Shown piece after piece: positions 1 to 64,000 of a stretch of 64,000 nt of DNA (within the stretch, counting starts at the first letter, position 1; each line of letters opens with the position of its first letter). This DNA is from Eutreptiella sp. 'Long Island Sound 2002' (Eukaryota > Euglenozoa > Euglenophyceae > Eutreptiales > Eutreptiaceae). The stretch spans positions 64,460,453 to 64,524,452 of the forward strand of contig OZ038389.1 in assembly GCA_964036045.1 (NCBI GenBank). Reading direction: 5' to 3'. A program made the position numbers and the translations under genes. The notes under the pieces were generated by a model. That model was not told where the DNA came from. It saw only the letters and a program-made list of their open reading frames with translations, and ran no database searches.

Positions 1-2082
1 TCACGGGCGGAATTTTGTACCCGGTGTCACGTCTAATATGCGCCCGCACTTTGGTGGCCAGTGGCCCAGCGACCTCATGAGGCAGGTACCGTCGGGCGTC
101 TAGCATTAACATAAGTTTCTGCTCTAGGGACAGATTAGACCCGAGACCTTGCAAGTACTGTGTAGCACGTGTGCGCAGTGATGATGCATCGTGTGGCTGA
201 TTTGTTTGGGCCAGTTTAATGGCGCTTTTAATTTTGAAGAGCCATCGCCAGCATTCATTCCCGTAGGACGGCAGTTGTTTGTTAAGTAAATGGGAGACAC
301 GGAAACGACGCATCCACATCTTCTCAACCGCCGACACAGACGCAGGGGTGCAACGCTGCAACGGGGTAAAAGAGACATTATGTAGGCCCACTTGATTGAC
401 CCAGTTGTACACCGGTATGTTGGATCCATGAGTGAATTTTGCAAGCAAGCCCCAGTCCCTTGCCAGCAGAATGTGGTCACGGAAGCGGTCAAAAACTGAA
501 CGTGTCTCCCCAAAACTGACAATGGCGACCAGAGCACGTACACCCACGTGCCTTTCTGCATCACAGAAGCCTTGGTTTTTCGCCAAGACGCTATTTTTCT
601 GGGAATAGGATACGGGCACAGATCCAAAAAACGATTTACAACGTCGCATGATTCTCCCACGCCGCACCATGAAAAATTGGAGGAGACTCTGCGCAGTGTG
701 GGATTCCACTTCTGTGACAGGCTGTGCTCGCGCACGTTTCGTTCTGTGCGCCAGACATACTCCCAGTATTGCTTATCGGCTGCTGAGTGGCCAATAAACG
801 GGAGCGACTGACCAACCGGCACCCGAAAAGTGCCGTTGTAGTGTTGGCTGAAAGGGCGGAGCACTGCAAGTAGGCGAGAAGAGTCCAGAAACGCATGGCA
901 GTCAGGATCGGGTGGCACGACCCACCAGTCACCTTTACGTGGACCAGCATAATCGCGTGGAACGCCGATGAACGTTTTGTTGATATAAACACCTGAAACG
1001 AGGCGATAGGCGCGCCCTGAAGTAGCTAAGGATGTGCAGACTAAAGAAACATCGGAGCCTTGCTGTGCAAACAGTAGTGTGTGTCGTGTGGAGGGGGAGG
1101 AACCTCTGGAGAGCATCTGATGCAAAAAACTCACAGCATACGTATGATTCAGCACAGGTAAATTGTACCGGCTGGAAGTAAGTTCTGGCAGTATGCACAA
1201 ACCCAGGTGTACATCATCGCCACCAAGCGGGAAAGAGGGTGGAGGTGCAACAATCGAATGGGTGTCTTCCCATGGCGAGAAAACTGTGGGTATGCCAGAC
1301 CAGACGTGTGATGGTACCACATGAGTGGTACCCAATGTCGTACAGAAGGAGTCAAATGCAGCAGGGGATATCATCAGTGTTTTTGTGTCACGCACTTGTT
1401 CAGCGAGCACCGCGCGCCAAAGGGAAGACACAAAATCAAACACCGAGCCCTCGGTAATATCTGTCCAGGTGTATTTAGAATGACGTGCAGCCCAGCCTTC
1501 AAAAATGGTAAACATTGTGTCAGACTGTTGCAGTGCTCTGAACAGACACACCACACCAGGGCGGGTGCGGAGATAGGAGGCAGGGGGTTCCAGCACCCGA
1601 AAAAAGAACTTCTGGTCTACTCCGTCCTGTCGCAGTGCAGCAGATACCCTCTGGGCGTCTGCAAATTCCTGCGAGATGGCCAGTTGATCTTGTTCCAGTG
1701 CATCCAATTGACTCAAACTATTTGCGATGCGAGTGCGCAACACCTCAGGACTAAGTATTCCTATGGATCGTAGGGCAGGTGACACAAGAGGTACCTCGGG
1801 GGTCGGGGAGGACATAGTACCCTGAGAAGGTGGACCAGAACATGACAGGTCAGCAACAATGTTCGTTGCAGCCAAAGTAACAGGCTCCGAGTCACATAGG
1901 CCGTACGGCAGAATGTCGTTGACCTCCATCATTGCGCGGACCAGGGTATCAGTGTGTCGTAAAACGGAGAGCAGACATGAGCGCAAAGGTTGGGCTGACT
2001 GCTCCACCACGGACTTGGTGTCTTGGACAAGCGTGAGAAGGTCGCGCCAGTCATCATCCGATCTGGTACACCCACCTCGGCT
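1..2082 (-). pseudogene. Long ORF in phase after UAG, frameshifted, cut by the left edge
   Basis: The frame of the upstream gag-like ORF continues after its TAG (2083-2085) without another stop to 124. The first codons after the stop give S-R-G-G-C-T-R-S-D-D-D-W. A leucine-rich helical stretch is followed by a long, Trp/Tyr-containing, protein-like sequence. Somewhere between about 720 and 640 the plausible translation leaves this frame and continues in another one to base 1 (for example GLGSNLSLEQKLMLMLDARR near 75-135), still open at the edge. One indel therefore probably breaks the copy. I recognise no RT, integrase or helicase motif in the visible part; catalytic domains could lie to the left of the window. 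Function unknown. Confidence 0.5.
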
Positions 2083-2088
2083 CTAGGC
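2060..2088 (-). other. In-frame UAG between two ORFs, possible readthrough site
   Basis: ORF1 ends GAT-GCC-TAG and the next codon is AGC in an open frame. Downstream, CCGA and TCGG, and then CCAG and CTGG, could pair in a crossing pattern, but the stems are only 4 bp. A point mutation creating the stop is an equally simple explanation. Confidence 0.35.
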
Positions 2089-3531
2089 ATCAGGGGGCTG
2101 AGCCGGCGACGAAGAGGACGCATCACCCGGCGCTTTGGCTGGTGGAGATGGGTCCTTAGGCTTCTCCGTGAGCTGAGCAACTTCGTTAATCTGTCGCCTG
2201 AGCGTGTCCGTTAGGGCCTCAGCAATGGTGTTGGCCTTGTCCGACGTTTGGTAGATCCAGTCGAACTGAGTCACAGTCACGATGCCTTCGTCCCGGTCCT
2301 CGCCTTTCTGCACCCATGAAGCGGAACGCCCCGTTACATCAACCACTGAGGCATGTTGTACAGAATAGGCATCACCTGAGGCAGACGGGTCCAGAATGTA
2401 GTAGTCATCCCCAATAACAGGCTTTCGAACCCAGCCGCGGAGAAGAGACTTTGCTTTAGCGTCGATTCGACCAGGGAGGTGCCAGTCATTGCCTTCCATT
2501 CTTCGATGCACGGCTTGCTGTTGAACCAGGGAGTGGACATCAGTGCGGACGGCATTGATAGCCTGTGTGTTCTTGTCCACGCGAGTCTCCAAACCCAACA
2601 GTTGGTTCTTCTGCCGTTCTTGTTCGCGTTCAAGTTCCACCAGGGCGTTAGATCGCGATGTTGAACCAGGTGACTGGAAGGGAGATATGCCTCGAATTCC
2701 CGGTCTGGGTGAGTCAACTTGCATGGCCATGGCCTCCGTAGATCGCTGGCCACTAGAAGAGACACTCACGTTCGCCGCAGTAGGGGCAGGATGGGCAGGA
2801 GGACCGGCAGTTGGGACTTGCTGAGGAACGGGCGCAGACTCACGCAGCTCAGCGACCTCAGTACACTCGGTAGGGACGTACTTATCGTCAATCATGGACT
2901 GGACGGACATCAGCAGCATACGAGCCGAAAGTGCCGCGCCTTTATTGCTGAAAATCAGACGAGCACGAACAGGTTCTTCATCAATTCGTTGCCACTTCGC
3001 CAGATCCTTGAGTGGAGAAATCCTTTGTACAATGAAGGCATCGGTAGCACCCGTGTCAATTTTTGGAAGAGGTCCCCATTGGAACTGCCAGTAAGAAGTA
3101 GGGCCAGGTGATGAAGTCGGCAAAAGAGAATGCGGCTGTGATTGTTGCGGTAGTTGGGGAGCACCAAATGAAGCAGCAGTACTACTGGGATCGGGTGCCG
3201 ATAAGTTGACGCCTTGTAAATGTTTCTGCATAAAGGGAGGAAGTATGTCAGTAGACTTGCCAAGCTTTGTGATTGCACGGCCCAGTTCAATGGCGCTTCG
3301 CTGGCGCTTAACTTGCTTGTCGGCGTTGATCTCGAACTGGCGGACGATGCGTACCCAATCACGTGGGCTAGGACAGTGCTCATAAGCATGGCCGATATGA
3401 CCGCAGTTCTCGCAGGGCCACCTGCTGAATCCTTCGGGGGTGGCATGCGTGTGGTGCTCGTGGCTGTTGTGGTTTCCCGGACCGCACTTGTCACACCACT
3501 TGGCAGCGCTGGCCATAGATTGCGAATGCAT
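2083..3531 (-). CDS. Gag-like zinc-knuckle protein of an unidentified element
   Basis: This 482-aa ORF starts at the ATG ending at 3531. Near its N-terminus is a Cys/His cluster (CDKCGPGNH, residues about 13-21, then several His) followed by a clear CCHC knuckle, CENCGHIGHAYEHC, at about residues 40-53. The order is unusual, because retroelement Gag proteins normally carry knuckles at the C-terminus. A Pro/Ser-rich linker follows. A Glu/Gln/Arg-rich stretch near residues 300-350 looks like a coiled coil. The C-terminus is Pro/Ala/Ser-rich. The ORF ends in GCC-TAG, and the same frame stays open for another ~450 codons. Nucleic-acid binding is inferred from the knuckles. The family is not recognised: a retroelement ORF1, or a host gene with similar fingers, are both possible. 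Confidence 0.6.
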   Translation of the reverse strand: MHSQSMASAAKWCDKCGPGNHNSHEHHTHATPEGFSRWPCENCGHIGHAYEHCPSPRDWVRIVRQFEINADKQVKRQRSAIELGRAITKLGKSTDILPPFMQKHLQGVNLSAPDPSSTAASFGAPQLPQQSQPHSLLPTSSPGPTSYWQFQWGPLPKIDTGATDAFIVQRISPLKDLAKWQRIDEEPVRARLIFSNKGAALSARMLLMSVQSMIDDKYVPTECTEVAELRESAPVPQQVPTAGPPAHPAPTAANVSVSSSGQRSTEAMAMQVDSPRPGIRGISPFQSPGSTSRSNALVELEREQERQKNQLLGLETRVDKNTQAINAVRTDVHSLVQQQAVHRRMEGNDWHLPGRIDAKAKSLLRGWVRKPVIGDDYYILDPSASGDAYSVQHASVVDVTGRSASWVQKGEDRDEGIVTVTQFDWIYQTSDKANTIAEALTDTLRRQINEVAQLTEKPKDPSPPAKAPGDASSSSPAQPPDA

Positions 3532-4412
3532 GATAAAGTAGGTATAGGACCGAAATCTGTAAGTAAGTCGGAAAAGACGGTGACGTGCTCAAAAGGGCCC
3601 ACAAAGGTGAAATAGTCGTAGTTTACGAGTACTTCGCAAGCAAGAATGGTTCCTCGCTGGACTTGATGTCAGGGACGGCGGTGTTGTAACTTGATCTTAC
3701 TTTGAGTACCTCAGTGTTGTCACTTCGTCAGGCTAGTTGTGGTGTCCTCCAACTTACCGACCTTTTTTACACGAACGTGCAGCAAAGCCCAATAAATCAA
3801 AGAAACACTGCAACCATGGGTTTCTGTGTGCAACACGACAATGAGGTATACTCTGCAGTACATGAGCACCATCACGTGACAGAAGTTGTTTGCCTAAACA
3901 CCCGCACCGTGTAGGTTGACCACAAAACATTTTGTAAATCCAAGCGTCAAGAGAAATACAATTAAGTCACATAGAGGAACTGCATGGCTTAGGAAAAATC
4001 ATGGGGAGCGCGACGAACGGCGCGCGTAGAGCTCGCGCCGCGAGCTCCGCGCCGTGAGGGGTGCACAGGCATGCATTTCCAATACGCTGTTGGAGCATGG
4101 CGGCTGTCAATCTGCATGGCATGGTCTATGAGGGATGTAGTGCGTGCATTGTGTCTGGTAACTGCCAGTGGCAAATGACCAAAGGGGGGGACTTAAGCGC
4201 AGTGCGACTACCTGGGTGTCTGGCCGTACTGCACACCCATATTACGTGATAGTGGGGGCATCATTGTTGTTTGACAGCGAGTTTTGTGGCTTCTTCCACA
4301 TTGAGGATGCGGCTTTTTTGAATATTTCCTAAATTTCACCCCTTTCCACCCCTTTTCACATGCTTTTGCTCATTTCCATCACCTCCACTCTTTTTTAGGT
4401 TGATTTTTCCCC
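3532..4412. other. Non-coding stretch upstream of the gag-like ORF
   Basis: No ORF with protein-like features is visible. The part next to 3531 would hold the promoter or leader of the minus-strand unit. I see no convincing TATA box or direct repeat. Confidence 0.4.
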
Positions 4413-4773
4413 GCTACGGGGACCCCGAGAAGGCAGCGGTGATGTAGCCATATTGATCTTTCCCCACCGATTTTAGGGAACACAACGGTTGGTGTAAGCC
4501 CTTGACGAACTGAACACTTGGTCCATTCAGCTGCTTTGGGACCCGGAGGTGCAATTGGTCAGGCATGGAAAGCGGCTGTGGGTGAGTTTTATTCCGGATG
4601 CAGATCTGGACTCCTATCTCTAGTGTCCTTTTTTATTGGGGACCCCCGGAAGGCAGGGGTTAGGTAGCCAACTCTGATTTTGGCCCCATATGGGGACCCC
4701 CGAGAGGCAGGGGTGATGTAGCCATTCTGCCCACATGTGGGCCCCCGAGACGGCAGAGGTTTAGCAGCCAACT
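4413..4773 (+). repeat. Degenerate ~50-bp repeat, four copies
   Basis: A motif of the form GGGGACCCCCGAGAGGCAGG followed by GGTGATGTAGCCA occurs near 4413-4451, 4638-4671, 4691-4724 and 4737-4770. The last three are tandem at 46-53 bp spacing and the first is about 220 bp upstream. The copies differ by substitutions and small indels. No function is evident. Confidence 0.7.
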
Positions 4774-5682
4774 ACTGAATGATAAAGGAACTACATGTGA
4801 TAAGTTGAGAGAGCTTTGAGTCCACAACTGCCTTATGTTGTACACACAAGTTGCTCATTCTAATTTTGTATTTAGTGGACAATTCAACAGAAAGAAGGAT
4901 ATGTGTTGTTGAGAGTGGATATATTGGGTTGGCATTTGGGCATTTGGGGTCGCTGTTCATGGTTGTGGCGGTTTGCATGATGTCTCATTTAAAGGGAAGG
5001 TGGTTCGCAACAGTTCTTGAGGTAGGGTAGCTTGGGTCGCTTCATTTTGAGGCCCTTTCGAAGGGGGCATTCCTGGGGGTTTTCCCGGGGGAACCTAGAC
5101 TAAAAGTAGAGCCCAATGCGTGCGCAGTGCAAGGATTCTCCCAAAATCAAGCACAATGAGTCAAAGGGCAGACCTGGTTGAAACCGTGGTTTCAAAAGTG
5201 GATGGGACCGGTCATATCAGATATATGTGGGTAGAATGGTGGGTAAATAGAAAAGCTTTTCACTAGCAGCATTTGATTGGCACCATTTCAACATGCTAAA
5301 AACACAGTCAGTTCATCATTCATCATTGATTGGCACAGATTTTCTAGATCAATTGATGTTGGACATCAGTTAAAAGTTCAATTTTCAACATGCAAACATT
5401 ACAATAATTCCAAACCCAATTTCTTTCTGAAGCACCCTGAATGCCATTAAGGTAAAGGAGCTAGTTTTTGTACCAGGGACTAGTTGTTGTACCACCATAA
5501 GTTTTTCACACTTTCCACATGAAAACGTAGCGAAAAACATCAATTGACCACATGTGCATCGGTTCATTGCTCAATTGTTTATACAAACAAGCAGCCAACA
5601 GCCCCAACTTGCGCTTTACATTTTCCCTGAGGTCGTGGCATGTGTTCATCATCACTGGAGTCCATGTGTTCTCGCATGTTGT
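4774..5682. other. AT-rich stretch with no recognised feature
   Basis: Only short ORFs are present and none is protein-like. I see no repeat or RNA gene. Confidence 0.4.
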
Positions 5683-6175
5683 TCTCTATCACTGTAGCAT
5701 CTCGTAGCACGCACGCGTAGGTGAAAATGCTGCCCTACGCATCGCCAAACGAGCAGCATGTGTGTTGCCAAACTAGAAGGAGACGTGTCGCCAAAATAGC
5801 AAGATCCGCGTCGCCAAAACAATAGGATTCCCTTCTCCAACAAAGCACCATTTCCGTCGCCAACCTAGCAAGATGCGCATTGTCACAAAAAGTAGCATGA
5901 GGTGGCACCAAGCAAACAGGATGCCCCTCGCAAAACCACCAAGAAGCGTGGGATTATTTGTTGTGGCTCCTATTGCCACAGCTGGTGCGCATTGCAAGGA
6001 TTTGGCGTACTTTCATGTTATGCTTGGTTGTAACTGCAATCCTCCAGCTTGGGCATGGTGTCCTCCATCGCTGTGGCATTTTGTGGCATGCATACGTAAA
6101 CGGAACAGCAGCCCTATGCGTCGCCAAAGAAGCAGAATGCACGTCGCCACGCAAGCGGGGGGCGTGTCGCCAAAC
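5683..6175 (+). repeat. Duplicated ~380-bp unit with short GTCGCCAAA repeats
   Basis: Segments starting near 5687 and 6068 share the pattern CACTGTAGCAT...ACGCGTAGGTGAAAATGCTGCCCTACGCATCGCCAAA with substitutions, so a unit of about 380 bp was duplicated. Inside, a degenerate 20-25 bp motif built on GCGTCGCCAAAANAGCAAGATGC repeats between 5735 and 5960 and again near 6118-6175. No coding potential. Confidence 0.6.
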
Positions 6176-9100
6176 ACTTACTTGTTGTTGCTCTTCCCAG
6201 CGCACCTGTTGCGGTGCTTCTACTTTCTTTTCGTCCATTGCTAGGCCCACGTGCACGTGATCTTTGTTTATTGGCGTGCTCACCTTTGGCGATTGTGCAT
6301 GCCTGTCGTTAGAAAGATAAAATGGGTTGCGACTCCATTGGCTCTAAGGTGTGTTCCTACATTTATGTTTCCTATATTTATATATCCCCGAATTGATTAT
6401 GTTTCACCGAACTAGAAATAAGCTAAACAAAAGAAATATCACATAAAAAAAAGATTGGAAAATGGGCTCATAAAACTATGTAATTTTTGGGAGGGTTGCA
6501 CACCAGCAAAAATTTATCTAAAACAATTCATTCATTGTTTGTTTGCTGAAAAACGTTTCAATACAAAATGTTCCTATCCTCTCCCCAACTAAACATGAAC
6601 AAAGGCAAACAAGAGCAAAGGCAAAACAAGGAAAACACAAGGGAAGTGTACTCTCAGTGGGTCGTGATAAGGTTCATGGTCCCCGCCTGCCACCCCAGCC
6701 AGGACAGGGGGCGTTGTACTGCCCTGACTGGGTGGTTATACCATGTCTAAAAGACAAGGGAAGGAAACAATCGTAATTTTGGATCAACATCGAGAAATGC
6801 AATGAAACCAACGCAAAGAAAGAGAATCCTATTTGCCATGCTCATATATTTACCTATCATGCGAACAGTATGTTGCTATGTGCGACCACTAGAACTAATC
6901 AACCAAGAGCACCCCATGCATGCATGAATGCCATGCATGCATGAGGTGAATGTTGGGGCAATTCAAAAATAATACAAAACAGCCGGAAACTAATCTATCA
7001 TCTCTTGATCTCGATAAATCAAACATTATCTCCATATGTCAATTCAGATTCTGGTCGCGACCCGCAAGCAGCGCGACAGTCAATGAAGGACAGATCTGTC
7101 TGTACAAATGAGCACCGTACCACAGTCCATCTGTATCTGCATTTGTATATGCATCTGTATGTACAGTGCAATGCTGTTGCTGTGACCGTAGCGCCCTTAA
7201 GGAAAAAGGATGTTAAAGGGATTTTTCTTACTCCCCCCCAGACCTCACACTGGAAGTGGGGGTGTCTATGGGGGCGCTGGTCTGCAAAATCACACAGACT
7301 ATCTGACAAGACATAACAGACTGTACAGACAGCTGACTGAGGACTGGCAGGTGAACACCTGATTGTACTGGGCAACTGAAATGCGACTAACTAACTGTCA
7401 CCTGACATCTTTGGAGAAATTGGGATAAGGCAATGAGTAACCCTAAAAATCCTGACACTCACAGAATGGCTGCAGACTACCAAAACTACAGGGAATGGCT
7501 GCAGGCGATCAGAGCTCAGCTCATGGAAAGAGCTGGCTATCTTGTCAAACACGTTGCTGGCTTCCGGCTTACCCATATTTGATCTGGCTCGTCCAACTCG
7601 AACTACAGGCATTCAGCTGACGGGGCAAGGCAAAAAAAAAAATCGAAACTACGTTTACCAAGCATGCAGTCCCTCGACCATGCGCAGGAGAGTATCACAT
7701 ACCTAAAATCTGCGGAACAGAAGGGAATCGGACAGTTGCTGTATGTCGGCCAAACATGGCAGGGCTAATGATCGGCTCAGAGGATAAAGTCCCAGTATCA
7801 GGGATTCTTGGGAAGGGTGACATCTGCAAAATTCAGGGAACTTCACCTCAGAAACCACAAAAGCTGACACAGGGCAATCCTAACACACTCCTAGCACAAT
7901 ATTGACACACCACCAGCTGTCTACCCCCTAAACACAAAAGGGTAAAAGGCTGTCAAATCAAATGACTCCTGCTCACACAGGGTTATGCACCACATGCAAA
8001 TAAGAAACATCTGTCAAGTATACACCCCAGGGGGAGGTACGCACCTGCTGAAACACGCCAGAAGCGAGGGTAACACAGGCAAAAACTTCTGAAACACAGA
8101 GCGGTCGTACCGTGCAGCGATCTACATGAGTTCCCAGTTGCAGGGTCTCCAGTGAGGAGGGAAAACGCAGCCTTGAATGTGATACTTGTCCCGTGACTAG
8201 GGACGAACACTGAGGAAGCGGATCGCATTCACAAACCGTGCCACTACTGTCAAACGGGGCCCAATAAAAATAATGGTCTCATATTTACACCCTTGAGATG
8301 GTTGCCAGCCCTATCACTCAACGGAGGCCTCCCTGTGGCACCAGCAGCAGCCCTACTCCACGTGTACCTCAAAACTGACTGTTGAATCACGATAATCTCT
8401 GTGTGCTGTCTTTGCCCTGCTCTCAGCAACTCCGCATCACCAGCCATCACTAGGGCAGCTGCTCCTATGAAGAGCAGCGCTGGCGCCCTGTTTGTCACCT
8501 GGTATTCAGACTGGGGAACATGGGGAACAGTTCCTGGCTCATCACCAGCGGCTTGTTCACCAGGCATTCTGCAGAGGAGCCAGTACCCAGCCTGATGGAA
8601 CAGAAGGGGTTTGCAGAGCGCACTGCCGCACAGCCACGGGGAAATGCAGACGCTGGGCAGGGTTGACAGAGCCTAGAGTGAAGAAACAAGAGATAACCCT
8701 GCATACGACAAGTGCAGTGCCGTTAAGAAGGATCTCGAACATGGGGGGTGTAGGACTGCTCGTTGGTCACTGTCTGTGGCAACAGTACTTTGAAAAGAAA
8801 ATTGGACACTCAAAAGGTCACACAAACTCAAAGCTGCAGGACGAATAATGGTAACCTCAGACACGATAGCTGAAGACACAGGTACCATGTAAGCAAATTC
8901 TGGGAACAAAAAATTTCCCAAGACACGCTCAACAGGAAAATACATCCACATGAAAACAGACTCTATTGACGACCCACTGGTGACTGTCTGGCACTAAAGT
9001 GCAGGGGTTGGCTTTTACAGGCCCTCCGTTTACAAACCAAGTACGACCGCACCTCTTCAGTACACCGCAGATTAACTTACAAGTCAATACTGCTGATCAT

Positions 9101-10932
9101 CCGCAGAAGGTTAGCTAGGGGCAGGAGGGTTGTACTGAGATGCCTCGAGACCGTTGGCGGAACACATGACCGACAGGGCCATACCCCCCGTGGTGCAGTG
9201 GTCATGACTCCATGCACATGTTCGGTAAAGGGGTTATTCTCTCCCTATAGGTCTCCCAGGTCAGTACGCCTCCACCTGACATTGCCCTAGCCCATCCCTA
9301 TCATTCTCCTAGAAAGAAAGACTTACCTGCACATCACAGAGCCAGTCAGTCCAGGAAATCAGTTACAAGGCCACTGAGTGCGGCAAACTTACCTCTATGT
9401 TTGTACATACACTCTACCTCAAACTCACTACAAGCTGCTACTCAGTCTGGCTGACTAAGGCTAAGCTATAGCAATACAGTAAAGTCATCTATGTACACTA
9501 AAGTCCAGAGGTTACTCACCTAAAGGCGGTTTCTGTAACACTCAGGGTTACTCGTACAATACTCCTGAAATAAGACACAGTACAGCACCACAGGCTACAA
9601 CATCGAGGTTGCTAGACACACGGGTTTCCTGTACCGGCGTTACAGCCAATATACTCAAGTACATAGTAGGCTGTCTTCACTCACCTGGTGGTTGTAAACA
9701 CATGTCACTTAGGTGGTGCTTAGTATGTCCTATAGACTCACACGGTAAGGGTACTTGTCCTCGAGGGTCACAGAGACTCATCGCCGGGGTATCCAGTACT
9801 TAAGCTACATGTTATAGTAGTCAGTCGCAATTGCAGAATGATGACGACAGTGATCCTCTTTAGGACCTGTCTCACGTACACTATGCCTGGGCCTTCACAC
9901 TGGCCTACAGGGTGTAACAAAACATGCCTCTTGGGCAAACTAGGGAAGGTCATATGACAGCAGCCACAGGGCTGAATCGTACACACCTCCTTCAGTGGTA
10001 ACAGTAGACTCACTCATACACGTCAGAACTGCCATACCACCAATCTGCCCATTGTACCGACAGTACTGACCACTACAGGGTCTCGAACAGGATGATTCAG
10101 AAAACCACTGCAAACTGCCACCAAAGTAGCAAAAGGGTAACTTCCGCACACACTACAGGGTGAGTACGCACACATGCACAGGCCAAAAGCTTTAAATAAA
10201 CATTACCCAGCACGAAACAAATCTGCCCCATATAGCGGGGGTGTCGCCAGGGCTTCCCACTCCTGATGGAGGGCCAACCTGCCCATGGTTGGGGAAAAAA
10301 TAGAAAAATGGTGAGGGACACTGAGGAGAGAAAAACAGTTGTCACTACACGGGGTATGACCTTCAGCCATACGGCGCAAAGACGGGCCTGAGGTTAAATG
10401 AAACTTGCCAAGAGAATCCCCGCAAGGGTGACTCAAAATCTGCCATGCACACACAGCTAGACTTAAGGGGGGCAACAAAGAAAGTATCTTCTGTATGAAA
10501 CATTTACTCAAGGAGCCGAGAAAACAAAGAGGCCTCCTGCAAACAACTTCCCCAATGCCATAGGTGGGCTGGGCAAACGAAAGACAATACACGGAACAAC
10601 GTCACAATGGAATGCTGCAGCATCAGACTACAGACGTTCGACTCCTAGAGCTCAGACCGTCCTAAGGTGCCACTGAGTTACATTAGTGCCACAGCGACTG
10701 ACACTCCAGGTGAACACTCAGCGCATCACAGTAGAACTAACTGTGTCGCTGCTGTTAAATTCCTGAATAGCTTCAGTAGACACAGCTATGACCGTAATCA
10801 TCGGAGTAACTAGGGGTAATACCATCAAACCTAAGTTCATCTCACGAATACGAAGTAGTATACTCAGTCACCTGTAGGGTATCACCGACCTCTGGGCTTC
10901 TACTACAGTCAACTGTCATACTACCCGTATCA
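6176..10932. other. 4.7-kb non-coding region, no recognised gene
   Basis: Six-frame reading gives only ORFs up to about 130 aa. A few minus-strand ones (for example 8250-8567) have hydrophobic segments but no motif I know. A small cluster of CATGCATGCATG copies lies at 6914-6944. I see no RNA gene and no long repeat shared with the rest of the window. Unrecognised exons cannot be excluded. Confidence 0.4.
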
Positions 10933-11276
10933 TACTACTTAGCCCACGCAAACTGCACCCCCTTTTTTCCACCTAAGCACCTAGATTTTTTCCCCGAAAA
11001 AAATAGTTTTTTTTGCCATCTTGAAAATACTGTTTTTCAAACCCTCCCAAAAAATGCATTTTTGATCAGTTTTGCCCATTTTTTGCTGTTTTTAGGGGGG
11101 TCAAATAACCATTCTTTAGTCCAAAATCGGAGGGTTTACCGGTTATTTTCCCCAAAAAAAATTTTTGTTGGCTAATTTGAAGAATACCAATTTTTGGATC
11201 GTCTGGAAAACTATCAAAGATGGGCGCTGTTCACACATCCTGTACATGTCCACATGAAAAAATACTTATTATGGGA

Positions 11277-11308
11277 GGCTGAGTGCTCGAGGCCTCGTGC
11301 ACTCAGCC
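11277..11308. repeat. 32-bp near-perfect palindrome (copy 1)
   Basis: GGCTGAGTGC and GCACTCAGCC flank the perfect palindrome CGAGGCCTCG, with one T/T mismatch on each side. It would form a long hairpin in single-stranded DNA or RNA. Confidence 0.85.
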
Positions 11309-11434
11309 AGCTGGAGTGAGATTTTCAGGCTTTTTTGAGATCACATTTTGACATCGGAGGTGGCATGATGCAAGGATGGAGCAAAAGCAAAACTGCAAGA
11401 TTCAATATGGGTTGAAGACTTGCACAGCGGAACA

Positions 11435-11462
11435 CTCAGTGAGCGAGGGCTCGCGCACTCAA
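11435..11462. repeat. Degenerate palindrome (copy 2)
   Basis: The right half, GGCTCGCGCACTCAA, matches copy 3 closely; the left half has diverged. The ~95 bp that follow (GACTACTTGCATTC, GCCT, TTTGAGATTCC) resemble the sequence after copy 3, so palindrome plus flank form a repeated unit inside the TIR element. Confidence 0.65.
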
Positions 11463-11925
11463 CATGCTAGAAGCATGGGTTTTTGAATACCCCTGACTAC
11501 TTGCATTCTGCCGATAGCCTCCCAAAGGCTTTTTGAGATTCCTCCCTTTTGGAATCCTGTGAAAACAGTGAGCTCAAGAGTAGCAATTAGACTATCCTCC
11601 TCTAGAGCACTTGCTTCATACGTCCTGTGACCTAGCGCTTCTGACAAACTGTTGTACAGCCCCAAAAGATGGGAGGCTGGGCACCTCATTTGTAGGTAAA
11701 CTAACTGAAAATCGCGTGTTTAGCAAGGACTGAGGGCAACCCGCCTTTTTAGATCTATTACACCTTACATAGTGCATGGCGTGTACAAAACGTGCATTGA
11801 TTGACCACTGTTGCTGCTGACATGACCCGAACGGTACACCATGAGGCACCCATGAAGACATCAGAGCCTCATTTGGCATGGAATACTGTTTATTCAGGAC
11901 CATTGGGAAATACACATTCTGCATA

Positions 11926-11955
11926 ATTGAGTGCGCGAGGCCTCGCGCACTCAAT
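11926..11955. repeat. 30-bp perfect palindrome (copy 3)
   Basis: ATTGAGTGCGCGAGG is followed at once by its exact reverse complement, with the centre between 11940 and 11941. It is the cleanest of the three internal palindromes. Confidence 0.9.
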
Positions 11956-12154
11956 ATGCCAAAAAAAGTGATTACTTCATACCTCTGACTACTTGCATTC
12001 CGCTGAAAGCCTAAAAAAATATATTTGAGATTCCCCCGGTTTTTAGTTCTCAGTTTTCAGGTCGAAACACGCGGAAACTGCGCGTCTTTTTTTTGCACAA
12101 AAATGCCGCCCTTGAGGTGAAAAACAGGGTGCAGTTTGCGTGGGCTAAGTACTA

Positions 12155-12808
12155 GGCAGTCACCAGCTATCCTCGTATCAGACGAAGGATGCCAAAAGGG
12201 GTACAGACAGTAAACTAGATCTCTGGCTTCTTCGGGACTCAGGTACGGGGAAGGGTCGTCACTCCTCCAGTCCTTGCCACAGACTGCCTTACCCTGACGG
12301 CATGACCATCCTCAGGGTCATGTAATACATAACTGGGTACTCCCTCACATTACACGCAAACACAGGCGAGAACGACACTGATTTTTGCGGCAACCACAGG
12401 GAAGTAAGCGGGTACCAAAACACTATGTATGCAACTAAAACTGAAACTCCATATTCCATACCACTGCACGCAAGGTAACAGTGCACAGTGCAGGCTCACG
12501 GGTCGGCCAGCTAATGCGGATACAACAGTTGCTCAGACTGGCTCTTGGTCACTGTCACCACGGATACAACTGCCTGTCACAGGTTGGCACCAGCTAACAG
12601 GGCCATAAACCAAACAGGCTGAATGCCTGATGAGATGCAATTGGCTCACTGACATGGGTCAACTTAGGGTTAGTGTGGCGTATCGCCTGGTGTTGCAACT
12701 GGAACGACGGATCAGGTCAACGACAGACAACCAACCACAACCAAGACACAGAAAGGCAGACCGACTGACAGACTATCTGACTGCGGAAAGGCAGAAAAAT
12801 GGGAGACA
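12155..12808. other. Non-coding flank between the TIR element and the LINE
   Basis: No gene or repeat is recognised. This appears to be host sequence into which the LINE inserted at 12809-12825. Confidence 0.4.
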
Positions 12809-12825
12809 CCCATCCATCAAGGAGC
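12809..12825 (+). repeat. Left 17-bp target-site duplication of the giant LINE
   Basis: CCCATCCATCAAGGAGC occurs here and again at 46881-46897, immediately after the LINE's 3' tail. A chance exact 17-bp match to that particular site within 64 kb is very unlikely. Confidence 0.85.
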
Positions 12826-15280
12826 ACCTGTACAGCCTGAGTCGCGCGCGATCGCAGCAGAGAAAAGAAAAACCAAGAAAAAAAGGCACAGCCAGCAAAA
12901 ATGAATGGCAAAGTCGTGTTTTCCGACCTCAGAAAACCCCCCACAAATTTTTACGCCGCTGTTTCGCGAGGTGGAACATGGTAGGACACTCACAGAAAAA
13001 CAACGAACACAAGAGCCGCCAAGACGGGAAAGCTGAACATTGCGTGCCCCAAAACACTTAGCAAAGTGGATGCAGTAGGAGCAGGGGACTTGTGCCCGCC
13101 CCAACACCAATAAGAAAAACAAAACAACGAGACAACATAGGGTAGGCGCCACGTGAACATGCTGGCCGCCGAAACAAGTATGTTGTACGATGCGCCACGC
13201 TGCCACACGACGAAAGGGAGCCGAGGTACGCAACGCACGAGTGAAAGGACACAACGGCCGCACCACCACCAACGAGAGGGCACGCCCGCTAACATTCCCC
13301 GCCCGCATAGGAGAAGGACGCCATGAGACAAGCAAGGTCAAGGTGTGTGAAAGCGTCAAGGGGAAGAGACCCCCCAAACGCAAAGCGCCGCACTGAAAAA
13401 CAGGGAAACCATGAAACACCATGAAACACACGCAAGAGGTATGCCCATGCACGCACACGCCATGAGAGCCGCCGCAAGCACGCCAAGGTATAAACAAGGA
13501 GACATACCTGCCGCTGAACAAACCACCGCCACGAGCACCACGCCGCCGCCCAACCGCCCACGTATGCATTCTATACTCTCTATACTCTAGGCCACCCGCA
13601 CCGAAAGAAGCATGGTATGAGGGACACCCGCACGTAACCGAAAGGAGGGAACCACACGCCACCGGAGAGCGCAGCACCGCCACCACAAACACACCCACCA
13701 CAAACCGAAGGGCACACGAAGAGCAAGAGGTATGCCCGCACACGCAAGGGTCCGACAAACGCCGCAAGCGCCGAAAGGTATGGATGTAAGAAAGTACACG
13801 CCAAGGGCCGCCACTAATGGAGACGCAAGCGAACCGTGGCGCCAACGCGCCCACCGACCAAGCAACCGCAACGAGAACCACTGCCTTCTTCTCCTATCTC
13901 ACTCTATAGGCTGCCAACGCCGAATAAAATATGGACACCGCCAAAGAACACACAAAGAGCAAAAGGCCGCCATGAGGGAATACCTAATGGGCAGCCCAAG
14001 CGGAAAGAAGTGATGGTATGAAACCGGGAAACCGCGAAACTGGGAGAAGGGAGCCACACGCCACCGGAGAGCACACACCACCGCCAGCAAACACACAAAC
14101 CACAAGCCCGAGGGCACAAAAAGAGCAAGTGGTACGCCCACACGCGCAAGCAAACAGAAGCAAGGTATGGAGAGGGGGCACAAGCCCGAGCCCGCCGCCG
14201 CAAACGACACAAGGATGGAAGGGCCAAGGACGGACTAAAAGAACGAACCGCACAACGCCGCCACACCAGCGCACCCGCCGACCGAACAAATGACATGAAA
14301 ACCGCCCTCCTCCCTCGCTCTATAGGCCATCAACACGAGAGGAAGCCGCCAACGCCAAAAAGTGGACACCGCCAACGAACACATGAAGAACAAGGGGCCG
14401 CCAACACCGCGGAACGGAACATGAGTGGTATGAGGGAATACCCAAGGGGCAGCCCAAACGGAAAGAAGTGAGGATGGTATGAGTGGTATGGATGCCCACA
14501 CGCGCAAGCATATACAAGCAAGGTATGGCAAAGGAGCACGAACCCGCCGCTGCAAACGCCACGAGGAAGGGAGGACCAAGGATGGACAACGAGAGCGAAG
14601 TACACAACGCCGCACCCGCCGAATGAGAAGGCGCGGAGGAAGCCACCCTTCTGCCCCTCTCTATAGGCCATCAACGCGGGGGAAGGCGTGGGAACACAAC
14701 AAACAGGTCTGTCATCGCAAGCGCAACACAACCGCCACCGCCACGGACAAGCACACCATGGGATGGAACGCAGGGTGAAGAGCGTGCGCACACACGTAGA
14801 CACAAGTGCAGACACAGGTATGTTACACGCCGCACGACAGAGAACGCAGCCGCAACGATCTTGGTGCCAACGTGGGTACAGTATGTTACATGGTGACCGT
14901 ACCACCCGCCGAAGGCCCACATACCCCCATCCTTCCTTTGTCTCACAGGGCCCAACAGGAGAGAAAGACGAGGACGCGGGAACTGGGACCAAGGAAGCAG
15001 GCGAAGGACCGAGACACACACCAGGGCGGAGGCAGGGAAAAAGTGCATGCCAGGGAGGAAGGCGAGCGGGCGAGGAGTAGAGGAAAGGGTAACAAGCGGC
15101 GAGACCACGAAAGAAACAGGAGGTAGCCAGCAGCCGAGCAAGGGACCCGAGCAGGGAAGGGGGAACAGCAAGCACACGGCGAGCACAACACCGCAACAAA
15201 GCCCCAGAGAGGGGGGCATCAGAGGGACAGACAAAGAGCGACACCACGCACCACGGCACGCACAGCAAAGACACCACACA
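12826..15280 (+). repeat. LINE 5' region: degenerate ~340-420 bp tandem repeats
   Basis: The sequence is rich in A, C and G and poor in T on this strand. Recurring landmarks are CTCTATAGGC at about 13900, 14320 and 14660, GCCCACACGCGCAAGC-like at about 13735, 14135 and 14490, and GAGGGAATACC with GGCAGCCCAA near 13975 and 14435. Spacing is about 340-420 bp. Minus-strand ORFs of 354 and 373 aa cross the repeats but are Cys/Leu/Val-rich, follow the composition and have no motif. I read this as the distal 5' untranslated region, because it lies inside the 17-bp duplication. Confidence 0.55.
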
Positions 15281-15350
15281 CGCCGCACAGACCCACACCC
15301 GCGCCAGCGGGCCCTGGCAGCCCGCCCAGAGGGCGGGCAGCCGGGAAGGG

Positions 15351-15361
15351 GGGGCGCCTGA
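15351..15361 (+). repeat. 11-bp TSD, left copy, of nested LINE fragment
   Basis: GGGGCGCCTGA is repeated exactly at 15725-15735, on the other side of the LINE 3' fragment. It matches the monomer start motif, so the fragment landed inside a monomer. Confidence 0.85.
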
Positions 15362-15724
15362 GGTTTGAGGTCTGGTGTTTGATTTTGCGGGTACTAGACG
15401 CCTTTCGGCCCCGGGGGGCCACCTGGTCCGGCCAGGTGATATCCTCCCCACCGGGTCCTAGTGGGGGGCCCTCCAAGACGCACCTCCTGCCTGGTGGCGG
15501 ACTCCCCCGGGTTCACGGGGCTCGGAGCCCCGTCCCTCCCTAGCTTCCCCGTTTCGCCACTCCCCGGTCAGTGCATCAATTCGCAGCCGTGGCTGCGGGC
15601 GCTTACCCACCGCGTCGCCCTTCTAATGCCTGGTCGCCCGGGGCGCCGGCGCCGCCGGGCCCGTGCTACTGGCTTGTCGCCAGTGGGAACCCCTTGGGTG
15701 GCGCGGAGGCTGCCTAGCCTAGAA
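15362..15724 (-). mobile_element. 5'-truncated copy of the LINE 3' end, nested
   Basis: These 363 bp closely match the reverse complement of 46514-46880 and the stretch 63445-63810. On the minus strand the order is GC-rich 3' region, two hairpins, GCAAAATCAAAC and a short CTCAAACC tail. An exact 11-bp duplication flanks it. A 5' truncation with a TSD is the normal product of target-primed reverse transcription, so this copy defines the LINE's 3' end independently. Confidence 0.85.
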
Positions 15725-16297
15725 GGGGCGCCTGAACGCGGACGCCCACTGCCAACCCCGTGGCTCGCAACCCTCCGCAGGGCACACGATCCACGGGGCC
15801 AGCGCAGGGCCCCCACACCCGCACACCCGCGCCCACAGCACATGGGTAGCGGACCCCGACAGCCCGCCCGGAGGGCGGGCAGTCGGGGGAGGGGGAGCGC
15901 CTGACCCCAGACGCCCCCCACAACGGCGGAAGGCGGCCCCCCCGGGGACGCCCTTCTGCCACCCCTACAGCGCGCAACGCCGGCCCGCAAGGGCGCACGC
16001 TGTGGGGCGGGTGCCGGGTCCCCATGCCCGCACCATCTGCACCCGGGACACACGGGTCGCAAAACCCCGGCTGCCCGCCCCAGAGGACAGGCGGCCGGGG
16101 AAGGGACAGCGCCTGACACCAGACGCCCCTCACAACAGTGGCAGGCCACCCCCCCTGGGGACGGCCCCGCACCACCCCCACGGCACGCAGCCCCCAAAGG
16201 GCGTGCAAGCCAAGGAGACAGTGTTGGGCCCCCACGCCCGCACACCCGCGCCCACAGCACGTGGGTGGCGGACCCCGACAGCCCGCCCGCAGGGCGG

Positions 16298-16826
16298 TGT
16301 AAGTGCGGCTAGCCCCATCTGCTCAGATTTTCAGACATTCTGCCCAGATTGGCTACATTTTGGTCATTTCCTTTGCTTCGGCGGAATTGCCGCCTCGCAG
16401 CTCAGTCTCAGGATATTTCCTATATATTTCTGATATGCCGGATTTGATTCCGCGGTCCATTCCCCGTAAATCCGCCGCGTTCCGCTATTTTAGCTGGAAT
16501 CGCCATTTGCCGCTGACGCGCGCTCGCGGGCCAGATCGGCCAAACATTTTTACATAATTGGATTATTTAAATCTTTTCAGACAGTTTTGGACACTCAGAT
16601 GTATTTAGAATAATCCGCATCAATTTTCTTCATAGACTGGGATTTTCTGCCGGACCACAATCAGCATGGACCTTGCTTCAGTTGTTGCTGCTCTCGCCTC
16701 CGTTGGTGTCCGAGTATCCGGTTCCACCCCCAATAGCAACGTTCAGGGAGACCTCTCGCGTGCCTGCCCCACTGGTCTTGCCGGCCCCGAGCCCTCCGGC
16801 ACCATCAACGACCCAGGGCAGCACTT
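16298..16826 (+). repeat. Left 529-bp inverted repeat (5' region plus gag start)
   Basis: Begins TGTAAGTGCGGCTAGCCCCA. It includes 368 bp before the gag ATG and the first ~160 bp of gag. I count about seven differences from the inverted copy over the first 371 bp, roughly 98% identity. The TG start and the position upstream of gag suggest it contains the 5' LTR or promoter. Confidence 0.8.
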
Positions 16827-19701
16827 TCATGGTAGCAGAGGCTACCTGAATGTTATTCCTTTGGTGTCCCAACCACAGTTAGCTCCCCAGTACGGCCCCG
16901 TAGACTCCGCCACCTCCGGGGACGTAATGATTACGCTGCCGTGGTGCTGTGCGAACGAGGCCTTGAGAGGAATGCCTTGCGCAAGCCCAAATTGCCCAAG
17001 AAGGGCACAAATCAGCAGCTGTGGAGGCCCAGATTACCATCAAGATCCCAGTCGAAATTGGCCATCAAGCAGCTGGAATCTCCCAGCCTACGCCGATGGC
17101 AACGCTCCGGTGGAGCTTACGGGCCTGGCAGGTACTAATACTCCTTACCAATGTCCACATTTTGAGACCATCGACGCCGACATTGACGACATTGAGATGG
17201 GTGGTCCAGGTGAGGTACCTACCTATAATCGACCAGCCAATTGGGCACAATGGGACAACCATTTGTCTTCAGAAGTGACCCGTAACCTTGAGGCGCTTGA
17301 GGCCCTTTGTCTATTAGCCACGTCTAAGCTGATAGGACAAGAAAGAATCGCCTCTGATTTTTTATTCGAATATTTTTTCCTCCTTCAAGAAGAAATTAAT
17401 ACCAGGATGTGGTGGCGTTCCCAAGAAGATGACTCTTTTGCCATTTTTTTGCAGATCTGGGAAGCAAGTCCCTTCCCGAAGGAGAAGACCAAGGCACCTG
17501 TTGCCGGGCCCTCCGCCCCTCATCCCTCTGTTTCCATCCGCGACGATCTAGCCGCCGCGGTTGAGGAAGGAATTTTAGAGGCAGCCAGGCAGGCAAGCCT
17601 AGAAATTAAGGCTGAAGGAGCTCCCCAAGTGGACTCCTGGCTGCGAACCACTGAGATTAGCGGTCCGACAGCCTGCTCAGGCCCTTCAGGACACGGTATG
17701 TACTGTCCTGCCGACTGCTCTTGCAGATTACAGCGAGATACTGAGCTCCAATTGCTCAAAGATCAAATGCAATACATCATTCAGACGCTGGGAATTAAAG
17801 ATCTTTTCAAGACACACATGCGGTCTGAGGGCGCATCATCGGTGGAACAAACAACAGAACCGTCGGAGGAGGCGACAGAAATTTTTTCGATTGCTCCTTC
17901 GGTGGACTCTAAGACCACCGACGCAAGGATCAGCAGGACTAAGCTAAAGGAAAGGGTTACAATCTCTCGATCTCAGAGTAAGTCGGCGAAGGCTAGGACT
18001 GAGGCTCAGAATGCCAAGCGAACTGACTCCCGTACTGCCCTTCCTGCTGCTGATTCCAATGCATTAGCCCAGATGTTGCTCGCCCAGACCCTCGCCGGAG
18101 CTGGTGTGGCTAATGATGCCGCCAAGGTGTCTGCCATTACGGCCGGTGTTGGGCTGGATTCACTCCTTAATCCTACCTCATTGCGACTTCGTCAGGTTGC
18201 CAAGCAACCGAAGTATAATGGGAACCCCAGACGTTGGCCTCAGTTCCAACGGGAATTTAAACTGTGGGTTAAGACTCAAAAGCTCCAGGATGATCAGTTC
18301 CTGATGGCCCTCTTGGACTGCCTTGAGGGAGCGCCGGCCAACACTTGGCTTAGGACCTGGAGTGATCGTGAGGATTCAAGTTCCCCTCTTACCTTTGATG
18401 AGGTGTGGGAACAGTTGGAGGTACGTGGATCCCGGCTGCCAGAGGACCATTACCACCAGATGTTGAAGAATTTTCCTTCGTTCTCGCGATTAATCTTGCA
18501 CGAAGTGCAAGACAAGAGACAGCGCTTCTGGAATCTCGTAGAAGAATCTCAACATTCAGGCGAAAAATTTTCTAGTGCCGAGCTGAAAAATCTGATTTTT
18601 GACAAGATCCCCTCCGAAACTGCCGCCACCCTTCGGAATAAACAGTCCGAAGAAAAGGTCAAGACCTGGTGGGCGGAGGTCGATGGCTTCGATGCCTCGG
18701 CCAACAGGTTTTCCGTCAGGGAATCACTTCAAAAGTGTTCCCCCACGTCGTTTACCAAGGTGAAATTCACTGAAAACACGTGGAAAATCAAGTTTAATGA
18801 ACACGAGGATCGGGACTTGTTTGTCCAAGTCCTCAACAGGGGAGTAAGTTTCCACGGCCATCGCCTGAAGGCCAGGAACTGGGTGTTTCCGTTCACCCCG
18901 CAGGAACTGTGGGAAGAGGTTGAGCGGCTCGCTGACGCCGCCAATCAAAATTTCCATGAGGGTCTTGGGGGAAACAAGAATACCCAGCAAAACACCCAAA
19001 ATGGGGCCCAAAAGGGCAACAAAAAGGTGAATGACACCCGGAATGTTCGGGATCATTGTAGCATCTGCCTTCTTTTAGGTTCTACGAACCGAGCTAAGAC
19101 GCATTCTACTGGTAATCACCGATGGTCTGCTTACGATCACAAGGTGATTGGTGAAAATGTCAGTAATTCGCAGAATTCAGACAGGAATGACAGACAGGTG
19201 CATGGTGCAAAGGGGGGAAAGGGTAATCCGAACCCCTCCGGTGGAAACAAAAATACTGGAGGCCCTGGCGGGTCCCAAGGCAAAGGAAATCGGACTCCAT
19301 CCGGTTCCGGTGGGCAGCCAAACGGTCAGACAAGTCCCAATGGCAACGCCGGAGGCGGAAATCGAAATCCAGGCCAAACCCCTCAATCCGGTACAAACAA
19401 AGGAAATGCTCCAGGATCACAGGGTAAGGGTAAGGGAAATCCTTCAGGAACCCTCTTCTCTGGTAAGGGCAGAGGGCGTGGCGACGGTGGTGGCCCATCA
19501 TCCGGCGGCCGTGGCTGTGGACGTGGAAAGGGCAACCATCGTGTGGATCAGGTCTCAGGTGCAGATCAGGTGTCCGATGCGGATCGAGATTATGTCGAAA
19601 ATGCCCTGAATCCAGCAGATGATCCGTTCCAAGATGAGTGGATCGACGAATCAGGCTGTGTCCACAATGTTAACGCAGCCACTGGAGGTCAGAACGCCTA
19701 G
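16666..19701 (+). CDS. gag: Ty3/gypsy Gag polyprotein
   Basis: This 1011-aa ORF starts at the ATG that is also conserved in the inverted copy. The N-terminal ~500 residues are poorly conserved-looking and Pro/Ser-rich. A retrotransposon-gag-like capsid region lies at about residues 510-660 (KYNGNPRRWPQFQREF, then LEGAPANTWLRTW). A Cys/His cluster, CSIC followed by H-x5-H, is near residue 800. The tail (about 850-960) is Gly/Asn-rich, then Arg-Gly-rich, and should bind RNA. Twice the length of a typical gypsy Gag. It ends GCC-TAG, and the frame continues open into the protease, so the usual product may be Gag alone with a minority Gag-PR readthrough product. Confidence 0.85.
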   Translation: MDLASVVAALASVGVRVSGSTPNSNVQGDLSRACPTGLAGPEPSGTINDPGQHFHGSRGYLNVIPLVSQPQLAPQYGPVDSATSGDVMITLPWCCANEALRGMPCASPNCPRRAQISSCGGPDYHQDPSRNWPSSSWNLPAYADGNAPVELTGLAGTNTPYQCPHFETIDADIDDIEMGGPGEVPTYNRPANWAQWDNHLSSEVTRNLEALEALCLLATSKLIGQERIASDFLFEYFFLLQEEINTRMWWRSQEDDSFAIFLQIWEASPFPKEKTKAPVAGPSAPHPSVSIRDDLAAAVEEGILEAARQASLEIKAEGAPQVDSWLRTTEISGPTACSGPSGHGMYCPADCSCRLQRDTELQLLKDQMQYIIQTLGIKDLFKTHMRSEGASSVEQTTEPSEEATEIFSIAPSVDSKTTDARISRTKLKERVTISRSQSKSAKARTEAQNAKRTDSRTALPAADSNALAQMLLAQTLAGAGVANDAAKVSAITAGVGLDSLLNPTSLRLRQVAKQPKYNGNPRRWPQFQREFKLWVKTQKLQDDQFLMALLDCLEGAPANTWLRTWSDREDSSSPLTFDEVWEQLEVRGSRLPEDHYHQMLKNFPSFSRLILHEVQDKRQRFWNLVEESQHSGEKFSSAELKNLIFDKIPSETAATLRNKQSEEKVKTWWAEVDGFDASANRFSVRESLQKCSPTSFTKVKFTENTWKIKFNEHEDRDLFVQVLNRGVSFHGHRLKARNWVFPFTPQELWEEVERLADAANQNFHEGLGGNKNTQQNTQNGAQKGNKKVNDTRNVRDHCSICLLLGSTNRAKTHSTGNHRWSAYDHKVIGENVSNSQNSDRNDRQVHGAKGGKGNPNPSGGNKNTGGPGGSQGKGNRTPSGSGGQPNGQTSPNGNAGGGNRNPGQTPQSGTNKGNAPGSQGKGKGNPSGTLFSGKGRGRGDGGGPSSGGRGCGRGKGNHRVDQVSGADQVSDADRDYVENALNPADDPFQDEWIDESGCVHNVNAATGGQNA

Positions 19702-19737
19702 GGGAGCCACGAAAATCGCCCCTCCCCAGGCGATTTC
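19699..19737 (+). promoter_or_regulatory. UAG with a potential downstream pseudoknot (readthrough signal)
   Basis: GGGGAG (19701-19706, sharing the G of UAG) is complementary to CTCCCC (19722-19727). The intervening AAATCGCC (19713-19720) is complementary to GGCGATTT (19729-19736). The two stems cross, as in an H-type pseudoknot. Loop 3 would be a single A unless the ends of stem 1 stay open, so geometry is tight. Known gammaretroviral gag-pol readthrough uses UAG plus a pseudoknot a few bases downstream. Confidence 0.55.
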
Positions 19738-20334
19738 AGGCATGATCCCCAGATTCCAGATCGACCATTACTTGATGTAGGGTCGCTTGTCTCCTCTCCC
19801 CTGGATCCGGCAGCGGTTCCTTCTGTTGTAGTGGACGAGGTTGGTGTACAGTCCAAGCACAGGGCTCGTCAGTTTGTCACAAAGCTGTGGGTCTCTGATT
19901 GCAAGGGAAATTTCCACCTCGCCACTTGTTTGTGTGACAATGGATCAGAGGTAAATCTCCAATCCAATTCATTCTTACCCGACGACTGCGTGTTTGAGTC
20001 GCCTCATCCTGTTACCCTCGAGGGAGTTTCTGGACATTCTCTCGCAGGTGGGCAACGCGGTTGTTATATATCAACTCATTTGGTCGCTCAAGACCTTTGG
20101 GAAGAGCAAAATGTGGAAGAAGTTGTCCTTAAGGATGACTACTTCTATCGTGCCGACATAAAGTATGACCTTTATTTGGGCCATCCTTGGCTTCGCAAGA
20201 ACAGGGTAGCGCCCGTAGGTCATCGTCGTTGTTTTTTGCTGGATTCAGGTCCCTTGGAGCGTCCTGAATTTCGTTTTTTGCACGCAGGGTTTAAAAGTGC
20301 AGAAGAATTTTTGAAGCAAAAAGTTACACCATAA
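19702..20334 (+). CDS. Retropepsin-like protease domain
   Basis: The frame is continuous with gag after the UAG; an internal ATG at 19831 would give 167 aa. The strand-turn sequence CDNGSEVNL (Asp codon at 19935-19937) occupies the place of the retropepsin D-[ST]-G-[AS] motif, with Asn instead of Thr or Ser. The later segment DLYLGHPWLRK matches the conserved LG-x-x-WL region of gypsy proteases. It would cleave the polyprotein. It ends in TAA (20332-20334), again followed by an open continuation in the same frame. The Asn variant could weaken activity or be a family trait. Confidence 0.65.
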   Translation, partial: GSHENRPSPGDFRHDPQIPDRPLLDVGSLVSSPLDPAAVPSVVVDEVGVQSKHRARQFVTKLWVSDCKGNFHLATCLCDNGSEVNLQSNSFLPDDCVFESPHPVTLEGVSGHSLAGGQRGCYISTHLVAQDLWEEQNVEEVVLKDDYFYRADIKYDLYLGHPWLRKNRVAPVGHRRCFLLDSGPLERPEFRFLHAGFKSAEEFLKQKVTP

Positions 20335-21459
20335 TTTGGTGAAGATGTCACCATTGCAGAGGTGAATGGGTGTGCCGATTACTCCCAAGAGTTAGAATGT
20401 CCTCGTAGGGACTCCCAGCCACGACGCCCTTCGCGCTGGCACTCTTCATCCTACAGAGTTGTCGACAAATGGCGCGATGCAATTTGTGAATATTTTCATG
20501 AACACCATTCCTTTTGGCCACAGTATGATGCCTTTGCTAACCGTATGAACAAGCGCTTCGACAAGCACTTTAGCGACGCTTGGACCCATAAATGGGACAA
20601 GAAGTTGTGGATTAATCCTCCGTTTCACTTAATCCAGCAGGTCATCCACAAAATCAAGCAAGATAAAACCCAGGCAATTTTAGTTGTGCCCTTGTGGGAC
20701 GACAAGCCTTGGTTTCAGGAATTACAAGACATTTGTGTAGATTACATCGAACTTCCCAGGAAGATTAAGCTGTATGCCAGGGACGACACAGGTCCCCTGC
20801 CACAGCGGTCCTGGAGTTCGCTTGCATTCCTGGTGGATGGAAAGCTTTCTGACTCTAATTCTGCTGATTCTGGTACTGATTCTTGTGTTGGGTCTGAATC
20901 TGAGGTTGAGCGTGGTACTGATGATGAATCTATTTTTTCTGATTTTTGTCCGTCAGATACCCAAGGTGATCCAACGTCCAATGGATCCGCCTCGTCTCCC
21001 TCTTCCCCAATACGATCGACATCGAAAAGAACCTTCAGTGCACGGGCGAAGAAAAATTCCAAATCGCGCCGCAAATTCAGAGTTTTTTATGAAAAACCCC
21101 CTGTGGAAGCTTTCATGGATCCTTTCGAGGAGCTGGATCACGAAGAGAATCTCTGGGATTTCGACACAAGACCCACCTATCTTCAAGAGGCAGTTGATAC
21201 GGACCTGTTTAGGGACATCCGTAAGAAGATTCTTCCTGCCAAAGCCGAAGAAGTCGCCAAAGTTTTTTCGACAGTAATTCCTGGCGATCAGGTGGACACT
21301 GAATTGTGTTCCAAGTCAAGAGAAAAGATTTTTGAGGAACGGAAGGACACAACCCTTTCAGGGAAGTTGATCAAAGACCCCCCTGTCCGTGGACAGTTCG
21401 GTGAAGCCTTCATCGAGCTTCGTGAAGGGTACAAGGCAAAAAAAACAGCGCCCTTATGA
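20335..21459 (+). CDS. Dam-methyltransferase-like domain and linker to RT
   Basis: In phase after the protease stop; the first ATG is at 20362 (365 aa). Residues about 55-125 read DAFANRMNKRF, then KLWINPPFHL (NPPF at 20614-20625), then ILVVPLWDDKPWFQEL. This order (D-x-F-A, NPPF, hydrophobic strand, VP-x-W, PWF) matches the Dam-like module known from phages and from DIRS retrotransposons. NPPF is the catalytic motif IV of N6-adenine methyltransferases. A very acidic Ser/Asp stretch follows (about 168-220), then the usual gypsy pre-RT segment ending VRGQFGEAFIELREGYKAKK. A placement between protease and RT is uncommon. Catalysis is unproven. Confidence 0.65.
   Translation, partial: FGEDVTIAEVNGCADYSQELECPRRDSQPRRPSRWHSSSYRVVDKWRDAICEYFHEHHSFWPQYDAFANRMNKRFDKHFSDAWTHKWDKKLWINPPFHLIQQVIHKIKQDKTQAILVVPLWDDKPWFQELQDICVDYIELPRKIKLYARDDTGPLPQRSWSSLAFLVDGKLSDSNSADSGTDSCVGSESEVERGTDDESIFSDFCPSDTQGDPTSNGSASSPSSPIRSTSKRTFSARAKKNSKSRRKFRVFYEKPPVEAFMDPFEELDHEENLWDFDTRPTYLQEAVDTDLFRDIRKKILPAKAEEVAKVFSTVIPGDQVDTELCSKSREKIFEERKDTTLSGKLIKDPPVRGQFGEAFIELREGYKAKKTAPL
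21430..21447 (+). other. Poly-A run at the frame change into RT
   Basis: The Dam-like frame and the RT frame overlap around a run of eight A (near 21439-21446). Protein similarity switches here by +1 (or -2). It may be a programmed slip or a homopolymer indel in this copy or the assembly. Confidence 0.5.
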
Positions 21460-24184
21460 AAATCATGGACACAAACATGAGATAATCAGAAAAATCATCG
21501 AGAGAAATCTCAGGGAATTTGGTTGGCTTGAGGGTTGTATGACCAGCGAATGGTGCTGTGCACCCTTCACAGTCCCGAAGCCACCGCCTGCAGACCAGAA
21601 CACTATTGATGGTTGGCGAATGGTGGTTGATTTTCGCAATCTCAACGCCGAAACCAAGGCGGATTCACACCCCCTGCCCCTCACTGAGGAGGAAATCGCC
21701 AAGAGGGCAAGAGGTCGTTTGTTTTCTGTGCTGGATCTCCGTCACGGCTTTCACCAAATGCCGTTGAGGAAGGACAGCCGACCTGTCACCTGTATGTGCA
21801 CGCCATGTGGCCCAGTCCAGTGGACAGTCATGCCCATGGGCCTGAAGAATGCTCCTTCGTTTTTTCAAAGAATGATGGAAGATGTGCTTTTTTCAGCCCA
21901 TCCTGAGCTTCGTGCCTTCGTGAGCGTGTACATAGATGACATAATCATCGCGACGGAAGGGGAGGGACTGACCGAAGCCGAGCTGGTGGCCCTACATGAG
22001 AAGCAGCTGAACCAAGTTTTGGACATTCTTGACGCCAATCAGCTGATTTGTGGGCCAAAGAAGGGAAAATTATTTTTAAAATCAGTCGAATTTTGTGGTT
22101 CTCTCCTAGAGAATGGCACCCGACGACCCAGTCCAGGCAAGCTCGTCGCTATTCAGAAGTGGAAGCGCCCTGAGACGATCACGGAGTTGAGAGGATTCCT
22201 GGGTTGTTGCAATTTTTACCACACTTTTGTGCCGAATTATGCCAAATTTGCTGCCCCCCTCACTGAATTATTGAAGGTAGGGAGAGATGCAGGCAAGGCA
22301 GGTTCAGAGGTTCGTGTCAAGTGGACTGACGAGTGCGAGGAGGCCTTCCATCAATTGAAGGCGGCTCTCTGTGAAGTCGCCACGTTGCATGTGCCCCAAT
22401 TTGACCGACCCTTCTACATTAGAACCGACGCTTCTAGGTACGCGATCGGAGCTGTCCTTGAACAGGTTGATGAAGCCACAGGTGATCATTACCCTCTTGC
22501 ATTTTGGTCTCGGAAGCTAGCCCCACGCCAAATGCAATGGTCGCCACGTGAGCAAGAAACGTATGCCATAATTTGTGCTTTAAAAAAGTACCAATCGTGG
22601 GTTGGCACCAATCGAGTCGAGGTCCTGACGGATCATCGATCTCTGGAGTATTGGGCCACCGAACACATTGATACTGTCGCGAGCCCAGCTGGTCGACGGG
22701 CCAGATGGCTTGAATTTCTCTCTCTGTTTGACCTCCATGTGTCGTATTTGCCTGGAAAACACAACACGGTAGCGGATGCTCTGAGCCGATGGGCTTACCC
22801 CGCCTCAGAGGGGCTGCAAAGTACCAACATCCATGGTACGGAGCAGGACCGCCATGTAATAATCGAATGGGATCAGGAAGAAAAGAAACTCATTCGACGT
22901 GCATGCATGCAGTGCGCTGTTAAACAGCACGCATTGCCGTGTCACGACATCACGGCCATCTCAGATCCGGCGCATGCCCATGAGATCTGCACCAAAACAC
23001 TGAAAGTCGTGGAGAAAGTCACCGATCCCTCCTCAGGGAGTGTGAAACGGTTTGACTATACCCGACGAGTAAGTCGATTTCGGTTGATCCAAGGCATTAA
23101 GCGTCGAGATCCGGCCAAAACTCCACCCCTGCCTAAAGATTCCCTGATCATCCGTGACTGGACGTCCGATTATCTGCAGGATCCCATGTTTAAAGGGGTC
23201 TTTGGAAATCTCCAATCCAAAGATGCTCACAAAGATGGGATTTTTGCTGAGTACTCGTTGGATGGGGGGAAGCTGTGGATGGAGGGTAAATTGTGCGTAC
23301 CAGACGCCCTGGCCCCCCGAGTGTTAAACTGGTGGCATAAATGGGAGTCCCCCCACGCACATGGCCGTCGACTGTGGTCGATGATTAAACATAGGTTGTT
23401 TGGCTCACGGCTATATACACACTGCATGAAAGTAGCCGCCGGATGTGCCCAATGTGCTGTCTCGACGCCCCCCAGCGCGAAGAAGCACGGCCATCTGAGG
23501 CCTCATCCTATTCCGGAGCGCCTCTTTAACAGAGTCACCAGTGATTTCTTCTATCTCGGTGAACTCGATGACGAAGAGTGCCATTGGACTAACAAAAAAG
23601 TCAATGGTGTGCTCCTTATTCAGTGCCGTCATTCCGGCTACATTCAAGTGTTGCCTTGCAACATTGAGTCGATGACTGGCAAGGCTGCCGCCAAATGGTG
23701 CGCGCAGACCTGGATGGGAGGTTGGGACGTCCCATCCGAGGTGGTGACGGATTCAGGCAAAGAGTACACCTCCGAATGGTGGAGAGAATTATGTGCTCGC
23801 CTTGGAATCCACCACCTCCGATGTGAAATCCACTCGCATCGAGCGTTGCCTGGCGAAAGAGCCGGCCGCTCAATTATTAATATGCTTCGTAAGGAGCTCG
23901 CGAGTGAAAAGGATTTCCATTGGATGGAAGTTCTCTTCGCATTGCTTCGCCGTTACCACAACACGCCTTTGTATCATGGCCTTTCTCCAAATGAAATTGT
24001 CTTTGGACGAAAGAAGTGTTGGTGGAACATGCCGTTGAATAATCCTCGCCCCTGTAAAGATGCTTTGCTGTTTTTGGACGAAGTCCAACGAGCAGATAAA
24101 ACTGTGTCGAAATTAATCGAGAAGCATCAAGCTGACTGGCTTTGGGTCCAGAATCAAGGCCGAGAAAAACCCCCACAATTTTGA
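21440..24184 (+). CDS. pol: Ty3/gypsy Pol: reverse transcriptase, RNase H, integrase
   Basis: The open frame runs from 21389; Pol similarity starts after the A run. RT motifs: VLDLRHGFHQMPL, MPMGLKNAPSFFQRMM and the catalytic YIDD at 21929-21940. RNase H: FYIRTDASRYAIGAVLEQ, SPREQETYAI and VLTDHRSLEYW. Integrase: an HHCC zinc domain (HKW...HAHGRR...HCMKVAAGCAQC), then DDE acidic residues in TSDFF (about 23542), VTDSGKEY (about 23750) and GERAG (about 23852), and GLSPNEIVFGR. These copy the RNA to cDNA, degrade the template and insert the cDNA. The catalytic core is intact. The frame closes at 24184 just before the C-terminal tail, which continues in another frame. Confidence 0.9.
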   Translation, partial: KKQRPYENHGHKHEIIRKIIERNLREFGWLEGCMTSEWCCAPFTVPKPPPADQNTIDGWRMVVDFRNLNAETKADSHPLPLTEEEIAKRARGRLFSVLDLRHGFHQMPLRKDSRPVTCMCTPCGPVQWTVMPMGLKNAPSFFQRMMEDVLFSAHPELRAFVSVYIDDIIIATEGEGLTEAELVALHEKQLNQVLDILDANQLICGPKKGKLFLKSVEFCGSLLENGTRRPSPGKLVAIQKWKRPETITELRGFLGCCNFYHTFVPNYAKFAAPLTELLKVGRDAGKAGSEVRVKWTDECEEAFHQLKAALCEVATLHVPQFDRPFYIRTDASRYAIGAVLEQVDEATGDHYPLAFWSRKLAPRQMQWSPREQETYAIICALKKYQSWVGTNRVEVLTDHRSLEYWATEHIDTVASPAGRRARWLEFLSLFDLHVSYLPGKHNTVADALSRWAYPASEGLQSTNIHGTEQDRHVIIEWDQEEKKLIRRACMQCAVKQHALPCHDITAISDPAHAHEICTKTLKVVEKVTDPSSGSVKRFDYTRRVSRFRLIQGIKRRDPAKTPPLPKDSLIIRDWTSDYLQDPMFKGVFGNLQSKDAHKDGIFAEYSLDGGKLWMEGKLCVPDALAPRVLNWWHKWESPHAHGRRLWSMIKHRLFGSRLYTHCMKVAAGCAQCAVSTPPSAKKHGHLRPHPIPERLFNRVTSDFFYLGELDDEECHWTNKKVNGVLLIQCRHSGYIQVLPCNIESMTGKAAAKWCAQTWMGGWDVPSEVVTDSGKEYTSEWWRELCARLGIHHLRCEIHSHRALPGERAGRSIINMLRKELASEKDFHWMEVLFALLRRYHNTPLYHGLSPNEIVFGRKKCWWNMPLNNPRPCKDALLFLDEVQRADKTVSKLIEKHQADWLWVQNQGREKPPQF

Positions 24185-24887
24185 AGTCGATGATCGAGTT
24201 TGGCTTCGAAAATCCGAAACCACCCTGGACGGAGATGACAAGCTTCTTCCCTTGTGGGAGGGGCCATTCGCTGTTACAGCGCGTCTTGGTGAGAACAGGT
24301 GGAGGATTCGTGTGGATGTCAGCAGGGAAATTGACGTTTCGGGCGATCGCCTCAAGAGAGAGATCCCCTCCCCCAAGGATCGGGTTAAACCCCTTTTTTG
24401 GACTGCGAAATATTTGTCTGATCGGGTCATCGAAGGGGGGAAGTACGAACTCAAGAGGATTGTTGAAGCAAGACGTGACGCCAAGGGCGAGTGGGAATTT
24501 CTGTGTGAGTGGAGGGGCTTTGATTCCAGTCACAACAACTGGGAACCAGCCCAATCTTTTGTCCATGGATACACCAAGGGGTTCATCGACTTCCTGAAGA
24601 AGCACCCCGAAATTGGTGTACTCTTGACAGACTGTTTGTCGAAACCAGACAGACAAGTGGAGAGCGACGGAAAACGACCTGTGGTGAATCGAGATCCAGC
24701 CTTTTACGGCCCTCAGCAGCCACATTCCAGGGCTGATCCGTCGATCCCCCCTCCTGCGGTCAGGCCAGCCCAGGAGCCAAATGAGGACCAAGCTTCGAGT
24801 TCGGCCGCTGATTTGCAGCGCCCAAGCCGTACGAGGGCCAGGCCAGACAGGTTGGTGGTCACATGTATTCGTGCTTGGCCGAATTGA
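24166..24887 (+). CDS. Integrase C-terminal tail and chromodomain (frame-shifted)
   Basis: After about 24165 the protein continues one base further along: EKNPHNFEVDDRVWLRK, then LPLWEGPFAVTARLGENRWR, a typical gypsy integrase C-terminal SH3-like fold. A chromodomain follows (YELKRIVEAR, then EFLCEWRGFDSSHNNWEP). Chromodomains on integrases steer insertion to marked chromatin, as in chromoviruses. The +1 shift is probably an indel in this copy, since this junction is not a usual recoding site. The final ~60 residues are Pro/Ser-rich. Confidence 0.8.
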
Positions 24888-26508
24888 GGAAGCCATCCTA
24901 CCACATTCTGCTCAATCCACTGTTCATTCTTTCTGTTTATGTCATGATGTGGAGAACTGCGAATGTTTGATAATTTGACGTCAATCAATCAATTTTTCTT
25001 TGGTCTCCGTTCGGTAGCGTATCGAAAGTCGAAAACCGAAAGCCACGGAGTGTGCTGCCGTGTTCAGAAAAAACCAAACTCAGGCTTAATTCAGGCAGAT
25101 TCGGGGTAATCTTGTCTCTGTTGGTCTGTGCATCTTTGGAATTTGGCTACTCGTGCAGATGGAAGCAAATGTACATAATCAAAACGCTGGCCAGCGACAG
25201 TCGCCCCTTTCAGCGACATTCACCCCTACAGGCACCCCCTGTAGTACTGGCTGCACCAGATGCGACGCCAGGAGCTCAGATCGTACCTTCATTTGCTGTG
25301 ATGCTAACGCCAAAGTCCAGATTCAGATCCAGGATCCTCAAGTTTGCCTTGAATTTCTCAAGTTTGTCCATCATTCTGCCACTGTTGTACGAAACCCAGA
25401 CGTCAATTGTTCAGACAATCTTCGGATAGGAGCTCTAGGGACTTCTAACAGCAACCTCTGAAGTCCGTAAGCTTCGTTGTATTTTTGGCACACGTCAATG
25501 TGAGCTCAATCCGACCTGAAACTGTCGAAAATGGTGAATCCAAGTGTCTTGTGGGACTCCATCGAAAGATTGGCCTTGTCCAAGTCGATTGACACCACCG
25601 CCACTGTAAATTCGGTGTCTCTCAGTTATATACTGTCAGTAAAGCGCCTTCAGCGAACCTTCGGCGCGTTACATGCCAAGGATCCAGGGCCAGCATGTCC
25701 CATCATGATGCATCATCACATGATCCACATTTTGATGGAATCTGTTGGATGCTCGCGAACCAACGTGCCGGAAAGCACAACCGAGCTGAATAAACGACAA
25801 TATATATTAACTCTAGTCTAAACGAAAGTGTTAGTAGTTTCAGTTCCAGACATTCCGCTTCATTTCACCTCCATCTTAGGAAATCAACCTAAATTCAACC
25901 TAGCCAACTTGATTTCCTTGTCATCTCCCCACATTCCTCGAAGACCTGTTTAGATCTAAGTGCACAGAAAAACTTCCACACCTTCGGTGGTTCACTTAGG
26001 GTCTGTAGACTACATTTGTAATTGTGTTCCCTCTCTGTGATTGTCTCATCCCCTTAATCTCTGCTCAATTTGATTCTTAATCTTACTGAATCTTGTGATC
26101 ATCCACCAGATGCGCCAAATCTGAAGCACATGCTGTACTTTTCAGAACGAGAAAAGCGGGAATAACACGATGTAGAGTTCGGCGAGGACACCGTAGCGTG
26201 CCCGCGACAGCAAAACTGTGCCAGAGCGCTGAGATGTCACTCCATTTCTGGATTCCCCCACTCATTCCACCAATAATCTACCTCATTCTCAACCAATGCA
26301 TGGTTTGGTATCGATTCTCGATACGTTTACATGCTTTTTAGCCCTTGACCTAATGTTTTACTGCACGGAGGACTGTTCGTCGCTTCTCATTCTGTCTCAT
26401 TTCAGGTTCATCCAGCCTGATTCAGTGCCAATTCAGCCCAAATCAGGTCAGATCAAGCAGATTTCGCCCCATCGAGGCTACATTTCTATTTTTTTCTGGG
26501 ACTTACGT
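24888..26508. other. 3' non-coding region of the gypsy element
   Basis: No protein-like ORF. An AATAAA lies near 25788. I searched by eye for a direct copy of 16298-16660 (a 3' LTR) and found none. The segment ends CTGGGACTTAC next to the inverted gag fragment, giving the palindrome CTTACGTAAG at the junction. Confidence 0.45.
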
Positions 26509-27037
26509 AAGTGCTGCCCTGGGTCGTTGATGGTGCCGGAGGGCTCGGGGCCGGCAAGACCAGTGGGGCAGGCACGCGAGGAGTCTCCCTGAACGTTGCT
26601 ATTGGGGGTGGAACCGGATACTCGGACACCAACGGAGGCGAGAGCAGCAACAACTGAAGCAAGGTCCATGGTGATTGTGGTCCGGCAGAAAATCCCAGTC
26701 TATGAAGAAAATTGATGCGGATTATTCTAAATACATCCGAGTGTCCAAAACTGTCTGAAAAGATTTAAATAATCCAATTATGTAAAAATGTTTGGCCGCC
26801 CTGGCCCGCGAGCGCGCGTCAGCGGCAAATGGCGATTCCAGCTAAAAAAGCGGAACGCGGCGGATTTACGGGGAATGGACCGCGGAATCAAATCCGGCAT
26901 ATCAGAAATATATAGGAAATATCCTGAGACTGAGCTGCGAGGCGGCAATTCCGCCGAAGCAAAGAAAATGACCAAAATGTAGCCAATCTGGGCAAAATGT
27001 CTGAAAATCTGAGCAGATGGGGCTAGCCGCACTTACA
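26509..27037 (-). repeat. Right 529-bp inverted repeat (gag start plus 5' region)
   Basis: Reverse complement of 16298-16826 with the same length and about 98% identity. It encodes the first 50-odd residues of Gag on the minus strand from the ATG at 26669, then diverges. Outer end CCGCACTTACA. Confidence 0.8.
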
Positions 27038-27083
27038 CTCCCCCTCCAAAAACACACTGGGATGTGTCGCTACGTCAACGAAG

Positions 27084-30000
27084 AACGGGCAGTCGGGGGA
27101 GGGGGAGCGCCTGACGTCAGACGCCCCTCACAACGGCGAAAGGCACCCCCCCCGGAACGCCTTTCCGCCACCCCCACAGCGCGCAACGCCAGCCTGCAAG
27201 GGCGCACGCTGTGGGGCCGGTGCTGGGTCCCCACGCCCACACCAACCGCACCTGGGACACACGGGTCGCGGAACCCCGGCTGCCCGCCCCAGACGAGGGG
27301 CGTACGGGGGAGGGACAGCGCCTGACAAAAAACGCCCCTCACAACGGTGGCAGGCCACCCCCCCCGGGGACGGCCTTCCTCCACCCCCGCGGCGCACAGC
27401 CCCCGGAGGGCATGGAAGCCAAGGGGACAGTGTTGGGCCCCCGCACCCGCACACCCGCGCCCACAGAACGTGGGTGATGGACCCCGACAGCCCGGCTGGA
27501 GGGCGGGCGGTCAGGGGAGGGGGAGCGCCTGACCTCAGACGCCCCTCACAACGGCGAAAGGCACCCCCCCCGGGGACGCCCTTCCTTCACCCCCACAGCG
27601 CGCAACGCCGGCCCGCTAGGGCGCACGCTGTGGGGACGGTGCTGGGTCCCCATGCCCACACCAACCGCACCCGGGACAAACGGGTCGCGGAACCCGGACT
27701 GCCTGCACCAGAGGATGGGCGGCCGGGGGGGGGAAAGCGCCTGACACCAGACGCCCCTCACAACGGTGGCCGGCTAGCCCCCCCAAGGACGGCCCCCCAC
27801 CAGCCCCGCGGCACACAGCCCCCACAGGGCATGTAAGCCAAGGGGACAGTGTTGGGCCCCCACGCCCGCACACCCACGCCCACAGCACGTGGGTGACTGA
27901 CCCCGACAGCCCGCCCGGAGGGCGGGCAGTTGGGGGAGGGGGAGCGCACTGACCTCAGACGCCCCTCGCAACGGCGAAAGGCACCCCCCGCGGGGACGCC
28001 CTTCCGCCACCCCCACAGCGCGGCACGCCGGCCCGCAAGGGCTCACGCTGTGGGGCCGGTGCTGGGTCCCCACGCCCACACCAACCGCGCCCGGGACACA
28101 CGGGTCGCGGAACCACGGCTGCCCGCCCCAGAGGACGGGCGGCCGGGGGGGAAACAGCGCCTGACACCAGACGCCCCTCATAACGGTAGCAGGCCACCCC
28201 CCCACTGGGACGGCCCCCCACCACCCCCGCGGCACGCGGCCGCCACAGGACATGCACCCGAGGGGGACAGTGCTGGGCCCCCGCACCCGCACACCCGCGC
28301 CCACAGCAAGTGGGTGACGGACCCCGACAGTCTGCCTGGAGGGCGGGCAGTCGGAGGAGGGGGAGCGCCTGACCGCAGACGCCCCTCACAACGGCGAAAG
28401 GCACTCCCCCCGGGGACGCCCTTCTGCCACCTTTACAGCGCCCATCGCCGGCCCGCAGAGGCGCACGCTGTGGGGCCGGTGCTGGGTCCCCACGCCCACA
28501 CCAACCGCACCCGGGACACACGGGTCGCGGAACCCCGGCCGCCCGCCCCAGAGGACAGGCGGCTGGGGAAGGGACAGCGCCTGACACCAGACGCCCCTCA
28601 CAACGGTGGCAAGCGACCCCCCCCAGAGACGGCCCCACACCACCCCCGCGGCACGCAGCCCCACAGGGCGTTCAAGCCACGGGGACAGTGTTGGCCCCCC
28701 ACACCCGCACACTCGCGCCCACATCACGTGGGTAGCGGGCCGCGACAGCCCGCCCGGAGGGTGGGCAGTCAGGGGAGGGGGAGCGCACTGACCTCAGACG
28801 CCCCTCACAACAGCAAAAAGCAAACCCCCCGGGGACGCCCCCTCGGCACCCCCACAGCACGCAATGTCGGCCCACAAGGGCACACGCTGTGGGGCAGGTG
28901 CCGGGTCCCCAGACCCACACCAACCGCACCCGGGACACACGGGTCGCGGAACCCCGGCCGCCCGCCCCCGGGGGCGGGCGGCAGAGAGAGGGACAGCGCC
29001 TGACACCGGACGCCCCTCACAACGGTAGCAGGCCGTCCCCCCCGGGGACGGCCCCCCACCAACCCCGAGGCAAGCAGCCCCCACAAGGCATGCAAGCCAA
29101 GAGGACAGTGCTGGGCCCCCACATCCGCACACCCACGCCCACAACAAGTTGGCGGTGGACCACAACAGCCCGCCCAGAGAGTTGGCAGCCGGGGGAGGGG
29201 GAGCGCCTGACCTCAGATGCCCCCCACACCACTGGCGAATAACACCCCCCCGGGGACGCCCTTGGCCACCCGCACGGCGCACAACGCCGCTGTGGGGCCG
29301 ATGCTAGGTCCCCACGCCCGCACCAACCGCACCTGGGACACAGGGGTCGCGGAACCCCGGCTGCCCACCCCAGAGGACGGGCGGCTGGAGGAGGGACAGG
29401 GCCTGACACCAGACGCCCCTCACAACGGCCGCAGGCCACCCCCCCCGGGGACGGCCCCCCACCACCCCCGCGGCACGCGGCTCCCACAGGGCGCGAAAGC
29501 CAAGGGGACAGTACTGGGCCCCCACACCCGCACACCCGCGCCCGCAGCACGTGGGTAGCGGGCCCCGACAGCCCGCCCAGAGGGCGGGCAGCCGGGGGAG
29601 GGGAAGCGCCTGACCAGACGCCCCTCACAGCGGCGAAAGGCGTGGAGGGGTGTGTGGGAGGCTTGCTGGGCCCCCACGCCCTCGGAGGAAGGGTGGCAGA
29701 GGGAGGGACAGCGCCTGACACCGGGTGCCCCTCACAACGGTAGAAGGCCAGCCCCCCGCTGAGAGCCAAGGTGAAAGTGCTGGACCCCCACACTCGCACA
29801 CCCGCACCCACAGCGCACGGGTCGCGGGCCCCGGCAGCCCGCCCAGCAGGCGGGCAGCCGGGGAAGGGGGAGCGCCTGCACTCAGACGCTCCCCACAACG
29901 GCGGAAGGCACCCCCCCTGGGACGCTCCTCCGCCGCCCCCGCAGTACGCAACGGCGGCCCGCAAGGGCACCACGCTGTGAGACCAGCGCTGGGACCGCCA

Positions 30001-30260
30001 CCACCCCCGCAGCACGCAGCCCCCACAGGGTACGCCGGCCGAGGAGACAGTGTACGGCCCCCACACCCGCACACCCGCGCCCATAGCACGTGGGCTGCGG
30101 ACCCCGGCAGCCCCCCGGGGGTGAGCAGCCGGAGGAGGGAGAGCGCCTGGCCTCAGACGCCCCTCGCAACGGGGCCACCCGTGCTACACGGGCGGCAGGG
30201 GGAACACCTAGTGCCTACACAAGCATGCGAACGCCGGCCCGCGGGGCCAGCGTTTGAGCT
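27084..30260 (+). repeat. ~210-bp monomers in ~420-bp dimers, main array
   Basis: Two monomer types alternate. Type A starts GAGCGCCTGACCTCAGACG (near 27534, 27943, 28364, 28782, 29202, 29605). Type B starts CAGCGCCTGACACCAGACG (near 27737, 28157, 28577, 28995, 29399, 29711). A-to-A spacing is about 403-421 bp. The array decays towards its right end, just before LINE ORF1. Its position, directly upstream of ORF1 and inside the LINE's TSDs, resembles promoter monomers of rodent L1 elements. Long ORFs cross it in several frames but only reflect high GC. Confidence 0.8.
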
Positions 30261-30332
30261 CCCCTACCGACGCCCCACCGCGCCCATAACACGTGCACCG
30301 GCCACGGGAAATCCGCACCCCATCCCCTGCTC

Positions 30333-31358
30333 TTGGATGCAAGCGACACAACAACACGCAAAACACGCCCCCGGTCTCTGACGCTGGAAGCGGCGCACGA
30401 GGTCATCAGGGCGCTGGGACTCAGAGGCGACGAAGGAGACCTCCAACAGGAGGAAGCGGACGCGGACTCCGACCTGGAAAAAGTCCCAGAGCCCCCCGCG
30501 GATAAAAAGCCCACGGAACCTATGCCACCAGCAGGCAGCGTGCCCGCCCTCTGCCCGGCGTGGAAGAGGGGGCACTGCACCGGAGAAGACTGGTGCCCCA
30601 AGCGACACCCCCGACCCGGCCCGAACGACAGAGCGCTACCCAAGGTGGGGCGTGCGGCCGCACGCGCCGCCCTGCGCTACGGGGTGGCGCAGGGATTGAT
30701 TCTGGATGAGACCGCGCGCGGCAGCGTGAACATCCAGGAGACAGTCGACAGAGTAGCCCACACGGGCCAAACGGAAGTGGCCCTGCACACCCGGGGCCGC
30801 CACGGCGGACCGGCGGAGGGGATCATCGTAGAGCCCTTGGGAATGGTGCTGGTCCTGGCGGCGGAAATGGTCCGAGGGGTCCTCCACGCATCCCGCGTGC
30901 GGCGCGCGCGCCCTCAGCGGACCATCCAGGTGTACACCCCCCCGCGGGCGTGGCCCTTCTCCACATGGGCAGTGCTCGCCGTCATGTGGCACCTGGCGCT
31001 GGAGGACGCCCCCACAGGCACCGCGGAGGAAATCGCCCGGGACCTCCATACCTGGCCGACCGAACGGGACTTACCATGGCGCAGGCCCCAGGGCGGCCTT
31101 TCAGTGGTGCCCGCGGCGGAGGGATTCAGCCTCGCGGCAACCCTCCAGCGGCACCCCGACAAGAGGGCGCGCCACTTCCTACAGACGGGCACGGTGCCGG
31201 CCGCCCCGCCAGACTCCGAGTGGCGATGGGACGCAGGGGAGGCGCAACCGCTGCCGGACCCCTGGGTCCTCCCGCTGTGGTACTCACCCATGGGCACCCT
31301 GGCCCATGCCGCCCAAGCCGTCAAGGGGGCCTTCCGCAACCACTCCTCCTCGGCGTGA
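30333..31358 (+). CDS. LINE ORF1 protein with CCCH zinc finger
   Basis: 341 aa from the first ATG after the monomer array. Residues 30-65 are acidic. A CCCH finger follows: C74-x7-C82-x5-C88-x3-H92, the spacing of RNA-binding CCCH proteins. Then come helical, Arg-rich and aromatic stretches. Plausible coding leaves this frame near 31325-31345 and continues in the -1 frame, so the ORF's own last residues are probably not native. As LINE ORF1 it would coat the element RNA. CCHC or RRM domains are commoner in LINE ORF1, so the CCCH type is distinctive. Confidence 0.65.
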   Translation: MDASDTTTRKTRPRSLTLEAAHEVIRALGLRGDEGDLQQEEADADSDLEKVPEPPADKKPTEPMPPAGSVPALCPAWKRGHCTGEDWCPKRHPRPGPNDRALPKVGRAAARAALRYGVAQGLILDETARGSVNIQETVDRVAHTGQTEVALHTRGRHGGPAEGIIVEPLGMVLVLAAEMVRGVLHASRVRRARPQRTIQVYTPPRAWPFSTWAVLAVMWHLALEDAPTGTAEEIARDLHTWPTERDLPWRRPQGGLSVVPAAEGFSLAATLQRHPDKRARHFLQTGTVPAAPPDSEWRWDAGEAQPLPDPWVLPLWYSPMGTLAHAAQAVKGAFRNHSSSA

Positions 31359-33151
31359 CCCTGCTCCACAGCCTGCAGGCGGGAGCGGCCTGGGTACGGT
31401 GGAGAGAGGCGGACGGGCGCCGGAGCCCGTATGTCCCCTTGGTGCAAGGCCAGGCGCTGCTCCACGCCGGGGGAATGGGGACCGTGGACTGGGGGGCGAT
31501 CGTGCACAACACGGCATGCAGGTGGATCACTGTGGCTGCCCCGCAGCCCATGCAATCACCACTGGCGTGCCACCGCCTCCTACGGGCGGTCCCCTCTTTG
31601 GCCCCCCACCATGCCCTCACAAGGGAAGTGTGGAGGGCCATGCTGAACCACACCAGGGAGTGGATGACGAACCCGGGTGCACGGTACCCGCCGGGACTGG
31701 TGCTCGGGCAGCTCACAGCCCCCACGCCCGGGGTCCGCCACGTCCTGCACAGGGCATCGGCCCTTACGGAACAGCTCACCGACGAGGTGCTGGACCTGGC
31801 ACTGGAGGCGCTGCGGGTGCTCTACCCGCAGGCCCAGATCCCGCCTGCGGGCACATCCAACCGCCTGGGCCGCCTGGGGTTGCAGCGCTGCGTCGAGGCC
31901 GCACACCCGGGAGGCGTGGTGGAACTGTGGCTAACACTCCACAACCAGTGCCCCGCGCAGGGCCACTGGTACCTGCACCAACTCCTCTTTCTGCCCTGGA
32001 CGGCCCCAGAGCACCGCCGACAGAATCCGTACCACACGCACCCGGAGCGCCTGGGCGTGCATAACTTCCCGCAGCCGGCCATGCCCGCCCTCCCGCCGTG
32101 GCAGAGCCCGGAGGCGCTGCAACAGGGCCCCCCGCGCGGCACGGCCACCACGGTACAGCAGAGGGGAAGCAGCAACGCGGACGGGGCAGAACCGGACTGC
32201 ACGAACTGCGGAGCGGTGGCCTGGACGGCGGCCTGCAGGCACCTTGCCCGGGATACCACGGGGCTCAAACATAACAGACCAGCGGACCGCAAGGCGCTGG
32301 CGTCCGCGGTCGCGGCCGTCACCATGGGGCCTGTGGCGGCGTGGCCAGCGCAACTGCTGCCCCACGTCCCCTGCCGAGACACGCGGCCCCGCCAGCCAGC
32401 CGCAACGCACACGCCGACGGCACCCCTCACGGCGGAGCAGCTGTACGTCGTCACGGCGGCGCTACTGGCAGACGGCGGGGAGAGCTTTGTCCACCACCAC
32501 GGCCCGGCGCAGATCGCGGGCAGCATACAAGGACCGCGGCGCGACGCGCCCCACCCGTGGCACGCCATGCTCCGCGAGCGCACCCGCGTTGGGGACGCGG
32601 GTGACGGCGCACCCCCTCCTGGGCCTCAGCAGGGGCAGGCACTGGTGCTGCAGGCGGCGGGCTACCAAGCCATCCTGCACGGTCACGCCGGGGGGTACCG
32701 GTCGCACATCCTGGCCGGGGGCCGCTGGACCGTCTGGCACGGCACCGCCAGGCAGGGGGCATTGCCGCCCCAGCCCCAAGTCAACTGGCAGCAGGGGCCC
32801 ACCCAGGCCTACTATATGACGGCGGACCCCTGGCCGCTAGCAGTCCTGCTACACACCGTCAGCGCCCCCAACAAGAGGCAGGAGCCGGAGTGGTCCAGCC
32901 CCCCCCCACTGGTCTGGAGCCCCGACCAGGAGGAGCATCTACGGGCCGCATTGCAGGGAGACGCCATCAGGGCCACGGACGTCCGGGACCTCCACGTAGG
33001 GTCAATCACGCACGCCCGCCCGGTGGCTACCCTTGCGGTTGCTCAACGGCGACAGCAGAACCCGCAGTGGGTGGTCTGCATGTTCAGCCCGGCGGACGCG
33101 CACATCGCCGTCTGCGACCCCGAGTCCGCGTGGCAGACTGCGCTCGCATGA
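31330..33151 (+). pseudogene. Continuation of LINE ORF1 or its own ORF, in the -1 frame
   Basis: From about 31330 a ~600-residue open stretch continues at GGLPQPLLLGVTLLHS. It is rich in Trp, His, Leu and Pro and looks globular. A small Cys/His group (CTNCGAVAW, then C-R-H) lies near 32200. No known domain is recognised. The protein leaves this frame just before the stop at 33149-33151 and continues in the next. Either ORF1 is a ~950-aa protein broken by indels, or the two frames are joined by recoding. Confidence 0.45.
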
Positions 33152-33981
33152 TCGTCAAGGCGCTACGGGAGGGCGAACACCACGCCCTCGTGCTCCAGGT
33201 CCGCCTGAAGGACAACGCCAAGGCAGCGAAACCGGGGGTGTGGCCGGCAGCGGCGCACCCCGCCGACCTAGAGCTCCAGCTGGTGGTCCCGACCACGGTG
33301 TCCCACTGGCTACAAGCCTTCCACAACCTGCGATGGAGGGGCAAGCCCGACCGCCAAATCGGCGCCACGCACTTGCAGGAGTGGCTGCAGGCAGACACGC
33401 AAAGCGACGCCATCCGGAGTCTCGGACCTGCGCCCGCGACACGAGCCCTCGATGCGACAGCCCCGGGCCGCGCTTTGGCGCCACACACGGTTCCACTGGC
33501 CAACCTGCCCTTGGACCCAGCGCCGGAGGGCGCCATCCGAAAGTCGGTGCCGCTCCCCACGGCGCGGGGGGCCACGGAGCCAACGAAATGCCCCCTGTGT
33601 GCAGACAAGTACTACACAAGCGGGGCGATGCTGGAACACCCTGCGTGGCACGCGGTGCACGCCGCCGCCCCGGTGGACGACAAGGAGGCGGCCTCCCACA
33701 TCCTCCAAGGGAGGGCACGGAGGTCCCCGTTGCACGCCCCGTACACCCGGCGCCCCCCGCCCGGGGCGGCCGGCCACGCAGACGGTGAGGAGAAGGCACC
33801 CAGGGCGGCCCTGGGGGCGGGCGATGCAGCCCAACAGGGGTCCATCCCCGCGGGACTGGCCCCCCTGGCCCCCCTGTGGGCTGCGCTGGGAGCAGGCTCC
33901 CCACACCCCATGGCCTCGGCACACCCAGGAGATCTGGCGGCTCCAGCGGACCCGGCGGCAATGCCGATGCGGGACAGCTGA
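33130..33981 (+). pseudogene. LINE region with C2H2-like finger, before the endonuclease
   Basis: Frame continues as ARMIVKALREGEHHALVLQV. A C2H2-type finger is visible: CPLCADKYYTSGAMLEHPAW followed by HAVH, at about 33592-33660. The rest is Ala/Pro-rich. The frame closes with TGA at 33979-33981, and the endonuclease begins in the same frame immediately after. This suggests one polypeptide whose CGA became TGA. Confidence 0.5.
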
Positions 33982-35199
33982 CTCCAGGAGGACGCGGCGG
34001 GCGACGCCCTATGGCTCCTCTCCTGGAACCTACGCAACGGCCTAGTCCCACCAGACCGGTCCCTCCGGGACACGCTCTGACGGCGCCGGGGGCCGGCGGC
34101 CTGTACCGACAAGGAGCAGCTCATCACCGGCATGCTACCCTGGGAGGGGGGCTTAGCCATCATGCTCCAGGAAACAGGGATCGCCAACCGGGCGCAGGAG
34201 ATGCACGTGGCCGCAGCACTCCGGGACAAGGGGTACACCCCCTTCCTCAGCAGCCGGCTGGCAGAGACGGGGGCCACCTCCACCTCGAGAGGGGGAGGCT
34301 TCCTCACCGCGGTCAGCAGCAAGTACGTGGCGGAGCACGAGGTGCTCAGTTTCACGGAAATTGTCCAAGGGAAGGCCACGGCCCTAAATATCGGCACGGA
34401 CGGGGGGGGGCTCACCCTCATCAACGTCCACGGACCGCAGGAAGGCTGCTCCCCGTGGGCGGGAAGGGCGGCGTTCTGGGCCGACATACAAATGTATGCC
34501 ACGGCGCGCAGCCTCGGTGGGAGACACCCGGTGGTCATCGCCGGCGACACCAACGTCTACATGGATGCCACAACCAAACGGGCCACGGAGCACTTCCGGC
34601 TGGGCTGGGAGGCCTGCGGTTTCCGGAGGGCCATGGCAGGCGGCGCGGAGTACATGACTTCCACGCTCCACCCGTCCCGGCACAGGGTGGACACCTTCAT
34701 GGTCAACGAGCCCCCCCTTCCGTGGTCCCTGCGGGAAAGCATCTGGGCCCGCAGCATGGCACACCCCCAGGTGGTCGAGTCGGACCACCCCCCCGTCCGC
34801 CTAGCCCTGCCAGGCCTCCTCCACGTGGCGGTGCACAGGGCGCTGCCCGCCCCCTACAGCCACACAGAGGGCCGCCTCCTCCCGTACTACGCCGAGGCCG
34901 CGCCCGTCCAGCGCTGCCTGTGGGCAGCGGTCACCGCCGCGCAGGACGAGCCCTCCCTGGCGCCCTGGCTGGGCCCCTCAGAGCAGCAAGCCTACGGGTC
35001 CATGCCCGCGGCCGCAGTGGACACGGTGTTCGAACACCTCCATGCGGCGCATGACGCCCTGGGGCGTGTGGTGGGACGCCGACAGCCATCCCCGGCGGGG
35101 ACGGACCCGGCGGGAGGGGACCCCCCTGAGAGCGGAAAACGGCTCCAGGCGGCGATCCTCCGCCACGACACCCTGGCAGCGTGCGCGCGGGCGGCGTAG
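33982..35199 (+). pseudogene. LINE AP-like (EEP family) endonuclease domain
   Basis: The domain starts ALWLLSWNLRNGL (the N-terminal WN strand), then IMLQETG with the metal-binding Glu at about 34171. It continues with LTLINVHGP, VVIAGDTNVYMD (the GD-x-N motif, near 34535-34567), HRVDTFMV and ESDHPPV (the SDH motif near 34777-34785). These are the catalytic hallmarks of apurinic-type LINE endonucleases, which nick the target DNA to prime reverse transcription. An in-frame TGA at 34078-34080 interrupts it (CTC-TGA-CGG, one C-to-T from CGA). Another stop, TAG, ends the frame at 35197-35199. Confidence 0.85.
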
Positions 35200-35596
35200 C
35201 AAGCAGACGCGGCATGGCATGGCATCCGGTCCTAGGCGGCGCTCCGGCTCACGGAAGAGCTGCGGGGTGCGTTGCCCGGGTTCCGCCAAGCCACGGAGGG
35301 CCAGCTACAGGAGGAGCTGGAAAGGCAAGCAGCCGCCCTCGAAGAGGACATCCGCCACTTGCGCGCACTCCTGGCGGCTGACCGCAAGCGCGCCATCAAA
35401 GATTTCTGGCGCCGTCACGCCCAGGACATCGCCCAGCGGTGGAAAGCTGTGCGGGGGGCCATAGAGGTAGAGGCCCCGGGCTTGTCGGGCCTCTGGAACG
35501 TGCGGATCCCCAACACCCAAACGCTCCTCACAGATGCCCACGACGTGATGTTCGCGGTTTCGCACCTTCTGGCGGGAACTGTATGACAAACGCCCG
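35200..35596 (+). pseudogene. LINE linker before RT, coiled-coil-like
   Basis: The same frame as the endonuclease resumes at about 35215-35586. It has a charged helical stretch (EEDIRHLRALLAADRKRAIK) and then DFWRRHAQDIAQRWK, typical of the region before LINE RTs. Near 35555 the protein shifts frame to FWRELYDKRPVDLPVFQ. Confidence 0.55.
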
Positions 35597-37495
35597 GTGG
35601 ACCTCCCCGTCTTCCAGGCGGTCCTCAGCCGCCACGTGCCCCGGGTCCCTGAAGGGGCCTGGCCCCAAGTCCAGCAGTACTCCATGCAGGACCTGCAGTC
35701 CGCCCTGGACAAGGCCGATGGCAAGGCCCCGGGTCCCAACCACGTGGAGGCCCGTTTCATCAATGCCCTCCCGGCACCTGTCCAGTGGCTCCTGGTCCAC
35801 TCCTACCGGGCCATCCTCCGCGGCGCCCCGCCGCCCATGCACTGGAGGGACGCGCACATCTGGCTCAGCCCCAAAGTGCCGGGCTCCGCCCGACTGGACG
35901 ACTACAGGCCCATAGCCCTGGGCCAGCTGGACATGAAGCTGCTCACGGGCCCCCTCACCCAGCGCATCATGGAAGTGCTCACACGACACGGAGTGGTCAG
36001 CGACTGGCAACACGGGGCCCTCCCCGGCTCCAACACCGCCCCCCCCCTGTTCATGGCGCAGCGGCAGCTCCAGCGGGGAAGGCCCAACTACGTCTTCTCC
36101 TTCGGCGCCCGCAAGGTCTTCGGCACCGCCCCGCACGGCGCCCTCCACCTCATCCTTCGCCACCTCTCCGTGCCGCCGGAGGTAATCGACCTCCTGCTCT
36201 TCCTCCACACATGCGCCAGGTTGCGCATCGTCACCGCGCACGGGCGGACACAGCCCGTCCACATGCTGCGTGGCGTCCGGCAGGGCAACCCTGAAAGCCC
36301 CCTGCTGTACGCGCTCCTCCTGGAGCCCCTGCTCAGGGCCCCGGGGCACCGTCTGCGTTTGCCCTGAGAGGCTGAACAGGGCCTCATCCAGGCCTACATA
36401 GACGACCTGCTTGTGGTTGCCCACACGCTGCAGCACTTCGTCGAGGGCGTGGAAGCGATGGCCGCGTACTTGGGGATGATGGGCTTGGAGCTCAACCCCC
36501 GCAAGTGCGCCATGGCCAACAGGGAGGGGGTCCCGGGCCTGCAACTGCGCCTCTGTCCCCACCTGGAAAACCCATGGCACTGGGTGCCGGCGGCGGACCC
36601 CGTCCCCTACCTGGGACTCCAGCTGCAGCCGGACGGGGAGTCCTCCCTGCAGCGCAAACACCGCCTGCGCCTGGCGGCGGTGCACCACTGGTGCCTCAAC
36701 ACCCTCGCACCGCCGAAAGTCGTGCAGGACGTCATCCTGGCGATCCTAGGGGGAGTGACGCAGTATGTCGCCCCCTTCATCGCCGACGACTCCGACACCG
36801 CGCGCCACCTGGACCACATCACGGTCCAGGTCGCGAAAGACAGGGCGCGATACTCCTTCGACGCCTCGCGGGACAGCCTGCAGGATGACCGGACCCTGGA
36901 GCTCACGCGGGTGCCAACGGGGTGCCAGCAGACAGCGGTGGCCCTCGTTGGCTCATCCGTCCACAACCGCTCAACCTCCGTGCGCGTTGAGGTCACCAGG
37001 ATGTTCTGGGAAGTCGCCGGCGCGCACGGCATATGCCCTGAGGTGCACTACCCCGTCCCGGAATTCGCAACCCTGGCGGGGGGCGACTGGGTCCACCGCA
37101 TACCCCGGGCCCTGGCCGCCCTGGGCGTGGGGCTCTACAACCCCATCGCGTGCCCCGGGGCGGCCCACGTCCAACTACAGTCCCCGCCGGGCAACATCGT
37201 CACGCTGCGCACCGCCAAGCTACGACACCGCGACACGTGCCGCCTGACGGTGCCGCACACGACGCCGTGGCATGGGCAGCACGGGCCGCACCACCCCTTC
37301 CCCGACAATGACAACCCGTGGCCGACAGCTCTGCGGGAGTGCCTCCACCAGTGCGCCGATGAACCCCTCCACTATTGCCGCCGTGAGCAGGAGCCCACCA
37401 ACCACCCCGGGTGGCGCGACGCTTTGATCCACCTCTCCCACACCACCGGCACGCGGGGGCCCCGACTGAGACTCGTCCACCCCCACGAGGGCTAA
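35597..37495 (+). pseudogene. LINE reverse transcriptase
   Basis: RT signatures: DGKAPGPNHVEARF (motif 0), RLDDYRPIAL (motif 2), GALPGSNTAPPLFM, then motif A as FGARKVFGTAPHGAL, motif B LRGVRQGNPESPLLYALLLEPLL, catalytic YIDD at 36395-36406, and VPYLGLQL. A TGA at 36365-36367 splits it between motifs B and C. In motif A the catalytic Asp is replaced by Gly (GGC at 36104-36106), and the second Asp (usually FD) is also Gly (36122-36124). The protein would not polymerise DNA. The C-terminal ~250 residues after YLG resemble the LINE thumb and connection. Confidence 0.85.
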
Positions 37496-38750
37496 GAAGG
37501 ACGCCCACACCGGCCCACGGGTGACCCCGGACGGCATGCACCTTCACGTCGGGGGCTACCGCCGTCGGGGCAGCCTATCGCCCCCCACGCAGGGGACGGC
37601 ATACCACCCGCCGGCGGCCCTCCTGTACATCGTCCGCGACGTACTCGCGGACGGTGAGCACCAAGAGCCTAACGCGGATGTGGCGTGGCCCGAACCCCTG
37701 TGCCCACGGTTCCACGCGCCGACGCTGATATGGTTGGTGACTACGGACGACCAGTGCACCCGGGCGACAGAGCAAGCGCAGCTCCGGACCCAGTGGGTGA
37801 TAGTGCAGGTGGGGGCAGGCCAGCCCAGGACCCGCCGGCTCCCCCGCGGCAACGCCCTGCTGGTAGTTACGGAAGTGCCGCACGACCCACACATGGCGGT
37901 GCACGCGCTGAAGAACCAACCGGAGGACACGGGACACCTGGTGGTCCACCAGCGCGGAGGCCCGGCATGGCTCAGGGAACAGGTAACGGCGCTCCGGTCC
38001 TGGGCAAGCAAGATCGCTGGGGCAGAGGTCCGACTACACGACCATAGACCAACTGACCCCCAGCCACCCCGACGTCAGGTGGCACTCCGCCGACCTCAAC
38101 GCGGGGTGGCTCAGCCCCGGCGGGTACTACTGGATCCCGGAGGCCTGGGGCAACACCTCCTCCGATGCGTTGGGGGGCGGACCCTGCAGGCACGCCACCA
38201 GCGTCGCTCTCGCCGCCGACCTCACCCGCACGTCGGCGGTGGCCATCTCGGGCGTGGTGCCCGACGGAGAGGGGGTGGCCGCCTCCCTCCCCCTGCAATA
38301 CGACGCCCACCGGCCGTGGGTCCATACGGTGGACGCCGAAGTCATCCTCCACCTCCTGCGACACGCGGATCGCGAGCGGGCCACGGGAGTCCCCGCGGGA
38401 GCGGCAAAGGTGGTCACCCAGATGCCCCTACGATGGCCCCAGGACGGCCTGCGTGCGCGAGGGCAGCACGCCGAACACCCGTTCTGGTATGCCCGAGCCA
38501 CCTCCCACCACAGCGACGCCCTACTACACAAGGCGGACTGGGCGGCGTCCCAGGACACCGTCCTACAGAACACGCCCCTGGGCCCCAGCCACGCCCAGCT
38601 CAGAGTCGCCGGTCATGACGGCCACCTCGACCTATGGCCCCCCACGATGCTAACGCTCGCCGCGGTCGCCCAGCGGGCACAGACGGACCATGCGCTGACG
38701 CACCGAGGACACACACCTCTGGGCGCAGCCCACGCCACAGCGTATGTCCA
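37496..38750 (+). pseudogene. LINE ORF2 region after RT, possible RNase H remnant
   Basis: Two frames carry protein-like sequence: 37521-~38045, then ~38046-38750 one frame on. In the second, SVALAADLTRTSAVAISGVV followed by VDAEVILHLLRHAD has the spacing of an RNase H core (Asp in strand 1, Ala-Glu at the helix), but no DS motif follows. RNase H is known in some LINE clades. I consider it weak. No other domain is recognised. Confidence 0.35.
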
Positions 38751-39326
38751 CGCCCGGGAACCACCGCGACGGGCACCGACCACTGGGCGCTGCGGGCCAG
38801 GGACGGCCACACGCCGGTGCAACGCAGGCTCCGTGTCCGCAAGGAGCGGCTCTCTGGCGTCGCCGTTCTCCCGCAGCCGTGCCTCCTCTGCGGCGGCCCG
38901 GAGGAGACCCCGGTGCACATGCACGTGGGCTGCGCCCACTCACGGCTCCTCTGGCCTGACTACCGCCAAGCGGTGAAGGAGGCGGCCCGCCACCTCCTGC
39001 CTGGGGAGGAGACTCTATGGGTGGCCTCGCGGCGCTCCGAGGGCGCCGCATGGACAGAAGTCCTCTGCTCTGGGCTGGTGCCCGAGGCGGCGGAGGCGCA
39101 GCTCCGCGCCATAGCCCGCTACGACCCGCCGGGAGGGACCTCCATGGACAATTCTCTCCACCACATGCTCCGGCTGGGTGATTTCGCAAGGGAGCTCCGC
39201 AACCACCGGCTGGAGCAACTCCTCCGCAAGCCCCTAAGCGCAGCGGCCCGGGTGCACCGATGGCTCAATGCGGCAGAGGGCAGCTGCCCCCCCCCCCTCC
39301 CCCGCGCCCTGACAAGGACTTCGTAG
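38751..39326 (+). pseudogene. LINE ORF2 C-terminal CCHC knuckle
   Basis: After another frame change the sequence reads HTPVQRRLRVRKERL, then CLLCGGPEETPVHMHVGC, spaced C-x2-C-x8-H-x4-C. That is the classic C-terminal zinc knuckle of LINE ORF2 proteins, near 38880-38934. A helical tail follows up to the stop at 39324-39326. In most LINEs the protein would end soon after this; here more ORFs follow. Confidence 0.75.
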
Positions 39327-40665
39327 CCTCCCTCTGTGTCGTGAATGGCACTCTGGAGCGCCTGCCGCAAGAGGACCCCCACCCGTACCGGGACCTCCCA
39401 GGGGGTTTCTCGGAGCACCTACAAGACGCCCTCTTCCCACGGTGGATCATCGGGCGCGGCTCCATGACCGCATGGGAGGCCCGAATGGTGGGCGAGGAGC
39501 GGGCGAGCGAATGGGGCCGGTGTTGCGCCGCCACGCACGCCCCGGAGACCCCTGCACAACGGTATGCCGCCATCCTGCTCGAGGGGTGGGGGCTGCACAC
39601 CCAGCCGCGGCCCACCATGATCTGCGGGGCGGGCCCTGACCACCCGTGGGACACTTCGGCAAAGGAATGGCTACAGGCGGCCCCGGAGCCACAAGCGGGG
39701 TGGAGTGGGGACGTGTCCTCGCTCATCCGAGCGCCTGTTCCCCCCCGCATTGTCCACCACACCGCCAACGTGCTCCGAGCCAGGGAGGTACACACATGGG
39801 GACGCGACGCGGCCACCATCCGGTGGCTCCCCCCGGAGGGCGGAGCTGCCCGGCTCACCGTGGCGCACTTCAAAACTGGGGGACCTGTGTACGACGACGC
39901 CCTGTCCCGGCTGGGCGACATTCTGGGACCCTTACTCCTCATGCTCCCCACCGGCCTTGCAACCGCGCTGCGCCAGGAGCTAGACAGCTGCGACGGGCTG
40001 CGGGTAGGGTGGGAGGCAGTCCCGGACGGCAGCCTACTGGCCCTCCTCCACCGGGACGCCGCGGACGCGTGCCAGTGGCACACGCTGGTGCCCCATCTCA
40101 CCAGGCGCCACGTGTATATGGCAACCCCCCCCGGGGACAGCCCCGGCCGGCGTGGGATGACCTCATCGCCACCTTCCACGACCAGGGGGTCCTCCCCAAC
40201 GACACGTGGCAGGAGGTCCGGCAGAAGACGCTCGGCAGGGACTACCGGCGCCGCGTTCGCACCCGCCTGCTGGAGCTCCGGGACCCCCTCTGCCAGAAGT
40301 TGAACGACCTCTGGCTCCGCCGTCTCGGCCCCTGGTCGCTGCCCTCCCACCTCCCACACACCTGCCACCTCTGCGGTGCATGCGACACGGTATCCACCAA
40401 CACGCTGACGGGCGCCAACAGGTGCGCGCAGTGCTCCCAGGTGGCCGTGTGCCCTGGCCCGAACCTCGCGCGGGCCCGCACAGGCGCAAGGAAGAGGAGG
40501 CTTTGCACCGGCGCATCAGGGGAGCACACGCCCCCTCACAACAGCGCGCGGGCCCCGCGGGCGCCGCCCTCCTTTGGATCCACGTGCACCTGCGGGACCC
40601 CACCTCCGTCACGCACCTGTCGCTCGTGTTCGCGCCCTAACTGCCACTTGCTGCTGTGCTTTTGA
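39260..40665 (+). pseudogene. Extra LINE ORF after the knuckle, with zinc-ribbon-like Cys pairs
   Basis: An open frame 39260-~40150 (Trp, His and Leu-rich, globular-looking) continues after one shift in 39646-40665. The second part has a helical basic stretch (DDLIATFHDQGVLPNDTWQE, then DYRRRVRTRLLELRDPL). It then has two Cys pairs, CHLCGACD and CAQC, 24 residues apart, resembling a zinc ribbon. Function unknown. It could be the C-terminal half of a very long ORF2 or a separate ORF. Confidence 0.45.
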
Positions 40666-41924
40666 GAGCCCACAGCACCATGCCTCGCCGACGGGGGGAC
40701 GGGCCGGGGCACGTCAGAGCCCGCCGCCGAGCGCAGGAGGCGGCCGTCCGGGGCCTGGTAGCGGACGCGGTGACAGAGGCGCACGAGGCGCACGCTGCCG
40801 CCCAGCACGACCCGGCGGGCAGTGCGAGGGCATTCCTCAGCGAGGCCGCCCTCCCGGCGGTCCGCGCCCTGAACAGGGCGGGGGCCCCTACGCTGCTCCC
40901 GGCAATGCACCGGATCGTGAACGCTATCCGGCCAGGGCTCATCAGCCCGAAGGCGGCCCTCTACGGGCACTGGATGCAGTGGCGCACGTCCAACCGGTCA
41001 TGCCGGCCCCTGTGCATGGGGGACACCATGCGCCTGACGGGCGCGGGGTCTGCCATGTCCCTTCACAGCAGCGCCCCAGCCCTGCTGCACGCCCTCAGGA
41101 CGCGCTGCCCCGGGGACACGGCCCCGTACCTGAATCAGGCGCGGGCCACACACCCGGGAAGAGTCTCCGAGTTGGACGCGGCACTCCACCTTCTACATCC
41201 GCCGGACGGGGACCTGGAGGTGGGCGAAATCACGGTGTTCGTGGAGGGCGCGGACGAGGCGCCCACCCGCCCCCGCCCGACCAACCCGGTGTACGACGGC
41301 GCCAGGCCGACCCCCCCGTACGCCGTCATGTGCGAGCCGTTCCCCAGGGAGCCCACCTGGATCCCGCCTTCCCGCCGGCGACGCACGCACCCCGCGGATG
41401 GGCCAACCGGAACCTGTCCCCCTGCCCCTCCAGGACCAGGGGTGCCCACCACAGGGGGCAGGTCCTCTGGCAAGAGCGCCTGGGCACCCCCCTGCTCCTC
41501 CTCGTCGTCGCGACCCGCGGGGACCCCGAGCAGGTCCTGGGGATCACCCCCACCCACCCGTACGGGGCAGCGCCCGTACCCCGCCCCCCCCTCCCGGCGC
41601 CCGCGGCGCGGGACGGGGTACACCTTCCTGCGAGCACAGGAGGTCACCGCCGTTACGGGGGTCCACCTAGTGCGGCTCCCCTCGGCACCACCGGACGACC
41701 CCCGAGGGCCCAGGGCCCTGAGCCCCGCCCCAGACCGGGAGCTGTGGCGCGACGTGTGGGACGCGTGGCTCATCCGCCTCCCGCCCCAATGCCGATTAAT
41801 GGCCACCGGCTCCCGCCCGCACGGCGCTAACGCCACCGCCGGGCCCCCCTCCCCTCCTCCCCTCCCCCCTGCAAAGCACTACACAGCGCCGCCCACAGCA
41901 CAACACGGATGCGGCGGGAGGTAG
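40656..41924 (+). CDS. LINE-associated ORF, unknown function
   Basis: 422 aa. The N-terminus is strongly basic (MPRRRGDGPGHVRARRRAQE), then Ala-rich helices. A structured part has PLCMGDTMRLTGAGSAMSLH and LEVGEITVFVEGADEAPTRP. Residues about 240-320 look out of phase: a neighbouring frame reads better there (VLWQERLGTPLLLLVVATRG, then DPEQVLGITPTHPYGAAPV). The original frame returns at GYTFLRAQEVTAVTGVHLVR. Two compensating indels would explain this. No known domain. Confidence 0.4.
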   Translation: MLLRAHSTMPRRRGDGPGHVRARRRAQEAAVRGLVADAVTEAHEAHAAAQHDPAGSARAFLSEAALPAVRALNRAGAPTLLPAMHRIVNAIRPGLISPKAALYGHWMQWRTSNRSCRPLCMGDTMRLTGAGSAMSLHSSAPALLHALRTRCPGDTAPYLNQARATHPGRVSELDAALHLLHPPDGDLEVGEITVFVEGADEAPTRPRPTNPVYDGARPTPPYAVMCEPFPREPTWIPPSRRRRTHPADGPTGTCPPAPPGPGVPTTGGRSSGKSAWAPPCSSSSSRPAGTPSRSWGSPPPTRTGQRPYPAPPSRRPRRGTGYTFLRAQEVTAVTGVHLVRLPSAPPDDPRGPRALSPAPDRELWRDVWDAWLIRLPPQCRLMATGSRPHGANATAGPPSPPPLPPAKHYTAPPTAQHGCGGR

Positions 41925-43973
41925 TGGGGAGGGCGCGCCTGCCGCCACGCATGCCTACCAGAATAACAGTGATGTTGGACTCCGATGGCTCCCCCCAGCG
42001 GGACAACCGCCACCACCGCCGGTCCCGCTCCCGCTCCCCCGGGTCCCCGGGATGCGCGCAGGAGACCCTCGCGCAGCGCGAGGAGCGGCGGCTGGCGGAG
42101 GCAGCGGTGCCGGTGGGGCCGCCGGCTGGGCAGCCCCGGGCAGCCTCCGCCGACACCAGGCCGACGACCTGGGGACCCGCGCCGGCCGAGGAGACCGCCC
42201 CCGCCGCCCAGGCTGCGAGCCATACCGCCCCGCCTTCAGAGGGGGCCCCGGGCGCACAGGTGGTTGAGACCGCGGCCCCAGCAAGCCGCACCGCGTCCCT
42301 GACCGCGGCCCCCGGCGCGCCGCCAGCGCAGGGGGTGGCCCCGGCGCCGGGCCCAGGCGCCTCGCCGGGGGCCACCGCGGCCGCAGAGGAGAGCGGGAAG
42401 AGTGCACAAGTAATTGAGACCGCGGCCCCGGCAGGCCGCGCCACCGCCCCGGCCGGCCACGCCGCGGCCCCCGGCAAGCCCCGGGCCCAGGGGGACGGAC
42501 CCCGCGCGGGCCTCGGGCGTCTTGCCGGGAGCCGCCGCAGCCGCAGCGGGTGGCAGGGAGGGCGCGAAGTACCGCGCCCACACCGACCCCAGCCCCACCC
42601 ACACCAGCCCCCCCAAGACGTTCCCCCCCAAGGCCACCTTCCCCACGGGGCGGACGCGGCACGTCCGCCCCCCGGCGCCCGAGCGTTCGCCGCCGGGCGT
42701 CACGCTGCCGCAGCTGCGGCGGCAACAGGACGCCCGGCGCGTGATCCGGGAGGGGGGGGACGGCGCACAGGCGGGGCAGGGTGCCTGGCACGGGAGCCCG
42801 GAGCGGGGGACAGGAGGCGACAGGGGGAGTGCACAGGGACACACACAGGGGGCAGGCCAGGGCGCACACGCCAAGGAGCGAGGGCGAAGGCGCGGGCACG
42901 GTGCCGAGGCCAGCAGCAGCGGAGGGGGGCAGAGCGCGGGCAGCGGACGGCAAGACGCGGGGCAAGGAGCAGGGAAAGGACAAGGGCATGGGAAGGACAT
43001 GCAGGGGCGCGAGCAGGGCGCCAAGGCGGGCGGCCACGGAGCGCATGGAGTGGAACGGGGCGCGGTCGGCGAGCGTGGGCACAGCCAAGGGCATGGACAC
43101 GGGCACGGGAAGGGTACGGGCGCCGGCAGTGCAAGCCAGGGCGCAGGTGACGGAGGGTGGAACCCACGGCGCGGGCAGGGGGACAAAGGCGTAGGGGCCG
43201 GGAGGGACGCAAGGGCAAGGACAAGGGCGCCGTGGGCCCATGCGGACAGACATTGTGGGGCGCGGGAGCCAAGGGGGGAGGACGGAGCGAAAGAAGGGGG
43301 ACGGGGAGCGGGGCGCCCCCGCAGCCGGACGTGCGGCCGGTGCGGTGCATCCCCCCCGGCATCCAGCAAATGCCAGCGCACCACACCCAACACCACCACC
43401 ACCACCACGCCCACGTCTACAACATTGACCCCGAAGCCGGTGACCTCATCCCCCCCCAACCCCCCCGACCCCAGCACCAGCCGGCCCCCCCCGCGCCGAG
43501 GGCGGAGCCTGCGCGGATGGCTGCTGCCTCGGCGGCGGTGGGGCGGGGCGCGGCGCCGGCGCCGCAGGCACAGGGGCCGCAGGGGGAGCCGGCGCGGGGG
43601 GCAGAGGGGACCCGGCCCTGGGACCGGGACTTGGGCACGGTCCCGGACCCCCTGGGGGATCAGGCTCTCCCCCTCGTGGTGGAAGTGTACGGCTGGCTGA
43701 GCTGGGCCTGCTCGGGGACCACCAGGGGGATGAGGAACCGGCCCTTCGATGCCGTGCTACTCCGGAGGGACGGGGGGAACCAGGAGGTGCCCCCGGGGGG
43801 TAGGCAGCCCTGGAGGACCCCGAGAGGGTCCTCAGGGCGGTGATTCGGGCGGCGGGGTCCGACAGGGAGCCGACGTGGCTGGCTTTCCTGGAGGGGGGGG
43901 CGGTGCTCCGCATCACAGATGCGGATGCCAACAACTGGCTCCCCCGGGCTTTGCGCAACGCCCTCACCCACTA
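41909..43973 (+). pseudogene. Last LINE ORF: RS-, Ala/Pro-, Gly- and His-rich protein
   Basis: It opens with RITVMLDSDGSPQRDNRHHR then SRSRSPGSPG, an RS-like segment. It continues through an Ala/Pro-rich stretch with two related repeats (VVETAAPASRTA and VIETAAPAGRAT), into Gly/Gln/His-rich sequence, then HHTQHHHHHHAHV. It ends with a more structured part (ALPLVVEVYGWLSWA, then RAVIRAAGSDREPTWLAFLE) before a TAG near 43971. At least three frame changes are needed (about 42500, 43320 and 43800). Low complexity makes the frames uncertain. RNA binding is a guess from composition only. Confidence 0.35.
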
Positions 43974-46775
43974 GCGCTACCACCGGCGGAACCCGCCGCC
44001 GCCCAAGCCCCAGCCCCCACACAAGCGACGGCGCAGGTGACGGCCGGGCCCCGCCGGCCCAGGCAATGAGCGCGAGGGGGGGGGGGGCGTTGGGATGCCC
44101 CCCCCAACAGAGCCGGGCCCCCCGACCCACACCCCCCCTTCGTACGGCGCGGGGAAGGGGCGCGCGCCACCTCCAGTGGGGGACAGGACGGGGGCAACGA
44201 GCGTGAGGGGAGGCCCACTGCCCCGCAGCCCGCTAACCGCTGACCGCTGACCCGAGTCGCCGCCCCCAGCACTAGCCAGCCCTGCCCCCCCCCCCCCCCG
44301 GCCGGCCGATGCCGCGCGGCGACAGCGAGGAGGGCAGGGGGCCCGAGCGAGGACCTGCACGGGGGCCTGGCGCCCGGAGGGCGGAGGGGGGCGGGGGAAG
44401 GGTGCGCCCCCCCAGTTGGCGGCCGGCCCCCCGGGACCAGAACCACCGGGCCACTCCCCCGCAGCAGTCTTGGGGCGGCGCCAGGGGACCAGGGCGGGAC
44501 GGAGGGGATCCCCCCCTCCCCCCCACCCCTCCCCCTGCCTCTCCCCCGCCCCCCCGGCCCGTACGCGGAGGCCGACCGGAAGGGCGGCGGCCCCAAGCCC
44601 CCCCGAGAGGGCCGCGGCACCCAAGGGGGGGACGCCACAGCAGCGGCAAGCGCAGCCGCGCGCCAAGCGCCCCCTGTCGGCCGCCCACTCACTCCCGCAT
44701 TAGCCTCTGCCGACCGGCGGCTCTGCGCCGACGCCGTGGGCCGCGGCCGAACGGCGGCACCCAGGAGTGCGCAGACAAAGCGGCCCGCCTCGGTGCCCAC
44801 CCGGGGAAAACGGGAGAGGGCAGATTGCGGCAAAGAGACCTCCCCCCCCCCCCCCCGCCACACTGACCCGCCGGCGGCCGGCCAAGCCGCACCCAGCGCC
44901 CACGGCTGCCCGGCAACCCTGGCTGAATGTGTATACCCAGGGGGGTGCCCAAGGGGACAGGGACGAGGGCCATGGACCAACCCCCCGGAACAGGGGGGCA
45001 GGGGACGGCGGCGCCCCCCCCCCCTCTCCCCCCCCCCTCCCCCCCCGGCCTGCGGGCCGCGGGGGCGCCGGCGCTCCACCCCACCCGAGGCAGAGGGGGT
45101 GTCGCCCCTCCCCCAGGAGGGACCGCGACGCCTGGGGGGGGGGGCGCAGCTGGATCCGCACGCCGCGCGCCCCCGCCGCCCCCGCCGCCTGATCCCGCGG
45201 GGGTCGCGACAGGCGGGCGAACCCACACCAGCGCAAAAGAGCGACGCACGGACCACGCCCGGGGGCGGCACGCGACAACGAACTGGAGCAGTATGGGGGC
45301 CGCGCCCCCCATGATCTGAGCGTCGCCGGTAACGCCCGCATTGTTGCCCGCCCAGGGAAGGCAGGGGACGAGCGGACGCAGAGCGGCCCCCCGGCCGCCC
45401 GGCCCCCCGGCCAGCCCTACGGGGGGGCGGCTCACGGGCCGGCCCTCCCCCCCCCACCCCCCCTCCCACCAGGATGGCCCGCCGGCAGCGGACCGCACCC
45501 GGCGCCCGGGGCCGCCCCACGACCCCGACCGAGCGCGGAAAGGGGGACAGGGCAGAAAGCCGCAGACCGCCTCCCCCGGAGGGGGGAGGTGGGGAGCCAC
45601 GGCGCGACCCCCCCCTGTCCCCCCAGCCCCCGACCGACCCACAAGCCACAGGGGCGACGGCCCCCCAGCCCACCGAGGCGGGGAGATGATACCCCCTCCC
45701 CCCAGCTGGGCCGCGACGCCCGGGAGGGAGGCCGGAGCAGGGCCCGCCTCCACGCCCCAGCCGCCTGCTCTTGCAGGAGCCGCGATGGGCAAGGGAACCC
45801 GCGCTAGCGCACAAGGGCGCCACACTGATCGCGGCCAAAGACAGCAAGCGAGCACGAACCGGAAAGGCAGAGAGACGGGCTGAGGCAAGGCGACCCCCCG
45901 CTCCACTGGCCCCCCCTGCCGCACAGTCGGGGAGAGCGGCGCACAGGCCGCACCCCCCCCCACCCCACCCCCCGACGCTGGAACGCCCCAGACGCGCGGA
46001 CCCACCCCACAGGGGAAACACAGCCCCAAGCCAGGTAGAGGAGAAACGGGACCGGCCCCGCCCCCCCCCCCAAGCAAACCAAACGGGGCACGGGACCGGG
46101 GCAGGACACGCGGAGGGGCACGGACCGCGTTGAACAGCCCTACCAGCGCCCAGCACCGGGACCGCGCGAGGTGCGGGCGCCACACCAACCAGGGGGGGGG
46201 GGGCGCGGACGCCGCGGGAGCACAAGCGCGCACACACACAAAGGGCACGCGGGGAATACCAGAAGGGCAACCGGACCGAGCCCGCGGAACGCACAGACCG
46301 CATGGAATGGCGTACCAGCGAGCAAGGATGAGGGACACCCGGACGGGACGGCCCGCCACAAACAGCGCGGGGAACGCGGGGCGGGAAGGGGTAAACGGGG
46401 AAGACACGACACCAGGCACCAGCCCAAGCCCCCCGAACCGGCCGCGAGCGCCGCGCACACACAACCAGGGCACTGCAACCGCCAAGGCAGTAGTGGCGCG
46501 CCGCGCCACGCATCAGCCCGGTGGCTACGCAGCCTCCGCGCCAGCACACGGGGGTCCCACTGGCGACAAGCCAGTAGCACGGGCCCGGCGGCGCCGGCGC
46601 CCCGGGCGACCACACATCAGGGGGGCGACGCAGTGGGTAAGCGCCTGCAGCTACGGCTGCTAAGTAACGCACTGACCGGGGAGTGGCGAAATGGGGAAGC
46701 CGGGGAGGGACGGGGCTCCGAGCCCTGTGAACCCGGGGGACTCCCCCACCAGGCAGAAGGTGCGTCATGACGGGC

Positions 46776-46823
46776 CCCCCACTAGGTCCCGGTGGGGAGG
46801 ATATCACCTGGCCCAACCAGGCG
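46776..46823 (+). other. Paired 3' hairpins conserved in three LINE copies
   Basis: First stem CCCCAC with GTGGGG. Second stem CACCTGG with CCAGGCG (CCAGGTG in the other two copies, loop TCGGG or TCCGG). They lie 55-105 nt before the tail. LINE RTs commonly recognise such 3' structures. Confidence 0.65.
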
Positions 46824-46854
46824 CCCCCCCGGGGCCGAAAGGCGTCTAGTACCC

Positions 46855-46880
46855 GCAAAATCAAGCCTCAAACCTCAAAT
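46855..46880 (+). repeat. LINE 3' tail of TCAAACC-like heptamers
   Basis: GCAAAATCAAG then CCTCAAACCTCAAAT. The copies at 15362 and 63445 end in similar TCAAACC repeats on their coding strand. Short tandem tails replace poly-A in several LINE clades. Confidence 0.75.
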
Positions 46881-46897
46881 CCCATCCATCAAGGAGC
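46881..46897 (+). repeat. Right 17-bp target-site duplication of the giant LINE
   Basis: CCCATCCATCAAGGAGC, identical to 12809-12825. The following sequence (CCTCACTGAC) is unrelated to the LINE. Confidence 0.85.
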
Positions 46898-47152
46898 CCT
46901 CACTGACTTGCAACTAACCTAACAGACTCAAAACAACACTACACAATCACAGTGAAATCTTCTCCCAACAGGAGGAGCCAATGGCCCTGGGGGGGTTGCG
47001 CGGGGTACCTCTCGTGATGCCAAACACGCACGCACAGGTACTCACGCCCACGCACACCCTGGCTAGCATAAGTAGACACAAGCAAACAACTGCCAGCACA
47101 TTGAGACCGACACCATCAGAGGGTCGTCTCAATAATCCTTCTGGGATCAAAT

Positions 47153-47777
47153 TGAAGCGGTATGGGGTGCCTCACCCATACCCGCTGCCCAGCCTGTGGC
47201 GCTCTTCGCATCAGGAATTTTCCTGGGCTGATTCCGAGCCTTATGGCATCCCGATTTCTGTGGAATTTCTGTAAAATACCCAAAAATCGTCATTTTTCGT
47301 CATTTTTGGGCTGGCGACGACAATCGTCGCCTGCGCGACGCAGCCCCAGATCGAAGTTTTTTTTCTCGATTTCTGGAGATTTTAATCAATTTTATTATTG
47401 ATTTATCGTTTTTAGATATATAGGAATATAACGTGACCTTTTTTGCGGCGTTCTGCGAAGGTCAATTTTTGCGAAATCAGTCACGTTCACAATTTTTTTA
47501 AAAAATCCTGAGGCGATCCCAGGAATCAGCCAGGTGCCCATGGTGTGGCCCAACAGTGGCCCTCTGCATATATAGTTTGAATTGGGACAGAAACGCGTCG
47601 TGTCGGCTACGCGACGGGTTGGGGGGAGACACGCGAAATGAGTGTTTTTGGCTCAAAAATCACTATATTTCACTGTTTTTTGCCCAAAAACCACTGTTTG
47701 GCCCAGTTTGGGCAGGATCTCAGTGGAGATCCTGATGACGAAGACTCGTAGCCGTCAGATTTTCTGATGGTGGCGAC
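47153..47777 (+). repeat. LTR-like direct repeat A (~625 bp)
   Basis: Starts TGAAGCGGTATGGGGTGCCT and is about 95% identical to 48905-49530. It has a TATA-like CATATATAG near 47568. It is followed by TGGTGGCGACGCC, which could be a tRNA primer-binding site, and then by a leader and gag fragment. This is the arrangement of a 5' LTR. Confidence 0.7.
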
Positions 47778-48327
47778 GCCGCCGCCTTCATTTCGTCCAC
47801 TCTTCTAAGCTATTTTATAGTATAGAAGTGTTACCCATACATATTACTTGTCTACATGTTTATATTGTCTACATATACCATCATCTCTTTGCCTAGGACG
47901 CCAGATTGTGTCATGGCTGAGGCAAGGATCACAGAATTCTTTGGAGAAACCCAGACTGATGGAAGATCAGTAAGAATTTGAGAGGAAGTCTTGGATTTCA
48001 TGGGATTGGGGTCGTGCATGCCAAGGGAAGCTTGGAGGTTGCCCTCCCCCAAACCTCTTCAAAAGAATTTTGCCGACACCAAGGCCACCAAGGCGGTGTG
48101 ACGGCCTGCGGACGGCGGCGACGCCCAGACTGCAGGAGAATTGTTGACGACGTCGACATCTGCAGGAGCTAAGGTCCAGGGCATCAACATGATGAAGGAG
48201 GAATTCCTTGACTCCTACAATGGGTATCACCTTGGCTTCCCCATGAACCCTATGGAGCCCCCAAGTCTATCTCATCCTCTGGGCGACGACCACAGCGACG
48301 ACGACGCCATCTGAGAACAGCCACAAG
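47778..48327 (+). pseudogene. Gag leader and broken gag start
   Basis: About 285 bp (47778-48062) match 55560-55853 closely. An ATG at 47913 opens MAEARITEFFGETQTDGRSV, then meets TGA at 47979-47981. The sister copy has CGA there, so the stop arose by one C-to-T change. A later short reading (MMKEEFLDSYNGYHLGFPMN, near 48190-48312, ending in an acidic DD-rich tail) may be more of the same Gag. The family is that of the LTR-like repeats around it. Confidence 0.5.
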
Positions 48328-48555
48328 CAGGCGCGTTAATTTGTCGCCTTGGGTTGGCAACCAACCCTAAACAGGCGTGGGGCGCCTTGGGTAGGAAATG
48401 ACCCTAAATGCCCCAAATCAGGCGCGTTAATTCGTCGCCTTGGGTTGGGAATCGACCCTAAACAGGCACGAGTAATTCGTTGCCTTCAGTAGGAAATGAC
48501 CCTAAATTCAGGCACGAGGAATTTGTGGCCTTGGGTTTGACCCTAAAAAAATTTT
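48328..48555 (+). repeat. ~45-bp minisatellite, five copies
   Basis: Units start CAGGCGCGTTAATTCGTCGC or variants at about 48329, 48373, 48419, 48463 and 48511. Each ends in GACCCTAAA or CAACCCTAAA. It lies in the internal region between the two LTR-like repeats. Confidence 0.7.
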
Positions 48556-48904
48556 TTTCCGCATTTGAATTTATTGAATTATTATGTTTCCATGCCCATG
48601 GAGAAAGAGGGCCAATATGTGCGCCTCAGCGCCATCAGTCAGGTCGGAAGGACCTGCAGCGCCCCTGGTTTGGTCACCAGAGGCTAAAGGGAGTGCCAGG
48701 GACCAGTGTGGTCGCCTGGGGGGCAATTGCCCTATGAATATATCAAAAAAAAAAGACCTACATGTGAGTGGCATGTAAATTACTTACTAAGCCCCCCCCC
48801 ACTGTCCTGTTGAATCAGTTTTGAAACCAGGGCAGTGCAGGGGTCAGAGCGCCTCCTTGGCCTTTCCTTCTTTTGGATATAGGCAAGGCTTCTAAGGAGG
48901 GGGG
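48556..48904. other. Spacer with an A10 run, possible short retroposon
   Basis: An A-run at about 48745-48754 follows a GC-richer ~170-bp segment. It could be a SINE-like insertion, but I see no A/B boxes or clear duplication. Confidence 0.25.
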
Positions 48905-49530
48905 TGAAGCGGTATGGGGTGCCTCACCCATACCCGCTGCCCAGCCTGTGGCACTCTTCGCATCAGGAATTTTCCTGGGCTGATTCCCAGCCTTATGGCA
49001 TCCCGATTTCTGTGGAATTTCTGTAAAATACCCCAGAAATCGTCATTTTTCGTCATTTTTGGGATGGCGACGACAATCGTCGCCTGCGCGACGCAGCCCC
49101 AGATCGAAGTTTTATTTCTCGATTTCTGGAGATTTTAATCAATTTTATTATTGATTTATCGTTTTTAGAAATATAGGAATATAACGTGATTTTTTTTGCG
49201 GCGTTCCGCGAAGGTCAATTTTTGCGAAATCAGTCACGTTCACAATTTTTTTAGAAAATCCTGAGGCGATCCCAGGAATCAGCCAGGCGACCATGGTGTG
49301 GCCCAACAGTGGCCCTCTGCATATATAGTTTGAATTGGGACAGAAACGCGTCGTGTCGGCTACGCGACGCGTTGGGGGGAGACACGCGAAATGAGTGTTT
49401 TTGGCTCAAAAATCACTATATTTCACTGTTTTTCGCCCAAAAACCACTGTTTGGCCCAGTTTGGGCAGGATCTCAGTGGAGATCCTGATGGCGACGACTG
49501 GTAGCTGTCAGATTTTCTGATGGCGGCGAC
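48905..49530 (+). repeat. LTR-like direct repeat B (~625 bp)
   Basis: Matches repeat A in full, including the TATA-like CATATATAG near 49319. It joins directly to pol-coding sequence, with no gag, protease or RT palm in between. Confidence 0.7.
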
Positions 49531-51907
49531 TTTGATTAACATGTTGAAGGATTTGCCTAAGCATAAGAATGGCAAAAAGATAGGCCTAACATGGAATGCT
49601 TCGGCTAACGAGGCCTTTTTGAAGCTCAAGCGTGCTATTACGGATATTGTTCCCCTCCAACTAGCCGATTGGGATAAGGACTTTGTCCTCACCCCAGACG
49701 CTAGTAATTGGGCGGTGGGGGCGGCCCTACAGCAGGAAGGTCCCGATGGTGCCCTACGCCCCCTTGCCTTTTTCTCCCGCAAATTGTCAGGCAGCCAATT
49801 GAATTGGAGCCCTCGGGAGAAAGAATGCTACGCCATAGTGGCGGCGCTTTTAAAATGGCATGGTTGGGTGGGGAACAAGCGCGTGGAGGTCCGTACGGAC
49901 CACCGTAGCCTTGAAAATTGGGCTACGGAGGACCTCAAAACCGTGGGGGGTCCCTCTCCACGCCAAGCACGTTGGCATGAATTGTTCTCTAAATTCGACC
50001 TCCATGTGGTTTATACTCCGGGGCCAGTGAACCCCGTGGACGATTTCTTGTCCCGTTGGGCTTACCCTGCTAACCCGGCGTTGGGTGATGTGTCCATACA
50101 TGGGACGGCCCAAGCGGCCGGGGATGTGCGGGACATGATGGCGGCCGAGAAGGAGGAACTTCTCGCCCGCCCCCTTGTATTTAGGGCGGTTGTGGCGCCC
50201 GTTGTTACTAGGTCTAAAGCGGCGCCTCGGGCTCAAGGGGCACCCGCGTGTGATCCACCCCCTCTGGCTTCGCCTCCAGTGGGGGGGGGGACGAAGCAAA
50301 AGAGAAAGCTTCGGAGACTGGAGCGAGTTGTCAAGATAAAAAAATCTTGGAAGTCCCACAAGAAAGCAACTCCTATACATCGGGAGGATGCTCCCAATGT
50401 TTTTGAGATAAATTGGGCTAAACACTACCCAAATTGTCAACGCTACAAACAAATGTGGCAAGATGCCTTGAATGGGAGCTTCCAAGATGGAGTGAGGTTG
50501 GTGGATAACAAGCTCGTCCGTAATGGACGGTGGTGTGTTCCTACGCCGCTAGTGCATCGTTTGGTAGCCGAATACCATGATGCATTTCACTTAACTACCT
50601 CCAGTGTGGAAAAACACTGGAAGGAAATTAACCATGGCGTGGAAGGTGAGGGGTTGTACAAAGCAGTGGAACTGCAATGTCAAACGTGTCCCTCATGTGC
50701 CATTCACACGCATGACACCAAGCGCAAGCAAGGGTACATGACCCCTATGCCTATACCTATGGAGCCCATGGACTCCATAGCGCTTGATGTGTTTCACTAC
50801 CCTTCCACCTCCCACGATGGAGAGGTGTATGACCGAATGCTCCTATGTGTATGCCGGCTTTCCGGCTACCTCATCGCGATCCCTATTCCTAAACCCAGTC
50901 ACGGAGACAAGGATGAAGGGCTAACGGGGAGAAGAGCGGCCCATTTGGTAATGGAGCGCTGGGTGGATAGGTTCGGAGCTCCTCGTGAAATATGCTCCGA
51001 CCGTGGGCCACAATTTGTGAGCCAATATTTCCAAACCCTTTGTTCTAAGGTTGGTGCCCGCTCGACTATGTGTCTCGCGGGTAGGCACCAAGGTAATGGC
51101 AAGGCCGAAAATACTGGCAAGCAGCTAAGGCGTGCCGTTGCTAAAGCCATTACCTTGAAGAAAAAGAAAACTAATTGGGTAGAGGTTTTGCCCGCCGTTG
51201 TACGAGCGTGGCATGAGACTACAGGTCCTTCAGGTTATACACCTAACGAGATTGTGTTTGGTAAACACAACCGTACTAAGGGGCCTCCTCTTGCTGAGCC
51301 TAAGGGGGTGGCCCAAGACGCCGCTCACTACTTCCAACGGCGTGAGGAGCTTATTGCTCTTGCACGGAGGGCTATGATTCAAGTGCAAGAGACAATGGCT
51401 CGGAAGTATAATAAGAGTAGGAGGATGTCCCCCAATTTCTCAAAAGGGGACCGCGTATGGGTCCGTCGCCAACGCAAAAATCTTGGCGATAAGACTTGTC
51501 CCTATTGGGATGGGCCCTATGAGGTTGTGGCCAAGAAGGCGCATGACCTCTATGTTATTCAAGTGGACCAAAGGAGGTTAGTTGACGTCCACGTTGATTG
51601 TTTAATGAAAACGGTCAACTCCCCTCGCTCCCCCGTGCCTCTAAATTACACGGAGGAGGTTGCTAGGGTGCCCTCCCAGTTTGAGGAGGACACCTATAAT
51701 GTCAAGAAAATATTAAGTCACCGTACTTACCGCAAGAGACTTCTCTTTAAGGTGCGGTGGGAGGGTTATACCAAAGATAGGGATACAGAGGAACCCGTTG
51801 AAACCTTCTTACCGTCCTACAACAAAGTTTGGAGAGATTACTTGCAGAAACAGAATCTCACCCAAACCGTTGACATCCTTGCCCACCTTGGTGGACCGCT
51901 CTCATGA
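49520..51907 (+). CDS. Ty3/gypsy Pol fragment: RT end, RNase H, integrase, chromodomain
   Basis: An intact 795-aa ORF whose ATG comes from the end of LTR-like repeat B. It begins in the RT thumb (LINMLKDLPKHKNGKKIGLTW). RNase H: FVLTPDASNWAVGAAL, SPREKECYAIV and VRTDHRSLENW. The integrase has an HHCC zinc domain (H...H...CQTCPSC) and the DDE residues in ALDVF, CSDRGPQF and GNGKAEN, then GYTPNEIVFGK. A C-terminal chromodomain follows (YNVKKILSHR, then LLFKVRWEGY). The RT palm with YxDD is missing, so it cannot reverse-transcribe. The absence of any stop over 2.4 kb implies a recent deletion or a retained role. A lineage different from the element at 16298. Confidence 0.85.
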   Translation: MAATLINMLKDLPKHKNGKKIGLTWNASANEAFLKLKRAITDIVPLQLADWDKDFVLTPDASNWAVGAALQQEGPDGALRPLAFFSRKLSGSQLNWSPREKECYAIVAALLKWHGWVGNKRVEVRTDHRSLENWATEDLKTVGGPSPRQARWHELFSKFDLHVVYTPGPVNPVDDFLSRWAYPANPALGDVSIHGTAQAAGDVRDMMAAEKEELLARPLVFRAVVAPVVTRSKAAPRAQGAPACDPPPLASPPVGGGTKQKRKLRRLERVVKIKKSWKSHKKATPIHREDAPNVFEINWAKHYPNCQRYKQMWQDALNGSFQDGVRLVDNKLVRNGRWCVPTPLVHRLVAEYHDAFHLTTSSVEKHWKEINHGVEGEGLYKAVELQCQTCPSCAIHTHDTKRKQGYMTPMPIPMEPMDSIALDVFHYPSTSHDGEVYDRMLLCVCRLSGYLIAIPIPKPSHGDKDEGLTGRRAAHLVMERWVDRFGAPREICSDRGPQFVSQYFQTLCSKVGARSTMCLAGRHQGNGKAENTGKQLRRAVAKAITLKKKKTNWVEVLPAVVRAWHETTGPSGYTPNEIVFGKHNRTKGPPLAEPKGVAQDAAHYFQRREELIALARRAMIQVQETMARKYNKSRRMSPNFSKGDRVWVRRQRKNLGDKTCPYWDGPYEVVAKKAHDLYVIQVDQRRLVDVHVDCLMKTVNSPRSPVPLNYTEEVARVPSQFEEDTYNVKKILSHRTYRKRLLFKVRWEGYTKDRDTEEPVETFLPSYNKVWRDYLQKQNLTQTVDILAHLGGPLS

Positions 51908-54900
51908 GCGTGCCACGAAAAGAAAACCCTAACCAATATGGATATATTATTGTTTGGGGAAGGGAGGAGAGAGCGAGAAGCGGTGGGAGACAGGAAAGAA
52001 GATGTGCATGCACAGCGCGCTCCTCGGTCACAAAAATCCCCACCGGAGCAGGGCGGTGGGTACCGCAGGTTTACCCCACCGTCTACCTCTCTCACCGCTA
52101 AAGGCTTGAGAGTCCTTGGGGTGGGGTGGCGTGGCATATAGCCTGGGGCGGAAGTGGGACGTGTTCTTTCGGGGGTCTTAATGCCATTCAAACCCCTATC
52201 CTTTGGTCTTACTGGAGCACTCCTACCACCACCAGGACTACTGCCGTCAGTCCTGCCCACGATGACGCCCCCTGTCAAGGGTGCTAACAACGTGGCAAGC
52301 ACTTCCCGAAGACTCTACCGGGTTGTGCGCATGGTGGTGTTTGCAAGGTTTCGGAGTGCCGCCCCGTACCGAAACCACGACCCCACGACCGTCCCTGACC
52401 CGTGACCCAAGCCAACGAGCTAAATCATTTGCTCAAAATGGCGAAGGCTTGAAAACTTCGTTGGGTTGGCGGGTACAACCCATTTTCCCTTTTTGTGTTG
52501 GGCGTGATGGTTTTCCACCGATTTGCCCTTGTCCACACGAGGGTAGGTATACAAGGTACGAAGTACTCGTGTGGCTCACATTACGTGGAAAAAATTTCGT
52601 GGCGTGCAAAATTGCCACTACATACGGCGAGGACTTAAGCCTAGAGGGAGGGGTCGTCCTCTACAATACAAGTATTCTAATATGAATTGCAATGGGTGCC
52701 TTTGCCCCGTCACTCTATGAGTGGGTGGGGTCTTCAAAGGCAAAGAGTGGCGTTGCGGATTTGGGCCGTCTCCGCCGCCTGGGTATTTGTCCCCGGTCGC
52801 TGTGCGTGGCCGGGTTGGGAGTGGGTACCCTCCATTGCCATTGCATGGGGCCGCATGCTGGCTGGGTGTGCTCTTCATGTCCTTGATGAATTTCGCGGGG
52901 GATGCCTGCCTGCAACGAGAGGGAACGAACAATATGATGAAAGGGGCGAGTGTGCACACGCATATGTTTATGAGAGAATATGTATATTAATGTTTTCTCT
53001 AGAGTTCCCCACGAGTGGACTTGGATTTCCACAACACCCGAGGGGTCCTCTATCCCAACACCCAACCAAACGGGTTGGGATATGGGCGTGGCATTTTTCT
53101 TTATAGAGACCCGTGCGTGGACTTGGATTTCCACAACACACACGAGTCTCTCTGTCCGAGACACACCACAACCGGGTGTGCCCGTGGCCAATGGTAGCGT
53201 GTGTGTGCGCATGCCATTAATTTAGTTACGGGATTATATGGTTGCCTATTACGTTGGTTATCACCCGCCCCCCGAACAAGCAAAACCTAGGTTGACACCT
53301 ACCTTTGGGGTTTTGTAGCCGTATACACCGGCCCAAGTTTACACACGGAGGTGTAAACATGAACCGTCATACACGGTGTAGAGGGGTTGGGGCAGTAAAA
53401 CTCCTTCGGGGCGTGTCATCGTGCCCCCGGGGAGCAGGGTGGGCTGATACACCAGCGGGACCGTACGGGCGACCTCCCCAATTTGCAACCTGGAGGTGAC
53501 CCCCTGCGCTACGGCCCGCCGGTGGCACACCCACCGACAAAGGTAACACGCAAGCTAACCTAAGTGTTTATACGCACGCCCCCAAGACACACACGAACAC
53601 CAAGCAACAAGGTGGCGTATCTATACACGTGTTCTATTGTGGATATGCTTACTGTTTGTTGTGTGTACGTGAGTAGTTTGTGGAAGCTCTTGCACGTGCC
53701 GTATGTGTGGAGTGCCCCCATCACGTGCCCCAAGGCCGCCACTGCGAGACCCACACTCTGTGATGCCCTCCGGGCGAGTGTGTGCCCCCGGGCCCTGCCA
53801 ATGGGTGTGCGCGCACAAGTGTGTCTTGTGTTTGTCGGTGTGCATCGCTCTATTATGTGTATATATGATATATATACGTAGTATGGCTCCTAGGTGAGGG
53901 GTTAGCAGTGAGGTCAGGTTATTATTACATGGTTATGAGGTTTGTCTATTTAAGTGTGTCTACTCACACCCTCATCCCATCTCCGTACCTCCTCCTTTAC
54001 CCTCTATGTGGTGCAGCACGTGTGACACACATGCTAAGTTAGACATCCACACGGACACGACCCTTGGCTGAGCCGTGCCCGTATCGTACAGTCACAACCG
54101 TGACTGGTTCATTCATCTTTGGTGTCTGGTCTGTTTGACATTTGGGCCTTTGGCTAGGCCTTGTCTCGGCCTTTTGCAAGCAAGTAATCAAGCAAGTTTA
54201 CATCTTACAAGCAAGAGCTCACTCATTACTACAAGCGTTACGGGCAAGCGCATCAAGAACATCAAGCACATCAAGCCCTCATAAACGATCTAAAGCACGT
54301 GGGTGCAAGGTCTGGGCATCGTACCCGTGTTTTGGTTTGTGCCTAAATGATCGTCGATCGTTTACCCTGAGGCCATCGTGACCTCTTTCCTCTACTTAGT
54401 GAGCTACCGCGCGCACTGTGGGGCCATCGTGGCCGTGTTTACTAGTGAGCCTAAGCATGCACAAGACAGAGGCAGGCGCAAGACAGTAATGCATCGCAAG
54501 GCAACAATGAGACACAATCACAGTGTTCACTGTTCCAGGTTGTGAAAAAAGGGCTGTGGTGGCTGTAAGGACTGTTACCACGGTTGCCCCGCGTTGCACT
54601 GCAGGACAGGACCGTTAGCCCCCCGTGGTAACAGTCCCCTGGCCGAGGGCCATCAGATTTTGTTGTGTACCTTGTGATCCTTTCCCTGGCCTCTATCTCT
54701 ACTATCCCTCGTGCTCCCTTGTGCAGGCACAGTCCTACGTTGCTGTTTGACACTCCCGTCAATTCTCCTGGCAGTTTTTTCAAAAAGTGAAATTTTTGCA
54801 CTTTCGCGTCGCACCGCTTCGCATGTACCATTACCTTCAGTTTTGTTTGAAAGTGTGAGTTCACTTTGCCTTTAGTTTTAATTCTTTGAAAAACTACCTG

Positions 54901-55479
54901 CCCTTACCTGCTGGACCCCACATGCCTCATGCGACACGCAGGGACCAGACTCTACGCGCAACAGCTCGCGATTTCGCCTACTACTTATTGCGGGACCTGC
55001 GGGATCCCGTTTGTCAATTTCTGTATTTCGGCGGTGGTTCGATTCGACCGATCGGGGCTACTTCAGCGGCCGTGCGGCCGGCTCCGAGATTGCCTGGCGT
55101 AGGTTCGATTCCCTATGGGAGGGAATCTGCTGACCCTGGATTTGCTGCTGTTTGTGACTGCTACGTTCCTCTTGGGCATGTACTTCCTGCCCGTGGCAGT
55201 CGTTTTAAGTGGGGGGGTGAAGCAGGTCACAACCCTACCCTGGCATTTTACCCCTAAGGGAGCATTATTTGGCCCTATATATGGGATATATGTGGGATAG
55301 GGTATATCATATTCCATTTCCTTGTTAGGAACATAGGATGTGGGATAGATAAGGCAATCATGGATGTTTAGTAGTTATATCAATTAGTGGATGATAGGGT
55401 GGATTTCTCATATGTGCATATCAGGTATTTCATTGGCTATGTGTACCATATCTGTTTGCAGGATACTATTCAGTCAACA
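51908..55479. other. Non-coding 3' flank of the pol fragment
   Basis: No protein-like ORF. Visible items: the 23-bp motif GTGGACTTGGATTTCCACAA followed by CAC, repeated at about 53012 and 53117 with a GTGG/CCAC hairpin; a TATTTAAG TATA-like box near 53948 followed by CAAGCAAG and CATCAAG repeats (54170-54290), a texture common in LTRs; and GGTTCGATTCC near 55102, a perfect tRNA B-box match without a foldable tRNA. A degenerate 3' LTR may lie here, but no copy of the repeats at 47153 is present. Confidence 0.35.
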
Positions 55480-55885
55480 CTATCGTTATGTCTTCGGTGC
55501 CAAGCACTGTTGCTGCCCATGCAACTGCGACCTCTGCTCCTGACCACCCGGTCTGGTTTCACCGCCGCCTTCATTTCGTCCTCTCTTCTAAGCTATTTTA
55601 TAGTATAGAAGTGTTACCTATACATATTACTTGTCTACATGTTTATATTGTCTTCATATACCATCATCTCTTTCTTTGCCTAGGACGCCAGATTGTGTCA
55701 TGGCTGAGGCAAGGATCACAGAATTCTTTGGAGAAACCCAGACTGATGGAAGATCAGTAAGAATTCGAGAGGAAGTCTTGGATTTCATGGGATTGGGGTC
55801 GTGCATGCCAAGGGAAGCTTGGAGGTTGCCCTCCCCCCAACCTCTTCAAAATCAGCAATGCCTGTCCTGGACAGCACAGGGCTGA
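55480..55885 (+). pseudogene. Second copy of the gag leader and gag start
   Basis: 55560-55853 repeats 47778-48062 with few differences. The ATG at 55700 opens 61 codons, MAEARITEFFGETQTDGRSV and onward, through VLDFMGLGSCMPREAWRLPS, without the TGA seen in the other copy. Similarity ends at TCTTCAAAA. Upstream sequence differs from the other copy, and no LTR precedes it. A CTAG-GACG junction before the ATG could be a splice acceptor. Confidence 0.5.
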
Positions 55886-57649
55886 CAACGGGGGGTAACA
55901 GTGTAACTGCATCACACTCACAGTAGAACACAAGAAATAAATCTGTGCATCAATACACCTGCAATACAACCGTGCATCGGCACACCACAGACATTACACG
56001 GGACACTGTGTATCCTACAGACTACCTTCACCAGACAGAACTAGCTGGATACTGTTCACCTCAAAGTGTGTATTCACCAGAGTCATAACTACCGGTTACC
56101 TAAAATTCAGCATGTAAATCTGTCCCCCTGGACAATCAGTAAAATTTAGTATATCTCCGTCACAGTACGTTACATCACAAGGAGTTCTCATTTACATAGG
56201 ATACTCTCTATCTCACGGATCAGGTCATCTCCTCTAAGTATCACTCCCAGGTAAACGTACGAGTAATACACCGTAACCACATCAACCTAGGCTGCAGAGA
56301 GTTTTATCTAACAACAGTGACTCACTCCTGAGCTGCTATACAGATTTATGCTCGGCGAGTGATCTACACCCCCGGGGTAATACCGGTTGCTCTGGTCACA
56401 CTCGGTTGCACACACAGTGGCACACACACTATGGACTATGGGACGGACTCATGTCAACTTCCTACATAGGCATCAAAAAAAACTTCGATACTTCGAGTTA
56501 CCCCAGAAACACCTCCAGTACACTCTCTCAGAACTAGAAAGAAAAATGGGCACCCTGCTTCACGGCCGGCAGCTGCTGCGCGTCGATGGACCTGGACAAC
56601 TCCCTGATCATAAGGGCCAGTGCCAGCACGCTGCTCACCGTCATGCACAGCCATGTTGGAGGAAAGGAGTAACACAAGCACGCACACAAGGTTGCTCAGG
56701 ACGGGGATGCAGGGCTCGGATGAAGGAAACCCGGGAACAACTCAGGATTTAGCTCAGGTCTTCACCCCCTTGACGTCCCTCGCTGGACCTAACAAGGCCA
56801 CGGGCCTTGCATAAGGATGCAGTGACGGTATGAGAGGGGGTGAAAATCACCTTGAGCGCCGAAATGCCAGCTGCAGGCCCCAGGACAATCATTGTCAGTC
56901 CACAAACGTTCTAGACACTACCCCTCCGAATTCATTACAGACCTACAGCACTACAGGACAGGAGACACAGGGCACACCGTACCCACAGAACATTCGTCCT
57001 AGAAGAATCCAGTCTTTATCATGAAGCGAGAAAGGGGAACAGGAGGAGGAGTGAAAGGGGAACAGGGATAAGAGTAGGCACACTTGATTCATTGGCGCCC
57101 AAGCGAAGCGCCAACGCAAGCACCGTGTGTATGAGGGGGGGGGTCTGCCTCCTTGCACAGAAAATGCGTGCAGGAGACCTGATTTTTCATAACCCCCCGC
57201 CCCTCTGGCTTGGTGTTACCTATCCTAAGGGAAGGAAATTCCCTTTAACGGCTTGCCGAATTTGGGCAACCCAAAAATGAGGGCAAAGGGCCCCAAAAAT
57301 ACATTTAGCCAGAAAATAGGCAGGGCCTGGCAGGGGTGCCTGGGCCATCCCACAGGGGTGCCCGGGTGACGCCCGGTCCCCTGGGATTCTTGTTGGAGTC
57401 GATATTGTCCTCGGGGGGGACTCACGTGCAGTGAGCACCTGATGGCCGGGTTGCCCTCTTGTTGTCGGGCCCCGGACCTTCACTTCCTTCCCGCCTGTGG
57501 TACCGGCCATCGCCCAGCAGGAGGGCAGGGCGAAGTAACAGCAGTCTGACAAGGCTTCCGAACCCAGAAAAACAGCACCTGCACCTGCTTGACAGAGTCG
57601 TAGGCAGCCAGTTGGATGCAGCACTAAGGGTAGGCCCTGCAGCCATCAT
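55886..57649. other. Non-coding, no recognised feature
   Basis: Only short ORFs without motifs. No element boundary was seen. Confidence 0.35.
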
Positions 57650-57906
57650 TGGCGTTGAGCAGCGCCTGGCTGGACTCAGTGCATTTGAGCGTGCTTGGTG
57701 TCAGTGCAGTCCAGCGTCCCTGGTGTCAGTGCGGGCGCCTGTTGCTGGCGTCAGTGCAGCCGAACGTCGCTGGTGTCAATGCAGGCACACGTCGCTGGCG
57801 TCTGTGCAGCCGAACGCCGCTGGTGTCAGTGCAGGCGCACGTCGCTGGCGTCTGTGCAGCCGAACGTCGCTGGTGTCAGTGAAGGCGCACGTCGCTGGCG
57901 TCGCTG
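57650..57906 (+). repeat. 25-bp minisatellite in alternating 50-bp pairs
   Basis: Units GCTGGCGTCTGTGCAGCCGA+ACGTC and GCTGGTGTCAGTGCAGGCGC+ACGTC alternate; about ten units, degenerate at the left. Since 25 is not a multiple of 3, the apparent ORFs cycle through frames and are not genes. Confidence 0.8.
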
Positions 57907-58025
57907 GCGGTCCACTCTCTCTACAGGGCTGGGACCAAGACGCCCGATGGTGGTTGTTGAGGTAGGTGACGCGGTCCACTCTCTCTACAGGGCTGGGACC
58001 AAGACGCCCGATGGTGGTTGTTGAG
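57907..58025 (+). repeat. 64-bp tandem duplication
   Basis: GGTCCACTCTCTCTACAGGG and the ~30 following bases occur twice, at about 57908 and 57972, separated by AGGTAGGTGACGC. The copies are identical over about 53 bp, so the duplication is recent. Confidence 0.8.
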
Positions 58026-58259
58026 ACATCGGTCAACTCAGGCAAATGGGAGAACCTTTGTTATTGGAGACGCCTGTCGAAACAAGCACCGTGCTCTGTC
58101 CAATGCAGAATTAAAACACCTGTCAGTCATAAATGCATGGCCAGTGGATCCTCTGAAGGCCAAACTGCAAATTGCTGTTTGCATACGTGTCAGGTGTGAG
58201 GACAAAAGAAAACAGTCTCCGATCACCAAACACTGCGAGTGTCCGCACAACAAACTGAC

Positions 58260-58757
58260 CTAGGTGCTCGGCTGGATTTCCAAGCGTGCCAACGTCTCAG
58301 AGCTAGCTTGATCCTCAGTGAACAAGAAAGCAAAATGGTAACCCGACCCATGAACACGACGCAAACCATGGTTAGGGGTGTCCGGTGCCTCGTCAACAGC
58401 CACAAACTGCTGAGCAGGAGCGGCCATAGCGGGGGGAACAGCAACCTGAATCTGTACTTCACGGACAGGCACATCAAACCGGGTCCGGGCATACATGACA
58501 GCAGCAGACAGGGTTACAGAGTACAGGGTGTTTGGGGGCAGGGGCGCCACGAGTCCTGATAAGAACGTGCTCAGCAACAACGCAACATAAAAGCTCCAAA
58601 GGCCGGTGTTACACCGGGTTCTTCCATCCGTTCTGGGGCGTAACTGCCTCCAATCAGGGGGCGCGCCGGATCTCGCAGACCCCTCGACCCTATCTTCACC
58701 GTGACCACTCGCCATGCTGCAAGAATAACGACGCATCACAGGACAGAACACATACAT
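58260..58757 (-). CDS. Possible membrane-protein ORF or exon (weak)
   Basis: 165 aa; an internal Met (MASGHGEDR) is the more likely start. It has a basic region, a hydrophobic segment (LWSFYVALLLSTFLSGLVAP), then a region with REVQIQVAVPPAMAAPAQQF. No family is recognised and no neighbour supports it. It is the most protein-like ORF outside the mobile elements, but chance is a real possibility. Confidence 0.25.
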   Translation of the reverse strand: MYVFCPVMRRYSCSMASGHGEDRVEGSARSGAPPDWRQLRPRTDGRTRCNTGLWSFYVALLLSTFLSGLVAPLPPNTLYSVTLSAAVMYARTRFDVPVREVQIQVAVPPAMAAPAQQFVAVDEAPDTPNHGLRRVHGSGYHFAFLFTEDQASSETLARLEIQPST

Positions 58758-59780
58758 TGATACCTAGTCAATATACACAAGTATCTTGATGGGACTAGGT
58801 AACGGACTTGACTGGTATGACAGCGTATTCAACGTTGGCCATGTAACTAGACCAAGTACAAACGTAGTACGATTGTAGGCATACATTATTCCTAAAAATC
58901 ATACAATCCACAAACAGTCCTAGACCAGTGTATATGGCGTATCAGAGCCATCTAGGTATATCGGGCTGCATCTTACCTTGAGTTCTAGGTATACGGTAGT
59001 AAAGCTAACTACATACGTATCATCGCAAGAACTGTGTATCATCTAATCAAAATTATCAAATCAAGACCTGCAAACGGGTACTCATAAAATACACTTGTGG
59101 ACTCGACGTTTGCTCGTACTCACCTACGCAAGAGTGAACGCAAACTCATCCACACACGAGTGTACTCCACACGTGCCAGCACATATCCACGCACGCTCCG
59201 AGAAGTGACATTCCAGCTCACATTCTCGTACACAAACAAATGAACACCAAGAATGCTCAAATTAGCGCAAATACCCACACATGAGCGCGTTAACGCATGC
59301 ATGGAAGTCAGGCAAATGGCACACGGACATGGAACTACAATTGCCGTGAACAACCATACACTCAATTGAGGTATATAACCCAAGCAACGTTGCCGGGGGT
59401 GGTAGACCACCATCCTAATTGGCAAACTTAAAAACCAAATAAACTTGAGCAAAACACTTGTTCATAACATCCAAAGACAAGTGGTGTTGGGCGTCCGTGG
59501 TCTTTGGCATGCAAGCAGTAACCCACTGTGCAGCGAATAAAAACCAAAGTGCTCAATCGTACACGTGTCAAAACGTACACGGACGAACAACAAAATGTGC
59601 ATACCAAACCATCCATGCATATTCTTTCAACCCACGAATTCGCGCGTGCGAGGGGGACGGTGCACGAAGGTAGGTAGGTAGGTGCACTCGGTCGTGGAGA
59701 GGCGCCCCATGGTTCCCCCTGGCGTCGCCCCTATGAGGAACAGGAAGAGGTTCCGCGCGTGAAGAGGGGAGGCGGCTTAC
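58758..59780. other. Non-coding, no recognised feature
   Basis: Only short ORFs. A GTAGGTAGGTAGGTG run lies near 59670. Confidence 0.35.
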
Positions 59781-60180
59781 ATCCCGCTAGACCTGACTGA
59801 TGGCCCCCAACAAAGCGGCCCCAGGCATCACCGGGAGGGCTGATTGCCGCCAGCGTGACTGCTTGTCATGCCGAGAGGGTGGGCCCCCGTGCTTGCGCAT
59901 GCCCCCTCCTTTGGGCGGAACCCTAGGGGTTCACCGGACTTCCTGGCGTATCCCGTTCCCAAGGCATGCTTGCATGACCTTGGTACTGGGGTTCCGAGGT
60001 GCTTGGGTGTCGCACGCTCCGCCTCGAGTCCCAATACAGCGCAGGCCTTAGGATGCAGCCTGACCCCCGGTCTCCGGATCTCGTTCGGCCGGGTCACCTG
60101 CATGGCACGGGCTGCCTCAGTGCCCGGGCTATGGACACTGGGTTTCCTACTGTTGCGTGGCGCTTGTGTTTGGGTCTGGG
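59781..60180. other. GC-rich flank of the satellite
   Basis: Composition rises to that of the satellite. It contains no full satellite unit and no protein motif. Confidence 0.35.
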
Positions 60181-63100
60181 TTGTGGTTGGGTTCAGGTTT
60201 CGGCTGCGCCCCGCCACTCCTAGCTGGGGTGTTGGGGTGTGTGTGCGCTTGTGTGTGCGCTCCGCTTGTACCCTGCCACTCCTGGCTCGGGTGTGCGGTG
60301 TGGGTGTGTGTGGTTGGGTTTGGGTTCCGGCTGCGCCCCGCCACTCCTTGCTGGGGTGTCGGGGTTTGTGTCTGCTTGTGTGCGCGCTCCGCTTGCACCC
60401 CGCCACTCCTGGCTGGGGTGTGCGGCGTGGGTGTGTGTGCTTCCGCTCGGGTTTTGGCTGCGCCCCGCCACTCCTGGCTGGGGTGTTGGGGTGTGTGTGT
60501 GCTTGTGTGCGTGCTCCGCTTGTACCCCACTGCTCCTGGCTTGGCCGTGCGGCGTGGGTGTGTGTGCTTGGGCCCGGGTCTCGGTTGCGCCCCGCCACTC
60601 CTAACTGGGATGTCCAGGTGCGTTTGTGTTTGTCGGCGCGCTCTACTTGTACCCCGCCACTCCTGGCTGGGGTGTGCGGTGGGGGTTTGTGTGTTTGGGC
60701 TCGGGTTTCGGCTGCAACCCGCCACTCCTGGCTGGGGTGTTGGGGGGTGTGTCTGCTGGTGTGGGCGCACCGCTTGCACCCCGCCACTGCTGGCTGGGGC
60801 GCGCGCCGTGGGTGTGTGTGTTTGGGCTCGGGTTTCGGCTGCACCCCGCCACTCCTGGCTGGGGTGTTGGGGTGTGTGTGTGCTGGTGTGGGCGCTCCGC
60901 TTGCACCCCGCCACTCCTGGCTGGGGTGCGCGTCGTGGGTGTGTGTGTTTTAGCTCGGGTTTCGGCTGCGCCCCGCCACTCCTTGCTGGGGTGTTGGGGT
61001 GTGTGTGTGCTGTTGTGCGTGCTCCTAGTGCACCCCGCCTGTCCTGGCTGGAGTGTGCGGCTTGGGTCCGTGTGCTTGAACTCGGGTTTCGGCTGCGCCC
61101 CGCCACTCCTGGCTGGGGTGTTGGGGTGTGTGTGTGCTCGTGTGCGTGCCCCCCTTGTACCCCGCCACTCCTGGCTGGGATGTGCGGTGTGGGTGTGTGT
61201 GTTTGCGCTCGGGTCTCGGCTGCGCCCCGCCACTCCTGGCTGGGGTTTTTTCGGGTGTGTGTGTGCTGTTGTGCGTGCTCCTCCTGTACCCCACCTCTCC
61301 TGGCTGGGGTGTGCGGCTTGGATGTGTGTGCTTGGGCTCGGGTTTCGGCTGCGCGCCGCCACACCTGGCTGGGCTGTTGGGCTGTGTGTGTGCTCGTGTG
61401 CGCGCTCCGCTTGCACCCTGCCACTCCTGGCTGGGGTGCGCGGTGCGGGTGTGTGTGTTTGGGCTGGGGTTTCGGCTGCGCCCCGCGAGTCCTGGCTGGG
61501 CTGTTGGGCCGTGTGTGTGCTTGTGTGCGCGCTCCGCTTGCACCCCGCGACTCCTGGCTGGGGTGCGCGGTGTGGGTGTGTGTGTTTGGGCTCGGGTTTC
61601 GGCTGCGCCCCGCCAATCCTGGCTGGGGTGCTGGGGTGTGCGTGTTTGTGTGCCTGCTCCCCCTGTACCCCGCCACTCTTGGCCGGGGTGCGCGGCGTGC
61701 GTGTGTGTGCTTGGGCTCGGGTTTCGGCTGCGCCCCGCCACTCCTGGCTGGGGTGTCGGGCTGTGCGTGTTTGTGTGTGTGCCCCCCTTGTACCCCGCCA
61801 CTCCTGGCTGGGGTGTGCGGTGGGGGTGTGTGTGTTTGGGCTCGAGTTTCGGCTGCACCCCGCCACTCCTGGTTGGGGTGTTGGGCTGTGTGTGTGCTGG
61901 TGTGGGCGCTCTGCTTGCACCCCGCCACTCCTGGCTGGGGTGCGCGCCATGGGTGTGTGTGTTTGGGCTCGGGTTTCGGCTGCGCCCCGCCACTCCTGGC
62001 TGGGGTGTTGGGCTGCGTTTGTGCTGGCGGGGGGGGCTCCGCTTGCACCTTGCCACTCCTGGCTGGGGTGCGCACCGTGGGTGTGTGTGTTTGGGCTCGG
62101 GTTTTGGCTGCACCCCGCCACTCCTGGCTGGGGTGGTGGGCTGTGTGTGTGCTGGTGTGGGCGCTCCTCTTGTACCCCGCCACTCCCGGCTGCGGTGCGC
62201 GCCGTGGGTGTGTGTGTTTGGGCTCGGGTGTCAGCTGCGCCCCGCCACTCCTGGCTGGGGTGTTGGGGTGTGTGTGTGCTGATGTGGGCGCTCCGCTTGC
62301 ACCCCGCCACTCCTGGCTCGAGTGCGTGCCATGGGTGTGTGTGTTTGGGCTCGGGTCTCGGCTGCACCCCGCCACTCCTGGCTGGGGTGTTGGGCTGTGT
62401 GTGTGCTGGAGTGGGCGCTCCGCTTGCACCCCGCCACTCCTGGTTGGGGTGCGCACCGTGGGTGTGTGTTTTTGGGCTCGGGTTTCGGCTGCACCCCGCC
62501 ACTCCTGGCTGGGGTGTTGGGTTGTGTGTGTTCTGGTGTGGGCGCTCCGCTTGCACCCCGCCACTCCTGGCTGGGGTGCGCGCCGTGGGTCTGTGTGTTG
62601 GGGCCCGGGTTTCGGCTGCGCCCCGCCACTCCTGGCTGGGGTGTTGGGGTGTGTGTGTGCTCGTGTGCGTGCCCCTCTTGTACCCCGCCACTCCTGGCTG
62701 GGGTGTGCGGTGTGGGTGTGTGTGCTTGGGCTCGGGTTTCGGTTGCGCCCCGCCACTCCTGGCTGGAGTGTCCAGGTGCGTTTGTGTTTGTCGGCACGCT
62801 CTACTTGTACCCCGCCACTCCTGGCTGGGGTGTGCGGTGGGGGTGTGTGTGTTTGGGCTCGGGTTTCGGCTGCAACCTGCCACTCCTGGCTGGGATGTTG
62901 GGGGGTGTGTCTGCTGGTGTGGGCGCACCGCTTGCACCCCGCCACTCCTGGCTGGGGCGCGCGCCGTGGATGTGTGTGTTTGGGCTCGGGTTTCGGCTGC
63001 GCCCCGCCACTCTTGGCTGGGGTGTTGGGCTGTGTGCGTGCTGGTGTGAGCGCTCCGCTTCCACCCCGCCACTCCTGGCTGGGGTGCGCGACGTGGGTGT

Positions 63101-63444
63101 GTGTGTTTGGGCTCGGGTTTCGGCTGCACGCCGCCACTCCTGGCTGGGGTGTTGGGGTGTGTGTGTGCTGGTGTGGGCGCTCCGCTTGCACCCCGCCACT
63201 CCTGGCTGGGGTGCGCGTCGTGGGTGTGTGTGTTTGGGCTCGGGTTTCGGCTGCGCCCCGCCACTCCTTGCTGGGGTGTTCCGGTGTGTGTGTGCTGTTG
63301 TGCGTGCTCCTCCTGTACCCCGCCTCTCCTGGCTGGGGTGTGCGGCTTGGGTGTGTGTGCTTGGGTCCCGGTTTCGGCTGCGCCCCGCCACTCCTGGCTG
63401 GGGTGTTGGGGTGTGTGTGTGCTCGTGTGCGTGCCCCCCTTGTA
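60181..63444 (+). repeat. 127-bp dimeric satellite, about 26 copies
   Basis: CGGGTTTCGG recurs at 60702, 60829, 60956 and 61083, exactly 127 bp apart. Each unit has two halves sharing the core CCCCGCCACTCCTGGCTGGG+GTG, followed by different GT-rich spacers. The GC-rich, stop-poor unit and a length of 3n+1 let long ORFs run in several frames on both strands (up to 1139 codons). They are artefacts of the repeat. Confidence 0.9.
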
Positions 63445-64000
63445 GGTTTTAGGTTTGAGGTTTGAGGTTTGATTTTGCGGGTACTAGACGCCTTTCGGCC
63501 CCGGGGGGCCACCTGGTCGGGCCAGGTGATATCCTCCCCACCGGGTCCTAGTGGGGGGCCCTCCAAGACGCACCTCCTGCCTGGTGGCGGAGTCCCCCAG
63601 GTTCACAGAGCTCGGAGCCCCGTCCTTCCCCGGCGTCCCCGTTTCGCCACTCCCCGGTCAGTGCATCAATTCGCAGCCGTGGCCGCGGGCGCTTACCCAC
63701 TGCGTCGCCCCCCTAATGCGTGGTCGCCCGGGGCACCGGCGCCGCCGGGCCCGTGCTACTGGCTTGTCGCCAGTGGGACCCCCGTGGGCTGGCGCGGTGG
63801 CTGCCTAGCCTAGGGGTTGGGGCGTGGCGCTGTGCGCCACTACTGCCTTGGCGGGTGCAGTGTCCCGTCTGTGTGTTCGCGGCGCTCGCGGCCGGTTCGG
63901 GGGGGTTCGGGCCGGTACCTGGTGTTGTGTTTCCCCTTCTTCCCCCTTCCCGCCCCGCGTATCCCGCGTTGCGTGTGGCGGGCCGTCCCGTCCGGGTGTC
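63445..64000 (-). mobile_element. Third LINE copy, 3' end, continuing past the right edge
   Basis: Matches the reverse complement of about 46328-46880 with few gaps to the last base, so it is at least 556 bp long. The tail (TCAAACC repeats on the minus strand) abuts the satellite within a unit, after CCCCTTGTA. Both 3' hairpins are intact. How much of the LINE lies to the right is unknown. Confidence 0.85.

Follow-up and report, generated by a model that had tools for sequence, protein, structure and literature searches.

A dead LINE copy of about 23 kb, very probably a single insertion, between two copies of a 17-bp target site

The window, that is, the whole stretch of 64 kb analysed here, lies at C12:64460453-64524452 of the host genome; positions written with the prefix w are window positions. 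Two copies of a 17-bp word enclose a LINE with four ORFs and two nested insertions, and a neighbouring copy of the same family runs off the right end. The features are the following (TSD, target-site duplication):

12809..12825, + strand: left TSD copy, 17 bp exact, perhaps 18–19 bp originally; four empty sites carry one copy
12826..15273, + strand: non-coding 5' region, T-poor and A-rich; the other copies listed begin at w12835-12846
15274..15360, + strand: first piece of a 419-bp array, 80% identical to 29788-29878
15362..15724, − strand: nested insertion, a 5'-truncated tail of the same LINE family, with an 11-bp TSD (15351-15361 / 15725-15735) recognised by eye
15736..16297, + strand: second piece of the 419-bp array, from self-comparison of the window
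16298..27081, + strand: nested gypsy block that entered later and does not belong to the LINE; its RT and RNase H pass the cut-off and its integrase narrowly misses it; inverted 535-bp arms
27082..30180, + strand: non-coding bulk of the 419-bp tandem array; continues into ORF1 also in a copy on C8
30241..33981, + strand: ORF1, frameshifted; a CCCH and a C2H2-like motif near its end, by eye; same end stop in the C8 copy
33982..40665, + strand: ORF2, frameshifted, with an uncertain end (about 40.4 to 40.67 kb); AP endonuclease, RT, weak zf-RVT and a C-terminal zinc-ribbon-like motif
40680..41924, + strand: ORF3, about 410 aa in relatives, frameshifted in the window copy
41925..43973, + strand: ORF4, low-complexity, with a weak coding signal and an RS-rich stretch at its start
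43974..46880, + strand: non-coding 3' region, ending in a CCTCAAA-type tail
46881..46897, + strand: right TSD copy, a match to the 17-mer and to the empty sites
63445..64000, − strand: 3' end of a neighbouring 5'-truncated copy that runs 7.4 kb past the window and is flanked, within a 127-bp satellite, by a 21-bp TSD

The two TSD copies are 34,055 bp apart. Subtraction of the nested tail with one copy of its TSD (375 bp) and of the gypsy block (10,784 bp) leaves 22,896 bp for the LINE, in agreement with the figure of about 22.9 kb that a preliminary description of this locus had reached by removing the same two insertions. The start of the 419-bp array has to be moved to about 15274. The arms of the gypsy block (16292-16826 and 26509-27043) are 98% identical over their 535 bp, lie in inverted orientation and contain the start of its first ORF; self-comparison of the window showed no direct LTR pair for this block, which could be a rearranged or autointegrated element. 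In base composition, the sense strand of the LINE (12826-15273 and 27082-46880) is poor in T and rich in GC, whether coding or not, in a genome of roughly 50% GC. The fraction of T is 0.09, 0.07, 0.12 and 0.06 in the four LINE parts versus 0.24 in the gypsy block and the flanks. The best left change-point in composition, at 12701 (12684-12730), lies outside the LINE, displaced from the junction by about 100 bp, since the target flank is itself T-poor there.

Codon statistics, trained on homologous parts of the same LINE, indicate that 30241 to about 43973 is coding, with shifts of frame and a signal that is weak or absent at several steps, mainly in ORF4; the array and the 3' region gave no coding signal. 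ORF1 has no Pfam match. Within ORF2, an AP endonuclease (PF03372, 34.1 bits against a cut-off of 24.5) precedes the RT (PF00078, 32.7 bits in 35549-36364 and 65.4 bits when read through), which is followed by a zf-RVT match of 17.9 bits, below its cut-off of 27.5. The order given in the preliminary description, i.e., repetitive 5' DNA, a CCCH-type ORF1, AP endonuclease, RT, extra ORFs and a long 3' region, was thus found again, the CCCH assignment being made by eye. The window copy is dead: ORF2 contains a TGA at 36365 as well as further stops and frameshifts, and the RT motif reads FSFGARKVFG where relatives have FSFDARKAFD, so that the catalytic Asp is changed. A total of 395 RT relatives were found. 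The 120 listed are 69–94% identical, and 12 of them retain both RT motifs in strict form; many others are fragments. Against the PDB, R2-type RTs (5.7e-15) rank ahead of human L1 (2e-8), which is not decisive for the clade, and the AP endonuclease piece has no match there. No RT relatives were found by tblastn in viral_contigs and genome_contigs.

Downstream of ORF2, ORF3 recurs as a protein of about 410 aa. Its search yielded 623 matches among 8,000 scored candidates, and 51 of the 120 listed, the window's own included, are 400–416 aa long; three of the clusters listed have 358, 327 and 103 members. One protein (P0122) aligns from w39860 through ORF3 and two (P0137 and P0203) continue from ORF3 into ORF4. 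An automatic tally counted no protein spanning ORF2-ORF3 and one spanning ORF3-ORF4, low values that are explained by its tight limits. Structure prediction for ORF3 from an alignment of 48 proteins reached a mean pLDDT of 33. As to RNA structure, in a common fold of three tails, not one of the 105 predicted pairs has both partners changed, and a conserved tail structure is therefore unsupported. Rfam and tRNA scans of the 64-kb window returned nothing, and a search of 46200-46900 against Rfam with E values up to 1 gave no match and no hammerhead ribozyme.

The ends of this element are marked by the 17-bp word, an exact pair of which had been claimed to lie after the LINE tail and 34 kb upstream. 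Both copies are present. With up to two mismatches allowed, the 17-mer has two matches in the window against 0.02 expected, the identity between them stops at 17 bp on either side, and the right copy directly adjoins the LINE tail. In 34 kb of random DNA, any one 17-mer would be expected to occur exactly about 2e-6 times. As a control, 2,000 random starts were taken from 49.6-59.4 kb: for 1,928 of them no word longer than 11 bases recurred in the 40 kb upstream, and 61 had a recurring word of at least 17; a 290-bp repeat with 97% identity (47779-48064 / 55562-55851) would yield about as many. In repeat-rich DNA the word pair alone is thus not decisive, and the matter is settled by the genome-wide count and the empty sites rather than by this control. 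In the entire host genome (2,280,300,865 bp in 2,205 contigs) the exact 17-mer occurs six times, two of these being the window's own, while a control pattern has no exact copy in the same search. The 17-mer is accordingly no common repeat, as its proposed role as an insertion mark demands.

The other four occurrences (L001, L002, L003 and L006) are paralogous empty sites that lack the insert; the preliminary description had suggested looking for allelic ones with a single 17-mer. In each, homology to the left flank (90–95%) runs directly into homology to the right flank (92–95%) across one 17-mer, and when the window's flanks are joined, their alignment to each of the four is gap-free at the junction; in L006, eight bases are missing up to three bases before the 17-mer. 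Positions 12826-46880 thus constitute the content of one insertion site, and the existence of four homologous empty sites identifies the target as a dispersed repeat. The two bases after the 17-mer are AC in three of the four empty sites and AG in one, AC after the left copy and CC after the right one, a pattern from which the original TSD may have measured 18–19 bp rather than 17. Pieces of the target repeat lie at 10082-12827, 46881-47152 and 55849-57107, broken by further insertions. Elsewhere in the surroundings, 47153-47777 and 48905-49530 are the two copies of a 626-bp direct repeat, 97% identical, which lies just ahead of a second, chromodomain-bearing gypsy pol (49505-51907), and the three plus-strand frames of 3600-12802 have no Pfam match.

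The 5' end can be compared among copies. A DNA search of the host genome with 12826-13425 gave 1,493 first-look candidates, of which 40, one being the window itself, were scored and listed; by design this list takes in only copies with the 5' region and none that start near 30260. Among the 39 others (89–94% identical), 38 begin at query positions 10–21, i.e., w12835-12846, and one at query position 79 (w12904). The 5' boundary claimed at 12826 is therefore nearly reproduced, but most of the other listed copies begin at w12841-12846, 15–20 nt inside the window junction. Eighteen of the 39 lie in clusters with near-identical scores on C22 (18.8-20.6 Mb), C23 (11.0-16.1 Mb) and C26 (19.0-21.9 Mb), and such near-identical clustered copies are not independent; the clusters are perhaps amplified blocks or centromeric regions. 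All 21 listed matches outside the clusters, on nine contigs, begin at w12835-12846. When two pieces of the 5' region were translated on the minus strand and used as protein queries, 48 matches emerged among 8,000 scored candidates; in 33 of the 48 the array precedes the 5' region in the same protein, and 13 cover 12.8-13.9 kb. Seven of these 13 (P0243, P0244, P0247, P0250, P0255, P0260 and P0270) exit the LINE at about w12835-12860, as judged by reading, P0249 exits earlier, at about w12955, and five end within the LINE or no more than 12 residues past the last match. When nine protein tails were compared, leaving aside P0260, whose flank is the 127-bp satellite, they shared nothing beyond the break but the final residues of the LINE, a single weak match of 28% excepted.

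Two further copies show the order of the parts. The copy on C8 begins with w12841-15273, a 3.7-kb array and ORF1 to w30807; an 11.5-kb non-matching block separates this from w30803-33988 of ORF1 and ORF2 to w34380, and a second such block, of 11.1 kb, from w34376-37291 of ORF2, where the stretch read ends. Its RT motifs are FSFDARKAFD and YIDDLL, the stop between ORF1 and ORF2 is that of the window copy, and its frames are broken by stops too. The right-hand neighbour matches w46879 to w39124 on the minus strand. Its 3' region has diverged (overlapping matches of 59–68%) and w44458-39124 forms a single match of 79%; its 21-bp TSD is in phase with the satellite unit. Jointly, the two copies cover the window LINE except w37292-39123. 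The preliminary description had called for copies with the parts in order, and these two provide it from the 5' region through array and ORF1 to the RT and from w39124 to w46879, but both are incomplete, each further copy read being either broken (C8, by the two 11-kb blocks) or 5'-truncated (the neighbour). The 240 kb to the right of the window contain no other match to LINE parts longer than 120 bp. The 127-bp satellite, at 60182-63442 and again, past the right end of the window, at about W71368-81700, is the landing site of at least two LINE copies, the neighbour and, from its flank, that of P0260.

By the features tested, the element is classed as an APE-type LINE of unusual size and gene content. 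TSD lengths vary across the family copies (17, 11 and 21 bp), the nested tail and the right-hand neighbour are 5'-truncated copies with a common 3' end, and self-comparison found no direct repeat linking the 5' and 3' ends of the LINE, hence no long terminal repeats. LINEs usually measure 4–8 kb. At about 22.9 kb, roughly threefold the common length, with two further ORFs, an ORF1 and ORF2 of about twice the usual length, a 6-kb leader with an array and a 2.9-kb 3' region, the element is unlike the L1 group of plants and green algae. In mouse L1, tandem 5' monomers stand ahead of ORF1; the present element likewise has tandem units ahead of ORF1, but its 419-bp units lie behind a further T-poor region of 2.4 kb, and a promoter role would be an analogy. 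Resemblances to the L1 group, that is, APE-type LINEs with a zf-RVT end, Zepp-like elements included, are the AP endonuclease followed by an RT, the variable TSDs and the 5' truncation (PMC8226300). A zf-RVT-like end may also be shared, the match here staying below cut-off, and the likeness is one of features rather than of an RT tree. Keyword searches of one literature library found no LINE of such size, which is weak evidence of absence. In the parts consulted, a review of giant transposons (PMC6431247) deals with gypsy-like elements of planarians, with Terminons and with a number of DNA elements, and names no giant LINE. Among these, the enlarged CACTA elements of Chondrus (16–20 kb, 4–5 ORFs) are comparable in their size, their extra ORFs and their algal host, but they are DNA transposons whereas the present element is a retrotransposon (PMC6431247).

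How should the whole be read? We consider, with a probability of roughly 0.93, that 12826-46880 is one dead copy of an APE-type LINE of about 22.9 kb (34.1 kb with the two later nested insertions) that spread by target-primed reverse transcription. A shorter LINE of at most 16.6 kb, starting just before ORF1, could have inserted into or next to a 419-bp satellite and T-poor repeat of separate origin, the 17-mer pair being a coincidence or another mark. The leader is indeed non-coding and repetitive, 61 of the 2,000 starts in the control have a recurrence of at least 17 bases, and 5' truncation is observed in the family. However, the empty sites fix both boundaries, leader, array and ORF1 follow in the same order in the C8 copy, and the 5' ends of other copies fall at the same place, which makes this account very improbable. 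Coincidence and a separate satellite were rejected on these three grounds, a refutation that holds as far as two copies go. Copies starting just before ORF1, which the preliminary description had named as contrary evidence, did not emerge from a probe confined to the 5' region, and the C8 copy joins leader, array, ORF1 and RT; 5'-truncated copies do occur in the family. Equally little credit is due to a composite, in which read-through or template switching in a single ancestor fused LINE cDNA with upstream DNA or another RNA and the product was then multiplied as a unit, segmental duplication being one conceivable route. The 18 clustered matches with near-identical scores would suit such a history, but the 21 outside the clusters have the common 5' end as well, and the flanks beyond it differ among the nine protein tails apart from the shared residues and weak match already mentioned.

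The least probable reading is a giant Penelope-like element of the Terminon type. As described in part of PMC6431247, Terminons are Penelope-like elements of up to 40 kb that are without an endonuclease and attach to telomeres; they share with the present element an oversized RT element of similar size class, accessory ORFs and 5'-truncated copies (PMC6431247), and the tail here contains telomere-like units. Against this stand the AP endonuclease, the LINE-type RT relatives, insertions in the interior with TSDs and the lack of any Rfam match in the window, on which grounds this identity was rejected. A single large LINE insertion is what the preliminary description had proposed from the 17-bp duplication, and the empty sites and the recurring 5' end bear this out.

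On the reading as one large LINE, the ORF2 endonuclease would nick the target, the RT would prime at the 3' end of the LINE RNA, and a staggered second cut would give rise to the TSD, while an early stop of reverse transcription would leave 5'-truncated copies. The LINE RNA probably starts at or near w12841-12846, so that a non-coding leader of about 6.2 kb with the 419-bp array would be copied along. By analogy with the mouse L1 monomers, the array may act as a multi-unit internal promoter, ORF1 could be the RNA-binding partner, and the products of ORF3 and ORF4 are presumably required by the LINE.

A wider proposal, which we advance tentatively and at somewhat less than even odds, is that the element represents a lineage of giant LINEs with four ORFs and may be the largest LINE known. 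Full-length copying of its 23-kb RNA, with the 6-kb repetitive leader, would have been frequent enough for many complete 5' ends to remain, and ORF3 and ORF4 would add functions known from no LINE, e.g., in RNA packaging or RT processivity. The giant retroelements that we found in print are LTR or Penelope-like elements, and annotation based on short reads would probably have overlooked a giant LINE. A 23-kb LINE with many 5'-complete copies raises the size reached by target-primed reverse transcription and would provide a natural test of RT processivity, with two unknown proteins on offer.
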